From contig NZ_CP086235.1 of assembly GCF_023612095.1 (NCBI RefSeq), forward strand, positions 1,075,001-1,139,000: DNA of 64,000 nt, given 5' to 3'. Position numbers and translations under genes: made by a program. Below the pieces are notes generated by a model. That model had not been told where the DNA came from. It did no database searches and was given only the letters and a program-made list of their open reading frames with translations. This DNA is from Cytobacillus firmus (lineage in GTDB: Bacteria; Bacillota; Bacilli; Bacillales; Cytobacillaceae). Positions 1 through 64,000 of the stretch are shown here, piece after piece (position 1 is the stretch's first letter; each line of letters begins with the position of its first letter).

Positions 1-1555
1 AATGAAAAAAATTATTAATGAAAACCTTGATATTGTCCGCAAAGAGGTCAGCCGCAATGAAGCGGTAGAAATGTACAAGGAAATAGATGACGAATATAAG
101 CTTGAACTGATCGAGGCTATTCCTGAAGATGAAACAGTGACAATCTATGAGCAGGGCGAATTTTTTGACCTCTGCCGCGGTGTTCATGTTCCTTCTACAG
201 GCAAATTGAAAGAGTTCAAACTATTAAGCATTGCCGGAGCGTATTGGAGAGGCGACAGTGACAATAAGATGCTTCAGCGGATCTATGGAACAGCTTTCTT
301 CAAGAAAGAAGACCTGGCAGAGCATTTGCGTCTCCTTGAGGAAGCAAAAGAGCGTGACCACCGTAAAATCGGCAAAGAGCTTAACCTGTTCATGAATTCG
401 CAAAAAGTAGGCCAGGGCCTTCCAATGTGGCTTCCAAAAGGGGCGACAATCCGCCGCAATATCGAGCGCTATATCGTGGATAAGGAAGAAAGACTGGGCT
501 ATGACCATGTCTATACTCCAATCATGGGGAGCGTGGATCTTTATAAAACATCCGGCCACTGGGATCATTACCAGGAAGACATGTTCCCTGTAATGGAGAT
601 GGATAACGAACAGCTTGTTCTGCGTCCAATGAACTGCCCGCATCATATGATGATCTATAAGAATGGCATCCACAGCTACCGCGAACTGCCAATCCGTATT
701 GCAGAGCTTGGAACAATGCACCGCTATGAAATGTCAGGTGCCCTGTCAGGCCTTCAGCGTGTACGAGGCATGACTTTAAATGATGCACATATCTTTGTTC
801 GACCTGACCAGATCAAGGAAGAGTTTAAGCGCGTAGTACATTTGATCCTCGAAGTATATAAAGACTTCGATATCAATGACTACTCATTCCGTCTTTCCTA
901 TAGAGACCCTCAGGATACTGAGAAGTACTTTGATGACGATGAAATGTGGGAAAAAGCACAGGCGATGCTTAAAGAAGCGATGGATGAAATTGGCCTCGAT
1001 TATTTTGAGGCAGAAGGCGAAGCGGCTTTCTACGGTCCTAAATTGGATGTACAAGTTAAAACTGCGCTTGGCAAGGATGAGACACTATCCACTGTCCAGC
1101 TGGACTTCCTGCTTCCTGAACGTTTTGACCTGACATATGTAGGGGAAGATGGAAAGCCTCATCGCCCGGTCGTTATCCACCGCGGAGTAGTTTCGACTAT
1201 GGAGCGTTTTGTGGCATTCCTGATTGAGGAGTACAAGGGAGCGTTTCCAACCTGGCTTGCCCCAGTTCAAATCCAAGTCATTCCGGTTTCTCCTGATATT
1301 CACTTTGATTATGCGAAAAAAGTCCAGGAGCAGCTTCAGGCAGAGGGCTTCCGCGTTGAGCTGGATGACCGCAATGAAAAAATCGGATATAAGATCCGTG
1401 AAGCGCAAATGCAAAAAACTCCATACATGCTTGTTGTTGGAGACAATGAAGCAGCTGAAAAAGCTGTCAATGTCCGCAAATATGGAGAGCAAAAATCAGA
1501 AACTGTATCATTTGAAGACTTCATCTCAGCACTAAAAGCTGAAGTAAAACGATAA
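1..1555 (+). CDS. thrS: threonine--tRNA ligase, 5'-truncated by window edge
   Basis: Class II aminoacyl-tRNA synthetase that charges tRNA-Thr in the cytoplasm. The visible part is about 517 residues; the family is usually about 640, so roughly 125 N-terminal residues (TGS domain and start of the editing domain) lie before the window. The ATG at base 2 is therefore internal. Visible: the end of the editing domain, then the catalytic core with zinc ligands Cys212 (NCPHH motif), His263 (DAHIF) and His393 ([12 protein letters not shown], motif 3), then the anticodon-binding domain. It ends in an intrinsic terminator and sits upstream of infC, as in B. subtilis. Identity is very secure. Confidence 0.97.
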
Positions 1556-1560
1556 TAATC

Positions 1561-1591
1561 AAAAAGGGCTGCACGTGCTGCAGCCCTTTTT
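1561..1591 (+). terminator. intrinsic terminator of thrS
   Basis: An eight-base-pair GC-rich stem (GGGCTGCA with TGCAGCCC) is followed by a T-run, six bases after the thrS stop codon. A-rich sequence on the left arm would let it work on the other strand too, but no gene converges here. Confidence 0.9.
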
Positions 1592-1738
1592 GATAAGTTA
1601 TTCATTAGAACATTTAAGAGCCGGATGAGACAAACGAAAGAGCTGGCATTAAATTCATTATGAAAAAATATTAAAATTGTATTGCCAAAATCAATTAAGT
1701 TTGTTATGCTTTTCTTCGTTGTGATAAAAGTTATTCGT

Positions 1739-1768
1739 TTGACACGGAATCATTCTTTGTGATATAGT
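1739..1768 (+). promoter_or_regulatory. sigma-A promoter of the infC operon
   Basis: TTGACA at 1739-1744 and TATAGT at 1763-1768 are separated by 18 bases. It lies about 310 bases upstream of infC, leaving room for the L20-type leader that follows. Confidence 0.8.
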
Positions 1769-1800
1769 AGCTAAGGTAATTGAATACAGTTTGAGGAAAA

Positions 1801-1910
1801 GAAGAAGCACCCGCTTCTCACCTGATTGACGCAAAGCGCAGTTGGCAGGTTTTACGTGAACATTTTCTGTTTATATACGTAAGTGTGGGTGTTTTCATCC
1901 GCACTTTTTT
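1801..1910 (+). promoter_or_regulatory. L20-type leader with transcription attenuator (infC-rpmI-rplT)
   Basis: The leader ends in an intrinsic terminator at 1881-1910 (AAGTGTGGGTG pairing with CATCCGCACTT, then a T-run). The early segment CACCC at 1808-1812 can pair with GGGTG at 1887-1891, inside the left arm of the terminator, giving an antiterminator. In B. subtilis this operon is autoregulated by ribosomal protein L20 binding such a leader; the same control is inferred here. Another 170 bases of untranslated leader (1911-2079) follow before infC. That stretch includes a short segment at 2003-2034 resembling the two ends of repeat family A joined together. Confidence 0.75.
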
Positions 1911-2079
1911 ATTTGGTTAAAACAGCTCTGATTCCGTCACGGAAGAGAAATGTTTCATAACTTGCGATTCAGCTTTGGTCCGGTGCAGCTTACAGCTTTA
2001 AAGTTGTCTGCTAAGCAGGCGCTTGCGCTTTTCTTGACCCAAACGTTGTGTTCGCATTAAACCTTGGAGGTGTCTAGCT

Positions 2080-2595
2080 ATTAGCAAAGATATGTTGTTA
2101 AACGAGGGCATTCGCGCCCGCGAAGTCCGTCTTATTGACCAAAACGGCGAGCAGTTAGGTATTAAATCAAAATTCGACGCACTTGAAATTGCTTCTCGTG
2201 CCAATCTTGATCTTGTTCTGGTTGCACCGAGTGCGAAGCCTCCGGTAGCCCGTATCATGGACTACGGAAAGTTCAAATTCGAGCAGCAGAAGAAAGACAA
2301 AGAAGCTCGCAAAAACCAGAAGATTATCAGTATTAAAGAAGTTCGTCTTAGCCCGACTATTGAAGAGCATGACTTTAATACTAAACTTCGCAATGCTATT
2401 AAATTCCTTGAAAAAGGCGATAAAGTTAAAGCATCGATCCGATTCAAAGGACGTGCTATTACGCATAAGGAAATTGGCCAGCGTGTACTAATTCGATTCG
2501 CACAAGCATGCAATGAAGTTGCAATAGTGGAATCACATCCAAAAATGGATGGCCGAAGCATGTTTATGGTCTTAGCACCGAAAAACGACAAGTAA
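2080..2595 (+). CDS. infC: translation initiation factor IF-3
   Basis: IF-3 binds the 30S subunit, keeps the subunits apart and proofreads start-codon choice. The reading frame can be opened at ATG 2092, but homologous proteins begin four codons earlier with (M)SKD. Those codons are present as ATT-AGC-AAA-GAT from 2080, nine bases after a strong GGAGG at 2066-2070. The AUU start is the conserved non-canonical start of infC and makes a 171-residue protein. The N-domain ([13 protein letters not shown]) and the C-domain ([25 protein letters not shown]) are both complete. First gene of the infC-rpmI-rplT operon. Confidence 0.95.
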
Positions 2596-2610
2596 GAGGA
2601 GGAATTCCCA

Positions 2611-2811
2611 ATGCCAAAAATGAAAACTCACCGCGGCGCTGCTAAGCGTTTTAAAAGAACAGGTTCTGGTAAACTGAAGCGTTCTCACGCTTACAGAAGC
2701 CATATGTTCGCGAACAAATCACAAAAGCAAAAGCGTAAGCTTCGCAAAGGAACTCTTGTTTCTTCAGGCGATTACAAGCGCATCCGTAACTTATTAGTAA
2801 ATCTTAAGTAA
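2611..2811 (+). CDS. rpmI: 50S ribosomal protein L35
   Basis: A 66-residue basic protein with the L35 signature ([23 protein letters not shown] at the N-terminus), the usual length for the family. It lies 15 bases after infC behind a good Shine-Dalgarno (AGAGGAGG), so it is co-transcribed and shares the L20-controlled leader. Structural component of the large ribosomal subunit. Confidence 0.97.
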
Positions 2812-2837
2812 TATCTCGAAATTAGGAGGGAAATAAT

Positions 2838-3197
2838 ATGCCACGTGTAAAAGGCGGTACAGTTACTCGCAAACGTCGTAAAAAAGTCATCAAATTAGCT
2901 AAAGGTTATTTCGGTTCAAAACATACATTATACAAAGTTGCTAACCAGCAGGTTATGAAATCCCTAATGTATGCTTACCGCGACCGTCGCCAGAAAAAGC
3001 GCGACTTCCGCAAACTTTGGGTTACTCGCATTAATGCAGCAGCTCGCATGAACGGTCTTTCTTACAGCCGTTTAATGCACGGTTTAAAGCTTGCTGGCAT
3101 CGAAGTTAACCGCAAAATGCTTTCTGAATTAGCAATCGCTGACGAAAAAGCATTTGCTGAATTAGCATCAGTTGCAAAGCAGCAGCTTAGCAAGTAA
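2838..3197 (+). CDS. rplT: 50S ribosomal protein L20
   Basis: A 119-residue basic protein, the standard L20 length. The long N-terminal helix starts [15 protein letters not shown], and the globular C-terminal part carries the [20 protein letters not shown] signature. L20 is needed early in 50S assembly. In Bacillus it also binds the leader of this operon to repress it. It follows rpmI by 26 bases with an AGGAGGG Shine-Dalgarno and is the last gene before a terminator. Confidence 0.97.
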
Positions 3198-3210
3198 TAA
3201 TTTTCACAAT

Positions 3211-3240
3211 AGCCATTCCCTATGGGGATGGCTTTTTATT
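3211..3240 (+). terminator. intrinsic terminator of the infC operon
   Basis: AGCCATTCC pairs with GGGATGGCT across a short loop and is followed by TTTTATT, 13 bases after the rplT stop. Confidence 0.85.
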
Positions 3241-3317
3241 TTGCTTTTAATGGACAGTAAGCTTCCGTTTCGTTTAAGCTCAATACAGACTTAATACATA
3301 CAAAAAGGAGAAAGCTC

Positions 3318-3590
3318 ATGATTAAAACAATTGCTCTTATCTATCTGATGATGAATGTGATTGGCTTTTACCTGATGAAGCTTGATAAAGAAAAAGCCAA
3401 ACGGAGTGAGTTCCGTATAAGTGAGAAGAACCTCTGGATCACCGCCTTTTTGAGCGGGGCAGCGGGAATGGCTTTTGGCATGAAGACCTTCAGGCATAAA
3501 ACGAAGCATGTTCAGTTTAAATGGGGACTGCCTTTCTTGGCATTGCTTGAAGCAGGCTTGCTTATGTACCTGATTATTCAATTGTCATAA
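3318..3590 (+). CDS. ysdA: DUF1294 family membrane protein (YsdA)
   Basis: A 90-residue protein matching the DUF1294 family in length and layout. It has an N-terminal membrane segment (about residues 4-20), a conserved basic stretch (MKLDKEKAKR), a second membrane segment near 41-55, and a third near the C-terminus (75-89). The DKxKA and GMxxFRHKTKH motifs fit the family. The gene sits directly after rplT, as ysdA does in B. subtilis. Function is unknown; integral membrane location is inferred from hydrophobicity. An AAAAGGAG Shine-Dalgarno precedes the ATG. Confidence 0.85.
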   Translation: MIKTIALIYLMMNVIGFYLMKLDKEKAKRSEFRISEKNLWITAFLSGAAGMAFGMKTFRHKTKHVQFKWGLPFLALLEAGLLMYLIIQLS

Positions 3591-3653
3591 ACGGTCAGCG
3601 CCATCCATAAGCTTTAGTGAACAGCAGGAAAGTCATCAGGGAGAGGTGAAGGC

Positions 3654-4223
3654 ATGAATGATCAATTGACCTTATTGTTTGCTATGGCAGAAACTGCTGG
3701 CATTCTTGCTCCTATTGCTTTTATCTTTTTTCATATCATCCGGCAGTTTCTATTTATTCCGGTACCGCTTGTCTGTATAACAGGGGGAGTTCTGTTTGGA
3801 AGTCTTTTTGGCTCTATTTTCTCTCTTGCGGGGTTAATGATCAGCAGCATTCTTTTTTATTTTTTGATCACAAAAATGCCGCGGACACATGAAAAGCTAT
3901 CTTTATTAAAGAAGCGGTGGTTCGGGGAGTATCGGAATTTAACTGTCGGCCAGGTTGCAGTTTTAAGGCTAATCCCTTTTATTCATTATCATTTATTGAG
4001 CTTTTGCCTGATGGAAAGAAATAAAGGAATTAATGAGTATCTGAAAAATTCATGGATCACCAATTTGCCGCTGGCTGTTTTTTATACCGTTTTTGGGGAA
4101 TTTATCAGCAGATTTACGCCTTCAATGATTGTCCTTATTTTGCTGTCACTTTCTGTTTTGGTATTTGTACTGAGGGAAAAGGTTACAGTTATTAAATGGA
4201 AAGAATTCTTCAAAACAGCATAA
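3654..4223 (+). CDS. TVP38/TMEM64 (VTT-domain) membrane protein
   Basis: A 189-residue polytopic membrane protein. The core fits the VTT/SNARE-associated (DedA-like) family: a re-entrant region with the GGVLFGSLFGSIFSLAGLMISSILFYFL segment (about residues 44-72), and a later VAVLRLIPFIHYHLLSFCLM segment with the family's arginine-proline pattern. Related proteins are proposed to move lipids or act as proton-dependent transporters; the substrate here is unknown. It resembles YtxB in type but lies between ysdA and ysdB. It converges with ysdB on a shared terminator. A GGGAGAGG-type Shine-Dalgarno precedes the ATG. Confidence 0.75.
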   Translation: MNDQLTLLFAMAETAGILAPIAFIFFHIIRQFLFIPVPLVCITGGVLFGSLFGSIFSLAGLMISSILFYFLITKMPRTHEKLSLLKKRWFGEYRNLTVGQVAVLRLIPFIHYHLLSFCLMERNKGINEYLKNSWITNLPLAVFYTVFGEFISRFTPSMIVLILLSLSVLVFVLREKVTVIKWKEFFKTA

Positions 4224-4252
4224 AAAAACGTTCGGGGCTGCCGAACGTTTTT
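4224..4252. terminator. bidirectional terminator between the VTT gene and ysdB
   Basis: AACGTTCGG and CCGAACGTT form a nine-base-pair stem with A-runs on the left and T-runs on the right, so it can end transcription from both converging genes. Confidence 0.9.
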
Positions 4253-4665
4253 TAAAGATGATCATTAATTTCCTCGCCTGGAGAAGCTGTTTTGTGCATG
4301 AACTCCTTTACAGGGCTTTTCCAGTCAATTTTTGCAGTAGGATAGGCCTCGCTTATTTTTCTTTCAATAAAAAGAAAATCCTCCCTTACCATCCCTTTAA
4401 GGGCCGATGTATTGTGCGGCCAGAGGAAAATGGAGACCACATCAAAAGCATTATCAGTGGTACCCAAATACTTTTCACCTTCAAATAAAACCCCTTTATA
4501 CGTAATCAGGAAGTTTTTCCTGACATTTTCATGGTCATCCCAAAAATAATATCGTTTCTGTTCGTGGGCAAGCTCTAGCTTTCTCTTGGAATTGAGCAGA
4601 TATTTTACCGCGGTGTATATAAGAAAAAGAATCAGAGCAAACAATAGCATACGCAGGAGCCACAT
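4252..4665 (-). CDS. ysdB: YsdB family membrane-anchored protein, sigma-W regulon
   Basis: A 137-residue protein with one N-terminal membrane segment (about residues 4-24) and a soluble domain containing NSKRKLELAHEQKRYYFWDD and KNFLITYKGVLFEGEKYLG. This matches my recollection of B. subtilis YsdB, including the position between ysdA and ysdC on the opposite strand. Function is not established. The upstream sequence has a textbook sigma-W promoter, which agrees with YsdB being an envelope-stress gene in B. subtilis. The stop codon overlaps the shared terminator. Confidence 0.85.
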   Translation of the reverse strand: MWLLRMLLFALILFLIYTAVKYLLNSKRKLELAHEQKRYYFWDDHENVRKNFLITYKGVLFEGEKYLGTTDNAFDVVSIFLWPHNTSALKGMVREDFLFIERKISEAYPTAKIDWKSPVKEFMHKTASPGEEINDHL

Positions 4666-4699
4666 AGTAACCAGCCCTCCATTATTATTTTCCTTACTA

Positions 4700-4725
4700 T
4701 ACGGATTAGATTAAAAAAAGTTTCA
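4700..4725 (-). promoter_or_regulatory. sigma-W-type ECF promoter of ysdB
   Basis: Read on the minus strand, TGAAAC (4725-4720) is followed after exactly 16 bases by CGTA (4703-4700), about 35 bases before the ysdB start. TGAAAC-N16/17-CGTA is the known sigma-W consensus. Confidence 0.85.
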
Positions 4726-4803
4726 ACTTTTTTGCGATTTGTTATAATTTTTTTGATGGGCACTATAATGTAAGTTAATCATTTCATATAGGACGGTGAA
4801 AAA

Positions 4804-5295
4804 ATGAATTATCAGCAATTATTTCAAATGCAAAAAGGGCTGGACAGCCATATAGAATCAAACCATGGTTTAGAGGAAGAAGATTTGTTTGACCGTAAGA
4901 TACTGGCGCTGCTTGTTGAATTGGGAGAGCTTGCTAATGAGACAAGATGCTTTAAGTTCTGGAGCCTTAAGCCTTCCTCCCCTCAGGAAACAGTATTGGA
5001 GGAGTTTGTAGACGGTATACATTTCATTTTATCGCTTGGAATTGAATGCGGATTTGACGGGCAAAAGAACTTTGCTGTTCCGGTGGAAAAGGCGGTTTCA
5101 GTGAATGACCAGTTCCTGTCTGTTTATGATGCTATCGGAAAGTTTCGGACCAGCCGTTCTTTAACGGATTATAAAGACCTTATTGCAGTCTACTTACAGC
5201 TGGGGGAAATACTTGGATTTAACTCTTCGCATATAGAAAAAGCATATATAGACAAGAATGAAGTAAATTATAAGAGGCAGGCTGAAGGATATTAG
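4804..5295 (+). CDS. dUTP diphosphatase, all-alpha (dUTPase_2) family
   Basis: The 163-residue protein belongs to the all-alpha NTP pyrophosphatase superfamily (dUTPase_2, related to MazG). The metal-binding glutamates are visible in LVELGELANE (E39, E42, E46), followed by FKFW (50-53) and the second metal motif EEFVDGIHF (E66, E67, D70). The enzyme would hydrolyse dUTP to dUMP and pyrophosphate, limiting uracil in DNA and feeding dTMP synthesis. It stands alone with its own -10 (TATAAT at 4764-4769). It is not part of the B. subtilis ysdB-ysdC interval as I know it, so it looks like an insertion or a retained extra gene. Confidence 0.85.
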   Translation: MNYQQLFQMQKGLDSHIESNHGLEEEDLFDRKILALLVELGELANETRCFKFWSLKPSSPQETVLEEFVDGIHFILSLGIECGFDGQKNFAVPVEKAVSVNDQFLSVYDAIGKFRTSRSLTDYKDLIAVYLQLGEILGFNSSHIEKAYIDKNEVNYKRQAEGY

Positions 5296-5338
5296 ATTTT
5301 TCCGCCTGCAGCCTGAGGGATTATCCGTCTGATAATTC

Positions 5339-5367
5339 TTTATATTGAATCCGATGTTCGGTATAAT
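5339..5367 (+). promoter_or_regulatory. probable ysdC promoter
   Basis: TATAAT at 5362-5367 lies 30 bases upstream of ysdC. At 17 bases upstream the -35 is poor (TTTATA). The TTGAAT at 5345 is too close (11 bases) to serve. Confidence 0.45.
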
Positions 5368-5396
5368 AGGATTAAATAAATATTAAGGGAGTCGAA

Positions 5397-6485
5397 ATGA
5401 TGGCTAAATTAGATGAAACATTAACGATGCTTAAAGACTTAACAGATGCGAAAGGAATACCGGGAAATGAGCGCGAACCGCGCGAGGTTATGAAAAAATA
5501 CATAACAGCATATGCTGATGAAGTGACAACAGATGGACTGGGGAGCCTCATTGCTAAAAAAACCGGCAAAGAAGGCGGCCCGAAGGTCATGGTAGCCGGT
5601 CACTTGGATGAAGTTGGATTTATGGTAACAAACATTGATGATAAAGGTTTCATCCGTTTCCAGACAGTTGGCGGCTGGTGGTCGCAGGTTATGCTGGCAC
5701 AGCGCGTGACAATTGTAACGTCGAAAGGAGATGTTACAGGGGTAATTGGTTCAAAACCGCCGCATATCTTATCACCGGATGCTCGCAAAAAGCCTGTTGA
5801 AATTAAAGACATGTTTATTGATATTGGTGCTTCCAGCCGTGAAGAAGCAAAAGACTGGGGCGTAAAACCTGGTGACATGGTGGTTCCATATTTTGAGTTT
5901 ACGGTTATGAATAATGAAAAGATGCTTTTGGCGAAAGCCTGGGATAACCGCATTGGCTGCGCAATTGCTATAGATGTGCTAAAAGAATTAAAGGATGCTG
6001 AGCATCCGAATGAAGTTTATGGTGTAGGAACGGTTCAGGAAGAGGTTGGTCTTCGCGGAGCCCGTACTTCTGCGCAAAAAATCGAGCCGGATATCGCATT
6101 TGGTGTAGACGTGGGAATCGCAGGAGATACACCGGGGATTTCTGAAAAAGAAGCCATGAGCAAAATGGGCAAAGGGCCGCAAATCATCCTTTATGATGCA
6201 TCAATGGTCTCTCACAAAGGCCTGCGTGACCTTGTAACAGACACTGCAGATGAACTGAATATCCCTTATCAATTTGATGCCATCGCTGGCGGAGGAACAG
6301 ATTCAGGAGCCATTCATGTTACACATAATGGAGTTCCATCCCTTTCAATCACCATCGCAACACGGTATATCCATTCCCATGCAGCAATGCTTCACCGTGA
6401 TGACTATGAAAATGCAGTTAAGCTTATTGCTGAAGTGATTAAGAAGCTTGACAGGGAAACGGTTGATAAGATTACATTTGAATAA
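5397..6485 (+). CDS. ysdC: M42 family metallopeptidase (aminopeptidase YsdC)
   Basis: A 362-residue cytoplasmic di-zinc aminopeptidase, the usual M42 length. The metal and catalytic motifs are intact: H69 and D71 in [10 protein letters not shown], the bridging aspartate at about 183 in [10 protein letters not shown]215 and E216 in QEEVGLRGA, the aspartate at about 238 in FGVDVG, and the histidine near 326 in [15 protein letters not shown]42 enzymes form large tetrahedral complexes that trim peptides released by proteases. Substrate preference cannot be read from sequence. The start overlaps a second ATG (ATGATG); the first has the better distance to AGGGAG. Confidence 0.92.
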
Positions 6486-6488
6486 AAT

Positions 6489-6518
6489 AAAAACTCCGGG
6501 CTTTTTTCCGGAGTTTTT
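6489..6518. terminator. terminator between ysdC and sspI
   Basis: AAACTCCGG and CCGGAGTTT pair around a T-rich loop and are followed by TTTTT. A-runs on the left arm make it usable by the converging sspI as well. Confidence 0.88.
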
Positions 6519-6522
6519 CATT

Positions 6523-6728
6523 TTATTTAAGACTGCTCTCCAAGGTTTGAAGCATTTCAAGCTTGTCTTCTTCAGAGGAGTTTTCCAAATTACCTCAAAT
6601 AAAACACCCAAGCCAGGCAGCATTTTTTCTTCCCCATTTTGAATGGCATCTACGATTGTATCTTTCAGTTCATCTTGAGAGTTGCCTGATACATTGTGTA
6701 AAACGGCATTGCGCAGGTTTAAATTCAC
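6523..6728 (-). pseudogene. sspI: small acid-soluble spore protein SspI, frameshifted by one base
   Basis: SspI is a small DNA-associated spore protein of about 70 residues. Here a GTG start at 6728 follows an AAGGAG Shine-Dalgarno. The first 48 codons read as a perfect SspI ending [22 protein letters not shown]. The frame then leaves the family and runs on to 6345 with unrelated sequence. Adding one T to the TTTT run at 6581-6584 restores [21 protein letters not shown] and a stop at 6523-6525, giving 68 residues. The gene is therefore either recently broken or carries a sequencing error in a homopolymer. A CATAATA element (6789-6783, minus strand) could be a sigma-G -10, but its -35 is weak. 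Confidence 0.88.
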
Positions 6729-6780
6729 CTTAATGCACTCCTTCCAGATTTAATTCGTTATTATCTTCTCTAATTTTACT

Positions 6781-6809
6781 TTTATTATGTATTCCAAATA
6801 AGCTATAAT
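6781..6809 (+). promoter_or_regulatory. probable rlmP promoter
   Basis: TATAAT at 6804-6809 has only a weak -35 (TTTATT at 6781-6786, spacing 17). It is followed by a leader with a hairpin before the gene. Confidence 0.5.
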
Positions 6810-6822
6810 GAAAAAACTGTAC

Positions 6823-6851
6823 AGAAAAATTCCGTTTGTACGGGATTTTCT
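6823..6851 (+). other. leader hairpin upstream of rlmP
   Basis: AGAAAAATTCCG and CGGGATTTTCT can pair around TTTGTA, a few bases before the Shine-Dalgarno AAAGGAG. It resembles a weak terminator or translation-modulating stem. No ligand class is recognised. Confidence 0.45.
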
Positions 6852-6869
6852 TTAAAAGGAGAGACCGTG

Positions 6870-7619
6870 TTGAAGCATATACAATCTGCAAAAAATCCAA
6901 AAGTTAAAGAATGGAAAAAACTTCTGGCCAGAAAAGAGCGTGACAAAACAGGAAGCTTTTTAGTTGAAGGTTTTCATCTGGTAGAAGAAGCACTTAAAGC
7001 CAATCAAATAGCAGAAATAATCATTGATGAAAATAAAAATATGCCTCCCGGCTGGGACTATGGCGACATCCCTGTAACAATGGTTACAGATGAAATTATC
7101 GGACTGCTGGCAGATACCGAAACACCACAGGGAATTTTTGCAGTCTGCAGCCAGCAGTCATCCACTGAGGAAGTGAAAGGAAAACAATTTTTATTAGTTG
7201 ATGCCGTCCAGGATCCCGGCAATCTGGGGACGATGATCAGGACGGCTGATGCGGCTGGAATCGATGCCGTTATTGTGGGTGAAGGCAGCGTTGACGCATA
7301 TAACCCGAAGGTACTCCGCTCTGCACAGGGCAGCCACTTTCATGTGCCTGTTTTAAGAGGAAACCTTTCCGACTGGATCTTCAAACTGAAAGAAAGTAAT
7401 GTACCTGTCTATGGAACCGCTTTGGAAGATGCCCGGGAATACACGAAGTATGAGTCATCTGATTCCTTCGCCCTGCTCGTTGGAAATGAAGGAAACGGGG
7501 TAAATAAAGAGCTCCTGGCCAATACAGCAGCAAACCTTTATATACCGATATTCGGGAAAAGCGAATCACTTAATGTGGCGGTGGCTGCCGGAATTCTTCT
7601 TTATCATCTAAGAAAATAG
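6870..7619 (+). CDS. rlmP: TrmH/SpoU-type 23S rRNA 2'-O-methyltransferase (RlmP/YsgA)
   Basis: SPOUT-fold methyltransferase that uses S-adenosylmethionine to 2'-O-methylate rRNA. In B. subtilis the equivalent YsgA (RlmP) modifies a guanosine of the 23S A-loop. Seen: an N-terminal substrate-binding domain starting KHIQSAKNPKVKEWKKL, then SPOUT motif 1 (VQDPGNLGTMIRTADAAG), motif 2 (LLVGNEGNGV) and motif 3 (IPIFGKSESLNVAVAAGILLY). GTG at 6867 is immediately followed by TTG at 6870. The TTG matches homologues (MKxIxSAKN) and is eight bases from AGGAGA, so it is preferred, giving 249 residues. Placement between sspI and pheS is as in B. subtilis. Confidence 0.88.
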   Translation: MKHIQSAKNPKVKEWKKLLARKERDKTGSFLVEGFHLVEEALKANQIAEIIIDENKNMPPGWDYGDIPVTMVTDEIIGLLADTETPQGIFAVCSQQSSTEEVKGKQFLLVDAVQDPGNLGTMIRTADAAGIDAVIVGEGSVDAYNPKVLRSAQGSHFHVPVLRGNLSDWIFKLKESNVPVYGTALEDAREYTKYESSDSFALLVGNEGNGVNKELLANTAANLYIPIFGKSESLNVAVAAGILLYHLRK

Positions 7620-7648
7620 AAAATGGGCGGCAATTTTTTCAAAACCGT

Positions 7649-7677
7649 TTGAAACAGTCTTAAGAATGTAATATAAT
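7649..7677 (+). promoter_or_regulatory. sigma-A promoter of pheST
   Basis: TTGAAA at 7649-7654 and TATAAT at 7672-7677 with 17-base spacing, just upstream of the T-box leader. Confidence 0.82.
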
Positions 7678-7700
7678 TAACAGCAAAATTATAATAATAA

Positions 7701-8104
7701 AACGATGACGGAGACCAGTACCTTGCACTAAGCCTTTTCAGGGAGAAAATGCCTAAGACTGAAAGCATTTTTACAGGAAATGCAAGAGAAGTTTCACCTC
7801 CTGAGTTGGCATCGGGACCATTGAAAAGTAATGCTTTGGCGCGCCCTGCTGAGTTGTCCAGCTGCAGCGGCTAGCCCCTCGAGGTCATAAGCCAATCCTC
7901 TCAGAAAGGTAAAGAACACCTTTCCAAGAGGCTCGTCTTATGCTTGTCGGGGCTGAACGAGCCACTTCCGCTTTTCTTTGTAAAGATGTACCGGCATAAG
8001 CCGTTATCCCAATGAAGAGAACACGTGCATGAAGTACATATATGTGTTAAAAAGGGTGGTACCGCGAAACCTCGTCCCTTTATGGGGATAGAGGTTTTTT
8101 ATTT
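7701..8104 (+). promoter_or_regulatory. T-box leader (Phe) controlling pheST
   Basis: A tRNA-sensing antitermination leader. The T-box AGGGTGGTACCGCG is at 8053-8066 and the competing terminator at 8068-8100 (AACCTCGTCCC with GGGGATAGAGGTT, then T-run). The probable specifier codon is TTC at 7793-7795 within GAAGTTTCACC, fitting uncharged tRNA-Phe and the downstream gene. A stem III (ACCGGC/GCCGTT, about 7990-8004) is also visible. At roughly 400 bases it is longer than usual because a dispersed repeat is inserted between stem I/II and stem III. Confidence 0.92.
7854..7979 (+). repeat. dispersed repeat family A, copy 1, inside the pheS T-box
   Basis: About 126 bases sharing GCCCCTCGAGGTCATAAGCC, TCGTCTTATGCTTGTCGGGG and TCCGCTTTTCTT with the copy at 52770-52891. 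It folds as a long hairpin: CATAAG (7886-7891) with CTTATG (7937-7942), CCTCT (7897-7901) with AGAGG (7927-7931), and GAAAGGT (7904-7910) with ACCTTTC (7918-7924). Similar elements are familiar from Bacillaceae genomes, but I cannot give a formal family name. No coding capacity. Confidence 0.8.
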
Positions 8105-8147
8105 TGGCCAAAAAAGTAAATGAATTAATATCAAGGAGGATTTTTAG

Positions 8148-9185
8148 ATGCAAGAGCGTTTAAAAGAACTGCAAACTGAAGCGTTAGAAAAGATCAGCAC
8201 AGCCGCTGATTTGAGAGAGCTAAATGATATCCGTGTATCTTATTTAGGCAAAAAAGGCCCGATTACTGAAGTGCTTAAAGGAATGGGGAAATTGTCTGCT
8301 GATGAGCGTCCCAAAATGGGGGCCCTTGCAAATGAAGTGCGGGACAGCATTGCTGCCGGAATTGAGGAAAAACAAAAGCATCTGGAGGAAGCGGCTGTTC
8401 AGGAAAAACTGGCTGCAGAAAAAATTGATGTCACTCTACCGGGAAGACCTGTTAAATCAGGAAACCACCATCCGCTGACAAGAATTATTGAAGAAATTGA
8501 AGATCTGTTCATTGGAATGGGTTATTCGGTAGCTGAAGGTCCTGAAGTTGAAAAAGATTATTATAATTTTGAAGCATTGAATCTTCCTAAAGGCCATCCT
8601 GCCCGGGATATGCAGGATTCCTTCTATATTACAGAAGATATTCTTCTTCGTACCCATACTTCGCCGGTACAGGCAAGAACAATGGAGAAGCATGAAGGCA
8701 AGGGGCCAGTTAAAATCATCTGCCCGGGTAAAGTATATCGCCGAGATAATGACGACGCTACACACTCTCACCAGTTCATGCAAATAGAGGGACTTGTTGT
8801 AGATGAAAACGTCCGAATGACTGATTTAAAAGGAACATTGGAGGTCTTTGCAAAGAAAATGTTTGGTGATGACAGGGAAATCCGTCTTCGCCCAAGTTTC
8901 TTCCCGTTTACAGAGCCATCTGTGGAAATGGATATTTCCTGTAAAATATGCGGCGGAAAAGGCTGCAGCGTATGTAAAGGCACTGGCTGGATTGAAATTC
9001 TTGGTGCAGGAATGGTTCATCCAAATGTTCTTGAGATGGCAGGCTTCGACTCTAAGAAATACACAGGTTTTGCATTCGGAATGGGTCCTGAGCGAATTGC
9101 CATGCTGAAGTATGGTGTAGATGATATTCGTCATTTCTACACAAATGATGTGCGTTTCTTGAAACAATTTTCAATTCATGAATAA
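8148..9185 (+). CDS. pheS: phenylalanine--tRNA ligase alpha subunit
   Basis: A 345-residue catalytic subunit of the alpha2-beta2 PheRS that attaches phenylalanine to tRNA-Phe. Visible: the N-terminal coiled-coil arm that binds tRNA (about residues 1-85), then the class II core. Motif 2 is in [31 protein letters not shown] and motif 3 in [36 protein letters not shown] cysteine-rich insert ([16 protein letters not shown]) is typical of the bacterial enzyme. It follows the T-box leader with an AAGGAGG Shine-Dalgarno and is co-transcribed with pheT 42 bases downstream. Confidence 0.98.
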
Positions 9186-9227
9186 TTAGAAAGCCCGGAG
9201 CTTGACAATTACTAAGGAGGATCACAA

Positions 9228-11642
9228 ATGTTCGTTTCATATAAATGGCTGCAGGAATATGTTGATTTATCAGGCGTTACGCCTGAAGAGCTTTCAGAAA
9301 AGATTACTAAAAGCGGTATAGAAGTTGAAGGCGTAGAGATTTTGAATGAAGGTATCAAAGGTGTGGTTGTAGGGCATGTCCTTGAAAGGGAACAGCACCC
9401 AAATGCTGATAAACTGAATAAATGTTTAGTCGATACAGGGGCGGGTGAGCCTGTACAGATCATCTGCGGTGCCCCGAATGTGGATAAGGGACAGAAAGTG
9501 GCCGTGGCTACAGTTGGAGCTGTTCTTCCAGGTAATTTTAAAATAAAGCGTGCCAAGCTGCGCGGCGAGGAATCGAATGGAATGATCTGTTCGCTTCAAG
9601 AGCTCGGCATTGAAAGTAAGCTGATTGCAAAGGAATACTCTGAAGGCATTTATGTTTTTCCTAATGATACAGAGGTTGGTCAGGATGCTCTTCTGCAGCT
9701 TAATCGTGACGACCAGATTCTGGAACTTGGATTGACTCCAAACCGTTCTGACTGCTTAAGCATGCTGGGTGTTGCATATGAAGTGGCAGCTATTTTAGGA
9801 AGAGAAGTAAAGCTTCCTGCACCTCAAGCAGAGACTTCTTCAGAGAGGGCATCTGCTTACATCGATGTTCAAGTGGACGCAAAAGAAGATAATCCTCTTT
9901 ACGTTGCGAAGGTTGTAAAAAATGTAAAGGTTGGCCCATCTCCTGTATGGATGCAGGCGCGTTTAATGGCAGCAGGCATTCGCCCTCACAATAACGTGGT
10001 GGATATTACAAACTACATTTTGCTTGAATACGGCCAGCCGCTTCATGCATTCGATTATGACCGGCTGGGATCAAAGCAAATCCTTGTCCGCAGAGCAAAT
10101 GATGGCGAAGTGATTGTCACTCTTGATGATGCAAAACGCGAGTTAACATCAGATCATCTTTTAATAACAAATGGGACAGAGCCAATTGCACTTGCGGGTG
10201 TCATGGGCGGGTCAAATTCTGAAGTACAGCCTGACACAAAAAATGTGATTATCGAATCAGCTTATTTTAAAGGGGCAACGGTTAGAAAAGCTTCAAAAGA
10301 CCATGGATTAAGAAGCGAAGCAAGCGCACGCTTTGAAAAAGGTGTGGATCCAAACAGAGTTAGAGCTGCTGCGGAAAGAGCTGTTCAATTGCTTGCACAA
10401 TATGCGGGCGGAGAAGTGCTTGAAGGTTCTGTGGAAGCTGATGCACTGCAAGTTGAGCCTGCTGTGGTGTCTGTAACGCTTGAAAAAATCAATCGTGTCC
10501 TTGGTACGGAATTATCCATGAAAGAAGTAGAGGGTATTTTTGCCCGTCTTCAATTTGCAACGAATACTGATAACGATACAATTACTGTTACAGTTCCAAC
10601 TCGCAGAGGCGATATCACAATTGAAGAAGACCTTATTGAGGAAGTTGGCCGATTATTTGGCTACGATAACCTGGCATCAACTTTACCGGTTGGTTCATCT
10701 ACACCAGGGCATCTTACCCAATATCAGAATAAACGCAGAATGGTCCGCCGCTGCCTTGAAGGTGCGGGACTTTATCAGGCAGTGACTTATTCATTAACAA
10801 ATGAAGCAAAAGCGGCTCAATATGCACTGGAAGAACGCAAACCTGTGCAGCTGGCAATGCCTATGAGTGAGGATCGCAGCCTGCTTCGGTTAAGTATTGT
10901 TCCGCAGCTTCTGGAGGTATTAAAATATAATTCGGCACGTCAGAACGACAGTCTGGCTGTTTATGAAACTGGGGCAGTGTTCCTCTCGAATAGAGAAGAG
11001 GAATTGCCTGAAGAGCGTGAGCATCTTGCAGGTGCGGTTACTGGTCTTTGGCACAGCCATCCATGGCAGGGAGAAAAGAAGCCAGTTGATTTTTACGTTG
11101 TAAAAGGTATCCTTGAAGGTTTATTTGAAAAGCTGGGACTCTCTGATAAGATTGAATTCCGTCAAGCGCAAAAGGATGGAATGCATCCTGGCAGAACAGC
11201 AGAAATATTGCTTTCCGGGGAGTCAGTGGGATTTGTCGGACAAATCCATCCAACTGTCGAAAAAGAGCTTGATTTGAAAGAAACCTATGCATTTGAGCTT
11301 TCATTAAAAGCGATTCTGGAAGAAGAAGTTTCACCTTTACAGTATGAAGCTATTCCGCGTTTCCCTTCCATCACAAGGGACATTGCACTTGTGGCAGATC
11401 AGGGAACAGCAGCAGGCGAGCTTAAAGGAATCATTAAAGAAGCTGGCGGCAAATTATTAAAAGACGTACATGTTTTTGACTTGTACGAAGGTGAACGGAT
11501 GGAGCCAGGCAAAAAATCGCTTGCTTTCTCCCTTAAATACTTCGATCCTGAACGTACTCTGACGGATGAAGATGTAACAAAAGCGCATGACAAAGTATTG
11601 GAAGCTGTGAAGGAAAAAGCCGGAGCGGTATTGAGAGGATAA
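9228..11642 (+). CDS. pheT: phenylalanine--tRNA ligase beta subunit
   Basis: An 804-residue beta subunit of PheRS, normal length. Domains in order: N-terminal B1 and the tRNA-binding/OB domain (about 40-150, with [19 protein letters not shown]), the B3/B4 editing domain that hydrolyses Tyr-tRNA-Phe (about 200-400), the B5 DNA-binding-like fold (about 405-475), a catalytic-like core without activity, and the C-terminal FDX-ACB anticodon domain ([19 protein letters not shown], about 710-804). It pairs with PheS and is regulated by the same T-box. Ends in a strong terminator. Confidence 0.98.
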
Positions 11643-11645
11643 AAT

Positions 11646-11676
11646 GAAAAAGGCAGCCTGAGGGCTGCCTTTTTCA
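11646..11676. terminator. terminator between pheT and rnhC
   Basis: AGGCAGCC and GGCTGCCT form a stem flanked by A-runs and T-runs, four bases after pheT. It could also serve the converging rnhC. Confidence 0.88.
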
Positions 11677-11705
11677 TTTTAACTGGCCGTTAACTTTCTT
11701 TATTA

Positions 11706-12644
11706 TCAATTATATTTCCTGCTATACAGCTTCAGTGCCTTTTCAGTATTTGCAAAATGCAGTTTTACAAAAGAAGGCAATGCTTCACGCCCTTTTTCCT
11801 TAATAAGCCGGGCAGCTGCCTCATCAACCTTCGGACCGGCGCCTTTAGTAAGCCGGAAACCGGCCTTTGTGCTAAGGTTTTCAAAATGGCGCACAAACGC
11901 ATAGCGTGCCAGGATGGATGCTGCTGCAACAGCCAGATGAATTCCTTCCGCTTTTGTGCTGAAAAAGACCCGCTCCCTCTGTATGGTCTGCTGGTTTTTT
12001 AAATAATTGAAGTAAATCTCTTCCTTGGCAAATTGGTCAATCAAAATGGCTTCAGGCTTTTCAGGAGAGATTTTCCCTAAAACATGCCCGATTGCCTGAT
12101 TGTGCAGCAATGCTTTGATTTTCCCCTGTGACATCCCTGATTGCTGAAGCTTATTGTATTTTTCATTGTGCAATGTTAACAGGCTGTGGGGAACGATATC
12201 TTTAATCTGCTTTGCGATTTCGATGATTTTTTCATCTCCCAGATTTTTTGAATCCTTAACTCCAAGCTCCTTCAGCAAAGGAATTTGATCTTTCTTTACG
12301 TAAGCTGCAACCACCGTAATGGGGCCAAAATAATCCCCGGTGCCCACTTCATCTGAACCTATGACAGAAAGAGAACTGATATTTTCCGGCAGGTTGGCAG
12401 CGGCAGGGCTGGTTTTTTTGCTGGGCTGTGAACTGCGTGCGGTATCTCCCCACTTTTTAGCCTCTGCTTCACATCCGCTCCCTTGGAAGAGGACCTTGCC
12501 TGATTTATAGGCAGTGATCGAACATCCCGGCACTTTTGCAGCAAATACACTTCCAGGAGGCTGCTTGTCATTTAGGCTGCCTGAATAATGGGCCTTCATT
12601 TTTGAGATTTCACTTGCTTTTTTTAAAAGGACTACCTGGCTCAT
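11706..12644 (-). CDS. rnhC: ribonuclease HIII
   Basis: Removes RNA from RNA-DNA hybrids and resolves R-loops and primers. The N-terminal TBP-like hybrid-binding domain occupies about residues 1-90. The RNase H fold starts with the type II signature VIGSDEVGTGDYFGPITVVAAYV (catalytic Asp and Glu), and later acidic residues include LIDQFAKEE. The frame extends five codons further upstream, to 12659. However, that upstream ATGAGGAG is itself the Shine-Dalgarno for ATG 12644, so the protein is taken as 312 residues starting MSQVVLLKK. Divergent from zapA, as in B. subtilis. Confidence 0.93.
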   Translation of the reverse strand: MSQVVLLKKASEISKMKAHYSGSLNDKQPPGSVFAAKVPGCSITAYKSGKVLFQGSGCEAEAKKWGDTARSSQPSKKTSPAAANLPENISSLSVIGSDEVGTGDYFGPITVVAAYVKKDQIPLLKELGVKDSKNLGDEKIIEIAKQIKDIVPHSLLTLHNEKYNKLQQSGMSQGKIKALLHNQAIGHVLGKISPEKPEAILIDQFAKEEIYFNYLKNQQTIQRERVFFSTKAEGIHLAVAAASILARYAFVRHFENLSTKAGFRLTKGAGPKVDEAAARLIKEKGREALPSFVKLHFANTEKALKLYSRKYN

Positions 12645-12753
12645 ATTAATTCTCCTCATCTTAGTGTACTGTTGAATTTATTCCCTCTATTTGGAAAACA
12701 CTTGCATTAACGGCTCATCTGACATGCTTTGACTTCCCACCAATATGCGTTCG

Positions 12754-12762
12754 TGTTATGAT
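12754..12762 (+). promoter_or_regulatory. extended -10 promoter of zapA-yshB
   Basis: TGTTATGAT (TGnTATGAT) lies 37 bases before zapA. The TTGACT at 12729 is 22 bases from the -10, too far for a normal -35, so the extended -10 probably drives it. Confidence 0.45.
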
Positions 12763-12798
12763 ATTGATTAGGATTCTTTAAAGAAGGGGGCATGGACG

Positions 12799-13065
12799 TT
12801 GTCAGACATACAAAGAAACCGAACTAGTGTAGATATTTATGGACAGCAATATGTAATAGTTGGCTCAGAAAGCTCCAGCCATGTTCGCCTTGTCGCTTCG
12901 CTGGTTGACGATAAAATGCGTGAGATCAGTTCGAAGAATCCTTCACTCGACATTAGTAAGCTGGCCGTGCTGACCGCAGTCAATGCAGTTAATGATTATA
13001 TAAAGCTAACAGACCGTCTGGAACGGCTGGAAAACGAATTAAATAGAGTAAAGGACGGAAAGTAG
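12799..13065 (+). CDS. zapA: cell division protein ZapA
   Basis: An 88-residue FtsZ-associated protein that bundles FtsZ filaments and stabilises the Z-ring. The sequence shows the ZapA core ([39 protein letters not shown]) and a C-terminal coiled coil. The start is TTG at 12799, eight bases after GGGGG at 12786-12790. An ATG at 12792 is out of frame and rejected. Two bases separate it from yshB, so both are one transcript. Confidence 0.92.
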
Positions 13066-13067
13066 TC

Positions 13068-13610
13068 ATGCTGGATCTTGCAATTATCATTATTTTAGTT
13101 TTTGGTTTTTTAATAGGCTTGAAAAGAGGGTTTATCCTCCAATTAATTCATTTGACCGGATTCATTATTGCTTTCATTGTTGCCCGTATGTATTACGGTG
13201 AGCTTGCGCCTAAGCTGACCTTATGGGTGCCATATCCAAGCTTTAGCAGTGACTCGGCGATTAAGACGTTATTTGAGAATGGGAATCTTGAAGATGCTTA
13301 CTATCGCGCCATTGCATTTGTCGTGATTTTTTTTGCGGTAAAAATATTGCTGCAGATTATTGGAAGCATGCTCGACTTTGTTGCCCATCTTCCAGTACTG
13401 AAACAGCTGAACGTTTGGGCTGGCGGAATTCTCGGATTTATCGAAGTCTATCTTATCATGTTTATTCTATTATACATAGCAGCACTCGTTCCAATCGAAG
13501 TCCTGCAGGGGCCGATCAATAATTCCTTTATGGCAGAATTAATGGTTAAGAATACGCCTGTTCTCTCTAACCAGCTCAAAGAAATGTGGGTTGAATATAT
13601 GGCTGCGTAA
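13068..13610 (+). CDS. yshB: CvpA family membrane protein (YshB)
   Basis: A 180-residue integral membrane protein of the CvpA/colicin V production family. It has four hydrophobic segments (about 4-18, 24-44, 78-100 and 116-142) and the family start LDLAIIIILVFGFLIGLKRGF. B. subtilis YshB has the same position after zapA. Molecular role unknown; the conserved link with zapA and mutS2 suggests a part in division or the envelope, but that is inference. Followed by a terminator that overlaps its stop. Confidence 0.9.
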   Translation: MLDLAIIIILVFGFLIGLKRGFILQLIHLTGFIIAFIVARMYYGELAPKLTLWVPYPSFSSDSAIKTLFENGNLEDAYYRAIAFVVIFFAVKILLQIIGSMLDFVAHLPVLKQLNVWAGGILGFIEVYLIMFILLYIAALVPIEVLQGPINNSFMAELMVKNTPVLSNQLKEMWVEYMAA

Positions 13611-13640
13611 CTTCTCTATTTCTAGAGAAGTTTTCTTTTT
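13609..13640 (+). terminator. intrinsic terminator of zapA-yshB
   Basis: AACTTCTCT pairs with AGAGAAGTT around ATTTCT and is followed by TTCTTTTT. Confidence 0.85.
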
Positions 13641-13688
13641 GAAAGGCTCTTTTGTAAAAAATGTTGTTATTCGCCAACTATGTTGTCC

Positions 13689-13817
13689 GTTGATTTCCGC
13701 TCCAGGCTGCTCGCTTTCCGCGGGGCGGGTGGTGAGCCTCCTCGACGCTGCGCGTCTGCGGGGTCTCACCTGTCCCGCTACTCCCGCAGGAGTCTCGCAC
13801 CTTCCGCTCCAATCAAC
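13689..13817 (-). repeat. dispersed repeat family B, copy 1
   Basis: 129 bases bounded by GTTGATTTCCGCT and AGCGG..AATCAAC-type ends that are near-complementary. On the minus strand it is almost identical to the copy at 62386-62515 and related to 32858-33041. It has a central GACGC/GCGTC hairpin and a flanking GGTGAG/CTCACC stem. GC-rich against an AT-rich surrounding, non-coding, between yshB and polX. The rest of the 13641-13947 gap shows nothing else I can name. Confidence 0.88.
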
Positions 13818-13947
13818 TCAGTGAATAATATATAAAAAGCAGCAAACATTGCGAAAAACAGTCTTTTGAAAATAGCCATGATTTGAAGTTGCACTGCAAA
13901 ATAAGAGATAATACGGATACGAATACAGTTACGGGCAGGTGGTTTTT

Positions 13948-15666
13948 ATGAGTATAAATAAAAAAGATGTTGTCAGACTTTTAGAAACAATCGCTGTTTA
14001 TATGGAGTTAAAAGGAGAAAATCCGTTCAAAACAGCCGCCTTCCGAAAAGCGGCACTCGCACTTGAATCTAATGATGAAAGCTTGACTGAAATTGATGAT
14101 TTCACAAAGCTATCCGGCATCGGAAAAGGCACCGCTGCTGTTATAGAGGAGTACATCAAAGAAGAAAAGTCTTCTGTTCTGGATGAACTGAAAGAAGAAG
14201 TCCCTGCCGGATTAATTCCTCTGCTTCAGCTCCCGGGGCTTGGCGGCAAGAAAATAGCCAAGCTATATAAAGAACTGGGCGTCGAAAATGCTGCAGACCT
14301 TGAGGAAGCGTGCCGCAATAAGAAGGTCCGGGGACTGGCAGGATTCGGAGAAAAATCTGAAGAAAAGATACTCGCTGCCCTTGAAAATGCAGGAACCAGA
14401 CCGGAACGGCTCCCGCTTGCATTCATGCTGCCGATAGCAGAAGGCATAGAAGCAGCCCTGGCTGAAATGAAGGATATTGAAAAGTATTCAAGGGCAGGAA
14501 GCTTAAGGAGAATGAGGGAAACAATCAAAGACCTCGACTTTATCATAGCTACTGACAATCCTGCTTCTGTCAAAGAACAGCTATTAAGTCTAGCCGGCAT
14601 CAAAGAAGTAATTGCTGCAGGAGAAACAAAGGTTTCTGTTGTCTTTCAGCATTCCTATGATATATCGGCTGATTTCCGAATAGTTGAGACGCATGAATTT
14701 GCCACAACACTCCATCATTTTACTGGATCAAAGGACCATAATGTCAGAATGCGCCAGCTCGCAAAAGAGCGCGGGGAAAAAATCAGTGAATATGGAGTCG
14801 AAAATACAGAGACAGGTGAAATCCTTACGTTTAATAATGAAGAAGAATTTTACGCGCATTTTGGGCTTCCGTTCTTCCCTCCTGAAATTAGGGAAGATGG
14901 GAAAGAAGTAGATGAATATACGCAAGACATGGAGCTCATTTCTCTTGAAGATATTAAGGGTGATCTTCATATGCACTCAACCTGGAGTGATGGCGCTTAT
15001 TCCATAGAGGAAATGATCGAAGCGTGCCGTGCCCGCGGCTATAAATACATGGCTATAACAGACCATTCCCAGTACCTGAGAGTGGCGAACGGTTTGACAG
15101 CCGAAAGGCTTCGCAGGCAGAAAGAAGAAATAAAGCGGCTAAATGAGCAATTCGATGATTTCACCATATTATCAGGGGTAGAAATGGATATTCTGCCTGA
15201 TGGATCGCTCGATTATGACGATGAACTTCTGGAGGAGCTGGATATTGTCATTGCTTCCATCCATTCTTCTTTTTCACAGCCGAAAGAAAAAATCATGGAC
15301 CGCTTGAAAACGGCTCTGCAGAATGCCCATGTTGACATTATTGCCCACCCTACGGGAAGATTGATCGGCCGCAGGGAAGGCTATGAAGTAGACATGGAAA
15401 TGCTCATCGAGCTCGCCAGGGAAACAAATACAGCCCTTGAGCTGAATGCAAATCCAAACCGGCTTGACCTTGCTGCTGAACATATCAGACAAGCTCAGGA
15501 AGCCGGTGTGAAAATAGTGATTAATACAGATGCACATAAAATAGATACTTTAAATCATATGGAAATCGGTGTTTCTGCGGCAAAGAAAGGATGGATCAAG
15601 AAAGAATCCGTTTTAAATGCCTTAGAAACAGGAGATTTGCTCAAATTTCTGAGAGAACGCCAGTAG
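13948..15666 (+). CDS. polX: DNA polymerase/3'-5' exonuclease PolX
   Basis: Family X DNA polymerase for gap filling and base-excision repair, about 572 residues. Domains: N-terminal HhH 8-kDa domain (KDVVRLLETIAVYMELKGENPFK), thumb/fingers HhH (LPGLGGKKIAKLYKELGV), and a polymerase palm with acidic residues in LRRMRETIKDLDFII. The C-terminal PHP exonuclease domain begins DLHMHSTWSDG near residue 339 and continues with AITDHS and NTDAH metal motifs. GTG at 13939 is in frame, but ATG 13948 is better placed after AGGTGG and matches homologues. Upstream of mutS2, as in B. subtilis. Confidence 0.94.
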   Translation: MSINKKDVVRLLETIAVYMELKGENPFKTAAFRKAALALESNDESLTEIDDFTKLSGIGKGTAAVIEEYIKEEKSSVLDELKEEVPAGLIPLLQLPGLGGKKIAKLYKELGVENAADLEEACRNKKVRGLAGFGEKSEEKILAALENAGTRPERLPLAFMLPIAEGIEAALAEMKDIEKYSRAGSLRRMRETIKDLDFIIATDNPASVKEQLLSLAGIKEVIAAGETKVSVVFQHSYDISADFRIVETHEFATTLHHFTGSKDHNVRMRQLAKERGEKISEYGVENTETGEILTFNNEEEFYAHFGLPFFPPEIREDGKEVDEYTQDMELISLEDIKGDLHMHSTWSDGAYSIEEMIEACRARGYKYMAITDHSQYLRVANGLTAERLRRQKEEIKRLNEQFDDFTILSGVEMDILPDGSLDYDDELLEELDIVIASIHSSFSQPKEKIMDRLKTALQNAHVDIIAHPTGRLIGRREGYEVDMEMLIELARETNTALELNANPNRLDLAAEHIRQAQEAGVKIVINTDAHKIDTLNHMEIGVSAAKKGWIKKESVLNALETGDLLKFLRERQ

Positions 15667-15696
15667 GAAAATTGGGCATGAAAGGGGAAAGTCCTC

Positions 15697-18054
15697 ATGC
15701 AAGAAAGAGTATTGAAGATACTTGAGTTCAATAAAGTGAAGGAACAGCTGCTGGAACATGTTTCTTCGTCCTTGGGAAGAAAAAAGGCCTTAAATATTCT
15801 TCCTTCAACTGACTATGAAGAAGTAATCCGCAGGCAGGAAGAAACAGATGAAGCGGTAACAGTGCTTAGAATTAAAGGGAATGTACCGCTTGGGGGCATT
15901 TTTGACATACGACCTCATGTGAAGCGGGCGGTTATTGGCGGAATGCTTAGTCCCCAGGAACTTAACCAGATATCCAGCACGATTCATGCAAGCCGGCAAA
16001 TGAAACGGTTCATCGAGGAATTTGCCGAGGAAGAAAGCAGCCTGCCGATCCTATTGGGATATACAGATAAAATTATTGTTCTGGCGGATTTGGAAACATC
16101 TATCCGTAATGCGGTCGATGACAATGGGGAAGTACTTGACAGTGCGAGCGAGACTCTTCGTTCCCTTCGAAATCAGCTTCGTACAAAAGAATCGCGGGTA
16201 AGGGAGCGGCTGGAGAGCATGATTCGGTCTTCCAGCGCACAAAAAATGCTTTCCGATGCGATTATAACGATCCGAAATGACCGGTTTGTCATACCGGTTA
16301 AGCAGGAATACCGGGGCCATTATGGAGGCATAATCCATGACCAGAGTTCTTCCGGCCAGACATTATTCATTGAGCCCGCGTCCATTGTCCAGCTGAACAA
16401 TGAATTACAGGGCATCAGGGTAAAAGAACAGCAGGAGATTGAACGGATTCTCATAGTGCTATCAGGACAGACTGCTGAGAATAGCAGTGAACTGGAAACC
16501 ATTGTAGATGTGCTCGGAGAAGTCGATTTTACGTTTGCAAAAGCCAGATACAGTAAACGCATAAAAGCCTCCAAACCAAAAATTAATAATCAAGGGAAAA
16601 TTTCATTATTCAAAGCCCGGCATCCGCTTATTCCGATTGAAGAAGTGGTGGCAAATGATATTAAGCTGGGAGATGATTATTCAACAATAGTCATAACGGG
16701 ACCTAATACCGGCGGGAAAACAGTTACCTTAAAAACACTGGGGCTTTGCACATTGATGGCACAAGCCGGTCTGCAAATCCCGGCGCTTGATGGTTCTGAA
16801 ACAGCGGTCTTCGGAAATGTTTATGCTGATATCGGAGATGAACAGTCAATTGAACAAAGCTTAAGTACCTTTTCTTCTCACATGGTGAATATCGTCGATA
16901 TTCTTAACCAGGTTGATTTCAATAGTCTGGTTTTATTCGATGAGCTTGGTGCAGGCACAGATCCGCAGGAAGGTGCAGCTCTCGCGATTTCCATTCTTGA
17001 TGAAGTATACAAGCGGGGTGCAAGAGTTATTGCCACAACTCATTACCCTGAACTGAAAGCTTATGGCTACAACAGAGAAGGAGTTATCAATGCCAGTGTA
17101 GAATTTGATATTGAAACGTTAAGCCCAACCTATAAGCTGCTGATTGGGGTTCCGGGCCGAAGCAATGCTTTTGAAATATCTAAACGGCTTGGGCTCAATG
17201 ATCAAGTGATTGAGACAGCACGATCTTATATCGGAACAGATACAAATCAGGTTGAGAACATGATTGCTTCACTGGAGGAAAGCCGCAGACAGGCAGAGGC
17301 TGATATGGAAGAAGCCAATGACTTTTTAAAAAGCGCTGAAAAACTCCATAAAGATCTGCAAAAGCAAATGGCTGAATTTTATGAGCAAAAAGATGCTATG
17401 CATGAGAAGGCTGCAGAAAAAGCAGGCGATATCGTTGAGAAAGCCAAGGCTGAAGCAGAAGAGATTATCCGTGATTTAAGAAAGATGCGGATGGAGAAAC
17501 ATGCTGAGGTGAAGGAACACGAGCTGATAGAAGCAAAGAAACGCCTGTCCGATGCTGCGCCCCAGATGAGCACAGCCAAAAATAAACTAAAGCCAAAGAA
17601 TACTAAGCATGTTTTTGAAGCAGGCGATGAGGTTAAAGTTCTGAGTTTTGGGCAAAAAGGGCATCTGCTTGAAAAGGTGTCTGAAAATGAATGGCAGGTT
17701 CAGATTGGTATCCTGAAAATGAAAGTGGCCGAAAAGGATCTGGAGTACATTAAAAGCCCAAAACCTGTGGAAACAAAACCAGTGGCAACGGTGAAAGGAA
17801 GAGATTTTCACGTCAGCCTTGAGCTTGATTTACGGGGCGAGCGCTATGAAAACGCGCTCTTAAGAGTCGAGAAATATTTAGATGATGCCCTGCTGGCTGG
17901 ATATCCCCGTGTCTCCATCATTCATGGTAAAGGGACCGGTGCATTGAGGCAGGGTGTTCAGGAATATCTGAGAAATCACAGATCTGTAAAGAAAATCAGG
18001 TTTGGTGAAGCTGGAGAAGGCGGTACAGGGGTTACAATCGTTGAATTCAAATAA
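15697..18054 (+). CDS. mutS2: endonuclease MutS2
   Basis: 785 residues, full length. MutS2 acts on branched DNA and, in Bacillus, on collided ribosomes, splitting them for quality control. Seen: the MutS core, ATPase Walker A GPNTGGKT at residues 335-342, Walker [14 protein letters not shown] and the ABC signature STFSSHM. These are followed by a long charged coiled coil (about 520-620), a KOW-like segment ([13 protein letters not shown]), and a C-terminal Smr nuclease domain (about 710-785) with [12 protein letters not shown] and HGKGTGALR. It starts ATG at 15697 after AAAGGGG, 30 bases past polX. Confidence 0.95.
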
Positions 18055-18055
18055 G

Positions 18056-18091
18056 CTTCCCTTCCCCTTATGATTATTCAAAGGGGAAGGG
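18056..18091 (+). other. strong hairpin between mutS2 and yshE
   Basis: CCCTTCCCCTT and AAGGGGAAGGG form an 11-base-pair stem right after the mutS2 stop. There is no T-run after it, so it is more likely an RNA-stabilising or processing stem than a terminator. Confidence 0.6.
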
Positions 18092-18118
18092 GATGTAATA
18101 CCGGCGGGGAGAATATAA

Positions 18119-18526
18119 ATGAAAGAATTTTGGGAAAATGAGTTTATCCAGACAGCTGCTTATTACAGTGTTGTCATTTTGTGTATGATTGTTTTTTTAG
18201 CCGTTTTTGAATTAGTCACCAAGTATCGCAATTGGGACGAAATAAAAAACGGGAATCTTGCTGTAGCGATGGCGACCGGCGGGAAAATTTTTGGGATCGC
18301 CAATATCTTCAGGCACTCCATTATGCATAATGATACCTTGCTGACAATGATTACCTGGGGGGTTTTTGGCTTCTTTCTTTTGTTAATAGGCTATTTCATA
18401 TTTGAGTTTTTAACACCAAAGTTTAGAATAGACGAAGAAATTGAGAATAATAACAAAGCTGTCGGCTTTATTTCCATGGTGCTGTCAATCGGTTTGTCTT
18501 ATGTCATTGGTGCAGGTTTATTATAA
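18119..18526 (+). CDS. yshE: DUF350 family membrane protein (YshE)
   Basis: A 135-residue protein with four membrane segments (about 12-34, 55-75, 79-98 and 112-134) and the DUF350 pattern (NLAVAMATGGKIFGIANIFRHSI, NNKAVGFISMVLSIGLSYVIGAGLL). B. subtilis yshE occupies the same place after mutS2. Function unknown. It is in the mutS2 direction, 64 bases downstream, and is followed by a tiny membrane-peptide frame. Confidence 0.85.
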   Translation: MKEFWENEFIQTAAYYSVVILCMIVFLAVFELVTKYRNWDEIKNGNLAVAMATGGKIFGIANIFRHSIMHNDTLLTMITWGVFGFFLLLIGYFIFEFLTPKFRIDEEIENNNKAVGFISMVLSIGLSYVIGAGLL

Positions 18527-18540
18527 GGAGAGAATTAACA

Positions 18541-18624
18541 TTGGAAAAGTTAGCAAAGGTTCTGCTGGTTCTTAGCGGAGTATTTGTTCTTATTGGGGCC
18601 ATTTATATATTTTTCATTGCATAA
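18541..18624 (+). CDS. putative 27-residue single-pass membrane peptide
   Basis: TTG at 18541 follows AAGGAGAG by about ten bases and opens a 27-codon frame. The frame reads MEKLAKV, then a hydrophobic helix (LLVLSGVFVLIGAIYIFFI), then stop at 18622. Charge distribution and length fit a small membrane protein. It starts 14 bases after yshE and precedes their common terminator. I do not recognise a family. The good Shine-Dalgarno and position before the terminator are the main support. Confidence 0.5.
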   Translation: MEKLAKVLLVLSGVFVLIGAIYIFFIA

Positions 18625-18650
18625 TATTTTTGTAAAATAGGGAAATGAGG

Positions 18651-18680
18651 AAATCGCCAATTCATATGGCGATTTTTTTT
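18651..18680 (+). terminator. intrinsic terminator of the mutS2-yshE transcript
   Basis: AATCGCCA and TGGCGATT pair around ATTCATA-type loop sequence and end in a run of eight T. Confidence 0.9.
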
Positions 18681-18762
18681 ACTTTAATCATTTGAAGAAT
18701 ATTACAGATAGAGTGGACAGCCTATATGAAAATTTCTTCCTGAGTGCAAGGTCTTATTCTAA

Positions 18763-18791
18763 TTGTCATAGATCCAGCATTATATTATAAT
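18763..18791 (+). promoter_or_regulatory. sigma-A promoter of lcfA
   Basis: TTGTCA at 18763-18768 and TATAAT at 18786-18791 with 17-base spacing, about 85 bases before lcfA. No FadR-like TGAATGA palindrome is visible around it. Confidence 0.75.
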
Positions 18792-18876
18792 AAGAAAGAA
18801 CAGTTGGAATGTTCAAAAAGTTCAGAAGGAGTACATCGCTTTTCTGAAACTTTAGCAAGAATGAAGGAGGGACAAA

Positions 18877-20580
18877 ATGGTAGAAGCAAAACCATGGCTT
18901 AAGCAATACCCGGAAGAAATCCCCTCAACTTTGTCATATCCAAAACAGCCGGTACAGGATTATTTGAAAAATGCTGCAGAAGAATTTCCGGAAAAAATAG
19001 CAATCCACTTTATGGGGAAGGAATTCACATATAAATATATCTACGAATCTTCCCTGAAGCTCGCTGCATATTTGCAGAGCCTTGGAATTGAAAAGGGAGA
19101 CCGGGTAGCGATCATGCTTCCGAATACTCCTCAGTCCGTTATCAGCTATTATGGAATTCTGATGGCTGGCGGGATTGTTGTCCAGACAAATCCGCTGTAC
19201 ATGGAACGTGAATTGGAATACCAAATGAAAGACTCAGGAGCAAAAGCGATCATTACAATGGATATCTTATTTCCCAGAGTGACCAAAGTGATGCCGCATA
19301 CAGAATTGAAGCATATAATTGTAACGGCAATCAAAGATGCACTTCCATTCCCTAAAAATTTAATATATCCTTTTATCCAGAAAAAACAATATGGAATCGT
19401 TGTTAATGTAAAACATGAAGGTCATAATCATTTGCTGACAGAAATATTAAAAAGACCGGCAGAGCCACTTAGAATCCATAAATTTGATTTTGAAGAAGAT
19501 TTGGCATTATTGCAGTACACAGGCGGCACGACCGGTTTCCCTAAGGGTGTCATGCTATCTCACAGCAACCTTGTATCCAATACAGCGATGTGCAAGGCCT
19601 GGCTTTATAAGTGCAGGCGCGGCGAGGAGACGGTGCTTGGCATACTTCCATTCTTTCACGTGTATGGAATGACAACAGTCATGATTTTATCTGTAATGGA
19701 TGCGCATAAAATGGTCCTCCTTCCTAAGTTTGATCCCGAAACTACCCTGAAAACCATTCATAAACAAAGGCCGACCTTATTTCCTGGAGCACCTACTATT
19801 TACATTGGGTTATTGAACCATCCGGATATAAAAAAATATGATCTATCTTCTATAGACTCCTGCATTAGCGGATCTGCTGCCCTGCCGGTTGAAGTCCAGC
19901 AGAAATTTGAAGAAATAACAGGAGGCAAGCTTGTAGAGGGCTACGGTCTGACTGAATCATCACCTGTTACTCATGCGAACTTCTTATGGGACCGCCCCCG
20001 TGTCAAAGGCAGTATAGGTGTCCCATGGCCTGATACAGATGCAGCAATTTTCTCACTGGAGACAGGAGAAGCACTTCCGGCAGGAGAAGTTGGCGAAATT
20101 GCGGTTAAAGGACCTCAGGTAATGAAAGGCTATTGGAACCGACCCGAAGAAACGGAGCAAAGCTTAAGAGATGGCTGGCTGCTCACAGGTGACCTTGGCT
20201 ATATGGATGAGAAGGGATATTTCTATGTAGTGGACAGGAAAAAGGATATGATTATTGCAGGAGGATTCAATATTTACCCGCGTGAAATAGAAGAGGTACT
20301 ATATGAGCATCCAGCAGTACAGGAAGTGGTTGCTGCCGGAATACCGGATCCGTATCGAGGAGAAACAGTAAAAGCTTATATTGTGCTGAAGGATGGAAAA
20401 GAGGCAACGGAAGATGAACTGGATCAGTTTGCAAGAAAGCATCTGGCAGCTTATAAGGTTCCACGGCTATATGAATTCCGCAGTGAGCTTCCTAAAACAG
20501 CAGTTGGAAAAATACTGAGAAGGGCGTTAGTGGATGAAGAAAAGAAGAAATTTAAAGAAGAAGAGGAAAAACGGGCTTAG
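18877..20580 (+). CDS. lcfA: long-chain-fatty-acid--CoA ligase
   Basis: A 567-residue adenylate-forming enzyme that activates long-chain fatty acids with ATP and CoA for beta-oxidation. Seen: the AMP-binding P-loop YTGGTTGFPKG at 214-224, the FACS motif around DGWLLTGDLGYMDEKGYFYVVDRKKDMIIAGGFNIYPREIEE, and the C-terminal catalytic lysine in ELPKTAVGKILRR. Close to B. subtilis LcfA in length and context, being followed by fadR, fadB and etfBA. It has its own promoter and a terminator, so lcfA is at least partly separate from fadR here. Confidence 0.93.
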   Translation: MVEAKPWLKQYPEEIPSTLSYPKQPVQDYLKNAAEEFPEKIAIHFMGKEFTYKYIYESSLKLAAYLQSLGIEKGDRVAIMLPNTPQSVISYYGILMAGGIVVQTNPLYMERELEYQMKDSGAKAIITMDILFPRVTKVMPHTELKHIIVTAIKDALPFPKNLIYPFIQKKQYGIVVNVKHEGHNHLLTEILKRPAEPLRIHKFDFEEDLALLQYTGGTTGFPKGVMLSHSNLVSNTAMCKAWLYKCRRGEETVLGILPFFHVYGMTTVMILSVMDAHKMVLLPKFDPETTLKTIHKQRPTLFPGAPTIYIGLLNHPDIKKYDLSSIDSCISGSAALPVEVQQKFEEITGGKLVEGYGLTESSPVTHANFLWDRPRVKGSIGVPWPDTDAAIFSLETGEALPAGEVGEIAVKGPQVMKGYWNRPEETEQSLRDGWLLTGDLGYMDEKGYFYVVDRKKDMIIAGGFNIYPREIEEVLYEHPAVQEVVAAGIPDPYRGETVKAYIVLKDGKEATEDELDQFARKHLAAYKVPRLYEFRSELPKTAVGKILRRALVDEEKKKFKEEEEKRA

Positions 20581-20584
20581 CTTC

Positions 20585-20614
20585 AGAGACCGATTTTCAA
20601 TCGGCTCTTTATTT
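20585..20614 (+). terminator. intrinsic terminator of lcfA
   Basis: GAGACCGATT and AATCGGCTC pair around TTC and are followed by TTTATTTTT. Confidence 0.8.
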
Positions 20615-20680
20615 TTGAATCAATAAGCTTGTCCAGATATAAAGCAAATGTAATAATAGAATATATTTAAAGGGAAATTC

Positions 20681-20709
20681 TTGACACAAACGAATTGTCC
20701 TACTATTAT
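20681..20709 (+). promoter_or_regulatory. sigma-A promoter of fadR-fadB
   Basis: TTGACA at 20681-20686 and TATTAT at 20704-20709, spacing 17. Confidence 0.82.
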
Positions 20710-20716
20710 AAAAATA

Positions 20717-20734
20717 TGAATGATGATTCATTCA
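20717..20734 (+). promoter_or_regulatory. FadR operator
   Basis: TGAATGATGATTCATTCA is an inverted repeat (TGAATGA / TCATTCA) with a four-base centre and matches the Bacillus FadR box. It overlaps the transcription start region just downstream of the fadR -10. This predicts FadR autorepression relieved by long-chain acyl-CoA. Confidence 0.88.
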
Positions 20735-20776
20735 TTTTAGTTTAAAAATAATAAACCAAGTGGACAGGCTGACCCC

Positions 20777-20810
20777 GGCAGCAGGAAAGGAATTTTCCCG
20801 CACTGCTGCC
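20777..20810 (+). other. hairpin in the fadR leader
   Basis: GGCAGCAG and CTGCTGCC pair around 18 bases. There is no T-run. It lies about 43 bases before the fadR start. Confidence 0.5.
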
Positions 20811-20853
20811 TGTTAGAATCAATGCACCGTTTATTCTGAAAGGAGGGACCAAC

Positions 20854-21438
20854 ATGAAAAAAACAAAGCCTAAATACCGGCAGATTATTGATGCAGCTGT
20901 AGTCGTGATTGCTGAAAATGGCTATCACCAGGCTCAGGTATCAAAGATTGCCAAACAGGCTGGTGTCGCTGATGGCACGATCTACTTATATTTTAAAAAC
21001 AAAGAAGATATATTAATATCCCTCTTTCAGGATAAAATGGGCTACTTTGTTGAGAAAATTGAGGAAAAAATAGCAGGAAAAGAGAAAGCTGCAGAGAAAC
21101 TATTAATGATGGTAGAATCGCACTTTAAAATGCTCTCGGAAGACAAGCACCTGGCAATTGTAACCCAGCTCGAGCTGAGGCAGTCCAATAAAGACCTTCG
21201 CCACAAAATTAATGAGGTGCTCAAGGGCTACCTCACTTTAGTGGAAAGAATTCTTGATGACGGCAGGGAGAACGGTGAGTTTTCAGCAGACCTGGATATC
21301 AGGCTGGCGCGTCAGATGATTTTTGGCACCATGGACGAAACCGTGACCACATGGGTAATGAATGAGCAGAAATATGATCTTACGGCATTGGCAGGACCTG
21401 TTCATAAACTTTTAATCAGCGGGTGTGGAAAACCTTGA
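20854..21438 (+). CDS. fadR: TetR-family fatty-acid degradation regulator FadR
   Basis: 194 residues, the same length as B. subtilis FadR (YsiA). The N-terminal TetR helix-turn-helix (KYRQIIDAAVVVIAENGYHQAQVSKIAKQAGVADGTIYLYFKNKEDIL, split here by its helices) is complete. The C-terminal part is the acyl-CoA-binding domain. FadR represses beta-oxidation genes until long-chain acyl-CoA binds. Its own promoter carries a FadR box. It is followed by fadB 39 bases downstream and starts after a strong AAAGGAGGG. Confidence 0.93.
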   Translation: MKKTKPKYRQIIDAAVVVIAENGYHQAQVSKIAKQAGVADGTIYLYFKNKEDILISLFQDKMGYFVEKIEEKIAGKEKAAEKLLMMVESHFKMLSEDKHLAIVTQLELRQSNKDLRHKINEVLKGYLTLVERILDDGRENGEFSADLDIRLARQMIFGTMDETVTTWVMNEQKYDLTALAGPVHKLLISGCGKP

Positions 21439-21477
21439 GAATGTTATAGTGCTCAATAATATAGTAGGAGGGATACG

Positions 21478-22251
21478 ATGGAATACCTTAAATGGTCCCA
21501 TAGCGACTTCGTAGCGACGATTACAATTGAACGTCCGCCTGCGAATGCTCTTTCATCAGGTGTATTGAAAGAGCTTTCAGCTGTCCTGGATGAAGTTGAA
21601 GATAATAGTGAAGTTAGAGTTATTCTAATTCACGGAGAAGGCAGATTCTTTTCAGCTGGAGCTGATATAAAAGAATTTACAACTATTGAAAGCGGAGAGG
21701 ATTTTTCAAACTTAGCGACCTATGGACAGGATCTCTTTGAGCGGATGGAAAAGTTCCCTAAGCCAATTATAGCAGCCATTCATGGGGCAGCACTTGGCGG
21801 CGGCCTGGAGCTTGCGATGGGCTGTCACTTCCGTCTTGTAGCTGAAAACGCAAAGCTCGGCCTTCCGGAGCTTCAGCTTGGATTGATTCCCGGTTTTGCC
21901 GGAACTCAGCGGCTTCCCCGCTATGTAGGAACTGCTCGTGCAGCTGAAATGCTGTTCACAAGCGACCCGATCACCGGGCTTGAAGCAGTTCAATACGGTT
22001 TGGCTAACCATGCCTTTCCTGAGGAGCAGCTTTTGGAAAATGCCTATAAAATGGCAAAGAAAATTGCCAAGAAGAGCCCAGGCTCCATCAAGGCGGCTAT
22101 TGAGCTATTAAACTTTGGAAAAACCGGTCAATTCTACGAGGGTGTAAAGAAAGAAGCAGAATTGTTTGGAAAAGTATTTGTATCTGAAGATGGGAAGGAA
22201 GGCATATCTGCATTTATTAATAAGCGGGAGCCAAACTTCACCGGAAAATAG
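21478..22251 (+). CDS. fadB: enoyl-CoA hydratase FadB
   Basis: A 257-residue crotonase-fold enzyme that hydrates trans-2-enoyl-CoA in beta-oxidation. The oxyanion-hole motifs are clear: RFFSAGADIKEF near residues 59-70 and IHGAALGGGLELAMGCHFRL near 100-119. The catalytic glutamate region LPELQLGLIPGFAGTQRLPR follows. It is in the fadR transcript, behind GGAGGG, and precedes etfBA, which takes electrons from acyl-CoA dehydrogenase. No acyl-CoA dehydrogenase gene is in the window. Confidence 0.92.
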   Translation: MEYLKWSHSDFVATITIERPPANALSSGVLKELSAVLDEVEDNSEVRVILIHGEGRFFSAGADIKEFTTIESGEDFSNLATYGQDLFERMEKFPKPIIAAIHGAALGGGLELAMGCHFRLVAENAKLGLPELQLGLIPGFAGTQRLPRYVGTARAAEMLFTSDPITGLEAVQYGLANHAFPEEQLLENAYKMAKKIAKKSPGSIKAAIELLNFGKTGQFYEGVKKEAELFGKVFVSEDGKEGISAFINKREPNFTGK

Positions 22252-22276
22252 CAATTAAAAGAATTGAGCTGAAAGA

Positions 22277-22305
22277 TTACATTCATCTTAATAATCTATT
22301 ATAAT
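22277..22305 (+). promoter_or_regulatory. probable sigma-A promoter of etfBA
   Basis: TTACAT at 22277-22282 and TATAAT at 22300-22305, spacing 17. A 210-base leader follows, containing a stem GCCCGCT/AGCGGGC at 22372-22398. No T-run, so no terminator is claimed. Confidence 0.6.
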
Positions 22306-22515
22306 AGACATGTAAGCGGTTAATTTAATCTTCAGAAGATTCATTGGTTAAGTTATGGTCTGTGAGCGAGCGCCCGCTCAATTTTAAAATAAGCGGGCAG
22401 TTCGAAACAGATCAACCTTTCTGTACGCGTTAAATATTTTCAATCTTTCGAAGTGAAGAAATGTTTTATTAATGGCTTTGTACTATGACAAGGCTTAATT
22501 ACTAGGAGGGAAATC

Positions 22516-23289
22516 ATGAACATCTACGTATTAATGAAGAGAACATTTGATACTGAAGAAAAAATTACAATCTCCGGCGGTAAAATCAATGAAGATGGCG
22601 CTGAATTTATCATTAATCCCTATGATGAATATGCAATTGAAGAAGCAATCCAGGTTCGTGATGCGAATGGCGGAGAAGTAACAGTTGTTTCTGTGGGAAC
22701 AGAAGAAGCTGAAAAGCAGCTCCGTACCGCTCTTGCGATGGGTGCTGATAAAGCTGTTTTAATCAATACAGAAGATGACGTTGAGAATGGGGATCAGTTC
22801 ACAACGGCAAAAATCTTATCCGAATTCCTGAAAGACAAAGATGCTGACTTAATCATTGCTGGGAATGTAGCAATTGATGGAGGTTCCGGACAGGTTGGAC
22901 CGCGTGTAGCAGAAATTTTAGGGATTTCTTATGTAACAACTATTACTAAGCTTGATATTAATGGCAGCTCTGCCACAGTAGTACGTGATGTTGAGGGGGA
23001 TTCAGAAGTAATTGAGACATCTCTTCCATTATTGGTCACTGCCCAGCAGGGTCTGAATGAGCCTCGCTATCCATCCTTGCCAGGAATTATGAAGGCGAAA
23101 AAGAAGCCTCTTGATGAGCTTGAGCTTGACGATCTTGATCTTGATGAGGACGATGTTGAAGCTAAGACAAAGACAATTGAAATCTATATGCCGCCTAAAA
23201 AAGAAGCAGGTAAAGTTCTTGAAGGCGAATTGGAAGATCAAGTTAAGGAACTGGTGAAACTTCTTCATACTGAAGCTAAAGTTGTCTGA
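22516..23289 (+). CDS. etfB: electron transfer flavoprotein beta subunit
   Basis: 257 residues. With EtfA it forms a soluble flavoprotein carrying electrons from acyl-CoA dehydrogenases to the respiratory chain. It shows the EtfB start (MNIYVLMKRTFDTEEKITI), the AMP-binding fold (VTVVSVGTEEAEKQLRTALAMGADKAVLI), and the signature VTAQQGLNEPRYPSLPGIMKAKKKPL. It follows an AGGAGGG Shine-Dalgarno and precedes etfA by 41 bases, as in the B. subtilis lcfA cluster. Confidence 0.95.
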   Translation: MNIYVLMKRTFDTEEKITISGGKINEDGAEFIINPYDEYAIEEAIQVRDANGGEVTVVSVGTEEAEKQLRTALAMGADKAVLINTEDDVENGDQFTTAKILSEFLKDKDADLIIAGNVAIDGGSGQVGPRVAEILGISYVTTITKLDINGSSATVVRDVEGDSEVIETSLPLLVTAQQGLNEPRYPSLPGIMKAKKKPLDELELDDLDLDEDDVEAKTKTIEIYMPPKKEAGKVLEGELEDQVKELVKLLHTEAKVV

Positions 23290-23330
23290 TCATCAATTAC
23301 TGATTAATAATAACGCAGGGGGTAAAACAT

Positions 23331-24308
23331 ATGGCTAGAAAAGTATTAGTGTTAGGTGAAGTCCGTGACGGTTCATTGCGTAATGTATCCTTCGAAGCTG
23401 TTGCAGCCGGTAAGACTGCATCAGAAGGCGGAGAAGTTGTAGGAGTTTTAATTGGTGATTCTGTAAGCGCTTTAGCGAGTGGAATGATTCACTATGGTGC
23501 TGACCGTGTTGTAACTGTTGAAGATGAGAAGCTGAAGCAGTATACGCCAGATGGTTTTTCACAGGCTTTAATGGCTGTGATTGATTCTGAAAGTCCGGAT
23601 GGCCTTATTTTTGGGCATACAGCAATGGGGAAAGATCTTGCTCCTAAAATTGCAGCCAAGCTTGAGTCGGGTTTAATCTCTGACGTAACAAGCCTTGAAG
23701 AAGCAGGCGGCAATCTGGTCTTCACACGCCCGATTTATTCAGGAAAAGCTTTTGAAAAGAAGATTGTGACAGATGGCCTCCTTTTTGCCACCATCCGTCC
23801 AAATAACATAGCTCCTTTGGAGAAAGATGAATCAAGATCAGGAGATGTTGCTTCTGTTGCTGCAGAGATCAAGGATCTTCGCACAATCATTAAGGAAGTT
23901 GTCCGCAAAGCGAGTGAAGGCGTTGACTTATCCGAAGCTAAGGTTATTATTGCCGGCGGCCGCGGTGTTAAGAGCGAGGAAGGCTTTGAGCCATTAAAAG
24001 AGCTTGCTTCTGTTTTAAATGGAGCTGTAGGTGCCTCACGTGGAGCCTGTGATGCTGATTATTGCGATTATTCACTGCAAATTGGACAGACGGGTAAAGT
24101 GGTAACACCAGATCTGTATATTGCATGTGGTATTTCCGGAGCTATTCAGCACTTAGCCGGGATGTCCAACTCCAAAGTAATCGTCGCGATCAACAAAGAT
24201 CCGGAAGCCAATATCTTTAAGGTAGCTGATTACGGTATTGTCGGAGATCTGTTTGAGGTTGTTCCTCTGTTAACAGAAGAGTTCAAAAAGCTTAAAGTAA
24301 ACGCATAA
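23331..24308 (+). CDS. etfA: electron transfer flavoprotein alpha subunit
   Basis: 325 residues, normal for EtfA. The N-terminal domain pairs with EtfB. The C-terminal FAD-binding domain carries the ETF alpha signature YIACGISGAIQHLAGM, followed by VIVAINKDPEANIFKVADYGIVGD. FAD held here receives electrons from fatty-acid oxidation and passes them on towards quinone. It is the last gene of the block and ends at a GC-rich stem. Confidence 0.95.
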   Translation: MARKVLVLGEVRDGSLRNVSFEAVAAGKTASEGGEVVGVLIGDSVSALASGMIHYGADRVVTVEDEKLKQYTPDGFSQALMAVIDSESPDGLIFGHTAMGKDLAPKIAAKLESGLISDVTSLEEAGGNLVFTRPIYSGKAFEKKIVTDGLLFATIRPNNIAPLEKDESRSGDVASVAAEIKDLRTIIKEVVRKASEGVDLSEAKVIIAGGRGVKSEEGFEPLKELASVLNGAVGASRGACDADYCDYSLQIGQTGKVVTPDLYIACGISGAIQHLAGMSNSKVIVAINKDPEANIFKVADYGIVGDLFEVVPLLTEEFKKLKVNA

Positions 24309-24315
24309 AGTACAA

Positions 24316-24342
24316 ATGGGCGGCAGATGGCCGCCCATTATA
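24316..24342 (+). terminator. probable terminator of etfBA
   Basis: ATGGGCGGC and GCCGCCCAT form a nine-base-pair stem. The following T-tract is poor (TATACAT), so efficiency is uncertain. Confidence 0.6.
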
Positions 24343-24410
24343 CATAAAGCCCATAAGAAAGAAAGAGAATAATCTGCTTTACATAGGGTAAATTACGATC
24401 GAGCAGATTA

Positions 24411-24440
24411 TTCGCAACATAGTATAAACGATGATATACT
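24411..24440 (+). promoter_or_regulatory. probable trxA promoter
   Basis: TATACT at 24435-24440 with TTCGCA 18 bases upstream, 40 bases before trxA. I did not find a convincing sigma-B promoter of the kind known for B. subtilis trxA. Confidence 0.5.
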
Positions 24441-24479
24441 GTCGTTAGTATTTGAGTTAAATTTTAGGAGGCATAACAA

Positions 24480-24794
24480 ATGGCTATTACACACGCAACT
24501 GACCAAAATTTCACTGCTGAAACTGGTTCGGGATTAGTATTGGCAGATTTCTGGGCTCCATGGTGCGGCCCTTGTAAAATGATCGCTCCTGTATTAGAAG
24601 AACTTGATTCTGAAATGGGCGATAAAGTCAAAATCGTAAAAATCGATGTTGACGAAAACCAGGAAACAGCCGGCAAGTTTGGCGTAATGAGCATCCCAAC
24701 TTTGATCGTACTAAAAGACGGTGAAGTAGTGGATAAAGCGGTTGGCTTCCAGCCGAAAGAAGCTCTTGCTGAATTACTTTCAAAGCATGCTTAA
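24480..24794 (+). CDS. trxA: thioredoxin
   Basis: 104 residues, standard thioredoxin. The active site WCGPC has redox cysteines at 29 and 32, and the cis-proline loop SIPTLIVLKDGEVV and the C-terminal GFQPKEAL helix are intact. It is the cytoplasmic disulfide reductant for ribonucleotide reductase and others, recycled by thioredoxin reductase. Single-gene unit between etfA and uvrC, as in B. subtilis, with its own terminator. Confidence 0.97.
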   Translation: MAITHATDQNFTAETGSGLVLADFWAPWCGPCKMIAPVLEELDSEMGDKVKIVKIDVDENQETAGKFGVMSIPTLIVLKDGEVVDKAVGFQPKEALAELLSKHA

Positions 24795-24804
24795 TCTATA
24801 AGAA

Positions 24805-24842
24805 ATTTCCCGGTGTCCCATGCGGACATCGGGATTTTTTTA
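24805..24842 (+). terminator. intrinsic terminator of trxA
   Basis: CCCGGTGTCC and GGACATCGGG form a long stem (one G-U) followed by seven T. Confidence 0.9.
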
Positions 24843-25033
24843 TCATGTGTGTTTAGCAGTTATGCTGCATGTTCCCCAGCTGATATAATAGGATAAGAAT
24901 CAAGTGTCACCTGCAATTTAAGAACTTACTAATGCAAACTAAGCCTTATGACCTGCTTGCATTCCAACATTGTCATGCCAAACTATTAAATATATTGAAC
25001 TCCAATAAGTTTTAATCGGGGAGGTGGAGTGCC

Positions 25034-26827
25034 ATGAATGAAACGATAAAAAATAAACTGATGCTGTTGCCTGCGCAGCCAGGCTGTTATTTAATGAAGG
25101 ACAGGCAGGGGACCATTATCTATGTGGGGAAAGCCAAAATTCTCAGAAATCGGGTCAGATCCTATTTTACAGGCTCACATGACGGAAAAACATTAAGACT
25201 TGTTAATGAAATTGTGGACTTTGAGTACATTGTCACATCTTCAGACATGGAAGCATTGATCCTTGAGATGAATCTGATCAAGAAGTATGATCCCAAATAT
25301 AATGTAATGCTGAAGGACGATAAAAGCTACCCATTTATCAAATTGACGGCCGAACGCCATCCCCGTCTGATTACAACGAGAAAAGTAAAGAAAGACAGGG
25401 GAAAATACTTTGGCCCTTATCCCAATGTGCAGGCTGCCAATGAAACCAAAAAGCTGCTCGACCGTATTTATCCTCTCCGCAAATGTTCAACTCTTCCGGA
25501 CAGAGTTTGCCTTTATTATCACTTAGGCCAATGTCTTGCACCGTGCGTAAAGGAAGTAAGTGAAGAACAATATAAGCAAATGACAGATGAAATTGCGAGA
25601 TTCTTAAACGGCGGATACAAAGAGATTAAAAAAGACCTAACTGCCAAAATGACTGCCGCTGCCGAAGAATTGGACTTTGAACGAGCAACAGAGCTCAGAG
25701 ATAAAATTGCCCATATAGATGCAACGATGGAAAAGCAAAAGATGACAATGACAGATTTTACAGATCGGGATGTATTTGGGTATGCGGTTGATAAAGGGTG
25801 GATGTGTGTCCAGGTCTTCTTCATCAGGCAGGGCAAGCTCATCGAACGGGATGTATCAATGTTCCCGATTTATGATGAGCCGGAAGAAGAAATTTTAACG
25901 TTCCTCGGCCAGTTTTATACTAAAGCAAATCACTTTAAACCCCGTGAAATATTGGCACCCGATTCCGTTGATACAGTCATGGCAGAACAGCTTCTTGATG
26001 TGAAAGTGCTAAAGCCGCAGCGCGGGCAAAAAAAGGACCTGGTGAAGCTTGCTTATAAAAATGCAAAAATTGCTCTCCAGGAGAAGTTCTCTTTAATAGA
26101 ACGTGATGAAGAACGGACTATTAAAGCTGTTGAAAATCTGGGTGATCAGCTTGGAATTTATACTCCTCACCGGATTGAAGCGTTTGATAATTCAAATATC
26201 CAGGGGACGGACCCTGTTTCTGCCATGATCGTCTTCATTGATGGCAAACCGGAGAAAAGAGAGTATCGAAAATATAAAATAAAGTCCGTCCAAGGTCCTG
26301 ATGATTATGAATCCATGAGAGAAGTCGTCCGCCGCAGATATACAAGAGTACTGAAAGAAGAATTGCCGCTTCCTGACTTAATCTTGATTGATGGAGGAAA
26401 AGGGCATGTTGAAGCTGTACGGGATGTGCTTGAAAATGAGCTTGGTCTGGATATTCCGATTTCAGGCCTGGTGAAGGATGAGAAGCATAGAACTTCACAG
26501 CTTTTATATGGTAATCCGCTTCAAATTATTCCGCTTGCAAGGAATAGCCAGGAATTCTACCTGCTGCAGAGAATTCAGGATGAAGTTCATCGCTTTGCGA
26601 TTACTTTTCACCGCCAGCTTCGCGGAAAAAGTGCCTTTCAGTCTATTCTGGATGAAATTCCGGGCATAGGTGAAAAGCGAAAGAAACAGCTGCTGAAGGC
26701 CTTTGGATCTGTTAAGAAAATGAAAGAGGCACCAATTGAGGAGTTTAGAAAAATAGGCATTCCTGCAAATGTTGCTGAGGAGTTAATGCAGAGACTTGAG
26801 GAACAAAATGGAAACTCCAAGTCTTAA
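25034..26827 (+). CDS. uvrC: excinuclease ABC subunit C
   Basis: 597 residues, full length. UvrC makes both incisions in nucleotide excision repair with UvrB. Domains in order: the GIY-YIG nuclease ([29 protein letters not shown], about residues 16-44, split by the motif), a cysteine-rich segment, the UVR motif that binds UvrB (about 205-240), the RNase H-like C-terminal nuclease ([30 protein letters not shown]), and tandem HhH ([22 protein letters not shown]). It starts ATG 25034 after GGGGAGG. Next gene is the lysine-riboswitch-controlled lysC, as in B. subtilis. Confidence 0.96.
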
Positions 26828-26834
26828 ATGGATA

Positions 26835-26863
26835 TAGACAGAAAAATTCAGACATGTTATACT
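26835..26863 (+). promoter_or_regulatory. probable lysC leader promoter
   Basis: TAGACA at 26835-26840 and TATACT at 26858-26863 with 17-base spacing, immediately after uvrC. The transcript would first pass a 13-base-pair hairpin (ATGTCCATATAGTT / AACTATTGGACAT, 26907-26939) before the riboswitch. Confidence 0.6.
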
Positions 26864-26944
26864 AATTGAAACTTTAAATCAATATCACTTTATAGCGATA
26901 AAGCGCATGTCCATATAGTTAAACTGAACTATTGGACATAATCG

Positions 26945-27195
26945 TTAAGTGAAGGTAGAGGTGCGAACTTCATCAGTAAAAGCTTGGAGAAGAATGAGCT
27001 TCCATGAAAAGCTTTGAAAGGGTATGTTCGCCGAAGTGGGGAAAATCTCATCATTTTTTCTGCTGGTTTTGCATTGAATAAATGCAGGATTGTCAGGACA
27101 TTGCCGTCCTGGAGAGCTATCTCACTGTGTTTGCTCACTTATACATTTTGGCTGCACAGCAATGGGATAGTTAAACTATTCCATTGCTTTTTTTA
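26945..27195 (+). promoter_or_regulatory. lysine riboswitch (L box) with terminator
   Basis: Conserved L-box blocks are in order: GTGAAGGTAGAGGTGCGA (from 26949), CATCAGTAAAAG, GAAAGGGTATGTTCGCCGAAGTGG, and GGAGAGCTATCTCACTGTG (to 27129). The expression platform is an intrinsic terminator at 27158-27194 (AGCAATGGGATAG with CTATTCCATTGCT, then T-run). By the known mechanism, lysine binding favours the terminator and shuts off lysC. The 125 bases after it up to the lysC start are untranslated and show nothing else. Confidence 0.93.
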
Positions 27196-27320
27196 TTGCC
27201 CAAAAGGGGTATTTTTAGATTTAAGGCCATTGTCAAATACAGCCGAGTGGAATGTCTTGCTTCACTTACATAGGACGGCAAATCATAAAATTACGAGTTC
27301 TTTAGAAAGAAGGGAAAGCT

Positions 27321-28550
27321 GTGGGAATCATAGTGCAGAAATTCGGAGGCACCTCCGTGGGGACTGTAGACAGAATACAAAATGTCGCTAATCGGGTAAT
27401 TGAGGAAAAAAACCGTGGAAACGATGTTGTTGTGGTTGTTTCGGCAATGGGCAAAACGACTGATCAGCTGATTGGCATGGCAAGGGAGATTTCCCCATCA
27501 CCAGATAAAAGGGAAATGGATATGCTGCTTACAACCGGCGAACAGGTGACCATCTCTTTATTAGCAATGGCATTAAATGCAAAAGGACATCCCGCCGTTT
27601 CTTTTACAGGGTGGCAGGCAGGTATTAAAACAGAAGCAGTCCATGGCAATGCGAGGATAGTCAATATTGATCCAGCCTCCATTCAGGGGGAATTGAATCA
27701 GGGGAAAATTGTGATTGCAGCAGGCTTTCAGGGGATGACAGAAGATGGTTCAATAACCACGCTTGGCCGCGGCGGATCTGATACAACTGCTGTTGCACTG
27801 GCTGCAGCACTTAAAGCTGACAAATGTGATATTTATACGGATGTTACAGGTGTGTTTACAACCGATCCCCGATTTATAAAGAATGCCAGAAAGTTACATT
27901 CTGTGTCCTATGATGAAATGCTTGAGCTGGCCAATTTGGGGGCTGGAGTGCTCCATCCAAGAGCAGTTGAATTCGCTAAAAACTATGGACTTCCGCTTGA
28001 AGTGCGCTCAAGCCTTGAAAAGGAAGCCGGAACAATCATTGAGGAGGAAGTAAAAATGGAACAAAATTTAGTGGTGCGCGGTGTGGCTTTTGAAGATGAC
28101 ATAACAAGGGTAACAATCATTGGTCTTCCTAATTCACTGACTGGGCTGTCTACTATTTTCTCGGCGCTCGCCAAAAACCACATTAATGTCGATATCATTA
28201 TTCAGAGCATGACAGAAGCCCAGACTGCTAACCTGTCCTTCTCAATTAAGAATGAAGATCTGACGGATACAGTGAAAGTTCTGGAAAAGCATAGAGATCA
28301 ATTAAATTATGACCGCATTGAGTGGGAATCCGGGCTTGCAAAGGTTTCAATTGTCGGTTCAGGCATGATTTCCAATCCGGGTGTGGCTGCAGAAATGTTC
28401 GAAGTGCTTTCATCGAATGAAATTCAGGTGAAAATGGTAAGCACGTCAGAAATTAAAGTATCAGCGGTTGTGGAAAACAGTAAAATGATCGATGCTGTTG
28501 ACGCTTTACATGAGGCATTCAAGCTGTCTGTTTCCGCGGTTAAGGCTTAA
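27321..28550 (+). CDS. lysC: lysine-sensitive aspartokinase (aspartokinase II) alpha subunit
   Basis: Phosphorylates aspartate in the first step to lysine, threonine and methionine. It is 409 residues, matching B. subtilis LysC. It has the N-terminal kinase signature VQKFGGTSVG, the catalytic TTLGRGGSDTTAVALAAAL segment, and two C-terminal ACT domains for effector binding. The start is GTG 27321 after AAGAAGGGAAAG. An internal start for the beta subunit lies at 28056. Control is by the lysine riboswitch. Confidence 0.95.
   Translation: MGIIVQKFGGTSVGTVDRIQNVANRVIEEKNRGNDVVVVVSAMGKTTDQLIGMAREISPSPDKREMDMLLTTGEQVTISLLAMALNAKGHPAVSFTGWQAGIKTEAVHGNARIVNIDPASIQGELNQGKIVIAAGFQGMTEDGSITTLGRGGSDTTAVALAAALKADKCDIYTDVTGVFTTDPRFIKNARKLHSVSYDEMLELANLGAGVLHPRAVEFAKNYGLPLEVRSSLEKEAGTIIEEEVKMEQNLVVRGVAFEDDITRVTIIGLPNSLTGLSTIFSALAKNHINVDIIIQSMTEAQTANLSFSIKNEDLTDTVKVLEKHRDQLNYDRIEWESGLAKVSIVGSGMISNPGVAAEMFEVLSSNEIQVKMVSTSEIKVSAVVENSKMIDAVDALHEAFKLSVSAVKA
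28056..28550 (+). CDS. lysC: aspartokinase II beta subunit from internal in-frame start
   Basis: ATG at 28056 is in the lysC frame (codon 246), nine to ten bases after GAGGAGG at 28041-28047, and begins MEQNLVVRG. B. subtilis lysC makes a separate beta subunit from the equivalent internal start. The 164-residue product would be the ACT-domain half of the enzyme. Confidence 0.7.
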   Translation: MEQNLVVRGVAFEDDITRVTIIGLPNSLTGLSTIFSALAKNHINVDIIIQSMTEAQTANLSFSIKNEDLTDTVKVLEKHRDQLNYDRIEWESGLAKVSIVGSGMISNPGVAAEMFEVLSSNEIQVKMVSTSEIKVSAVVENSKMIDAVDALHEAFKLSVSAVKA

Positions 28551-28562
28551 TTTCGAAGCTAT

Positions 28563-28602
28563 AAACAATAAGCTATCAGAAATTGATAGCTTATTGTTTA
28601 TA
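28563..28602. terminator. bidirectional terminator between lysC and yslB
   Basis: A 15-base-pair stem (AAACAATAAGCTATC / GATAGCTTATTGTTT) with A/T tracts at both feet, between converging genes. Confidence 0.85.
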
Positions 28603-28613
28603 CAAATTAGATG

Positions 28614-29063
28614 TTACTCAGCAGGGTCCTTTTTATCCCACTTCACAGTAATAAGGATTTTGCCGGTTTTCTTGCGGGGATGTTCGAAAGCCTCACAAAT
28701 AACTTCTTTTTGAAATTCAATCTGCTGGGCTATAAAACCAGCCTCGAGCTGAAATGTGCAGTTATTGTTTTTTTGCAGGCGGCCAGCAATCAGCGGGCTT
28801 GATAATACCATTTCAAGTTCATGTTTAGATTCGTTTGCGATCGAAAGGCTGCCCCAGCCGGCATTTATAAAAAATTCGCCAATCTGTCCGGCTGTTTCCA
28901 GAGGATACATGCGTGCAAGCCTTTTGCCGGCCCAATATAAAATTTCGGGTGCTTCATTTCCTAAAAGGTCATGCAAAAGAACTTCCCGGATCAGTTCATA
29001 GCCAAATACCGGTACTGACTGTATGTGATCTTCATTAGATTTCGCAGATGCTAATTCGCTCAA
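28614..29063 (-). CDS. yslB: DUF2507 family protein (YslB)
   Basis: A 149-residue soluble protein of the DUF2507 family, located between lysC and sdhC on the opposite strand as in B. subtilis. It shows FGYELIREVLLHDLLGNEAPEILYWAGKRLAR and a central GSLSIANESKHELEMVLSSPLI segment. Its V4R-like fold suggests small-molecule binding, but function is unknown. It begins TTG 29063 after GAGGGGAG. No ATG is better placed. Confidence 0.85.
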   Translation of the reverse strand: MSELASAKSNEDHIQSVPVFGYELIREVLLHDLLGNEAPEILYWAGKRLARMYPLETAGQIGEFFINAGWGSLSIANESKHELEMVLSSPLIAGRLQKNNNCTFQLEAGFIAQQIEFQKEVICEAFEHPRKKTGKILITVKWDKKDPAE

Positions 29064-29283
29064 TAGTCTCCCCTCTTTCTATGATTATATTATATACAAT
29101 ATGCTTGGAGAGTTAATATCAATTCGGGAAAAAATAGAACGATATGCATAGAAATAATTACTATTTCAGTATATTGGAGACCGGCAATTAGGTCATATTG
29201 AACCGCAGAATAATATATGTTTTTAACCGGCAAATATTTTTTAAAAATTTTATTAATATGGAACATTTTATGTATCCGTTTTC

Positions 29284-29312
29284 TTGACGCTCTATTATCT
29301 TGGGAGTAAAAT
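29284..29312 (+). promoter_or_regulatory. sigma-A promoter of sdhCAB
   Basis: TTGACG at 29284-29289 and TAAAAT at 29307-29312, spacing 17. The rest of the yslB-sdhC gap (29064-29283) is AT-rich with no other clear signal. Confidence 0.75.
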
Positions 29313-29353
29313 GGACATGTCACATAATTGTAAGAAAATGAATAACATTTTCG

Positions 29354-29391
29354 AGATGATGTCCTGAGCGGGGGCTCAGCATCGTTTTTTT
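29354..29391 (+). terminator. terminator-like hairpin in the sdhC leader
   Basis: GATG..CCTGAGC and GCTCAG..CATC pair around GGGG and are followed by GTTTTTTTA. It lies about 20 bases before the sdhC start and after the sdh promoter, so it could attenuate the operon. Confidence 0.6.
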
Positions 29392-29411
29392 AAAATCAGG
29401 GGGGAAAGTTT

Positions 29412-30020
29412 ATGGCAGGTAATCGTGAGTTTTTTAATCGCAGATTGCATTCATTGCTTGGCGTAATACCAGTTGGATTGTTTTTGGTGCAGCACCTTGT
29501 AGTGAACCATTTTGCAACAGGGGGAGAGGAATCTTTTAATAATGCAGCGCATTTTATGGAAAGTCTTCCATTTAGAATATTCCTTGAAACGTTTGTAATC
29601 TATTTACCTTTACTGTTCCACGCAATCTATGGCCTTTATATTGCTTTTACTGCGAAAAATAACACAACCAGATACGGATATTTCCGCAACTGGATGTTTA
29701 TGCTTCAGCGTGTTTCAGGTGTTATTACGCTGGTTTTTGTTGCATGGCATGTATGGGAAACACGCGTACAGGCTGCCTTTGGAGCAGAAGTTAACTTTCA
29801 GATGATGGAGAATATCCTGTCGAATCCATTTATGTTCTGGTTCTATATTATTGGAGTCATTTCTGCAATTTTCCACTTTGCTAACGGGCTTTGGTCATTC
29901 CTTGTCAGCTGGGGACTTACAGTATCTCCTCGTTCACAGGTTATTTCCACTTACGTAACAATCGGAATTTTCATTGCACTATCTATTGTTGGCGTACGTG
30001 CTCTTACAGCATTTATTTAA
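29412..30020 (+). CDS. sdhC: succinate dehydrogenase cytochrome b558 subunit
   Basis: 202 residues, identical in length to B. subtilis SdhC. It is the membrane anchor of complex II, with five membrane helices and histidine ligands for two haems (for example in FNRRLHSLLGVIPVGLFLVQHLVVNHF, LLFHAIYGLY, VFVAWHVWETR and IFHFANGLWSF). It passes electrons from SdhB to menaquinone. Start ATG after AGGGGGG. First gene of sdhCAB. Confidence 0.95.
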   Translation: MAGNREFFNRRLHSLLGVIPVGLFLVQHLVVNHFATGGEESFNNAAHFMESLPFRIFLETFVIYLPLLFHAIYGLYIAFTAKNNTTRYGYFRNWMFMLQRVSGVITLVFVAWHVWETRVQAAFGAEVNFQMMENILSNPFMFWFYIIGVISAIFHFANGLWSFLVSWGLTVSPRSQVISTYVTIGIFIALSIVGVRALTAFI

Positions 30021-30205
30021 TAGACAAGAGATTATTAGACTTGATCGGATAAAAAGGGAATTGGGCAGCTGCCCGGCTCCGCATTATTGAAAGCGCATAG
30101 GCAAAATCAGCACTTTTGGCAGAATAAACGCCATCGGAAGGCCTCAAGGGGACCGGTAAGCGGGTGCTGGCGCTTTTCTTACAAGTATTAAGGGAGTGAG
30201 TCACG

Positions 30206-31967
30206 ATGGGTAAAGGAAAAGTTATAGTTGTCGGCGGCGGACTAGCCGGTTTGATGGCGACAATTAAAGTAGCAGAATCTGGGACTCCGGTTGAATTATT
30301 TTCTCTGGTACCGGTTAAACGTTCTCACTCTGTTTGTGCCCAGGGCGGCATCAACGGAGCGGTAAATACAAAAGGGGAAGGCGATTCTCCTTGGATTCAT
30401 TTTGACGATACAATTTATGGCGGGGACTTCCTGGCAAACCAGCCGCCTGTAAAAGCAATGGCAGAGGCTGCACCTGGCATCATTCATTTATTTGACCGTA
30501 TGGGTGTTATGTTTAACCGTACACCTGAAGGTCTGCTGGACTTCCGACGCTTTGGCGGAACACAGCATCACCGTACTGCGTTTGCCGGTGCTACAACTGG
30601 GCAGCAGCTGCTTTATGCAATGGACGAGCAGGTCCGCCGCCATGAAGTGGCAGGATTAGTGACAAAGTATGAGGGATGGGAATTCCTGAGGGGTTGTCAT
30701 TGATGATGACGGAGCTTGTAAGGGTGTCGTTGCCCAGAACCTGACTACTATGGAAATTAAGTCTTTTGCTGCAGATGCAGTTATTATGGCATCCGGCGGA
30801 CCGGGAATTATTTTCGGAAAATCCACTAACTCTGTCATAAACACAGGCTCAGCGGCTTCAATTGTTTATCAGCAGGGCGCTTATTACGCTAATGGAGAAT
30901 TTATTCAGATTCATCCCACCGCCATCCCTGGAGATGATAAGCTTCGCCTAATGAGTGAATCTGCACGCGGTGAAGGCGGACGAGTATGGACATATAAAGA
31001 TGGCAAACCTTGGTACTTCCTTGAGGAGAAATATCCGGCTTACGGAAACCTGGTGCCTCGTGATATTGCAACACGTGAAATTTTTGACGTTTGTGTTAAC
31101 CAGAAGCTTGGCATTAATGGGGAGAACATGGTATATCTTGATCTTTCCCATAAAGATCCTAAAGAGCTTGATATAAAGCTTGGCGGAATCATTGAAATCT
31201 ATGAGAAATTCCAGGGTGAAGATCCTCGTAAAGTGCCAATGAAGATCTTCCCTGCTGTCCACTATTCAATGGGCGGATTATGGGTTGACTATGATCAGAT
31301 GACAAATATTCCTGGCTTGTTTGCAGCTGGCGAATGCGATTATTCACAGCATGGTGCCAACCGTCTTGGTGCCAACTCACTGCTATCAGCCATTTATGGC
31401 GGTATGGTAGCTGGCCCGAATGCAGTCAAGTATATCAGCGGATTGGATAAGAGTGCAGAAGATCTGCCATCATCACTATTTGACCGCCATGTAAAACAGG
31501 AAGAAGAAAAATGGAATAATATCATGTCTCTTGATGGCACAGAGAATGCATATGTCCTTCACAAAGAGCTTGGTGAGTGGATGACAGACAATGTAACGGT
31601 TGTCCGCCATAATGACAGGCTGTTGAAAACAGATGAAAAAATTGTTGAACTTATGGAGCGCTATAAAAACATTAATATTAATGATACTGCGAAGTGGAGC
31701 AATCAGGGTGCAAGCTTTACGCGCCAGCTGCAGAATATGCTTCAACTGGCACGTGTTATTACAATTGGTGCCTATAACCGTAATGAAAGCCGCGGTGCAC
31801 ACTATAAGCCGGACTTCCCTGAGCGTAATGATGAAGAATTCATGAAAACAACAATGGCGAAGTTTGTTGATGCAAATTCCGCTCCTGCATTCCATTACGA
31901 GGACATTGATGTAAGCTTAATTCCACCGCGTAAGCGTGACTATTCCAAAAAGAAAGGGGAGAACTAA
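30206..31967 (+). pseudogene. sdhA: succinate dehydrogenase flavoprotein subunit, frameshifted by one base
   Basis: SdhA oxidises succinate using covalently bound FAD. Two frames cover it: 30206-30703 (FAD-binding GGGLAGLMATIKVAE, SVCAQGGINGAVNTKGEGDSP with the flavinylation region, RRFGGTQHHRTAFAGATTG) and 30750-31967 (the rest, with GEGGRVWT, YSMGGLWVDY and GECDYSQHGANRLGANSLL). The first frame stops at 30701 because of one extra base. Dropping the A at 30689 restores EFLGVVIDDDGACKGVVAQNL and a single 586-residue protein, exactly the B. subtilis length. No selective reason is apparent, so a sequence error is likely. Confidence 0.93.
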
Positions 31968-31970
31968 ACC

Positions 31971-32738
31971 ATGCAAGAAACAAAAACTAAAACAGTCCGT
32001 TTTGTAATCAGCCGCCAGGATACTCCTGATTCAGCCCCTTATCAGGAAGAGTTTGAAATTGATTACCGTCCGAACATGAACGTTATTTCAGCCCTTATGG
32101 AGATTCGCCGTAATCCGATTAACGTGAAGGGTGAAGATACTACTCCAATCACATGGGATATGAACTGCCTTGAAGAAGTCTGCGGTGCTTGTTCAATGAT
32201 TATTAACGGAAAGCCGCGCCAGTCATGTACAGCACTTGTGGATCAGCTGGAACAGCCGATCCGTCTAGAGCCGATGCGCACGTTCCCTGTAGTCCGTGAC
32301 CTGCAGGTCGACAGAAGCCGTATGTTTGATTCCCTGAAAAAGGTTAAAGCATGGATTCCAATCGATGGCACGTATGATTTGGGCCCTGGACCGCGTATGC
32401 CTGAGAGAAAGCGCCAATGGGCATATGAACTTTCAAAGTGCATGACATGCGGTGTTTGCCTGGAAGCATGTCCGAATGTTAATAGCAAATCTGACTTTAT
32501 CGGACCGGCTCCTTTATCACAGGTTCGCTTGTTCAATGCTCACCCAACTGGTGAAATGAATAAAGCTGAACGTCTGGAGCAAATCATGGGTGATGGCGGA
32601 CTTGCCAATTGCGGGAACTCTCAAAACTGCGTACAGTCCTGCCCGAAAGGCATTCCTTTAACAACATCCATTGCGGCACTTAACCGTGATACAACATTCC
32701 AGTCTTTCAAAAACTTCTTTGGAAGCGACCAGATCTAA
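31971..32738 (+). CDS. sdhB: succinate dehydrogenase iron-sulfur subunit
   Basis: 255 residues. It carries the three iron-sulfur clusters linking SdhA to SdhC: [2Fe-2S] ligands in CLEEVCGACSMIINGKPRQSC (split by the motif), then the ferredoxin-like CMTCGVCLEACP and CGNSQNCVQSCPKG for the 4Fe and 3Fe clusters. It begins three bases after the sdhA stop behind AAAGGGGAG. Last gene of the operon, followed by a strong terminator. Confidence 0.96.
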   Translation: MQETKTKTVRFVISRQDTPDSAPYQEEFEIDYRPNMNVISALMEIRRNPINVKGEDTTPITWDMNCLEEVCGACSMIINGKPRQSCTALVDQLEQPIRLEPMRTFPVVRDLQVDRSRMFDSLKKVKAWIPIDGTYDLGPGPRMPERKRQWAYELSKCMTCGVCLEACPNVNSKSDFIGPAPLSQVRLFNAHPTGEMNKAERLEQIMGDGGLANCGNSQNCVQSCPKGIPLTTSIAALNRDTTFQSFKNFFGSDQI

Positions 32739-32746
32739 ACTTGATA

Positions 32747-32776
32747 AAACCCCTTTCCTTTTGGAGAGGGGTTTTT
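32747..32776 (+). terminator. intrinsic terminator of sdhCAB
   Basis: AAAACCCCTTTCC and GGAGAGGGGTTTT form a stem ending in TTTTT. Confidence 0.9.
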
Positions 32777-32857
32777 AGTCTATATTCGCATAATCTTTTA
32801 TTTAGGCTGTTTTCGTAAAGTTTATGGCTTTTTTCATAGCTTAGTTTAATTTGCTGA

Positions 32858-33041
32858 GTTGATTGGAGCGGAGGGCACTTGATCCTCGAAAATGCTGACG
32901 CATTTCCTTCGTGCGGTGTTTATCCGAGGAAGCTTATTCAATGTCCTGCGGGAGGAGAGGGAAGTGTGAGACCCCGCAGGCGAAGCCGAGGAGGCTCGCA
33001 TCCCTCCCCGCGGAAAGCAAGTGCCTGCAGCGGAAATCAAC
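32858..33041 (+). repeat. dispersed repeat family B, copy 2 (long variant)
   Basis: 184 bases with the family ends (GTTGATTGGAGCGGA ... GCGGAAATCAAC) but an extra block of about 55 bases near the left side. The block folds as TCCTCG (32883-32888) with CGAGGA (32925-32930), enclosing AAATGC (32890-32895) and GCATTT (32900-32905). The central hairpin is GGC/GCC here against GACGC/GCGTC in the other copies. Between sdhB and ysmA; the rest of that 450-base gap shows nothing else. Confidence 0.85.
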
Positions 33042-33189
33042 GGGCAGAATTCATAAACCAAAAACAACAATCATTGAAAAAAAAGATCCTTTATTTTACA
33101 TGAGGAAAGGTTTTCAAACAATTCGAAAAACACTATAATGAAATTCAACAGAGTGAATGCTCATTCATAAAAAATTGGGAGGAACCAGC

Positions 33190-33654
33190 ATGAAGAAATT
33201 GAGCTATATAGACGATTTTAAAAAATGGGAAGAAGAATTCATTTTTTTTCATCCAGTAAAAGTCAGATTTTCCGAAACTGATATGTTTGGACATTTGAAC
33301 AATACCATTCCATTTACATACTATGAAGAAGCAAGGATAGAATTTTTCAAAAGCAATGGCTTTATGCAGGACTGGGTAAAGCATGATAGTGGAACCATAC
33401 CAGTCGTAGCAGACCTCCAATGCGATTTTATCAGCCAGGTTTTCTTTGATGAAGAGATACAAATATACGTAAAAGCTGCTTCAATAGGGAATTCTTCTGT
33501 TGATCTTCATTATATGGGCAGGAAATCAGACGGTTCAGTTTGCTTCACCGGCAGGGGGACGATGGTGCAGATATCAAAGGTGACGGGCAAGGGTGTGCCT
33601 TGGACCGAAAATATGAAAGAAATGCTGAAAAGCAGGGTTAAAGTCCGAGCCTAG
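33190..33654 (+). CDS. ysmA: acyl-CoA thioesterase, 4HBT family (YsmA)
   Basis: A hot-dog-fold thioesterase of 154 residues. It shows the 4HBT active-site pattern VRFSETDMFGHLNNTIPFTYYEEARIEFF with the catalytic aspartate in ETDMFGHLNN. It would hydrolyse acyl-CoA or acyl-ACP; the natural substrate is unknown. The frame can start at 33157, but ATG 33190 follows GGGAGG and matches homologues (MKKLSYID), so it is chosen. Placed between sdhB and gerE, as ysmA is in B. subtilis. Confidence 0.82.
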   Translation: MKKLSYIDDFKKWEEEFIFFHPVKVRFSETDMFGHLNNTIPFTYYEEARIEFFKSNGFMQDWVKHDSGTIPVVADLQCDFISQVFFDEEIQIYVKAASIGNSSVDLHYMGRKSDGSVCFTGRGTMVQISKVTGKGVPWTENMKEMLKSRVKVRA

Positions 33655-33708
33655 CGGCACAATAGCACATTTCCTGAAAATAACTTTCTCCTTTCACTAA
33701 ATATAGTC

Positions 33709-33736
33709 ACTTCGGCTGTTTTGCTGACATATGATA
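33709..33736 (+). promoter_or_regulatory. sigma-K promoter of gerE
   Basis: AC at 33709-33710, a 17-base spacer, then CATATGATA at 33728-33736. This matches the sigma-K pattern (AC-N16/17-CATAnnnTA) and the known sigma-K control of gerE. Confidence 0.8.
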
Positions 33737-33801
33737 TGGTGACTAAATATATACCCATCCCGCGGTTCATAGCTGGCGAAAGGCAAGGAGGGTTACAATA
33801 C

Positions 33802-34026
33802 TTGAAGGAGAATGAATATACTCACAAGCCGTTACTCACCAAACGAGAAAGAGAAGTATTCGAATTGTTAGTACAAGATAAAACAACAAGGGAAATCGCT
33901 GGTGAATTGTTTATAAGTGAAAAAACGGTTCGGAACCACATTTCTAATGCCATGCAAAAGCTTGGTGTAAAGGGGCGATCACAAGCTGTTGTAGAGCTCC
34001 TTCGAATGGGAGAGCTAGAACTTTAA
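33802..34026 (+). CDS. gerE: spore coat regulator GerE
   Basis: A LuxR-type DNA-binding protein that controls late mother-cell genes for coat assembly. The frame opens at 33721, but the family is 74 residues and TTG 33802, about ten bases after AAGGAGG, gives exactly 74. Nearly the whole protein is the helix-turn-helix domain (LLTKREREVFELLVQDKTTREIA, SEKTVRNHISNAMQKLGVKGRSQAVVELLRMGELEL), essentially identical to B. subtilis GerE. A sigma-K promoter precedes it. Confirms a sporeformer. Confidence 0.96.
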   Translation: MKENEYTHKPLLTKREREVFELLVQDKTTREIAGELFISEKTVRNHISNAMQKLGVKGRSQAVVELLRMGELEL

Positions 34027-34030
34027 TTTA

Positions 34031-34060
34031 GACCGGCTATCCTTCTGGGAGGCCGGTTAT
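34031..34060 (+). terminator. probable terminator of gerE
   Basis: GACCGGC and GGCCGGTT pair about 13 bases apart, five bases after the gerE stop. The T-tract is weak. Confidence 0.5.
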
Positions 34061-34185
34061 CACATTTATATAAGGAATATTTCATTATTGGATTTATTTC
34101 TGTCTTGAAATTTGTACGGAAAAAGGTGAAAATAAATGCACAAGGGCAGAAAACATCGTAAAAGCTTAAATGGGAGTGTTTATGA

Positions 34186-34644
34186 ATGAAGCTGGAAGAT
34201 CCTAAAACAAATGAAATAAATGATGTTGTAGCTGATATTGAAAAAGACTTAAGGTACATATCCGGCATTATTAAGCAAAAAGGAAGGGAAATTCTAAGTG
34301 ACTTTACTATTACCCCTCCTCAGTTTGTGGCATTGCAATGGCTGTTTGAAGAAGGCGATATGACCATTGGCGAGCTGTCAAATAAAATGTATCTTGCTTG
34401 CAGCACGACAACCGATCTTGTTGACCGAATGGAGAAAAACAGCCTTGTGAAAAGAGTGAAAGACCCAAATGACCGAAGAGTAGTCCGGATTCATCTGCTT
34501 GATGAAGGAGAACGGATTATTGAAGAAGTTATTAAAAAACGCCAGGATTACCTAAAAGAGGTCCTTAAAAATTCTTCACATAATGAGGTCTTGTTCTTAA
34601 AAGATAACTTAATGAAATTACACCATGATATGCGCGGAGAATGA
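34186..34644 (+). CDS. ysmB: MarR-family transcriptional regulator (YsmB)
   Basis: A 152-residue winged-helix protein. It has the MarR core [65 protein letters not shown] (recognition helix and DxRxxxI wing). The ligand and targets are unknown. B. subtilis ysmB occupies the same site between gerE and racE. Its stop lies ten bases before the racE start, so it is likely co-transcribed with racE. Confidence 0.88.
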
Positions 34645-34654
34645 GGCGGTACTT

Positions 34655-35449
34655 TTGAAACAACCTATAGGAATAATTGACTCCGGAGTGGGGGGCTTAA
34701 CGGTTGCAAAAGAAATCATGAGGCAGCTGCCAAATGAAGATATTGTATACCTCGGAGATACAGCACGATGCCCGTATGGCCCGCGGCCTGGTGAAGAGGT
34801 GAAATCCTTTACCTGGCAAATGACGGAGTTCCTGCTTAAAGAAAACATTAAAATGCTTGTTATAGCCTGTAATACAGCTACTGCTGTCGCTCTGGAGGAA
34901 ATACGCAGGGAACTGCCGATACCGGTTATCGGTGTCATTTTCCCAGGCGCAAGAACAGCTATTAAAGTGACGAAAAATCATATAATTGGTGTCATTGGCA
35001 CAGAGGGCACCGTCAAAAGCAAGGCATATGAAAATGCGCTGATCCAGATAAACAGCAGGTCTGCCGTGCATAGTCTGGCATGCCCAAAATTCGTTCCTTT
35101 GGTAGAGAGCGGGGAGTACGAAGGCTCAGTTGCCAAAAAAATAGTGGCTGAGACGCTTCAGCCCTTAAAAGGAAAAGGAATGGATACACTCATTCTTGGA
35201 TGTACTCATTATCCTTTATTAGAACCAATTATTAAGAATGTAATGGGTAAAGAGGTAAAGGTCATCAGCTCAGGTGAGGAAACAGCAAGGGAAGCCAGTA
35301 CCATTCTGCACCATCATGGCCTGCTTAAAGCTGTAGATGAAAATCCGGAATATAAATTCTGTACAACTGGCTCCACGGCCATTTTTTCTAAAATTGCCTC
35401 AAAGTGGCTTGGATTGTTTGTAAATGATGTTGAAAAAATTTCGCTTTAA
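34655..35449 (+). CDS. racE: glutamate racemase
   Basis: Converts L- to D-glutamate for peptidoglycan (and for poly-gamma-glutamate in some bacilli). The frame extends to 34625, but TTG 34655 gives [14 protein letters not shown], matching the family N-terminus, and follows ysmB directly. The resulting 264-residue protein has both catalytic cysteines: C72 in VIACNTAT and C183 in LGCTHYPLL. The paired acid/serine DSGVGG at 9-14 is also present. Terminator follows. Confidence 0.93.
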
Positions 35450-35458
35450 TAATTGCAG

Positions 35459-35491
35459 ACACCTTCTGAACCTTTTCAGAAGGTGTTTTTT
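35459..35491 (+). terminator. intrinsic terminator of ysmB-racE
   Basis: ACACCTTCTGAA and TTCAGAAGGTGT form a 12-base-pair stem followed by six T. Confidence 0.92.
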
Positions 35492-35588
35492 AAAGAAATT
35501 TGCACGATACTTTTAGATTACTTTTTAAAAAAGCTCTGGTATCATGTAATTGAAAGAAAAACTATACTTAATTGAGTTGGTGGTCAAT

Positions 35589-37730
35589 TTGCTGGCACAA
35601 GCCGAAAACTATTTAAAGAAATATTTTGGATATACTTCTTTCCGCCCAGGCCAACAGGAGATTATTCAAAATATCCTCTCACAAACCAATACTCTTGGAA
35701 TTCTTCCAACTGGAGGCGGAAAGTCAATCTGCTTTCAAATACCCGCTCTTGTACTCCCCGGAACGGCCATTGTGATTTCTCCCTTAATTTCCCTGATGAA
35801 AGATCAAGTAGATGCCCTTAGCACTGCAGGCATCCCGGCTGCTTATATAAACAGCACATTGTCTTCTGCCGAGTATCAGCACATTGTGGCTGGAATACGC
35901 AATGAAGAATATAAGCTCGTGTATGTGGCGCCGGAACGATTTGGGTCCATTGCCTTTTTGCAATTATTAAACGATATTTCAATCAATGCGATCGTCTTTG
36001 ATGAAGCCCATTGCATTTCACAGTGGGGGCATGATTTCCGCCCGAGTTATCGTTCCGTTGTCTCAGAGCTTAGCAATCTGCATCAGAAACCTGTAATTGC
36101 TGCTTTGACTGCAACAGCAACACAGGATGTCGCAGAGGACATCCGCAGGCTTCTAAACATCGGCGGGGAAAATACGTTTATAACTGGTTTCGCAAGGGAC
36201 AACCTCTCCTTTCAGGTAGTGAAAGGTGTTAACAAAAGAGATTTTCTATTGCAGACCATAAACAAACATAAAAACGAAGCGGGAATCATTTATACTTCAA
36301 GCCGCAGGGAGACAGACCAGCTGTACCAGTTCTTAAAAGGCAAGAACTGCTCAGTTGCCAAATATCATGCAGGCTTAAAGGAAGAAGAACGAAAAAAAGC
36401 ACAGGATGCCTTCGTATATGACGAATCAAATATTATGGTCGCAACAAATGCTTTTGGAATGGGGATTGATAAATCCAATGTCAGATATGTGATCCACTAT
36501 AATCTTCCGCGGAACATTGAAGCTTATTATCAGGAAGCGGGAAGGGCAGGGAGAGATGGAGAGGATAGCATATGTTATTTGCTGTTTGCTCCTCAGGATA
36601 TCCAGCTGCAGAAATTTTTGATTGAGGAGAGCAGTCTGGATCCGCGGAAAATGGAGCAGGAATACAGCAAGCTAAAGGATATGGTTAATTACTGCCACAC
36701 AGAGAAATGCCTTCAATCCTATATCATTGATTATTTTGATGAGACTGCCGAACCTATCCTCTGCGGCAAATGCAGCAGCTGTCTGGATGAACGGACAAGC
36801 ATCGATATTACTCAGGAAGCTTTAATGATTTTTTCGTGCATTAAGCGGATGGAAGAAAGATTTGGCGTTACTTTGACTGCACAGGTTTTGAAAGGATCAA
36901 ATAATAAAAGAATCCGCGAGCTTAATTTTAATAAACTTTCCACATTTGGGCTGATGAAAAATCGCAAAGAAAAAGAGATTGCCGAGATGATCAACTATCT
37001 GCTGGCTGAGGATTATCTGATTTTAACAGATGGAAAATATCCGACCGTAAGGCTGTCAGCAAATGCAATTCCTGTCTTAAAAGGACAGAAAAAACTATCT
37101 ATGAAAATTAGTGTGCCTGTATCTGTTCAGGAAGAAGATGAAAATATCGAACTTTTTGAGATCCTGAGGAAGCTCAGGAAAAAGATTGCAGATGAAGAAA
37201 ATGTTCCTCCCTTTGTTGTGTTTGCCGATACCGCATTAAAAGAAATGTGCCGTTATTTTCCCGTGAGCAAAGACATGATGTTAAATATTAAAGGTGTAGG
37301 GCAAATGAAATTTGATAAGTATGGGGAATATTTTATTCAGGCAATCAAAGAATTTGCTGAAGAACATAATATTCGCCCTATGCCTGCAGCAGGTATGCCT
37401 TCAATGTCAGAGGAAATACAAGATGACCGTCCAAGCTATCAGATTTCCTTTGATTATTATAAGAATGGAAATACTATAACGGAAATAGCCAAAAAGCGAA
37501 ACTTTTCCCCTATAACGATTCAGGAGCATATCTTCCGCTCGATCAAAGAAGGCAATGCGATTGACTGGTCAGATATTTTCAATGAAACGGAAGAAAAGCT
37601 TATTTTACAGGCAGCTGAAAAAACTGGAAGGGATATGCTTAAGCCAATTAAAGAAGAACTTCCGGATGAAATAGATTATTTTAAAATCAAAGCTGTCCTG
37701 GTAAAAGACGAACTGCAGAAGCAATATTGA
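35589..37730 (+). CDS. recQ: ATP-dependent DNA helicase RecQ
   Basis: An SF2 3'-5' helicase. Walker A is TGGGKS (41-46) and the DEAH box is at 138-141. The RecQ C-terminal domain has a zinc-binding cysteine set (CHTEKC, CGKCSSC), followed by winged helix and HRDC (about 510-600). After HRDC comes an extra helix-turn-helix-like tail of about 100 residues (DYYKNGNTITEIAKKRNFSPITIQEHIFRSI). The frame is open from 35550. TTG 35589, five bases after GGTGG, gives an N-terminus like other RecQ proteins and a 713-residue product, but the start is uncertain. The gene is inserted between racE and gerM relative to B. subtilis. Confidence 0.88.
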   Translation: MLAQAENYLKKYFGYTSFRPGQQEIIQNILSQTNTLGILPTGGGKSICFQIPALVLPGTAIVISPLISLMKDQVDALSTAGIPAAYINSTLSSAEYQHIVAGIRNEEYKLVYVAPERFGSIAFLQLLNDISINAIVFDEAHCISQWGHDFRPSYRSVVSELSNLHQKPVIAALTATATQDVAEDIRRLLNIGGENTFITGFARDNLSFQVVKGVNKRDFLLQTINKHKNEAGIIYTSSRRETDQLYQFLKGKNCSVAKYHAGLKEEERKKAQDAFVYDESNIMVATNAFGMGIDKSNVRYVIHYNLPRNIEAYYQEAGRAGRDGEDSICYLLFAPQDIQLQKFLIEESSLDPRKMEQEYSKLKDMVNYCHTEKCLQSYIIDYFDETAEPILCGKCSSCLDERTSIDITQEALMIFSCIKRMEERFGVTLTAQVLKGSNNKRIRELNFNKLSTFGLMKNRKEKEIAEMINYLLAEDYLILTDGKYPTVRLSANAIPVLKGQKKLSMKISVPVSVQEEDENIELFEILRKLRKKIADEENVPPFVVFADTALKEMCRYFPVSKDMMLNIKGVGQMKFDKYGEYFIQAIKEFAEEHNIRPMPAAGMPSMSEEIQDDRPSYQISFDYYKNGNTITEIAKKRNFSPITIQEHIFRSIKEGNAIDWSDIFNETEEKLILQAAEKTGRDMLKPIKEELPDEIDYFKIKAVLVKDELQKQY

Positions 37731-37753
37731 AGCTCCTTATTGGGGCTTTTTTT
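37730..37753 (+). terminator. intrinsic terminator of recQ
   Basis: AAGCTCC and GGGGCTT pair around TTATT, with seven T after; overlaps the recQ stop. Confidence 0.85.
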
Positions 37754-37890
37754 CTATGTTTTTATGGCAGCCGTACATCAGATTGTCCAAATTTGTCAAA
37801 AATCTATTCACACTTTTATCCCAAAAGACGGTCTAAATTACAGATAGGCTCGTATACATGTAGTACAAACTGTCTCAGGGGGGATAATGT

Positions 37891-38958
37891 ATGTCTATAA
37901 ATAAAAAAACGTCGATAGTGTCAGCGGTGCTGGTTTCATCTGTATTATTATCAGGCTGCGGATTGTTCGGAAGCCAGGGGAAAGAAAAGGTCGATCCGCC
38001 AAAAGCAGTATCTTACACCGATGAAGGCGAAAGTGTTGCTGAAGAAACAACAGGAAAAGAAACAGCTGAAAATGAAGAGGGTGTTACGGCAAATCTTAAA
38101 ACAGAGCTTTACTTGATTGATAAAAATGGGTATGTTGTTCCCCAGACAATCGATCTTCCGAAAACGAACTCAGTTGCTACACAGGCGTTGGAGTACCTGG
38201 TGGAGAACGGACCTGTTACAGAGCTTCTCCCTAATGATTTCAGAGCAGTCCTTCCGGCTGATACAAAAGTTTCTGTCAATATTAAAGATAAAGTGGCAAC
38301 CGTCGATTTTTCAAAAGAATTTCAGGAATATGCTAAAGAGGATGAAAAGAAAATTCTCCAATCCGTTACCTGGACACTCACACAATTTGATTCCATTGAT
38401 AAAGTTAAGCTGACATTAAACGGACATGAACTAAAAGAGATGCCAGTGAATGGAACTCCGGTCAGTTCGGCATTAACGAGAGCCAATGGAATAAACATGG
38501 ATACAACGGAAGTAGTAGATATCACGAATACAAAGCCGGTGACCGTCTATTATCTGGGCGGGGATGAAGAAAACTATTATTACGTGCCCGTTACCAAGCG
38601 TGTAAGCAACGAGATGGAAAATAAAGTTGAAGCGGTTGTATCCGAATTGATTAAAGGGCCGAACTATGCTTCCAATCTGGTGACAGATTTCCTTCCGGAT
38701 GTAGAGCTGCTCGAAGCTCCAAAAATTGAAGAAGGAAAAGTCACATTAAACTTCAATGAAAATGTGTTCAGCAGCTTCGAAGAGAAAATGATCTCCAAGC
38801 ATTTGCTGAACGCACTTGTCCTTTCCCTAACTGAACAAAAGGGCATCGAAAGCGTGGCTGTTACTGTGGATGGCAAAGCAGAGATTGTTAATGAAGATGG
38901 GGAAAAACTATCAGAGCCTGTAACACGCCCTGAAAATGTGAATACAGGAAGTTTTTAA
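37891..38958 (+). CDS. gerM: sporulation/germination lipoprotein GerM
   Basis: A 355-residue lipoprotein with a signal peptide ending in the lipobox LLSGC (Cys23). It has two GerMN domains: about 75-190 (LKTELYLIDKNGYVVPQTIDLPK, LVENGPV) and about 210-330 (KPVTVYYLGGDEENYYYVPVTKRV, LIKGPNYASNLV). GerM is needed for engulfment and SpoIIIAH-SpoIIQ channel stability in B. subtilis. Upstream, TATACATG at 37853-37860 with a weak -35 could be a sigma-E promoter, fitting its known control, but the match is imperfect. Confidence 0.92.
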   Translation: MSINKKTSIVSAVLVSSVLLSGCGLFGSQGKEKVDPPKAVSYTDEGESVAEETTGKETAENEEGVTANLKTELYLIDKNGYVVPQTIDLPKTNSVATQALEYLVENGPVTELLPNDFRAVLPADTKVSVNIKDKVATVDFSKEFQEYAKEDEKKILQSVTWTLTQFDSIDKVKLTLNGHELKEMPVNGTPVSSALTRANGINMDTTEVVDITNTKPVTVYYLGGDEENYYYVPVTKRVSNEMENKVEAVVSELIKGPNYASNLVTDFLPDVELLEAPKIEEGKVTLNFNENVFSSFEEKMISKHLLNALVLSLTEQKGIESVAVTVDGKAEIVNEDGEKLSEPVTRPENVNTGSF

Positions 38959-38993
38959 TATATCAGATTTTGTTATACTATATAGTAACGGGA

Positions 38994-39029
38994 AAAAGAG
39001 GTTGGCATATAATGCCGCCTCTTCTTTGT
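38994..39029 (+). terminator. intrinsic terminator of gerM
   Basis: AAGAGG-TT-GGCA and TGCC-G-CCTCTT pair around TATAA, followed by CTTTGTT. Confidence 0.75.
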
Positions 39030-39105
39030 TGGTAAAATAGGCATGCCAATATTACTGGGCAAATGCCCAGGTTCAATATAAGGAAATGAAGGGGGAAATC
39101 AGCTT

Positions 39106-39876
39106 ATGCGCGCAGATGGACGTGAACCAAAGCAACTTAGGCCAATACATATTGAAACTGATTATTTAAAGCATCCTGAGGGCTCTGTACTCATTACGGT
39201 GGGAGACACAAAGGTGATTTGTACAGCAAGCATTGACGAAAGGGTCCCTCCTTTTATGAGAGGACAGGGGAAAGGCTGGATAACAGCTGAATATTCCATG
39301 CTTCCGAGGGCTACAGAACAGAGAAACATCAGGGAATCAGCAAAAGGAAAAATTTCAGGGAGAACAATGGAAATTCAGCGCCTGATCGGCCGTGCACTCC
39401 GCGCAGTAGTGGATCTTGATGCACTTGGCGAAAGAACGGTATGGCTTGATTGCGACGTGATACAGGCTGATGGAGGGACACGGACTGCTTCCATAACAGG
39501 AGCCTTTATTGCAATGGCGCAGGCGATGGATAAGCTTTACAGCAGCAAGAAGCTTTCAAGCTATCCAATCAATGATTTCCTTGCTGCCACAAGCGTGGGG
39601 ATTCTTACTGATAAGCAGGCTGTTGTGGATTTGAATTATATTGAAGATTCCTCTGCTGAAGTGGATATGAATGTCGTCATGACCGGCAGCGGGGAATTTG
39701 TAGAGCTTCAGGGAACTGGAGAAGAAGCGACTTTTTCTTATGCGCAGCTGCAGGAAATGCTTAGTGCCGCACAGGGAGGGATATCAGAGCTGCTTGAACT
39801 TCAGAAATCGGCACTGGGAGAGAATATCTCAGGAAGCATTCAAAGCAAAAAAGAAAAGCTTGCGGGGAGGATATAG
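39106..39876 (+). CDS. rph: ribonuclease PH
   Basis: A phosphorolytic 3'-5' exoribonuclease that trims tRNA and rRNA 3' ends. It is 256 residues, with the N-terminal RNase PH fold ([31 protein letters not shown]), the [21 protein letters not shown] motif, and the phosphate-binding [21 protein letters not shown]. It starts ATG 39106 after AAGGGGG. One base separates its stop from rdgB, then rdgB overlaps ysnB, so the three form a tight operon as in B. subtilis (rph-ysnA-ysnB). Confidence 0.95.
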
Positions 39877-39877
39877 T

Positions 39878-40489
39878 ATGCAGGAAGTCATAATTGCAAC
39901 TAAAAATGCAGGCAAAGCGAGAGAATTTGAGCGGATGTTCAAGCCTCTTGGCTATCAAGTAAAAACCCTGCTGGATTATCCGGATTTTCAGGATGTTGAG
40001 GAGACAGGCAGCACGTTTGAAGAGAATGCCATTCTTAAAGCGGAAGCCGTGTCTAAAGCTTTTGGAAGAATGGTCATTGCCGATGATTCAGGCTTGATCA
40101 TTGATGCGCTTGGAGGGAAGCCGGGCATCTATTCCGCCCGCTATGCAGGCGAGGAAAAAAATGATCAGAAAAATATGGACAAAGTTCTCGGTGAGCTCGA
40201 AGGCGTTCCGGATCATAAACGGCGGTCACGGTTCTATTGCGCTCTTGCCATCGCTGCTCCCGGTAAAACGACTGAAACCGTTGCAGGAACTTGTGAAGGG
40301 CATATTTTAAGAGAAAGAAGAGGGACTTATGGATTTGGCTATGATCCTATTTTCTTTGCAGAAGAAAAAAACAAAGCAATGGCTGAATTAATGCCTGAGG
40401 AAAAAAGCCAGATCAGTCACAGAGCGAATGCTCTCCAAAAACTTGAGGATCTGCTGCCTTCTTTCGTGGCAGGAGCTGAAAACTCATGA
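39878..40489 (+). CDS. rdgB: XTP/dITP diphosphatase (RdgB/HAM1, YsnA)
   Basis: Removes deaminated purine nucleotides (ITP, XTP and dITP) from the pool. The frame is open from 39740, but ATG 39878, seven bases after GGGGAGG, gives a 203-residue protein that begins with the family motif VIIATKNAGKAREFERMF. Catalytic and substrate residues are in TFEENAILKAEA, VIADDSGLIIDALGGKPGIYSARYAG, GFGYDPIFF and SHRANAL. It shares a four-base overlap with ysnB. Confidence 0.94.
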   Translation: MQEVIIATKNAGKAREFERMFKPLGYQVKTLLDYPDFQDVEETGSTFEENAILKAEAVSKAFGRMVIADDSGLIIDALGGKPGIYSARYAGEEKNDQKNMDKVLGELEGVPDHKRRSRFYCALAIAAPGKTTETVAGTCEGHILRERRGTYGFGYDPIFFAEEKNKAMAELMPEEKSQISHRANALQKLEDLLPSFVAGAENS

Positions 40490-41004
40490 AAGTTCTGATT
40501 GTCAGCGATAGCCATGGATTAACTTCTGAACTCAGCCAAATTCGTGATACACATCCTGATATGGATCTAATGATTCACTGCGGAGATTCGGAGCTTCAAG
40601 CAGGTGATGAATCACTAAAGGGCTACGCTGCAGTAAGAGGAAATTGTGACTTTAACGCAGACTTTCCGGAGGACAGAATAGAAGAGGCTGGAGGATTCCG
40701 CTTTTTCGTCACACACGGTCATAAATATTCCGTTAAGTCCACATTAATGAATCTGTCATACAGGGCGCGTGAATTGAAGGCAGATATCGTATGTTTTGGC
40801 CATTCACATAGTCTGGGAGCTGAAATGTCTGAGGGGATATTATTTATCAATCCTGGAAGCATAAGGCTTCCAAGAGGAAGAAACGAAAAGACATATATCA
40901 TACTGGAAAAACGGGGAAAAGATGTTACACTGGATGTGTATGACGTTTCCAATGGGAAAATTCCTGATCTGACACAAAAATTTTCTCTGGTAAAAAGCGA
41001 TTAA
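40486..41004 (+). CDS. ysnB: YfcE/YsnB-type metallophosphoesterase
   Basis: 172 residues of the calcineurin-like phosphoesterase fold. Metal motifs: VLIVSDSHG at 3-11, IHCGDSE near 31-37, GNCD near 50, FVTHGHKYSV, and CFGHSHSLG. It is a manganese-dependent phosphodiesterase with unknown physiological substrate. It overlaps rdgB by ATGA, so translation is coupled. Ends in a stem with a weak T-tract. Confidence 0.9.
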   Translation: MKVLIVSDSHGLTSELSQIRDTHPDMDLMIHCGDSELQAGDESLKGYAAVRGNCDFNADFPEDRIEEAGGFRFFVTHGHKYSVKSTLMNLSYRARELKADIVCFGHSHSLGAEMSEGILFINPGSIRLPRGRNEKTYIILEKRGKDVTLDVYDVSNGKIPDLTQKFSLVKSD

Positions 41005-41019
41005 TTTGAATATAATAAC

Positions 41020-41045
41020 TGAGGGAAGCCAGTCTTCCCTCAATA
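41020..41045 (+). terminator. probable terminator of rph-rdgB-ysnB
   Basis: TGAGGGAAG and CTTCCCTCA form a perfect stem. The tail is AATAATAAT rather than a T-run, so it may be weak. Confidence 0.55.
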
Positions 41046-41070
41046 ATAATAAAAAAAAATTTACAAAGTG

Positions 41071-41099
41071 TTGACTTCTTAACATTTGTTTAATATAAT
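41071..41099 (+). promoter_or_regulatory. sigma-A promoter of tRNA-Arg
   Basis: TTGACT at 41071-41076 and TATAAT at 41094-41099, spacing 17, 51 bases before the tRNA. Confidence 0.85.
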
Positions 41100-41150
41100 A
41101 AATCTTGTCGTTGAGTTAATAAATCTCAATCAGGTAAATAATTTCAAAAT

Positions 41151-41227
<77 letters not shown>

Positions 41228-41267
41228 TTTACACATCTGGAAACACTACATATCTTACCGAATTTTA

Positions 41268-41292
41268 CTCACCTTTCAGGTGGGTTTTTTTG
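41268..41292 (+). terminator. intrinsic terminator of tRNA-Arg
   Basis: CTCACCT and AGGTGGG pair around TTC and are followed by seven T. Confidence 0.88.
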
Positions 41293-41491
41293 TTTTCAAT
41301 ATTAATTTTTAATGGCAGGAACCTGCCAGCGGTCTTTAGATTGCCTCATTAAACCTCTTCAGCTATATTATCTCCATCATCAAAAAAATATAAAAAATTT
41401 TTTGTCCTATGAAATGTGAATATATCAACAATGTAAGCGGATACACAAAAACAGATTAATCTAAATTATCAAATAATTCATAAAAAGGGTG

Positions 41492-41520
41492 TTGACGGGC
41501 GATTAAAATGGGCGTAAGAT
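41492..41520 (+). promoter_or_regulatory. sigma-A promoter of the ilv-leu operon
   Basis: TTGACG at 41492-41497 and TAAGAT at 41515-41520 with 17-base spacing. The 200 bases upstream (41293-41491) are AT-rich; CodY is known to act here in B. subtilis, but I could not point to a convincing CodY box. Between this promoter and the T-box, a T8 tract at about 41600 follows an imperfect inverted repeat. Confidence 0.75.
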
Positions 41521-41670
41521 AGTCCTCAATATAAGAAATTCACACCAGCAACTATAAACTTCAACCAAGTGAAATCTATCTCGCAATATAGAAATTTGGG
41601 TTTTTTTTAATCTGTCAATTCAATGATTTAAAGCGTTAGTGTATTGAGTTTAAATCTTAGAATAGGAAAA

Positions 41671-41967
41671 GCGTAGAAGAGGATAAGTAGTTTTATGACA
41701 GGCATTCCCAGAGAGCCGGATCTGCTGAAACCCGGTAATGCCCTCTTAAAATGAACTCACCTCTGAGCGCAGTCCTGAAAGTGAATCGACTAGGGGCTGC
41801 CGGGTGTTCTTCACCCGTTATCAAAACGAACAGCAAATCCGCTGTTCATGAGTGCACGCATCATAAGCGTGAATCAGGGTGGTACCGTGGAACAGGTGAT
41901 CAAAGCCTTTTCATCCCTTATACCTACAATCGTTAGGTTTCTTTAGGGGTGGAAGGGCTTTTTATAT
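41671..41967 (+). promoter_or_regulatory. T-box leader (Leu) controlling ilv-leu
   Basis: A stem I start like other T-boxes (GAAGAGGATAAGTAG), the specifier CTC at 41756-41758 in GAACTCACC (Leu codon), and the T-box AGGGTGGTACCG at 41876-41887. A terminator at 41902-41966 pairs AAGCCTTTTCATCCCTTA with TAGGGGTGGAAGGGCTT and ends in a T-run. Uncharged tRNA-Leu would stabilise the antiterminator and switch on branched-chain amino-acid synthesis. Confidence 0.93.
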
Positions 41968-42000
41968 TGGAGTTTAAAAACATGAGGAGGTTATCAACAA

Positions 42001-43722
42001 ATGCTGCAGGAAGCTGCCTTAACAGAAACAAAAACGGAGACATATCCTGTCACCGGCGCTGATCTGTTATTAAGAGCCTTGGAGAAAGAAAATGTTGAAG
42101 TGATTTTTGGTTATCCTGGAGGAGCTGTTCTTCCACTTTACGACAAGCTGTATCATTCAAAGATTCTTCATGTGCTGCCGCGTCATGAACAGGGAGGAAT
42201 TCATGCTGCTGAAGGGTATGCCCGTATATCAGGAAAGCCTGGTGTCGTAATTGCCACTTCAGGACCAGGAGCCACTAATATTGTTACCGGTCTTGCAGAC
42301 GCAATGATGGATTCACTTCCGCTGATTGTATTTACAGGCCAGGTAGCAACGGGAGTCATTGGGTCAGACGCCTTTCAGGAGGCAGATATCCTGGGGATAA
42401 CCACTCCAATTACAAAATACAATTATCAGGTCCGCAGCATTGAAGATATTCCGAGAATCGTTAAAGAAGCTTTTTATATAGCTTCAACCGGCAGGCCAGG
42501 ACCAGTGCTGATTGATATCCCCAAAGACATCGCTGCAGGAGTTTCAGATCAGCCTGAGAAAGAAACGGAAGTGAATCTGCCGGGGTATCAGCCGACATTA
42601 AAACCAAATTACCTTCAAATAAGAAAATTAACTGAAGCAGTCAGCAGATCGAAAAAGCCTGTCATCCTGGCTGGTGCCGGAGTGCTTCATGGAAGAGCAT
42701 CCAAAGAATTGAAAGAATACGCGGAGCAGCAGCAAATACCTGTTATCCACACACTTCTGGGCCTCGGCGGATTTCCTGCAAGTCATCCATTATTCATCGG
42801 TATGGCCGGTATGCACGGCTGTTATGCAGCCAATATGGGCCTTACAGAATGCGATTTGCTGATTAATATTGGAGCCCGTTTTGATGACAGATTAACAGGG
42901 AATTTACAGCATTTTGCACCACATGCAACAGTCGCCCATATTGATATTGACCCTGCTGAAATCGGCAAAAACGTTCCAACGTCCATCCCGATTGTGGCAG
43001 ATGCAAAAGAAGCTCTAGAGCAGCTGATTCTGCAGGATGGAAAGCCGCCTGCCCATAAAGAATGGATGGAAACCATCTTGAGGTGGCAGGAGGAATATCC
43101 ATATTACTATGATAAAGAATCCGTACAGCTGAAACCCCAGAAAGTCATGGAAATGCTTCATTCGAAGACGGAAGGGAATGCCATCGTCGTAACAGATGTA
43201 GGACAGCATCAAATGTGGGCAGCCCAATACTATCGCTTTAATAAAGCAGACAGATGGGTGACATCAGGAGGACTTGGAACAATGGGATTTGGTTTCCCGG
43301 CAAGCATCGGAGCTCAGCTGGCTGACCCGGAAGCATGCGTACTCGCCATTTGCGGAGATGGAGGATTCCAAATGTCAACTCAGGAGCTTGCTATCATTCA
43401 GGAACTGAATCTGCCGGTGAAAATTATTATTTTTAATAATATGGCCCTGGGCATGGTCCGGCAGTGGCAGGAGATCTTTTATGAATCCCGTTTCTCTCAC
43501 AGCAAAATCCCGGTACAGCCTTCTTTCGTGAAATTGGCAGAAGCCTATGGGATAAAAGGATATGTCATCCAATCTGAAGCAGAGGCTGAAGAGGTATTGG
43601 ATGAAGTGCTTCATAACGGCGAACCTGTGCTTATCGATTTCAGGGTGGATCCTGATGAAAACGTGTATCCGATGATCGCACCAGGAAAAGGACTTCATGA
43701 AATGGCAGGTGTAAAACCATGA
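42001..43722 (+). CDS. ilvB: acetolactate synthase large subunit
   Basis: A TPP-dependent enzyme joining two pyruvates, or pyruvate and 2-oxobutyrate, in the first common step to Val, Leu and Ile. It is 573 residues. It has the N-terminal glutamate motif [18 protein letters not shown] and [15 protein letters not shown], a central FAD-binding domain ([20 protein letters not shown]), and the TPP motif [12 protein letters not shown] from residue 452 to the NN near 479. First gene of ilvBHC-leuABCD, under the Leu T-box; it overlaps ilvH by four bases. Confidence 0.97.
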
Positions 43723-44237
43723 AACGAATCATATGCCTGACTGTGATGAATCGGCCGGGTGTTCTAAACAGAATTACTAATCTATTTTCCAAAAGAAACT
43801 TTAATATTGAAAGCATTTCAGTCGGCCTGTCTGAACATGAAGGAATGTCGCGAATCACTTGTGTGGTCCATGTTGAGGACTCCGGTGCCAGCGAACAAAT
43901 TACGAAACAGCTGAATAAGCAAATCGATGTGATAAAAGTAACGGATATCACGGACCAGTCAATTGTCGCTAGAGAGCTTGCCCTTATTAAAGTTCAGGCA
44001 GTCCCATATACAAGAAATGAGATTTATTCATTAATTGAACCTTTCAGAGCTTCTGTTATAGATGTCAGCAAGGATAGCATGACCATTCAGATTACAGGTG
44101 AATCTGATAAAGTTGAAGCATTCATTGAACTCATTAAACCATATGGAATCAAAGAGCTTGCAAGGACAGGAACAACGGCATTCCCTAGAGGAACACAGCG
44201 TACTTCCCAGCAGTCCAAGTCATACTCTATCGTTTAA
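43719..44237 (+). CDS. ilvH: acetolactate synthase small (regulatory) subunit
   Basis: 172 residues. It confers valine feedback control on IlvB. The N-terminal ACT domain ([36 protein letters not shown], split in two beta-alpha-beta halves) and the C-terminal ACT-like domain ([19 protein letters not shown]) are both complete. Its ATG overlaps the ilvB stop (ATGA), coupling translation. B. subtilis names this gene ilvH (also ilvN). Confidence 0.96.
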
Positions 44238-44282
44238 ATAAACTATTATAAATATAAAAAACTTATTCGGAGAGGGAGATAA

Positions 44283-46833
<2,551 letters not shown>

Positions 46834-46960
46834 TCTGAAGCGGGAGATTCTGCACACGAATGCGGAAAGTCTCCTGTCGTTCCCCCGAAAAGCAAATGCG
46901 CGGCAGAAATATAATAGGAAGAAAATTTATAAAACAATAAATCAGACGGAGGGATTAAAA

Positions 46961-48073
46961 ATGAAAAAACGTATCGCAGTACTTCCAGGAGATGGGATCG
47001 GCAAAGAAGTGGTGAAGGGTGCAATTGAAGTCCTGCAGGCTGTTGGTGAACGGTTCGGACATCAATTCCAATTTTCATATGGCAAAATCGGCGGTTCTGC
47101 TATTGATGCAGCCGGAACTCCGCTGCCTAATGAAACGCTGGAGCTTTGCAAAGAAAGCGATGCGGTCATGCTGGGAGCGGTTGGCGGACCTAAATGGGAC
47201 CGGCAGCCTCCCCACCTTCGTCCGGAAAAGGGTCTATTAAGGATCCGCAAGGAATTAAATCTATATGCCAATTTGCGGCCAACTCAATATTATTCAAGCC
47301 TTTCCGATACGTCTCCGTTAAAAAATGAAGTAATTGAAGGCGTGGATATGCTGATGGTCAGAGAATTAACCGGCGGACTTTATTTTGGAAAGCCAAGCGA
47401 AAGGACACAGCAAAACGGAAAAGATGCTGTCGTGGACACTTTGTTTTATCAAAAAGAAGAAATGCGCCGTGTCATTAAGCTGGCATTCGAACTTGCAGGA
47501 AAGCGGCGTGGCAAGGTGACTTCTGTTGACAAGGCCAATGTCCTGGAATCCAGCCGAATGTGGAGAGAAGTTGCAGAGGACATTGCAAAGCAATATCCTG
47601 ATGTGGTTCTTGAACATATGCTTGTTGATAATGCCGCTATGCAAATGATTAAAAACCCGAAAAGATTTGATGTTGTCGTAACAGAGAATATGTTCGGTGA
47701 TATTCTGAGCGATGAAGCCTCTGTATTGACCGGTTCTCTGGGAATGCTTCCTTCTGCCAGCATTTCGGAAAACGGGCCTTACTTATACGAACCTATTCAT
47801 GGTTCAGCACCGGATATTCAAGGGAAGAATGCAGCTAATCCAATTGCCATGATTTTATCGGCAGCCATGATGCTCCGTTTATCCTTCGGAATGGAAGAGG
47901 AAGCTGAAGCAGTTGAGAATGCTGTTAATCAAGTTCTTGAAGCCGGCTATCGTACGAGAGATATCTTTTCATTTGGAAAAAAGGTTGTCACTACTTCTGA
48001 AATGATTGAAGAGGTAAAGGCTACCCTTTTGGATAACGAGGCTATTCTTAACATTATGGGGGCTTATGCATAA
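46961..48073 (+). CDS. leuB: 3-isopropylmalate dehydrogenase
   Basis: An NAD-dependent oxidative decarboxylase of leucine synthesis. It is 370 residues, with the start KKRIAVLPGDGIGKEV, substrate arginines in LRIRKELNLYANLRPTQ, the VRELTGGLYFG loop, and metal-binding aspartates in VVTENMFGDILSDEASVL. The NAD region is GSAPDIQGKNAANPIAMILS. It follows GGAGGG. A terminator-like stem separates it from leuC. Confidence 0.97.
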   Translation: MKKRIAVLPGDGIGKEVVKGAIEVLQAVGERFGHQFQFSYGKIGGSAIDAAGTPLPNETLELCKESDAVMLGAVGGPKWDRQPPHLRPEKGLLRIRKELNLYANLRPTQYYSSLSDTSPLKNEVIEGVDMLMVRELTGGLYFGKPSERTQQNGKDAVVDTLFYQKEEMRRVIKLAFELAGKRRGKVTSVDKANVLESSRMWREVAEDIAKQYPDVVLEHMLVDNAAMQMIKNPKRFDVVVTENMFGDILSDEASVLTGSLGMLPSASISENGPYLYEPIHGSAPDIQGKNAANPIAMILSAAMMLRLSFGMEEEAEAVENAVNQVLEAGYRTRDIFSFGKKVVTTSEMIEEVKATLLDNEAILNIMGAYA

Positions 48074-48114
48074 GAGCTGACTGCTGGGCACTGGTTCAGC
48101 TGATTTTAAACTTG

Positions 48115-48144
48115 AGACACGGCCATCATCGGCCGTGTTTCTTT
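48115..48144 (+). terminator. terminator-like hairpin between leuB and leuC
   Basis: ACACGGCC and GGCCGTGT pair around ATCATC, followed by TTTCTTTT, 42 bases after leuB and 20 before leuC. It is inside the operon, so it may cause partial termination or mark an RNA end. Confidence 0.7.
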
Positions 48145-48163
48145 TAAAAAGGAGTCGAGCAGA

Positions 48164-49579
48164 ATGGGAAAATCAATAATAGATAAGATTTGGGAAAAGC
48201 ATGTAGTCCACAGGGAAGAAGGAAAGCCGGATTTGATGTACATAGACCTCCACTTAGTACATGAAGTTACATCCCCTCAGGCATTTTCCGGTTTAAGAAT
48301 GAAAAGCAGGAAAGTGAGAAAGCCTGATAAAACGTTTGCTACAGTTGATCATAATGTTCCTACTGATAACCGAAAAGTCATCAATGATCCTGTTGCATTA
48401 AATCAAATGACCACTTTGGAAAAAAACTGTCTGGAATTCGGCATCCCTCTTGCCGGGCTGGAAAGTCCTGAACAGGGTATTGTTCATGTGATTGGGCCGG
48501 AGCTGGGGCTTACTCAGCCAGGCATGACAATTGTTTGCGGGGACAGCCATACATCCACTCATGGAGCTTTTGGATCAATAGCCTTTGGCATCGGCACAAG
48601 TGAAGTTGAGCATGTCCTGGCTACCCAGACGTTATGGCAGAGCAAGCCTAAAACATTAAAACTGGAGATAAACGGCGAGCTAAAAAAAGGTGTCACTGCT
48701 AAAGATGTCATCCTTTATATTATTGCTAAAAAAGGAATTGGTTTTGGCACAGGCCATATTATTGAATATTGCGGGGAGACAATTGCAAAAATGTCAATGG
48801 AAGAAAGAATGACGATTTGCAATATGTCCATTGAAGGAGGCGCAAAGGCGGGGCTTGTGAGTCCTGATGAAACAACGTTTGCGTATCTTCAAGGACGAAA
48901 GTATGCGCCAAAAGGAGCCGGATTTGCGGATGCAGTCGGGAATTGGAAGGAGCTTGTATCTGATCCTGATGCGCAATACGATAAAACCATTCAAATTGAT
49001 GCTGCAGATATTGCGCCTATGGTCAGCTGGGGCACAAATCCATCAATGACTTCCAAGGTGAATGAACAAATTCCAAAACTTGAGGAATGCAAAAACGAGC
49101 TTGAACAAAAATCACTATCAAGAGCTTTGGAATATATGGGACTGCAGGAAGGCCAAAAAATTGAAGACATTCAAATTCAGCACGTTTTTATCGGGTCCTG
49201 CACGAATTCCCGGCTGGAAGACCTGAAACTGGCAGCTGAACTCATTAGAGGGAAAAAGGTTCATCCCCATGTCCGCGCACTTGTTGTACCAGGCTCACAG
49301 CAGGTCAAGAAGCAGGCAGAGGCAGATGGGCTGGACCTTATCTTTAAGCAGGCTGGGTTTGAATGGAGGGAATCAGGCTGCAGCATGTGTTTGAGCATGA
49401 ATAATGATATTGTGCCAAACGGCGAGCATTGTGCGTCGACATCAAATCGTAATTTTGAAGGAAGACAGGGGTCAGGGGCCAGAACACACCTTGTCAGCCC
49501 TTTAATGGCGGCAGCGGCAGCTATATACGGACATTTTGTGGACGTAGGTGCTTTGCTAAGTGCAGAGACTGTCCATTAA
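48164..49579 (+). CDS. leuC: 3-isopropylmalate dehydratase large subunit
   Basis: With LeuD it isomerises 2- to 3-isopropylmalate. It is 471 residues of the aconitase superfamily. The [4Fe-4S] ligands are C346 in GSCTNSR, and C406 and C409 in SGCSMCLSM. The motif [32 protein letters not shown] near 124-155 is typical. Starts ATG 48164 after AAGGAG; leuD follows by 16 bases. Confidence 0.97.
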
Positions 49580-49595
49580 GAAGGAGGAGAACTAA

Positions 49596-50189
49596 ATGAG
49601 CGGATTCAAAACACTTCAGGGGAAAGCAGCTGCAATGGATAGAGCCAATGTGGATACTGATCAGATCATTCCCAAGCAATTTCTAAAAAGAATTGAGAAA
49701 ACAGGATTTGGACAATATCTTTTTTATGACTGGAGATATACGAAAGAAGGGCTGCCTAACCCGGAGTTTGAGCTGAATAAGACTGAAAATCAGGGTGCTT
49801 CCATCCTCATTGCAAATGAAAATTTCGGCTGCGGATCTTCCCGGGAGCATGCGCCATGGGCTTTAGGGGATTATGGATTCAAAGTAATTATTGCCCCTTC
49901 GTTTGCGGACATCTTCCATCAAAATTGCTTAAAAAATGGACTTCTGCCAATCACTCTGCCGGCAGAAACGGTCGAATATTTGCTCGAACGATCCCAAAAC
50001 CAGCCGTATGATCTGAAGGTTGATTTGCAGAATGGAATAGTTGAAGATGAATATAATTTTTCAGCATCATTCACAATTAATGAATACTGGAAAAAAATGC
50101 TGATAAACGGCTGGGATGAAATAGAGATTACTCTTCAATTGGAAAGCAGCATTTCAAGTTTCGAAGAAAAACAGTTTGCGGTGCAGTAG
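49596..50189 (+). CDS. leuD: 3-isopropylmalate dehydratase small subunit
   Basis: 197 residues; the swivelling domain that completes the LeuCD active site. The family motifs DRANVDTDQIIPKQFLKRI and NFGCGSSREHAPWALGDYGFKVIIAPSFADIF are clear. Last gene of the ilv-leu operon, followed by a strong terminator. Start ATG after AAGGAGGAG. Confidence 0.97.
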   Translation: MSGFKTLQGKAAAMDRANVDTDQIIPKQFLKRIEKTGFGQYLFYDWRYTKEGLPNPEFELNKTENQGASILIANENFGCGSSREHAPWALGDYGFKVIIAPSFADIFHQNCLKNGLLPITLPAETVEYLLERSQNQPYDLKVDLQNGIVEDEYNFSASFTINEYWKKMLINGWDEIEITLQLESSISSFEEKQFAVQ

Positions 50190-50198
50190 GCACCTGTG

Positions 50199-50237
50199 AA
50201 AGATTCATGGCATGAAACCATGAATCTTTTTGTTTTT
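50199..50237 (+). terminator. intrinsic terminator of the ilv-leu operon
   Basis: AAAGATTCATGG and CCATGAATCTTT form a 12-base-pair stem followed by TTGTTTTT. Confidence 0.92.
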
Positions 50238-50290
50238 GAGCTATTTCATGCTACACTAACTTCAAAAATAATAGTTGAGGCGGTTTTAGC

Positions 50291-51319
50291 ATGGGAAAGC
50301 GGGAACAGAAAAAACAAAAAAATAAAATCATTCTATTTCCCGGCCTTGAAAAACGGCTGCTGGAAAAGGGACTTGAGTCCTTTCAGCAGAAAAGGTATAA
50401 AGAATCAATCCGGTTCTTTGAAGAAGCGTTGGATATGGAGCCTGAGAATACGGATGTTCATATTGGGCTCGTTTTGGCATATTATGAAGCCGGAGCTTTG
50501 GAAAAGGCAAAAGAACTGGCCAATAAAATGCTCCAGACAGGCATTGGGGATTACATACAAGTAATGGATCTTTATTTAATGATCCTTGTGCAGCTGCATC
50601 AATACAGGGAGATTGCAGCAACGATCGAGGTTTTGCTTGAAGAAAGGGAGATCCCGAAGGAGAAATTTGAGCATTTTAGCAGAATGCTTGAGTTCAGCAG
50701 AAAAATGGCTGCTTCACCTTCTGAAACTGAGATCGAAGCACCCGATCTGGAGGAATTTAACAGTAGGAAACTCAATCTGTTTTCTTACCAGGATCAGCAT
50801 GAACAAATGCAGATTGCTGCACAGCTGGCAGAACATAACATCAGGCCTTATCTCGAAGATATTAAAGCCTATTTGGAAGCGGAGGATGGAAATCCTTTTT
50901 TTAAAACGATGCTGTTAAATGTACTTTCTGAGCATGGGTATGAAAAATATGTAACGATTCGGAAGTTTGATAAGAGCCTGCGGGTAAATCCTGCTGAACT
51001 GCCACCTGTTCATCAGCAGCCCATGCTGTTAAAGATAGTCAATAAACTGGAGAATCAGCTCGAACAGGAAGATCCGGTACTATTTGAAAATACAAAGAGC
51101 ATTGCACAAAGACACTTCTTCCTGCTTTATCCGCATGAAGCCCCGCCGGAGAATGCTGTGTCCTGGGCTGCGGCATACCATATGCTTTCAAATGAGTATC
51201 ATGGCTTAAACAGTTCGATAAGCAAGCTTGGTGATATTTATGATGCTCCTGAAGAGGAAATTGAAGAGGCTCTTGCCTTTATAAGAAAGATAGAAGAAAT
51301 TTCTTATCCCAATATTTAG
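50291..51319 (+). CDS. ysoA: tetratricopeptide repeat protein (YsoA)
   Basis: A 342-residue soluble protein. The N-terminal region has TPR-type helix pairs (about residues 22-56 with LESFQQKRYKESIRFFEEALDMEPENTDVHIGLVLAYYEAGALEKAKELA, and one or two weaker repeats). The C-terminal half is alpha-helical without a recognised domain. A very basic N-terminus (GKREQKKQKNK) precedes it. B. subtilis ysoA lies at the same place between leuD and tig. No enzymatic motif; a protein-protein scaffold is inferred. Confidence 0.85.
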   Translation: MGKREQKKQKNKIILFPGLEKRLLEKGLESFQQKRYKESIRFFEEALDMEPENTDVHIGLVLAYYEAGALEKAKELANKMLQTGIGDYIQVMDLYLMILVQLHQYREIAATIEVLLEEREIPKEKFEHFSRMLEFSRKMAASPSETEIEAPDLEEFNSRKLNLFSYQDQHEQMQIAAQLAEHNIRPYLEDIKAYLEAEDGNPFFKTMLLNVLSEHGYEKYVTIRKFDKSLRVNPAELPPVHQQPMLLKIVNKLENQLEQEDPVLFENTKSIAQRHFFLLYPHEAPPENAVSWAAAYHMLSNEYHGLNSSISKLGDIYDAPEEEIEEALAFIRKIEEISYPNI

Positions 51320-51328
51320 CCTTCAATG

Positions 51329-51356
51329 TTGAAAGACAGGGAGTGTATGTTATAAT
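51329..51356 (+). promoter_or_regulatory. sigma-A promoter of tig
   Basis: TTGAAA at 51329-51334 and TATAAT at 51351-51356, spacing 16, about 125 bases before tig. Confidence 0.7.
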
Positions 51357-51480
51357 ATAATGGTTGTATTATGTGTATATATACATTTTTATTAAATGGA
51401 TATGGCTTGAAAAACAAGAGATATTCATAACATTCTGTCATGAATGAAATGATAATAGATTTTTGGAGGGAAATGATTGT

Positions 51481-52767
51481 ATGTCTGCTAAATATGAAAA
51501 GTTAGAAGGGAACCGCGGGGTTCTTACAATTGAAGTAGATGCAGAGAAAGTAACCGAAGGTTTAGACGCTGCATTCAAAAAAGTAGTTAAGCAAGTAAAC
51601 GTACCGGGATTCCGTAAAGGAAAAATGCCTCGCGGAATGTTTGAAAAGCGTTTCGGAGTTGAATCTTTATACCAGGATGCAGTGGATTATCTTCTTCCGG
51701 AAGCATATGCTAATGCAATTGATGAAACTGGCATTGAGCCTGTTGATCGCCCTGAAATCGATGTTGAGCAAATCGAAAAAGGCAAAAGCCTTATCTTCAA
51801 AGCTACAGTAACTGTTAAGCCTGAAGTAAAGCTTGGCGAATACAAAGGCCTTGAAGTTAAACCGCTTGAAACAAGCGTTACAGAAGAAGATGTTAACAAT
51901 GAGTTAACTTCCCTTCAGGAAAGACAAGCTGAGCTGGCTGTTAAAGAAGAAGGCAAAGCGGAGAACGGCGATACAGTTGTTATGGACTTTGAAGGATTCG
52001 TTGATGGTGAAGCTTTCGAAGGCGGAAAAGCTGAGAACTACTCTTTAGAACTTGGTTCAGGACAATTCATCCCTGGATTTGAAGAGCAGCTGATTGGTAC
52101 TGCTGCTGGAGAATCTAAGGATGTCGAAGTTTCTTTCCCAGAGGAATACCACGCAGCTGAGCTAGCTGGTAAGCCTGCAACTTTCAAAGTAACTTTACAT
52201 GAAATCAAAACAAAACAGCTTCCTGAGCTGGATGATGAGTTTGCTAAAGATGCAGACGAAGAAGTTGAAACTTTGGATGCATTAAAAGAAAAAATTAAAA
52301 CTCGCTTAGAAGAAAGCAAAAAGCATGAAGCTGAGCACCATGTCCGCGACACTGTTGTTGAAGCAGCAGCTGCTAATGCAGAAATGGAAATCCCGGCTGC
52401 AATGGTTGATACTGAAGTTAACCGCATGATGCAGGAGTTCGAACAGCGTCTTCAAATGCAAGGCATGAACCTTGAACTATACTTCCAGTTCTCCGGACAG
52501 GATGAAGCAGCTTTACGCGAGCAAATGAAAGAGGAAGCTGAAAAGCGCGTTCGCGTTAACCTGACTCTTGAAGCAATAGCAAAAGCTGAAAACATCGAAG
52601 TAAGCGATGAAGAAGTTTCAGAAGAACTGAACAAAATGACAGAAATGTACAACATGTCTGCTGAGCAGATCACACAAGCTCTTGGAAGCCTTGAAGGCCT
52701 AAAAGCAGATCTTCAAATTAAAAAAGCAGTAGATTTCCTTGTGGAAAATAGCAAGACTGTTGCATAA
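51481..52767 (+). CDS. tig: trigger factor (ribosome-associated chaperone)
   Basis: Binds nascent chains at the ribosome exit and has peptidyl-prolyl isomerase activity. The frame opens at 51463, but ATG 51481, ten bases after GGAGGG, gives [11 protein letters not shown] and 428 residues, the usual length. Domains: the ribosome-binding N-domain with [12 protein letters not shown], the FKBP-type PPIase domain (about 160-245, [20 protein letters not shown]), and the long C-terminal helical arms. Downstream order tig-clpX-lonB-lonA is conserved. Confidence 0.96.
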
Positions 52768-52769
52768 TA

Positions 52770-52891
52770 AAAGAAAAGCGGAGCCGACTGCACTGCCCCG
52801 ACAAGCATAAGACGAATTACGGAGGAGGTTGTTAAACCTCAGTAGTAATTTGGCTTATGACCTCGAGGGGCAAGGAGGCGGAGCTAGACAG
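52770..52891 (-). repeat. dispersed repeat family A, copy 2, after tig
   Basis: In inverse orientation to copy 1 and sharing its conserved blocks (CCGCTTTTCTT, GACAAGCATAAGACGA and TTATGACCTCGAGGGGC as read here). Its stem keeps CATAAG/CTTATG (52806-52811 with 52854-52859). The inner arms differ from copy 1: AATTAC/GTAATT (52815-52820, 52845-52850) and GAGGTT/AACCTC (52825-52830, 52835-52840). It lies between the tig stop and the tig terminator, so it is transcribed. Confidence 0.8.
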
Positions 52892-52932
52892 CAGTCTAGC
52901 TTCGAAAGCAGAAAATTTTCTCCCTTTATAAG

Positions 52933-52966
52933 AAACAAGGCGCGAGTTTATCGTGCCTTGTTTTAT
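52933..52966 (+). terminator. intrinsic terminator of tig
   Basis: AACAAGGCGCGA and TCGTGCCTTGTT pair around GTTTA, followed by TTATAC. It lies 165 bases after the tig stop, beyond the repeat. The 270 bases after it (52967-53240) show nothing I can name. Confidence 0.75.
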
Positions 52967-53240
52967 ACCATCAAGACCATACATAATGAAAATCTCCCTT
53001 GTACCTTTTGCCTGGTGAAAAGTTTTACGGCATATTGCACATGGACAGGAATACAAATACATATAAATAGATAATTTAATTATCGGTCCAGAGGGCCGAC
53101 TTAATTTAGCCATTTTTGGTTAAGCTTATGAAAGTACATATAAAATTCAGCCTGGTTTATCTTTGGGAAATCCCATCACATGCATGCATACATAATTGAA
53201 ATGTTTTAAGAGTTATCATTTCCTGTCCACTGTAAAAATG

Positions 53241-53249
53241 TGTTACAAT
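53241..53249 (+). promoter_or_regulatory. probable extended -10 promoter of clpX
   Basis: TGTTACAAT (TGnTACAAT) about 190 bases before clpX; the -35 region is poor. The following leader has no recognised structure. Confidence 0.45.
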
Positions 53250-53437
53250 GCAATACATAACTGCTGAAGGTTTTGATTTTTTCAAAAGAGTGAATGATTA
53301 AAGAGGCCTGTCTTCAAGTGCAATGGCACATCATCCGCTTTAATTACTAACCTTTCTATGGCTGAATAAAGAACTAATTGCATGTGATTTCGCAAGCTTT
53401 ATATATCGTTTTGAAGTTTTTTCAAGGGGTGAAGGAT

Positions 53438-54703
53438 TTGTTTAAATTTAATGATGAAAAAGGGCAATTGAAGTGTTCTTTCTGTGGCAAGACACAGGAT
53501 CAGGTCCGCAAACTTGTTGCTGGGCCTGGAGTATATATATGCGATGAATGCATTGAACTTTGCACTGAAATTGTGGAAGAAGAACTGGGAACAGAAGAAG
53601 AAGTGGAGTTCAAAGATGTGCCAAAACCGGCTGAAATCCGCGATATTCTGGATGAATATGTAATTGGCCAGGAGCAGGCGAAGAAATCGCTGTCTGTTGC
53701 AGTATATAATCACTATAAACGCATCAATTCCAACAGCAAAATTGATGAAGTTGAACTTTCTAAAAGTAATATTGCCATGATCGGGCCGACTGGAAGCGGT
53801 AAAACCTTGCTGGCTCAGACATTGGCACGTATTCTTAATGTTCCATTTGCCATTGCAGATGCGACATCATTAACTGAAGCCGGATACGTCGGGGAAGATG
53901 TTGAAAATATTCTCCTAAAGCTTATTCAGGCTGCAGATTATGATGTGGAAAAGGCCGAAAAAGGAATCATTTATATTGATGAGATTGATAAAGTTGCACG
54001 TAAGTCGGAAAATCCGTCCATCACTCGCGATGTATCAGGTGAAGGTGTGCAGCAGGCGCTGTTGAAAATTCTTGAAGGAACAGTTGCAAGCGTCCCGCCA
54101 CAAGGCGGCCGCAAGCATCCTCATCAGGAATTTATCCAGATTGACACGACCAATATCCTGTTTATTTGCGGCGGAGCCTTCGATGGCATTGAGCAAATTA
54201 TTAAACGCCGTTTAGGCCAAAAGGTAATTGGCTTTGGTTCCGACCAGAATCAAAAAGAAATCGAGCCAAAGGATCTTCTTGCAAAAGTGCTTCCTGAAGA
54301 CCTGCTGAAATTCGGATTAATTCCTGAATTTATTGGACGTCTTCCAGTTATTGCAAGCCTTTCCCAGCTTGATGAAGCGGCTTTAATTGAGATTTTAACT
54401 AAACCTAAAAATGCACTGGTCAAACAATATCAGAAAATGCTTGAACTCGATAATGTTGAGCTTGATTTTGAAGAAGGCGCACTTGAAGAAATTGCTAAAA
54501 AAGCAATTGAAAGAAAAACAGGTGCCCGCGGACTGCGCTCCATTATTGAAGGAATCATGCTTGATGTAATGTTTGATCTTCCATCACGCGAAGATATAAA
54601 AAAATGCATTATTACCAAAGAAACGGTTATCGATAACGGTTCTCCCAAGCTTGTTTTGGAGGACGGTACAGTCGTAGAAGAAGAGCGCAAGACTTCAGCG
54701 TAA
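53438..54703 (+). CDS. clpX: ATP-dependent Clp protease ATP-binding subunit ClpX
   Basis: An AAA+ unfoldase that feeds substrates to ClpP. The frame is open from 53378, but homologues begin MFKFN. TTG 53438, eight bases after AAGGGG, gives that start and 421 residues. Seen: the zinc-binding domain with C13, C16, C35 and C38, Walker A GPTGSGKT (116-123), Walker [10 protein letters not shown], the pore loop GYVGEDVE, the RKH loop [10 protein letters not shown], and the ClpP-binding IGF loop QKVIGFGSD. No clpP in the window. Confidence 0.96.
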
Positions 54704-54707
54704 TTTA

Positions 54708-54748
54708 AAAAATGGCCAGTCCCTGGTGGGGCATGGCCATTTTTTTGC
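54708..54748 (+). terminator. intrinsic terminator of clpX
   Basis: AAAAATGGCCA and TGGCCATTTTT form a stem around a GC-rich loop, ending in seven T. Confidence 0.9.
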
Positions 54749-54793
54749 ACCTTTCCGACCCTTTTTCTTACCTTACTTTTAAATGAATTCCTT

Positions 54794-54822
54794 GTTTATT
54801 CCAACTCAGTCAGGGAGATACT
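54794..54822 (+). promoter_or_regulatory. sigma-F/sigma-G-type promoter of lonB
   Basis: GTTTA (54794-54798), 15 bases, then GGAGATACT (54814-54822). The -10 matches GGnnAnAnT fully and the -35 four of five bases of GYATA. LonB is a forespore (sigma-F) gene in B. subtilis. Confidence 0.7.
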
Positions 54823-54861
54823 AGCATTATTAACGAGAACAATAATGCAGGAGGGAACACA

Positions 54862-56529
54862 ATGAGTTGGACGGGGATCGCTTTATTTATCCAATTGTTT
54901 TTTGGAATTGTCATTGGGCTATATTTTTGGAATTTGCTTAGGAGCCAGCGTACACAGAAAGTTTCTATCGACCGTGAATCAAGGAAGGAAATGGATGTAT
55001 TAAAAAAGATGCGTTCCATTTCATTAACTGAACCTTTATCAGAAAAAGTTCGTCCATCCAGTTTTGCTGACATTGTGGGGCAGGAAGATGGAATTAAATC
55101 TCTGAAAGCAGCATTGTGCGGACCCAATCCTCAGCATGTTATTATTTATGGTCCACCGGGCGTGGGAAAAACGGCTGCGGCCAGATTGGTTCTGGAAGAA
55201 GCCAAGAAAAATGCAAAATCACCCTTTAAGGCAGCTTCTGTTTTTATCGAACTGGATGCCACTACTGCGAGATTTGATGAGAGGGGTATTGCGGATCCCC
55301 TGATAGGTTCTGTTCATGATCCTATCTATCAGGGGGCAGGGGCGATGGGACAGGCGGGAATTCCGCAGCCTAAACAGGGTGCTGTTACAAATGCACATGG
55401 CGGTGTCCTTTTTATTGATGAAATCGGCGAGCTTCATCCCATTCAGATGAACAAGCTCCTGAAGGTGCTTGAAGACCGGAAAGTCTTTCTGGAAAGCGCT
55501 TATTATAATGAAGAAAACACTCAAATACCAACCCATATTCATGATATTTTTAAAAATGGCCTGCCTGCGGACTTCCGCCTGATCGGTGCAACTACCAGAA
55601 CTCCTAATGAAATTCCGCCAGCCATTCGCTCCAGATGCATGGAGGTATTTTTCAGGGAATTAGCTGAAGAAGAGATCATAGCTGTAGCTGGAAAGGCTTC
55701 TGCAAAGGTCAATGTCGCTGTTAGTGAAAAGGGGCTTGGCATTCTTGCTAATTATGCAAGAAATGGACGCGAAGCGGTAAATATGATTCAAATCTCTGCG
55801 GGTTTGGCAATCACTGAGGACCGTGATTACATAAAAGATGAAGATATTGAGTGGGTTGTCCAATCGAGTCAGCTTTCACCGAGAATGGAGAGAAAAATCA
55901 ATACCCATTCTGCTGTTGGCCTTGTCAACGGCCTGGCGGTATATGGGCCGAACACAGGCGCTCTGCTTGATATTGAAGTTACTGTGATTCCTGCAAAAGA
56001 AAAGGGCAGCATTAATATTACAGGCATAGTGGAAGAAGAAAGCATTGGCGGCCAGGGAAAGTCAATCCGGAGAAAAAGTATGGCCAGGGGTTCAATTGAA
56101 AATGTTATTACCGTTCTGAGATCGATGGGCGTCCCGGCCGATGAATATGATATTCATGTCAACTTCCCTGGCGGAGTTCCAATTGACGGTCCTTCTGCCG
56201 GCATTGCTATGGCGACAGGAATTTATTCTGCCATTTATAAAAGGCCAGTTGACAATACTGTTGCCATGACCGGGGAAATCAGCATTCATGGGTATGTCAA
56301 GCCAATAGGAGGCGTTTATCCAAAGGTGAAGGCAGCCAAGAAAGCGGGAGCACAGACAGTAATCATCCCAAAAGAAAATATGCAATCCATCTTAAAGGAG
56401 ATAACAGGAATTAAGATCATCCCCGTATCTCATTTGAATGAGGTATTTGAGGCATCGCTTCACAAAGAGTATCTCAAAGAGCAGGCTGTAACTGCTTCAA
56501 TCGAATTAAAGAAAAAAGAAAGCATATGA
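54862..56529 (+). CDS. lonB: membrane-anchored ATP-dependent protease LonB
   Basis: A forespore Lon-type protease of 555 residues. One N-terminal membrane segment (about 4-26), the AAA+ domain with Walker A GPPGVGKT from residue 97 and Walker B GGVLFIDEIGEL, and a C-terminal protease domain with the Ser-Lys dyad S445 (in GPSAGI) and K488 (in GGVYPKVKAA). It lacks the large Lon N-terminal substrate domain. Its position between clpX and lonA, and a sigma-F-like promoter, match B. subtilis lonB. Confidence 0.94.
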   Translation: MSWTGIALFIQLFFGIVIGLYFWNLLRSQRTQKVSIDRESRKEMDVLKKMRSISLTEPLSEKVRPSSFADIVGQEDGIKSLKAALCGPNPQHVIIYGPPGVGKTAAARLVLEEAKKNAKSPFKAASVFIELDATTARFDERGIADPLIGSVHDPIYQGAGAMGQAGIPQPKQGAVTNAHGGVLFIDEIGELHPIQMNKLLKVLEDRKVFLESAYYNEENTQIPTHIHDIFKNGLPADFRLIGATTRTPNEIPPAIRSRCMEVFFRELAEEEIIAVAGKASAKVNVAVSEKGLGILANYARNGREAVNMIQISAGLAITEDRDYIKDEDIEWVVQSSQLSPRMERKINTHSAVGLVNGLAVYGPNTGALLDIEVTVIPAKEKGSINITGIVEEESIGGQGKSIRRKSMARGSIENVITVLRSMGVPADEYDIHVNFPGGVPIDGPSAGIAMATGIYSAIYKRPVDNTVAMTGEISIHGYVKPIGGVYPKVKAAKKAGAQTVIIPKENMQSILKEITGIKIIPVSHLNEVFEASLHKEYLKEQAVTASIELKKKESI

Positions 56530-56593
56530 TGTGTGGCCCGGTTTGCAGTTGCTGAAAGCCCGCTGTATAAACGCCTCCGCTAATCGCGGTCAG

Positions 56594-56637
56594 AAACTTC
56601 GGTTTGCAGTTTAGGCTACAAACCGAAGTTTTATTTG
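56594..56637 (+). terminator. intrinsic terminator of lonB
   Basis: AACTTCGGTTTG and CAAACCGAAGTT form a 12-base-pair stem followed by TTATTT. Confidence 0.88.
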
Positions 56638-56790
56638 CGTAAAGAAGGATAAAGTGTAATTATAAATGAATATCATTGAAATACGGCTTTTTCTCTTTAA
56701 TAGACACTGCTATTTAAATGCGATAGAATTGTACAAAGAAATTATTAGCAATAATGGGGTTAAAAAGATGCATTTTGGAGGTGCAATGGA

Positions 56791-59118
56791 ATGGCGAAAA
56801 AGAAAGAAATCATCGTCCCCCTCCTGCCGCTTCGGGGCTTGCTGGTTTATCCGACCATGGTTCTGCATTTGGATGTAGGCCGGGAGAAATCGGTTCAGGC
56901 TCTGGAAAAAGCAATGGTAGATGACCATTTAATTTTCTTAACAACACAAAAGGATATATCTATAGATGAACCATCAGAAGATGATCTATATGGAATGGGC
57001 ACGCTCACACGTGTCAAGCAGATGCTCAAGCTTCCAAACGGTACAATCCGTGTTCTTGTTGAAGGGCTTAAGAGAGCGGAAATCATTGATTTTCAGGACG
57101 AAACTGAACATTATTCCGTAAGTGTGAAGGTTTTTGAGGATCCTGAGAAAAAGGACGTAGAAGATCAGGCATTGATGAGGACTATGCTTGAATATTTTGA
57201 GCAATACATAAAGGTATCGAAGAAAATATCAGCTGAAACTTATTCTTCTGTAGCAGATATAGAAGAGCCGGGACGTATGGCAGATATCATTTCTTCCCAC
57301 TTGCCTTTAAAGCTGAAGGAAAAACAGGAAATACTTGAAACCATTGATGTTAAAGAGCGCATGAATCAGGTTATTGAAATCATCCATAATGAAAAAGAAG
57401 TTCTGAACCTTGAGAAAAAGATTGGCCAGCGTGTGAAAAAATCAATGGAACGCACGCAGAAGGAGTATTATCTGCGTGAACAGATGAAGGCAATCCAAAA
57501 AGAACTTGGGGATAAGGAAGGCAAGACAGGAGAAATCGCTGAGCTGACGGAAAAGATTGAAAACGCCGGCATGCCTGAGCATGTCCAGCTTACCGCTTTA
57601 AAAGAACTGGATCGCTATGAAAAGGTTCCATCCAGTTCAGCCGAAAGCGCGGTTATCCGCAACTATATCGAGTGGCTTGTCACACTGCCATGGTCAAAAT
57701 CAACAGAAGATGACCTGGATATCCTTAAGGCCGAAAGGATTCTGAATGAAGACCATTATGGTCTGGAAAAAGTAAAAGAACGGGTTTTGGAATACCTCGC
57801 AGTGCAAAAGCTGACGAATTCCCTTAAGGGACCAATCCTTTGTCTTGCAGGTCCTCCGGGTGTCGGTAAAACAAGTCTTGCACGTTCTATTGCAACATCG
57901 CTAAACCGTAATTTCGTCCGTGTATCCCTCGGCGGAGTCCGGGATGAGTCTGAGATTCGCGGACATAGAAGAACGTATGTTGGTGCCATGCCTGGCCGCA
58001 TCATTCAGGGCATGAAAAAAGCAGGGACGATTAATCCTGTATTCCTGCTTGATGAAATCGACAAAATGTCCTCTGATTTCCGCGGGGATCCTTCATCAGC
58101 GATGCTGGAAGTTTTAGACCCTGAACAGAACCATAATTTTAGTGATCATTACATTGAAGAAACCTATGATCTTTCAAAGGTCATGTTCATAGCCACAGCC
58201 AATAATCTTGGCACAATCCCTGGCCCGCTGCTGGACAGAATGGAAATTATCACGATTGCAGGCTATACAGAGCAGGAGAAGATTCACATAGCTAAAGACC
58301 ACCTGCTGCCTAAGCAAATTAAAGAGCATGGTCTATCAAAATCCCAGCTTCAGATTCGCGAGGATGGACTTCAGAAGGTAGTCCGCTATTATACTCGTGA
58401 GGCTGGAGTCCGCGGTTTGGAGCGCCAGCTGGCTACTATCTGCAGAAAAACGGCTAAAATTATCGTATCCGGGGAAAAGAAGAAAGTGATTGTCAACACA
58501 AAAAATGCTGAAGAGTTTCTTGGAAAGCCAAAATACCGCTATGGTCAGGCTGAGCTTGAAGACCAGGTTGGCGTTGCGACAGGTCTTGCCTATACAACAG
58601 TTGGCGGCGATACCCTTCAAATTGAAGTATCCCTTTCTCCCGGAAAAGGAAAGCTCGTTCTTACAGGCAAACTGGGGGATGTAATGAAAGAGTCTGCTCA
58701 AGCGGCATTCAGTTATGTTCGTTCAAAAGCAAAAGAACTTGGCATTGATGAGAATTTCCATGAAAAGCATGATATTCATATTCATGTTCCTGAAGGTGCT
58801 GTCCCGAAAGACGGCCCATCTGCCGGAATAACAATTACAACTGCCCTGGTTTCTGCTCTTTCAGGAAAACCAATACGTAAAGAAGTGGGAATGACAGGGG
58901 AAATTACGTTAAGAGGCCGGGTGCTTCCTATTGGCGGCTTGAAAGAAAAATCTTTGAGCGCCCATCGTGCAGGATTGACGAAGATCATCCTCCCTAAAGA
59001 TAATGAAAAAGACATTGAAGATATCCCTGAAAGCATCAGGGAAGAACTTGATTTCGTTTTGGTATCACATGTGGACGAAGTCTTGAAACATGCCCTGAAT
59101 GGCGGTGCACAAGCATGA
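56791..59118 (+). CDS. lonA: ATP-dependent protease LonA
   Basis: A cytoplasmic AAA+ serine protease for damaged and regulatory proteins. It is 775 residues: the N-terminal substrate domain ([31 protein letters not shown], split by its strands), a coiled coil, Walker A GPPGVGKT from residue 354, Walker [11 protein letters not shown], and the protease domain with S677 (DGPSAG) and K720 ([11 protein letters not shown]). ATG 56791 lies nine bases after GGAGG. Its stop overlaps the ysxC start by four bases. Confidence 0.97.
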
Positions 59119-59696
59119 AAGTAACCAGCTCAGAAATAGTCATCAGTGCTGTTAAGCCTGATCAATATCCTGAAAGTCATTTGCCCGAATTTGCCCTGGC
59201 CGGCCGTTCGAACGTCGGCAAATCTTCTTTCATTAATAAAATGCTTAATCGAAGAGGACTTGCCAGAATATCCTCTAAGCCGGGGAAGACACAAACCCTG
59301 AATTTTTACCTTATTAACGAAATACTCCACTTTGTTGATGTTCCGGGCTACGGGTATGCAAAGGTATCCAAAAAGGAACGTGAAGCTTGGGGAAAGATGA
59401 TAGAAACATATTTAACAAACAGAGAGCAGTTGAAAGCAGTTGTGCTGATTGTTGATTTGCGCCATCCCCCTTCAAGTGACGATGTTATGATGTACAACTT
59501 TTTAAAGCATTATGAAATTCCCTGTGTGGTGATTGCCACAAAAGCGGATAAAATACCGAAATCCAAGTGGCAAAAACATATGAAAATCACGAAAGAAACA
59601 TTGGATATCGATCCGAATGATCAGATCATTATGTTTTCCTCTGAAACAGGCTATGGGAAAGACCAGGCCTGGTCGGCATTAAAAAGCTATATGTAA
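59115..59696 (+). CDS. ysxC: ribosome biogenesis GTPase YsxC (EngB)
   Basis: An essential GTPase for 50S subunit assembly. It is 193 residues. G1 is [12 protein letters not shown] (about 31-42), the G2 threonine is in GKTQT, G3 is [10 protein letters not shown]4 is TKAD and G5 is SSETGYG. It overlaps lonA through ATGA, giving the conserved lonA-ysxC pair, and ends in a strong terminator before the transporter insertion. Confidence 0.96.
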
Positions 59697-59697
59697 T

Positions 59698-59733
59698 AAA
59701 AAATCCCGCAGCATTTGCAGCGGGATTTTTTGT
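59698..59733 (+). terminator. intrinsic terminator of lonA-ysxC
   Basis: ATCCCGC-A-GC and GC-A-GCGGGAT pair around ATTT, with A-runs before and six T after. Confidence 0.9.
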
Positions 59734-59946
59734 TTTCTTCATTCAGGTCTTTCGTCCTGGAAAAGGGTATTTGAGATACCCTGTATATCACTATACATTA
59801 GGAATTAATTGGATATTAATTTTGTCGAAATGTAAGGAATCTAAAGGATACAGGAGAATATGGGGTTATGTTGGAGTCTATAGAGGATCACTTAATGAGA
59901 ACAGCTTATATACTTTTATTTCATAAATTATCATAAAATATGAATT

Positions 59947-59975
59947 TTGAGAATATTCATAAATAGTGATAGAGT
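59947..59975 (+). promoter_or_regulatory. probable promoter of the amino-acid ABC transporter
   Basis: TTGAGA at 59947-59952 and TAGAGT at 59970-59975, spacing 17, about 47 bases before the binding-protein gene. Confidence 0.5.
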
Positions 59976-60022
59976 TAAAGGGCACATAAAAAAGAGAGAT
60001 ACTGAAGGGGGAATTTAGACTA

Positions 60023-60805
60023 GTGAGACATTGGTTAAAAGGAATCATGGCAGCTGCTTTTGTATTGGTCCTGGCTGCATGCGGATCAGAGGAAGCGTCT
60101 AAAAGCGGAATGGATCTAGTAGACGAAGACAAATTTACATATGCGGCTTCTGGAGAGTTCAAACCTTTTAGTTACACAAATGATGATGGAAGCATGAGCG
60201 GCTTTGATATTGATGTAGCAGAGGCTGTAGCAAAAGAACTCGGACTTGAACCGGTTCAGAATAAATTTAAGTTCGGCGGTATAGTGGAGGGAGTTAAGTC
60301 AGGCCGTTTTGATGCAGCGGTAGCCAGCCACACCATTACCGAAGAACGTTTAAAAGCAGTCAATTTTTCAACTCCATATTACTATTCAGGCCCGCAAATA
60401 TATGTGCGACCGGATAGCACGATTGAGACACTGTCAGATCTTGAAGGCAAGGAGATAGCAGTATCAAAAGGATCTACATATACTTCAAATGCAGAGGAAG
60501 TGACAGACAACATTAAGTTTTATGACAGTGATGTGGTCGCCCTGGAAGCATTGAGCAAGGGAAAACATGATGCTGTTATCACTGATTTTGTTACAGGCAA
60601 AGAAGCAATTGGCGCCGGAATGAAAATTGAAGGCAAAGAGCTGCTTGGCCGCAGTGAGCAGGCAATTGCAGTTGCAAAGGATAATAAAGAGCTGCTCGAA
60701 AAAGTGAATGAAGCTCTTGAAACACTTCGCGAGAATGGAACACTCACAGAAATCAGCAAAAAATATATCGGTGAAGATATAACAGTTGATCCTGAGAAGG
60801 AATAA
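60023..60805 (+). CDS. amino-acid ABC transporter substrate-binding lipoprotein
   Basis: 260 residues of the polar amino-acid (family 3) binding-protein class. The signal peptide ends with lipobox LAAC (Cys20). Mature part: GEFKPFSYTNDDGSMSGFDIDVAEAVAKELGL, with the ligand-contact region FDAAVASHTITEERLKAVNFSTPYYYSG, then a hinge and second lobe. It would capture an amino acid outside the membrane and deliver it to the permease. Cystine, arginine or glutamine cannot be told apart from sequence alone. GTG start after AAGGGGG. First gene of a three-gene transporter operon. Confidence 0.88.
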   Translation: MRHWLKGIMAAAFVLVLAACGSEEASKSGMDLVDEDKFTYAASGEFKPFSYTNDDGSMSGFDIDVAEAVAKELGLEPVQNKFKFGGIVEGVKSGRFDAAVASHTITEERLKAVNFSTPYYYSGPQIYVRPDSTIETLSDLEGKEIAVSKGSTYTSNAEEVTDNIKFYDSDVVALEALSKGKHDAVITDFVTGKEAIGAGMKIEGKELLGRSEQAIAVAKDNKELLEKVNEALETLRENGTLTEISKKYIGEDITVDPEKE

Positions 60806-60887
60806 CATTGCGGGCGGATGTGTATCAGACATTCGCCTGTTTTGTTTTTTTACACAAAATGAAATTGCCATCTGAAGGGGGATTTTT

Positions 60888-61535
60888 GTGGATTTATTTA
60901 CAAAGTTTATTGATACATATCCCGTATTTTTAAAGGGGATGCTCTTAACCTTTCAATTAACCATTGTATCAGTGTTTATTGCTATTTTTATAGGGTTGTT
61001 TTTTGCTTTTTTAAAGATATCAAGAGTGAAAGTTCTGGAATGGATTGCAGACATCTATATTTTTCTTGTAAGGGGAACGCCTCTTGTTGTCCAGATATTC
61101 ATTTTCTATTTCGGATTGACAGCGCTGGATATTTCACAGTTTTGGTCGGTTGTGCTAGGACTTGCTTTTCACAACGGTGCCTATATAGCCGAAATTTTCA
61201 GGGGTTCCATTCAATCCATCGACAAAGGACAAATGGAAGCAGGACGTTCACTGGGTATGACTGCCGGCCTTGCGATGAGAAGAATCATTCTTCCTCAGGC
61301 ATTCCGACGGGCTATGCCGCCTCTTGGGAATCAGTTTATCATTGCATTGAAGGATTCCTCACTGGCTTCCTTCATCGGCATGTACGAGCTCTTTAACGTG
61401 GCTACAACATATGGTTCCAATGAATATGACTACATGAGCTATTTGCTGATCGTAGCTGTTTACTATTTAGTACTTGTGCTTATTTTCTCCATCCTTGTAA
61501 ATGTGATTGAGAAAAGAATGGCAAGCAGTGATTGA
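60888..61535 (+). CDS. amino-acid ABC transporter permease
   Basis: A 215-residue HisM/GlnP-type permease with about five membrane segments. The conserved EAA loop region is MEAGRSLGMTAGLAMRRIILPQAFRRAMPPLGNQFI (split across helices), and RGTPLVVQIFIFYFG is the family motif after the second helix. GTG 60888 follows GAAGGGGGA. It sits between the binding protein and the ATPase, as in other polar amino-acid importers. Confidence 0.9.
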   Translation: MDLFTKFIDTYPVFLKGMLLTFQLTIVSVFIAIFIGLFFAFLKISRVKVLEWIADIYIFLVRGTPLVVQIFIFYFGLTALDISQFWSVVLGLAFHNGAYIAEIFRGSIQSIDKGQMEAGRSLGMTAGLAMRRIILPQAFRRAMPPLGNQFIIALKDSSLASFIGMYELFNVATTYGSNEYDYMSYLLIVAVYYLVLVLIFSILVNVIEKRMASSD

Positions 61536-61548
61536 GGAGGAATGAGGA

Positions 61549-62285
61549 ATGAGTGAATCGTACATGATCAAGGTAGAAAAATTGAACAAATCATTCGGGG
61601 ATCTCCATGTCCTGAAAGATATTGACATAACAGTAAAGGAAAGTGATGTTGTTTGCCTGATTGGTGCCAGCGGGTCCGGAAAAAGCACACTGCTCCGCTG
61701 CCTGAACTTTCTTGAATTAAAGGATAGCGGCAATATCATTTTTGAGGGTGAAAAGGTTGAGAAAGAAACACATGACCTAAATAAAGTAAGAGAAAAAGTA
61801 GGAATGGTCTTTCAGCATTTTCATTTATTTCCTCATAAGACTGTTCTCGAAAATGTGATGGAAGCACCATTGCATGTGAAAAAGCTTCCTAAGGACCAAG
61901 TGAAAAAAGATGCCCAGGAACTATTAAAAAAAGTTGGGCTTTCTGACAAGGAGAATGTGTACCCATCAAAACTTTCGGGCGGACAAAAACAGCGTGTAGC
62001 CATTGCAAGGGCACTGGCTATGAAGCCCGATATCATGCTTTTTGATGAGCCGACATCGGCACTGGATCCGGAGCTGGTGGGGAAGTGCTTTCCACAATGA
62101 AGGAACTGGCCCTCGAAGGCATGACAATGGTCGTCGTCACGCATGAAATGGGCTTTGCAAGAGAAGTGGCAGACTGGGCTGTCTATATGCATGACGGAAG
62201 AATTGTAGAAGTGGGACACCCGGAGGATTTGTTTAATAATCCAAAAGAGCAGAGAACCAAAAATTTCTTGGATTCGGTTCTCTAA
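61549..62285 (+). pseudogene. amino-acid ABC transporter ATP-binding protein, frameshifted by one base
   Basis: The energising subunit of the transporter. Frame 61549-62100 carries Walker A GASGSGKST, the Q-loop MVFQHFHLFPHKTVLENV, the signature LSGGQKQR and Walker [14 protein letters not shown]. It then ends prematurely after ELVGKCFPQ. The next frame, 62085-62285, continues with the H-loop [34 protein letters not shown]. Adding one G to the GGGG run at 62079-62082 joins them as [14 protein letters not shown] and gives 245 residues, the family length. A sequence error is the simplest reading. Confidence 0.92.
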
Positions 62286-62299
62286 ACAGTTTGAATGGT

Positions 62300-62340
62300 A
62301 AAAGACAGGGAAAAGTAAAATATCCCTGTCTTTTATTTTT
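62300..62340 (+). terminator. intrinsic terminator of the ABC transporter operon
   Basis: AAAAGACAGGG and CCCTGTCTTTT form an 11-base-pair stem followed by ATTTTT. Confidence 0.9.
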
Positions 62341-62385
62341 GGCAAGTTTCGAAAGGTTTGTTGCTTTTTGTATCTTATTTACTGA

Positions 62386-62515
62386 GTTGATTGTAGCGGA
62401 AGGTGCGAGACTCCTGCGGGAGTAGCGGGACAGGTGAGACCCCGCAGACGCGCAGCGTCGAGGAGGCTCACCGCCCGCCCCGCGGTTCGCTGAGCATCCT
62501 GGAGCGGAAATCAAC
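62386..62515 (+). repeat. dispersed repeat family B, copy 3
   Basis: 130 bases, almost identical to the reverse complement of copy 1 at 13689-13817. The two differ at the base after GTTGATTG and near the right end (CCGCGGTTCGCTGAGCATCC instead of CCGCGGAAAGCGAGCAGCC). Ends GTTGATT/AATCAAC. It lies between the ABC operon terminator and ysxD. Non-coding. Confidence 0.88.
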
Positions 62516-62558
62516 GGACTACATTAATAGGCAAACAACAATATATACGAAAAGAGCC

Positions 62559-63044
62559 TTATTTTTTCTTTGATAATAAAAAATATAATCCAATTAGCAT
62601 TAACAGGATTGGCCAAAACTGCCAAACATCCGAAACGCCATTGTCAAGAAGTCCCATCCACTCAGCTACTCTGTCATAAAACAGGAGCAATGCGGCAAGA
62701 ATTAAGAATAAGATGCCCTGGAATAATCCTGCGCCTGTTTTCTGATGCCGAAGGAGGAAGCCGAGAGCAATTATAAGAATGAATGTACCAATATGATCCG
62801 GCCAAATTTCGAGGCGGTTCACCACATGAAAATGCAGGCCAAATCCGGTTAAAATAACCCCTGGCAAAATGGAATCATAATCCCTTGCGCCATATCCCTG
62901 AATTAAAAAGGCTGCTCCGACGATAATTAGAAGAGTCGGCCAGGAATAAAAAGACTGTAAGGCAGTAAATCCGCTCTGCTGGAGAAAAAAGTAGGCTCCA
63001 AATCCGAGTAAAATAATTCCGGGGAAAATACGCTGATTTTTCAT
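62559..63044 (-). CDS. ysxD: polytopic membrane protein YsxD-like
   Basis: 161 residues. Four to five membrane helices with short loops (FPGIILLGFGAYFFLQQ, WPTLLIIVGAAFLIQGY, ILPGVILTGFGLHF, GTFILIIALGFLL, LFLILAALLLFY, FWPILLMLIGLYFLLSKKK) and repeated PxxLxxxG motifs, like the LiaI/LiaF-type membrane region. It occupies the ysxC-hemA interval, where B. subtilis has ysxD. The frame can start at TTG 63062, but ATG 63044 with GGAAGTGG upstream is preferred. Function unknown; envelope sensing is only a guess. Confidence 0.78.
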   Translation of the reverse strand: MKNQRIFPGIILLGFGAYFFLQQSGFTALQSFYSWPTLLIIVGAAFLIQGYGARDYDSILPGVILTGFGLHFHVVNRLEIWPDHIGTFILIIALGFLLRHQKTGAGLFQGILFLILAALLLFYDRVAEWMGLLDNGVSDVWQFWPILLMLIGLYFLLSKKK

Positions 63045-63220
63045 GAAAAACACCACTTCCAATAAGGTTCACTTGAATCCGGCAAGATTTTTTGTTACTG
63101 TACATAAGGGAGTATTTGTCTATTTTAAGATTATCTTATACAAGGCTCCTGTTTAAAATATAGTATCATATGTGTTCATTATCTGTTCACATTTAAGCAT
63201 TAATTGAAAAAATAAAAATG

Positions 63221-63235
63221 ATATAATTAATATTA
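63221..63235 (+). promoter_or_regulatory. possible PerR box overlapping the hemA -10
   Basis: Matches TTATAATnATTATAA at 12 of 15 positions and contains the hemA -10 TATAAT (63222-63227). hemA is a PerR target in B. subtilis. The -35 is weak; TTGAAA at 63204 is only 12 bases away and cannot pair with this -10. Confidence 0.45.
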
Positions 63236-63271
63236 ATGAACTAGGCAATAATTCTGGGGGTGTCAATTTCA

Positions 63272-64000
63272 ATGCATATCTTAGTCGTCGGTCTTAACTA
63301 TAAAACTGCCCCTGTTGAAATCCGTGAACGTCTAACCTTTAATCCTTCACATTTGGGCGAGGCAATGAAGACTTTAAATGACAAAAAAAGCATTTTAGAG
63401 AATGTCATTCTGTCTACTTGCAATCGGACCGAAATTTATGCAGTTGTGGACCAGCTTCATACTGGCCGCTATTATATAAAGGAATTTTTGGCAGAACATT
63501 TCAATATGGATCAGAATGAATTTTCGCCATTCCTATTCATTTATGAAGGGGATGGGGCCATAGAGCATCTATTCAAAGTAGCATGCGGCCTAAACTCCAT
63601 GATCCTTGGCGAGACACAGATTTTAGGACAGGTAAGGTCCAGTTTTCTGGGAGCTCAATCGGAAAATTCAACCGGTACCGTCTTTAACCACTTGTTTAAG
63701 CAGGCAGTAACGATTGCTAAGCGTGCACACTCCGAAACGGAAATAGGGGCAAATGCAGTCTCTGTCAGCTATGCAGCTGTGGAACTGGCTAAGAAGATTT
63801 TTGGATCACTTGAAAATAAACATGTTCTAATATTAGGAGCCGGTAAAATGGGTGAGCTGGCAATCCAGAATCTTCATGCCAACGGAGCCAGCAAAGTAAC
63901 GGTTATTAACCGTACATTTGAAAAAGCGCAGAATCTTGCAAGCCGTTATGCGGGCCAGGCAAAAACACTGCATGAGCTTCAATGTGCTCTTGTTGAAGCT
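63272..64000 (+). CDS. hemA: glutamyl-tRNA reductase, 3'-truncated by window edge
   Basis: The first enzyme of tetrapyrrole synthesis, reducing Glu-tRNA to glutamate-1-semialdehyde. About 243 of the usual 450 residues are visible. [21 protein letters not shown] opens the catalytic domain. The active-site cysteine is in [13 protein letters not shown] (about residue 50). [24 protein letters not shown] and the NADPH-binding [13 protein letters not shown] follow. Start ATG 63272; GGGGGTG upstream. The end lies beyond the window. hemAXCDBL would be expected downstream. Confidence 0.95.

Follow-up and report, generated by a model that had tools for sequence, protein, structure and literature searches.

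A probably mobile, BOX-like composite hairpin repeat of Bacillales in the pheS leader and behind tig of Cytobacillus firmus

Introduction

What kind of element keeps its ends and its fold while the sequence of its stem changes? Two untranslated stretches of Cytobacillus firmus DNA, one upstream of pheS and one behind tig, raise this question. Both lie in the window, by which we mean the whole stretch of 64,000 nucleotides that was analysed. A preliminary description read the paired replacement of stem sequence as a sign of selection for a hairpin, or of a replication mechanism requiring one. It also proposed collecting all copies in the genome, a covariation test and a search for a RAYT/TnpA-like mobilising protein. 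We find that both copies probably belong to a mobile hairpin element of Bacillales that is composite, non-autonomous and BOX-like in architecture.

Results

The two copies lie at the coordinates first assigned to them (Table 1). Their common outer blocks are also borne out, with 41 nt at 83% identity and 21 of 21 nt, as are inner arms that differ yet pair in the sequence and fold of each copy. In element orientation, both folds beat all 200 dinucleotide shuffles (z -4.1 for copy 1 and -5.5 for copy 2). Three features had been missed: the copies are antiparallel, copy 1 on the minus and copy 2 on the plus strand; their interiors are exchangeable modules; and copy 1 lies inside a T-box.

Table 1. 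Coordinates in the window of the repeat copies, their parts and the neighbouring host features.
Feature	Position	Strand	Basis
T-box leader of pheS, hosting copy 1	7696..8082	+	Rfam T-box, 87.0 bits
Element copy 1, plain form	7854..7979	-, antisense to pheS transcription	R1 covariance model, 146.6 bits (not independent, as copies 1 and 2 are both in the model's building alignment); sequence; fold
Inner arms of copy 1: CCTCT (7897-7901)/AGAGG (7927-7931) and GAAAGGT (7904-7910)/ACCTTTC (7918-7924)	7897..7931	-	Sequence; fold
pheS	8148..9185	+	NCBIfam TIGR00468, 388 bits
Probable collapsed element remnant in the pheS-pheT gap (GAAAGC..CCGGAGCTTGACA)	9189..9207	+	Comparison with relatives
tig (trigger factor), directly upstream of copy 2	51463..52767	+	NCBIfam TIGR00115, 474 bits
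Element copy 2	52770..52891	+	R1 covariance model, 109.7 bits (not independent, as for copy 1); sequence; fold
Inner arms of copy 2: AATTAC (52815-52820)/GTAATT (52845-52850) and GAGGTT (52825-52830)/AACCTC (52835-52840)	52815..52850	+	Sequence; fold
AT-rich 3' tail of copy 2, right border approximate	52892..52934	+	Filled/empty comparison; tail consensus

Copy 1 occupies the loop of the helix that precedes the CCGUUA hairpin of the pheS T-box leader; we take this helix to be Stem II, and the hairpin Stem III, in T-box naming. The T-box match itself, at 87.0 bits, scores below the curated Rfam value of 93 and carries a 165-nt insert. In a further leader case, an element lies beside the thrS leader. 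The match of copy 2 begins at the third base past the tig stop codon, which ends at 52767; where the tig site of a relative is empty, the AT-rich tail of this copy is missing as well. Further 3', near 52938, lies a terminator-like hairpin that is conserved among the relatives compared and absent from the output of a consensus terminator scan. Both copies had been placed in transcribed untranslated regions. The T-box leader and the stretch behind the tig stop are indeed untranslated, and that both copies are transcribed is something that we infer.

The two copies belong to a large family. The covariance model gives 106 matches at E<=1 in the genome, a count that includes composite sub-hits and reverse-strand echoes, and these represent about 70 element loci (70 in the locus list analysed), so the proviso that only two copies might exist falls away. 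Of the genomes compared, 119 of 121 in the family and 79 of 101 in the order gave matches. A query with one plain copy matched a single plasmid record among 72,556 and no phage record among 50,697. At gathering score the element itself fits no Rfam family; the matches to mir families are weak, all under their gathering scores, and are hairpin look-alikes. A published description of the repeat family was not found in openly licensed papers, supplements excepted.

The ends of the element are conserved (GAAAAGCGGAAGCGCC ... GGCGCTGGAGCTAGACA), as is an internal loop (CGACAAG/ACCTCGAG), and an alignment of 27 copies spans about 122 nt with the ends GAAAAGCG and AGCTAGACA. In many copies, about 40 nt of AT-rich sequence follow as a 3' tail. 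Between the ends, a plain hairpin, a Bacillaceae-1 RNA (RF01690) or a nested second whole element may be found, and composite copies at separate loci reach 99.5% identity. With fixed end modules, variable interior modules and several size classes, the repeat is composite in the manner of BOX. The Bacillaceae-1 module stands where the middle stem would otherwise have its 5' arm. Sixteen of its 17 matches in the genome exceed the 35-bit cut-off, and it was seen again in all six loci that were re-scanned; 11 of the 17 overlap or adjoin a match to the element and six are not adjacent to one.

The proposed covariation test was passed far above a tree-based null. Across 97 non-redundant copies, with pairs predicted from the single window copies and a tree-simulated null, summed covariation reached 1281 for the pairs of copy 1 and 1484 for those of copy 2, where the simulations peaked at 130 and 116; after correction, 13 of the 34 pairs of copy 1 and 13 of the 40 of copy 2 passed. 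Among 7021 column pairs, the top five are all structural, as are eight of the top 10 and 12 of the top 20; when all 7021 are treated as tests, only two reach E<0.05, both structural. RNAalifold on 27 copies predicts 35 pairs, 21 of them altered on both sides. The fold also has a strand. At pairs with a Watson-Crick majority, the mismatches in the 97 copies are 75 G.T, 26 A.C and 75 other, and for 84 of the 97 it is the plus strand that gives the better fold. For the Bacillaceae-1 helix the same test was uninformative (57 G.T versus 64 A.C), its pattern being too loose: many of its 95 modules are false, and 37 have an element 5' end close upstream. Both branches of the original alternative, selection for a hairpin or a requirement of the replication mechanism, still stand; the data lean toward a hairpin shape that is needed on one strand during spread.

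Orthologous sites occur in three states: empty, filled, and filled with another interior, the last seen in the pheS leader, at tig and between pheS and pheT, where several relatives have longer element forms. Of 59 matches from 11 genomes, 46 could be assigned to 13 sites within or next to the window, against two copies in the window's own sequence. The other 13 did not map to it, and three echoes on the reverse strand, with the one that the window itself gives, were left out. At window positions 3309 (filled in genome G009) and 18875 (filled in G032), the alleles differ by an element plus tail with no evident target duplication, and the A-rich flanks could mask short ones. Part of this presence and absence is loss, because some "empty" sites are collapsed remnants. 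Insertion between strains of one species was not seen, which counts against mobility.

Discussion

If the repeat is mobile, as we think probable, an enzyme acting in trans may recognise the folded strand together with its foot and insert it into A/T-rich sites, often directly past TAA or TA, leaving no clear target duplication. As long as it folds, the interior would be free to drift through paired changes, to acquire modules such as Bacillaceae-1 or a second whole element, and to be overwritten through recombination between copies at the conserved blocks. Once inserted, the structure may be little maintained, for which the evidence is weak. Sense-strand hairpins would be purged from transcripts and spared right behind stop codons, giving rise to the position bias.

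Alternatively, each copy may be a cis-acting RNA kept for the host at its own site, as a 3' or 5' mRNA stabiliser, an RNase III/Y target or a CsrA-binding site, although we consider this rather improbable. Sense copies do sit precisely behind stop codons (30 of the 52 lie no more than 6 nt away, where uniform placement predicts 7.2), and this, the plus-strand excess of G.T and the copies housed in the pheS leader and next to that of thrS are all consistent with a host role. So is the match of the Bacillaceae-1 reverse complement to the CsrA-binding motif given in PMC4333381, with a csrA gene present in the genome. Orientation speaks against it, with 73 elements antisense to genes and 19 sense (of 181 elements, the 39 found at locus edges and three inside ORFs are not counted), as do presence and absence among relatives and the different interiors at one site. 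Antisense placement is no more frequent among Bacillaceae-1 carriers (8:3, versus 65:16 in the others; Fisher p 0.69), which also counts against a host role and gives no sign of a link between that orientation and this cargo. A bias relative to replication, with 44 of 70 loci against a fork direction that assumes the origin at coordinate 0 (p 0.04), was too weak to use. Evidence from changes in situ is divided. Nine orthologous comparisons, with ortholog L285 excluded as its ends were not located, contain 16 changed pairs, of which nine are broken, four are G-U and three are compensated; the broken pairs argue against a host role, and with so few events this is weak evidence for the mobile element. 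Changes are rarer at paired positions (20 of 619) than at unpaired ones (25 of 429), which points the opposite way and is what one would expect of a role at the site.

The remaining alternatives concern the kind of mobile element, or deny kinship altogether. Movement of a REP element by a RAYT, a Y1 HUH transposase, would fit a hairpin with tandem neighbours and no clear target duplication, and Y1_Tnp is matched in 102 of the 121 family genomes. The genome itself has a single such gene (L061, 197 aa, 54.1 bits against a Pfam cut-off of 23). This gene scores 60.8 against the NCBIfam REP-transposase model, under its cut-off of 80, and is flanked by other palindromes in place of the element, which was found at three of 31 Y1_Tnp loci (the genome's own gene and 30 among the matches listed). 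RAYT is unsupported because 10 of the 19 family genomes in which Y1_Tnp has no match hold 27-30 element matches (G034, G025, G017, G007, G032, G037, G038, G048, G066 and G099; the other nine hold 0-22), and the repeat lacks the REP hallmarks of 20-40 nt and a GTAG or CGTC end, with no conserved GTAG at its foot. We thus regard the RAYT-like mobiliser suggested in the preliminary description as very unlikely; our search for a mobilising enzyme covered Y1_Tnp and yielded no mobiliser, which counts against the mobile reading as well. A classical MITE moved by a DDE transposase, bounded by terminal inverted repeats and flanked by target duplications, seems slightly less credible still. The repeat is short, dispersed and non-coding, with partly inverted ends, as such a MITE would be. 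Against this, MITEs have terminal inverted repeats of 15-30 bp, and here the outermost predicted helix has three pairs before an internal loop, the 3' tail falls outside it, and the two readable sites have no clear target duplication. That the two copies are unrelated, or vertically inherited, hairpins alike by chance has a negligible probability: we found no evidence favouring it, and it is refuted by the exact 21-nt block, the roughly 70 loci, the covariation and the presence and absence in relatives.

A composite repeat of this kind is pervasive in a much-studied bacterial order and is not listed by Rfam 15. The orphan Rfam family Bacillaceae-1 may be explained in part as cargo of a mobile repeat, and the presence of the element can drop a genuine T-box under the Rfam threshold. 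The many filled, empty and swapped orthologous sites offer material for asking whether repeat hairpins serve the host or their own spread. More tentatively, and with more doubt than conviction, we suggest that the hairpin moves independently of any Y1 (RAYT/IS200) enzyme, that its choice of gene ends depends on the strand, sense copies landing right behind stop codons, and that it deals out RNA modules. One of these would be the Bacillaceae-1 twin hairpin, whose reverse complement resembles a pair of CsrA sites; the repeat could thereby bring UTRs, including T-box leaders, under post-transcriptional control.

Among known systems, the closest in architecture is BOX of Streptococcus pneumoniae (Croucher et al. 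2011, PMC3049150), which has fixed boxA and boxC ends and a variable boxB interior, forms hairpins of variable size, and has about half of its insertions common to all strains. BOX repeats are nested in one another, and one lies between two T boxes of a trp leader. The element described here is likewise composite, with fixed ends, a variable interior, a hairpin, variable size, nesting and residence in a T-box leader. BOX differs from it in possessing inverted repeats and target duplications, its variation being chiefly in the number of boxB, whereas our element changes the type of its interior, carries a 3' tail, has no clear duplication and is order-wide. The likeness that we draw between the two is one of architecture.

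Similar to our element, bcr1-bcr18 of the Bacillus cereus group (PMC3446304) are short intergenic repeats, often in UTRs; bcr1-3 are called MITE-like, and some bcr families have conserved structure. By the title of its paper, bcr1 is specific to the B. cereus group, in contrast to a repeat found in 79 of 101 order genomes, and we set the two apart by description. REP/BIME sequences with RAYT (PMC3733652 and PMC12306157) are also intergenic hairpins, paired or clustered, some of them near stop codons; in this literature, the figure for E. coli REPs within 15 nt behind stop codons is 446/4,072. They are 20-40 bp long with a GTAG or CGTC end, RAYT being tied to the GTAG kind, and our element is without these features. 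MRSC-65-2, from a 50-genome screen (PMC11109978), is similarly an abundant, covarying single-stem repeat predicted to be selfish. It is reported from diverse phyla and to carry a UYCCGG repeat, and we set it apart from our element on that description. Finally, Bacillaceae-1 RNA (RF01690; Weinberg 2010, PMC2864571), which Rfam types as an sRNA gene, is here one interior module of the repeat and part of its middle stem.

Structural conservation across the family

Both copies are present in the window as a preliminary description had read them: in a common orientation, copy 1 (minus strand) and copy 2 (plus strand) share blocks with 83% identity over 41 nt and at 21 of 21 nt, and their inner arms, wholly unlike in sequence, still pair. 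In the element orientation, each copy folds better than all 200 of its dinucleotide shuffles (z -4.1 and -5.5). We built a covariance model, R1, from an alignment of 27 copies of the C. firmus genome, both window copies included, and found 106 matches at E<=1 in its 4.38 Mb, a number that includes composite sub-matches and reverse-strand echoes. The genome-wide search proposed in that description thus yielded far more than two copies, with 70 loci in our working list.

RNAalifold predicted 35 pairs on the 27 copies, of which 21 had changed at least once on each side. The covariation test, also proposed there, was run more strictly on 97 copies less than 96% alike, taken from 146 distinct copies found through end and core sequence patterns and aligned by sequence only; in the null, columns evolved independently on a tree from the same alignment. 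Across all 7021 column pairs, two reached E<0.05, both structural. When the pairs were predicted from a single window copy, 13 of 34 for copy 2 and 13 of 40 for copy 1 remained significant after correction. Summed covariation, at 1281 and 1484, lay far above the null maxima of 130 and 116 (200 simulations), and sliding the partners by 1-3 columns as a control gave at most 258. Structural pairs made up 5 of the 5, 8 of the 10, 12 of the 20 and 17 of the 50 strongest column pairs. At pairs with a Watson-Crick majority, the 97 copies hold 2701 Watson-Crick, 75 G.T, 26 A.C and 75 other combinations. Because G.T exceeds A.C and 84 of the 97 copies fold better when read as the plus strand, the relevant strand is more likely the plus, whether it acts as RNA or as single-stranded DNA.

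Modular interior and nesting

What stays constant in the element is its foot (GAAAAGCGGAAGCGCC ... GGCGCTGGAGCTAGACA), the middle stem, whose internal loop (CGACAAG / ACCTCGAG) is conserved, and a CAYAAG/CTTRTG stem whose Y-R pair switches jointly (CG in 48 and TA in 46 of 97 copies). A 3' tail resembling GTTATCGAAGTTCAAAATTTATACTTTCTTATCTTTTAA was recognized in 65 of 175 right flanks and belongs to the inserted stretch at readable filled/empty sites; left flanks end in AA in 94 and in TA in 41 of 200. Interiors range from shells (~40, 62 and 70 nt) through the plain form (~122 nt) to forms in which Rfam's Bacillaceae-1 RNA takes the place of the middle stem's 5' arm (~183 nt), a second whole element is nested at a fixed point (~245 nt), or both occur (~306 nt). 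The C. firmus genome has 17 Bacillaceae-1 matches, 16 over the cut-off, and 11 of the 17 overlap or adjoin an R1 match; the other six may be either free RNAs or modules whose shell has gone. Since the 3' arm of Bacillaceae-1 forms at tig and pheS-pheT (in the relative G031) still complements the plain 5' arm, the interior would have been replaced on one side through recombination between copies.

Two subfamilies, of types ACCCCC/GGGGGT and TATCGGC/GCCGAT, alternate in tandem arrays at three loci, which looks like the copying of a mixed dimer. Some elements have themselves received a third repeat, a mini-repeat (AAAAGCT.GCGCTTTTGGTCGTGCGATG...); at locus L226 it occupies the loop of the second hairpin of Bacillaceae-1, so that a repeat lies inside a module inside a repeat. 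The window also holds a second repeat family with ends like TTGATTG.AGCGGAAGG ... CCTGGAGCGGAAATCAAC, two copies of which are 94% alike across 139 nt; by eye, it has the AGCGGAAG / CTGGAGC foot motif in common with the element.

Coordinates of the element copies and associated features
Feature	Coordinates	Strand	Remark
Window
Copy 1	7854-7979	-	pheS T-box leader
Copy 2	52770-52891	+	behind tig
pheS leader T-box match	7696-8082
pheS-pheT remnant	9189-9207
Filled/empty site	3309		filled in G009, empty in eight genomes
Filled/empty site	18875		filled in G032
Second repeat family	13680-13856	-
Second repeat family	32849-33067	+
Second repeat family	62347-62541	+
C. firmus genome
Composite copy	1,074,399-1,074,606		just left of window; antisense, adjoins thrS leader
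Tandem array	839,008-839,775		6 copies
Tandem array	3,059,794-3,060,174
Tandem array	407,099-407,540
Mini-repeat locus L226	329,901-329,977	-
Bacillaceae-1 away from any detected element	6,554; 991,343; 1,051,808; 1,193,460; 1,952,994; 3,708,671		last one below cut-off
Single RAYT-like gene	L061 1288-1881		near 443,100
Other genomes (window coordinates)
Mini-repeat	G018 ~35518; G017 ~54776; G009 ~37782

Host range and site occupancy

Counting C. firmus, matches to the element occur in 119 of the 121 genomes from its family and in 79 of the 101 from its order; the matches per genome are lower bounds (at least ~29-35 in the genomes hit most often). An exact-pattern scan of named genomes placed it, among the matches listed, in Cytobacillus, Neobacillus, Mesobacillus, Metabacillus, Rossellomorea and others. 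A single plain copy used as query matched one of 72,556 plasmid records and no record among 50,697 from phages. An Rfam scan at the gathering score returned no family for the element, and our search of openly licensed papers found no description of it, although supplements (e.g., of PMC11109978) may list it.

Of the 59 R1 matches over the window region in 11 genomes, 46 could be assigned to 13 sites, including one that lies to the left of the window; the window itself has two copies. At the two filled/empty sites, the element together with its tail makes the difference between the alleles, and no target duplication is clear; the exact border at 18875 is not fixed, since left-border bases differ between alleles. 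Identity between composite copies of different loci goes up to 99.5%, with a median of 93.7% over 105 pairs.

Orthologous sites vary in both occupancy and form. Among 26 aligned same-genus pheS leaders (three more without the anchor were left out), four carry the window type, six another stem type (some truncated), three the Bacillaceae-1 form, five a shortened element, and eight a remnant or nothing recognizable. On the 3' side of tig, five of 29 loci have the plain form of the window, two have Bacillaceae-1 with the same apical hairpin, one has a trace of it, two have short shells, and two other subfamilies, one of them in tandem; nine close relatives are empty and eight others lack the element at that position. 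In the pheS-pheT gap, compared in 11 genomes, little more than a short remnant is left in the window and in four relatives; the others have longer forms, two with Bacillaceae-1.

Gene context and T-box leaders

With ORFs called by a longest-ORF rule, 139 of 181 elements were scored for orientation (39 at locus edges and three inside ORFs were left out); these are not all independent, since the named loci include related strains. Between codirectional neighbours, 73 are antisense and 19 sense (p 1.2e-8). Of the other elements, 33 follow a gene that runs in their own direction and face a convergent gene downstream, and 14 have divergent neighbours. A previous count under different settings had given 59:17 and 8:2. 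For 30 of the 52 elements behind a same-direction upstream gene, the 5' end of the element lies within 6 nt of the stop codon; uniform placement in the gap would give 7.2, and the maximum in 100,000 simulations was 18. The 3' end has no such precision near genes (1 of 106, or 7 of 106 allowing for the tail).

As an Rfam T-box the pheS leader scores 87.0 bits, slightly below the curated 93, and the helix preceding the CCGUUA hairpin has a 165-nt insert in its loop. In a gathering-score scan, all four leaders without a full element were recognized (97.0-97.7), against none of three element-bearing ones, the window's own included; accordingly, the element would occupy a loop expected to tolerate it. 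A genuine pheS T-box carrying the element thus falls below the Rfam gathering score. There is a precedent in the pneumococcal trp leader, which hosts a BOX element between two T boxes and whose riboswitches are judged still working by the authors of that study (PMC3049150). A composite copy also adjoins the thrS leader, so that an element accompanies the leaders of two aminoacyl-tRNA synthetase genes; the relatives' alignment places this copy between the leader terminator and the start region.

Selection, mobilization and comparison with known repeats

The hairpin may be required where each copy sits or while copies spread. Nine orthologous comparisons, at tig and pheS, gave 16 changed pairs, nine broken, four turned to G-U and three compensated, which is about the outcome expected of unselected changes. 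Changes were, however, less frequent at paired (20 of 619) than at unpaired positions (25 of 429), which counts against a structure unselected in situ. Among dispersed copies with 70-80% identity, there are 8165 compensated double changes, and 4100 changes leave the pair broken in at least one copy. On balance, with a small in situ sample of 16 changed pairs, a requirement during spread is favoured over a role at each site.

The RAYT/TnpA-like mobilizer that the preliminary description proposed to look for did not emerge from our search, which covered Y1_Tnp. The only Y1_Tnp gene of the genome scores 54.1 bits, over the Pfam cut-off, and 60.8 against the NCBIfam REP transposase (cut-off 80). 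It is flanked by other palindromes, GGTGACAGG/ACCTGT, which may be its own repeat family, and the element is not at its sides. Ten of the 19 family genomes without a Y1_Tnp match still hold at least 27-30 element matches (the other nine, 0-22). This argues against mobilization by a past RAYT, although old copies could outlast a lost enzyme.

Bacillaceae-1 could conceivably be regulatory cargo, since the C. firmus genome has csrA and CsrA-binding motifs have been suggested on the reverse complement of this RNA, whose strand was uncertain to its discoverers (PMC4333381). Overall, the element behaves as a BOX-like composite repeat, differing from BOX in its richer module set, its tail and its very wide host range. 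It has none of the REP/RAYT features tested. MITEs have long inverted ends, which the element lacks.
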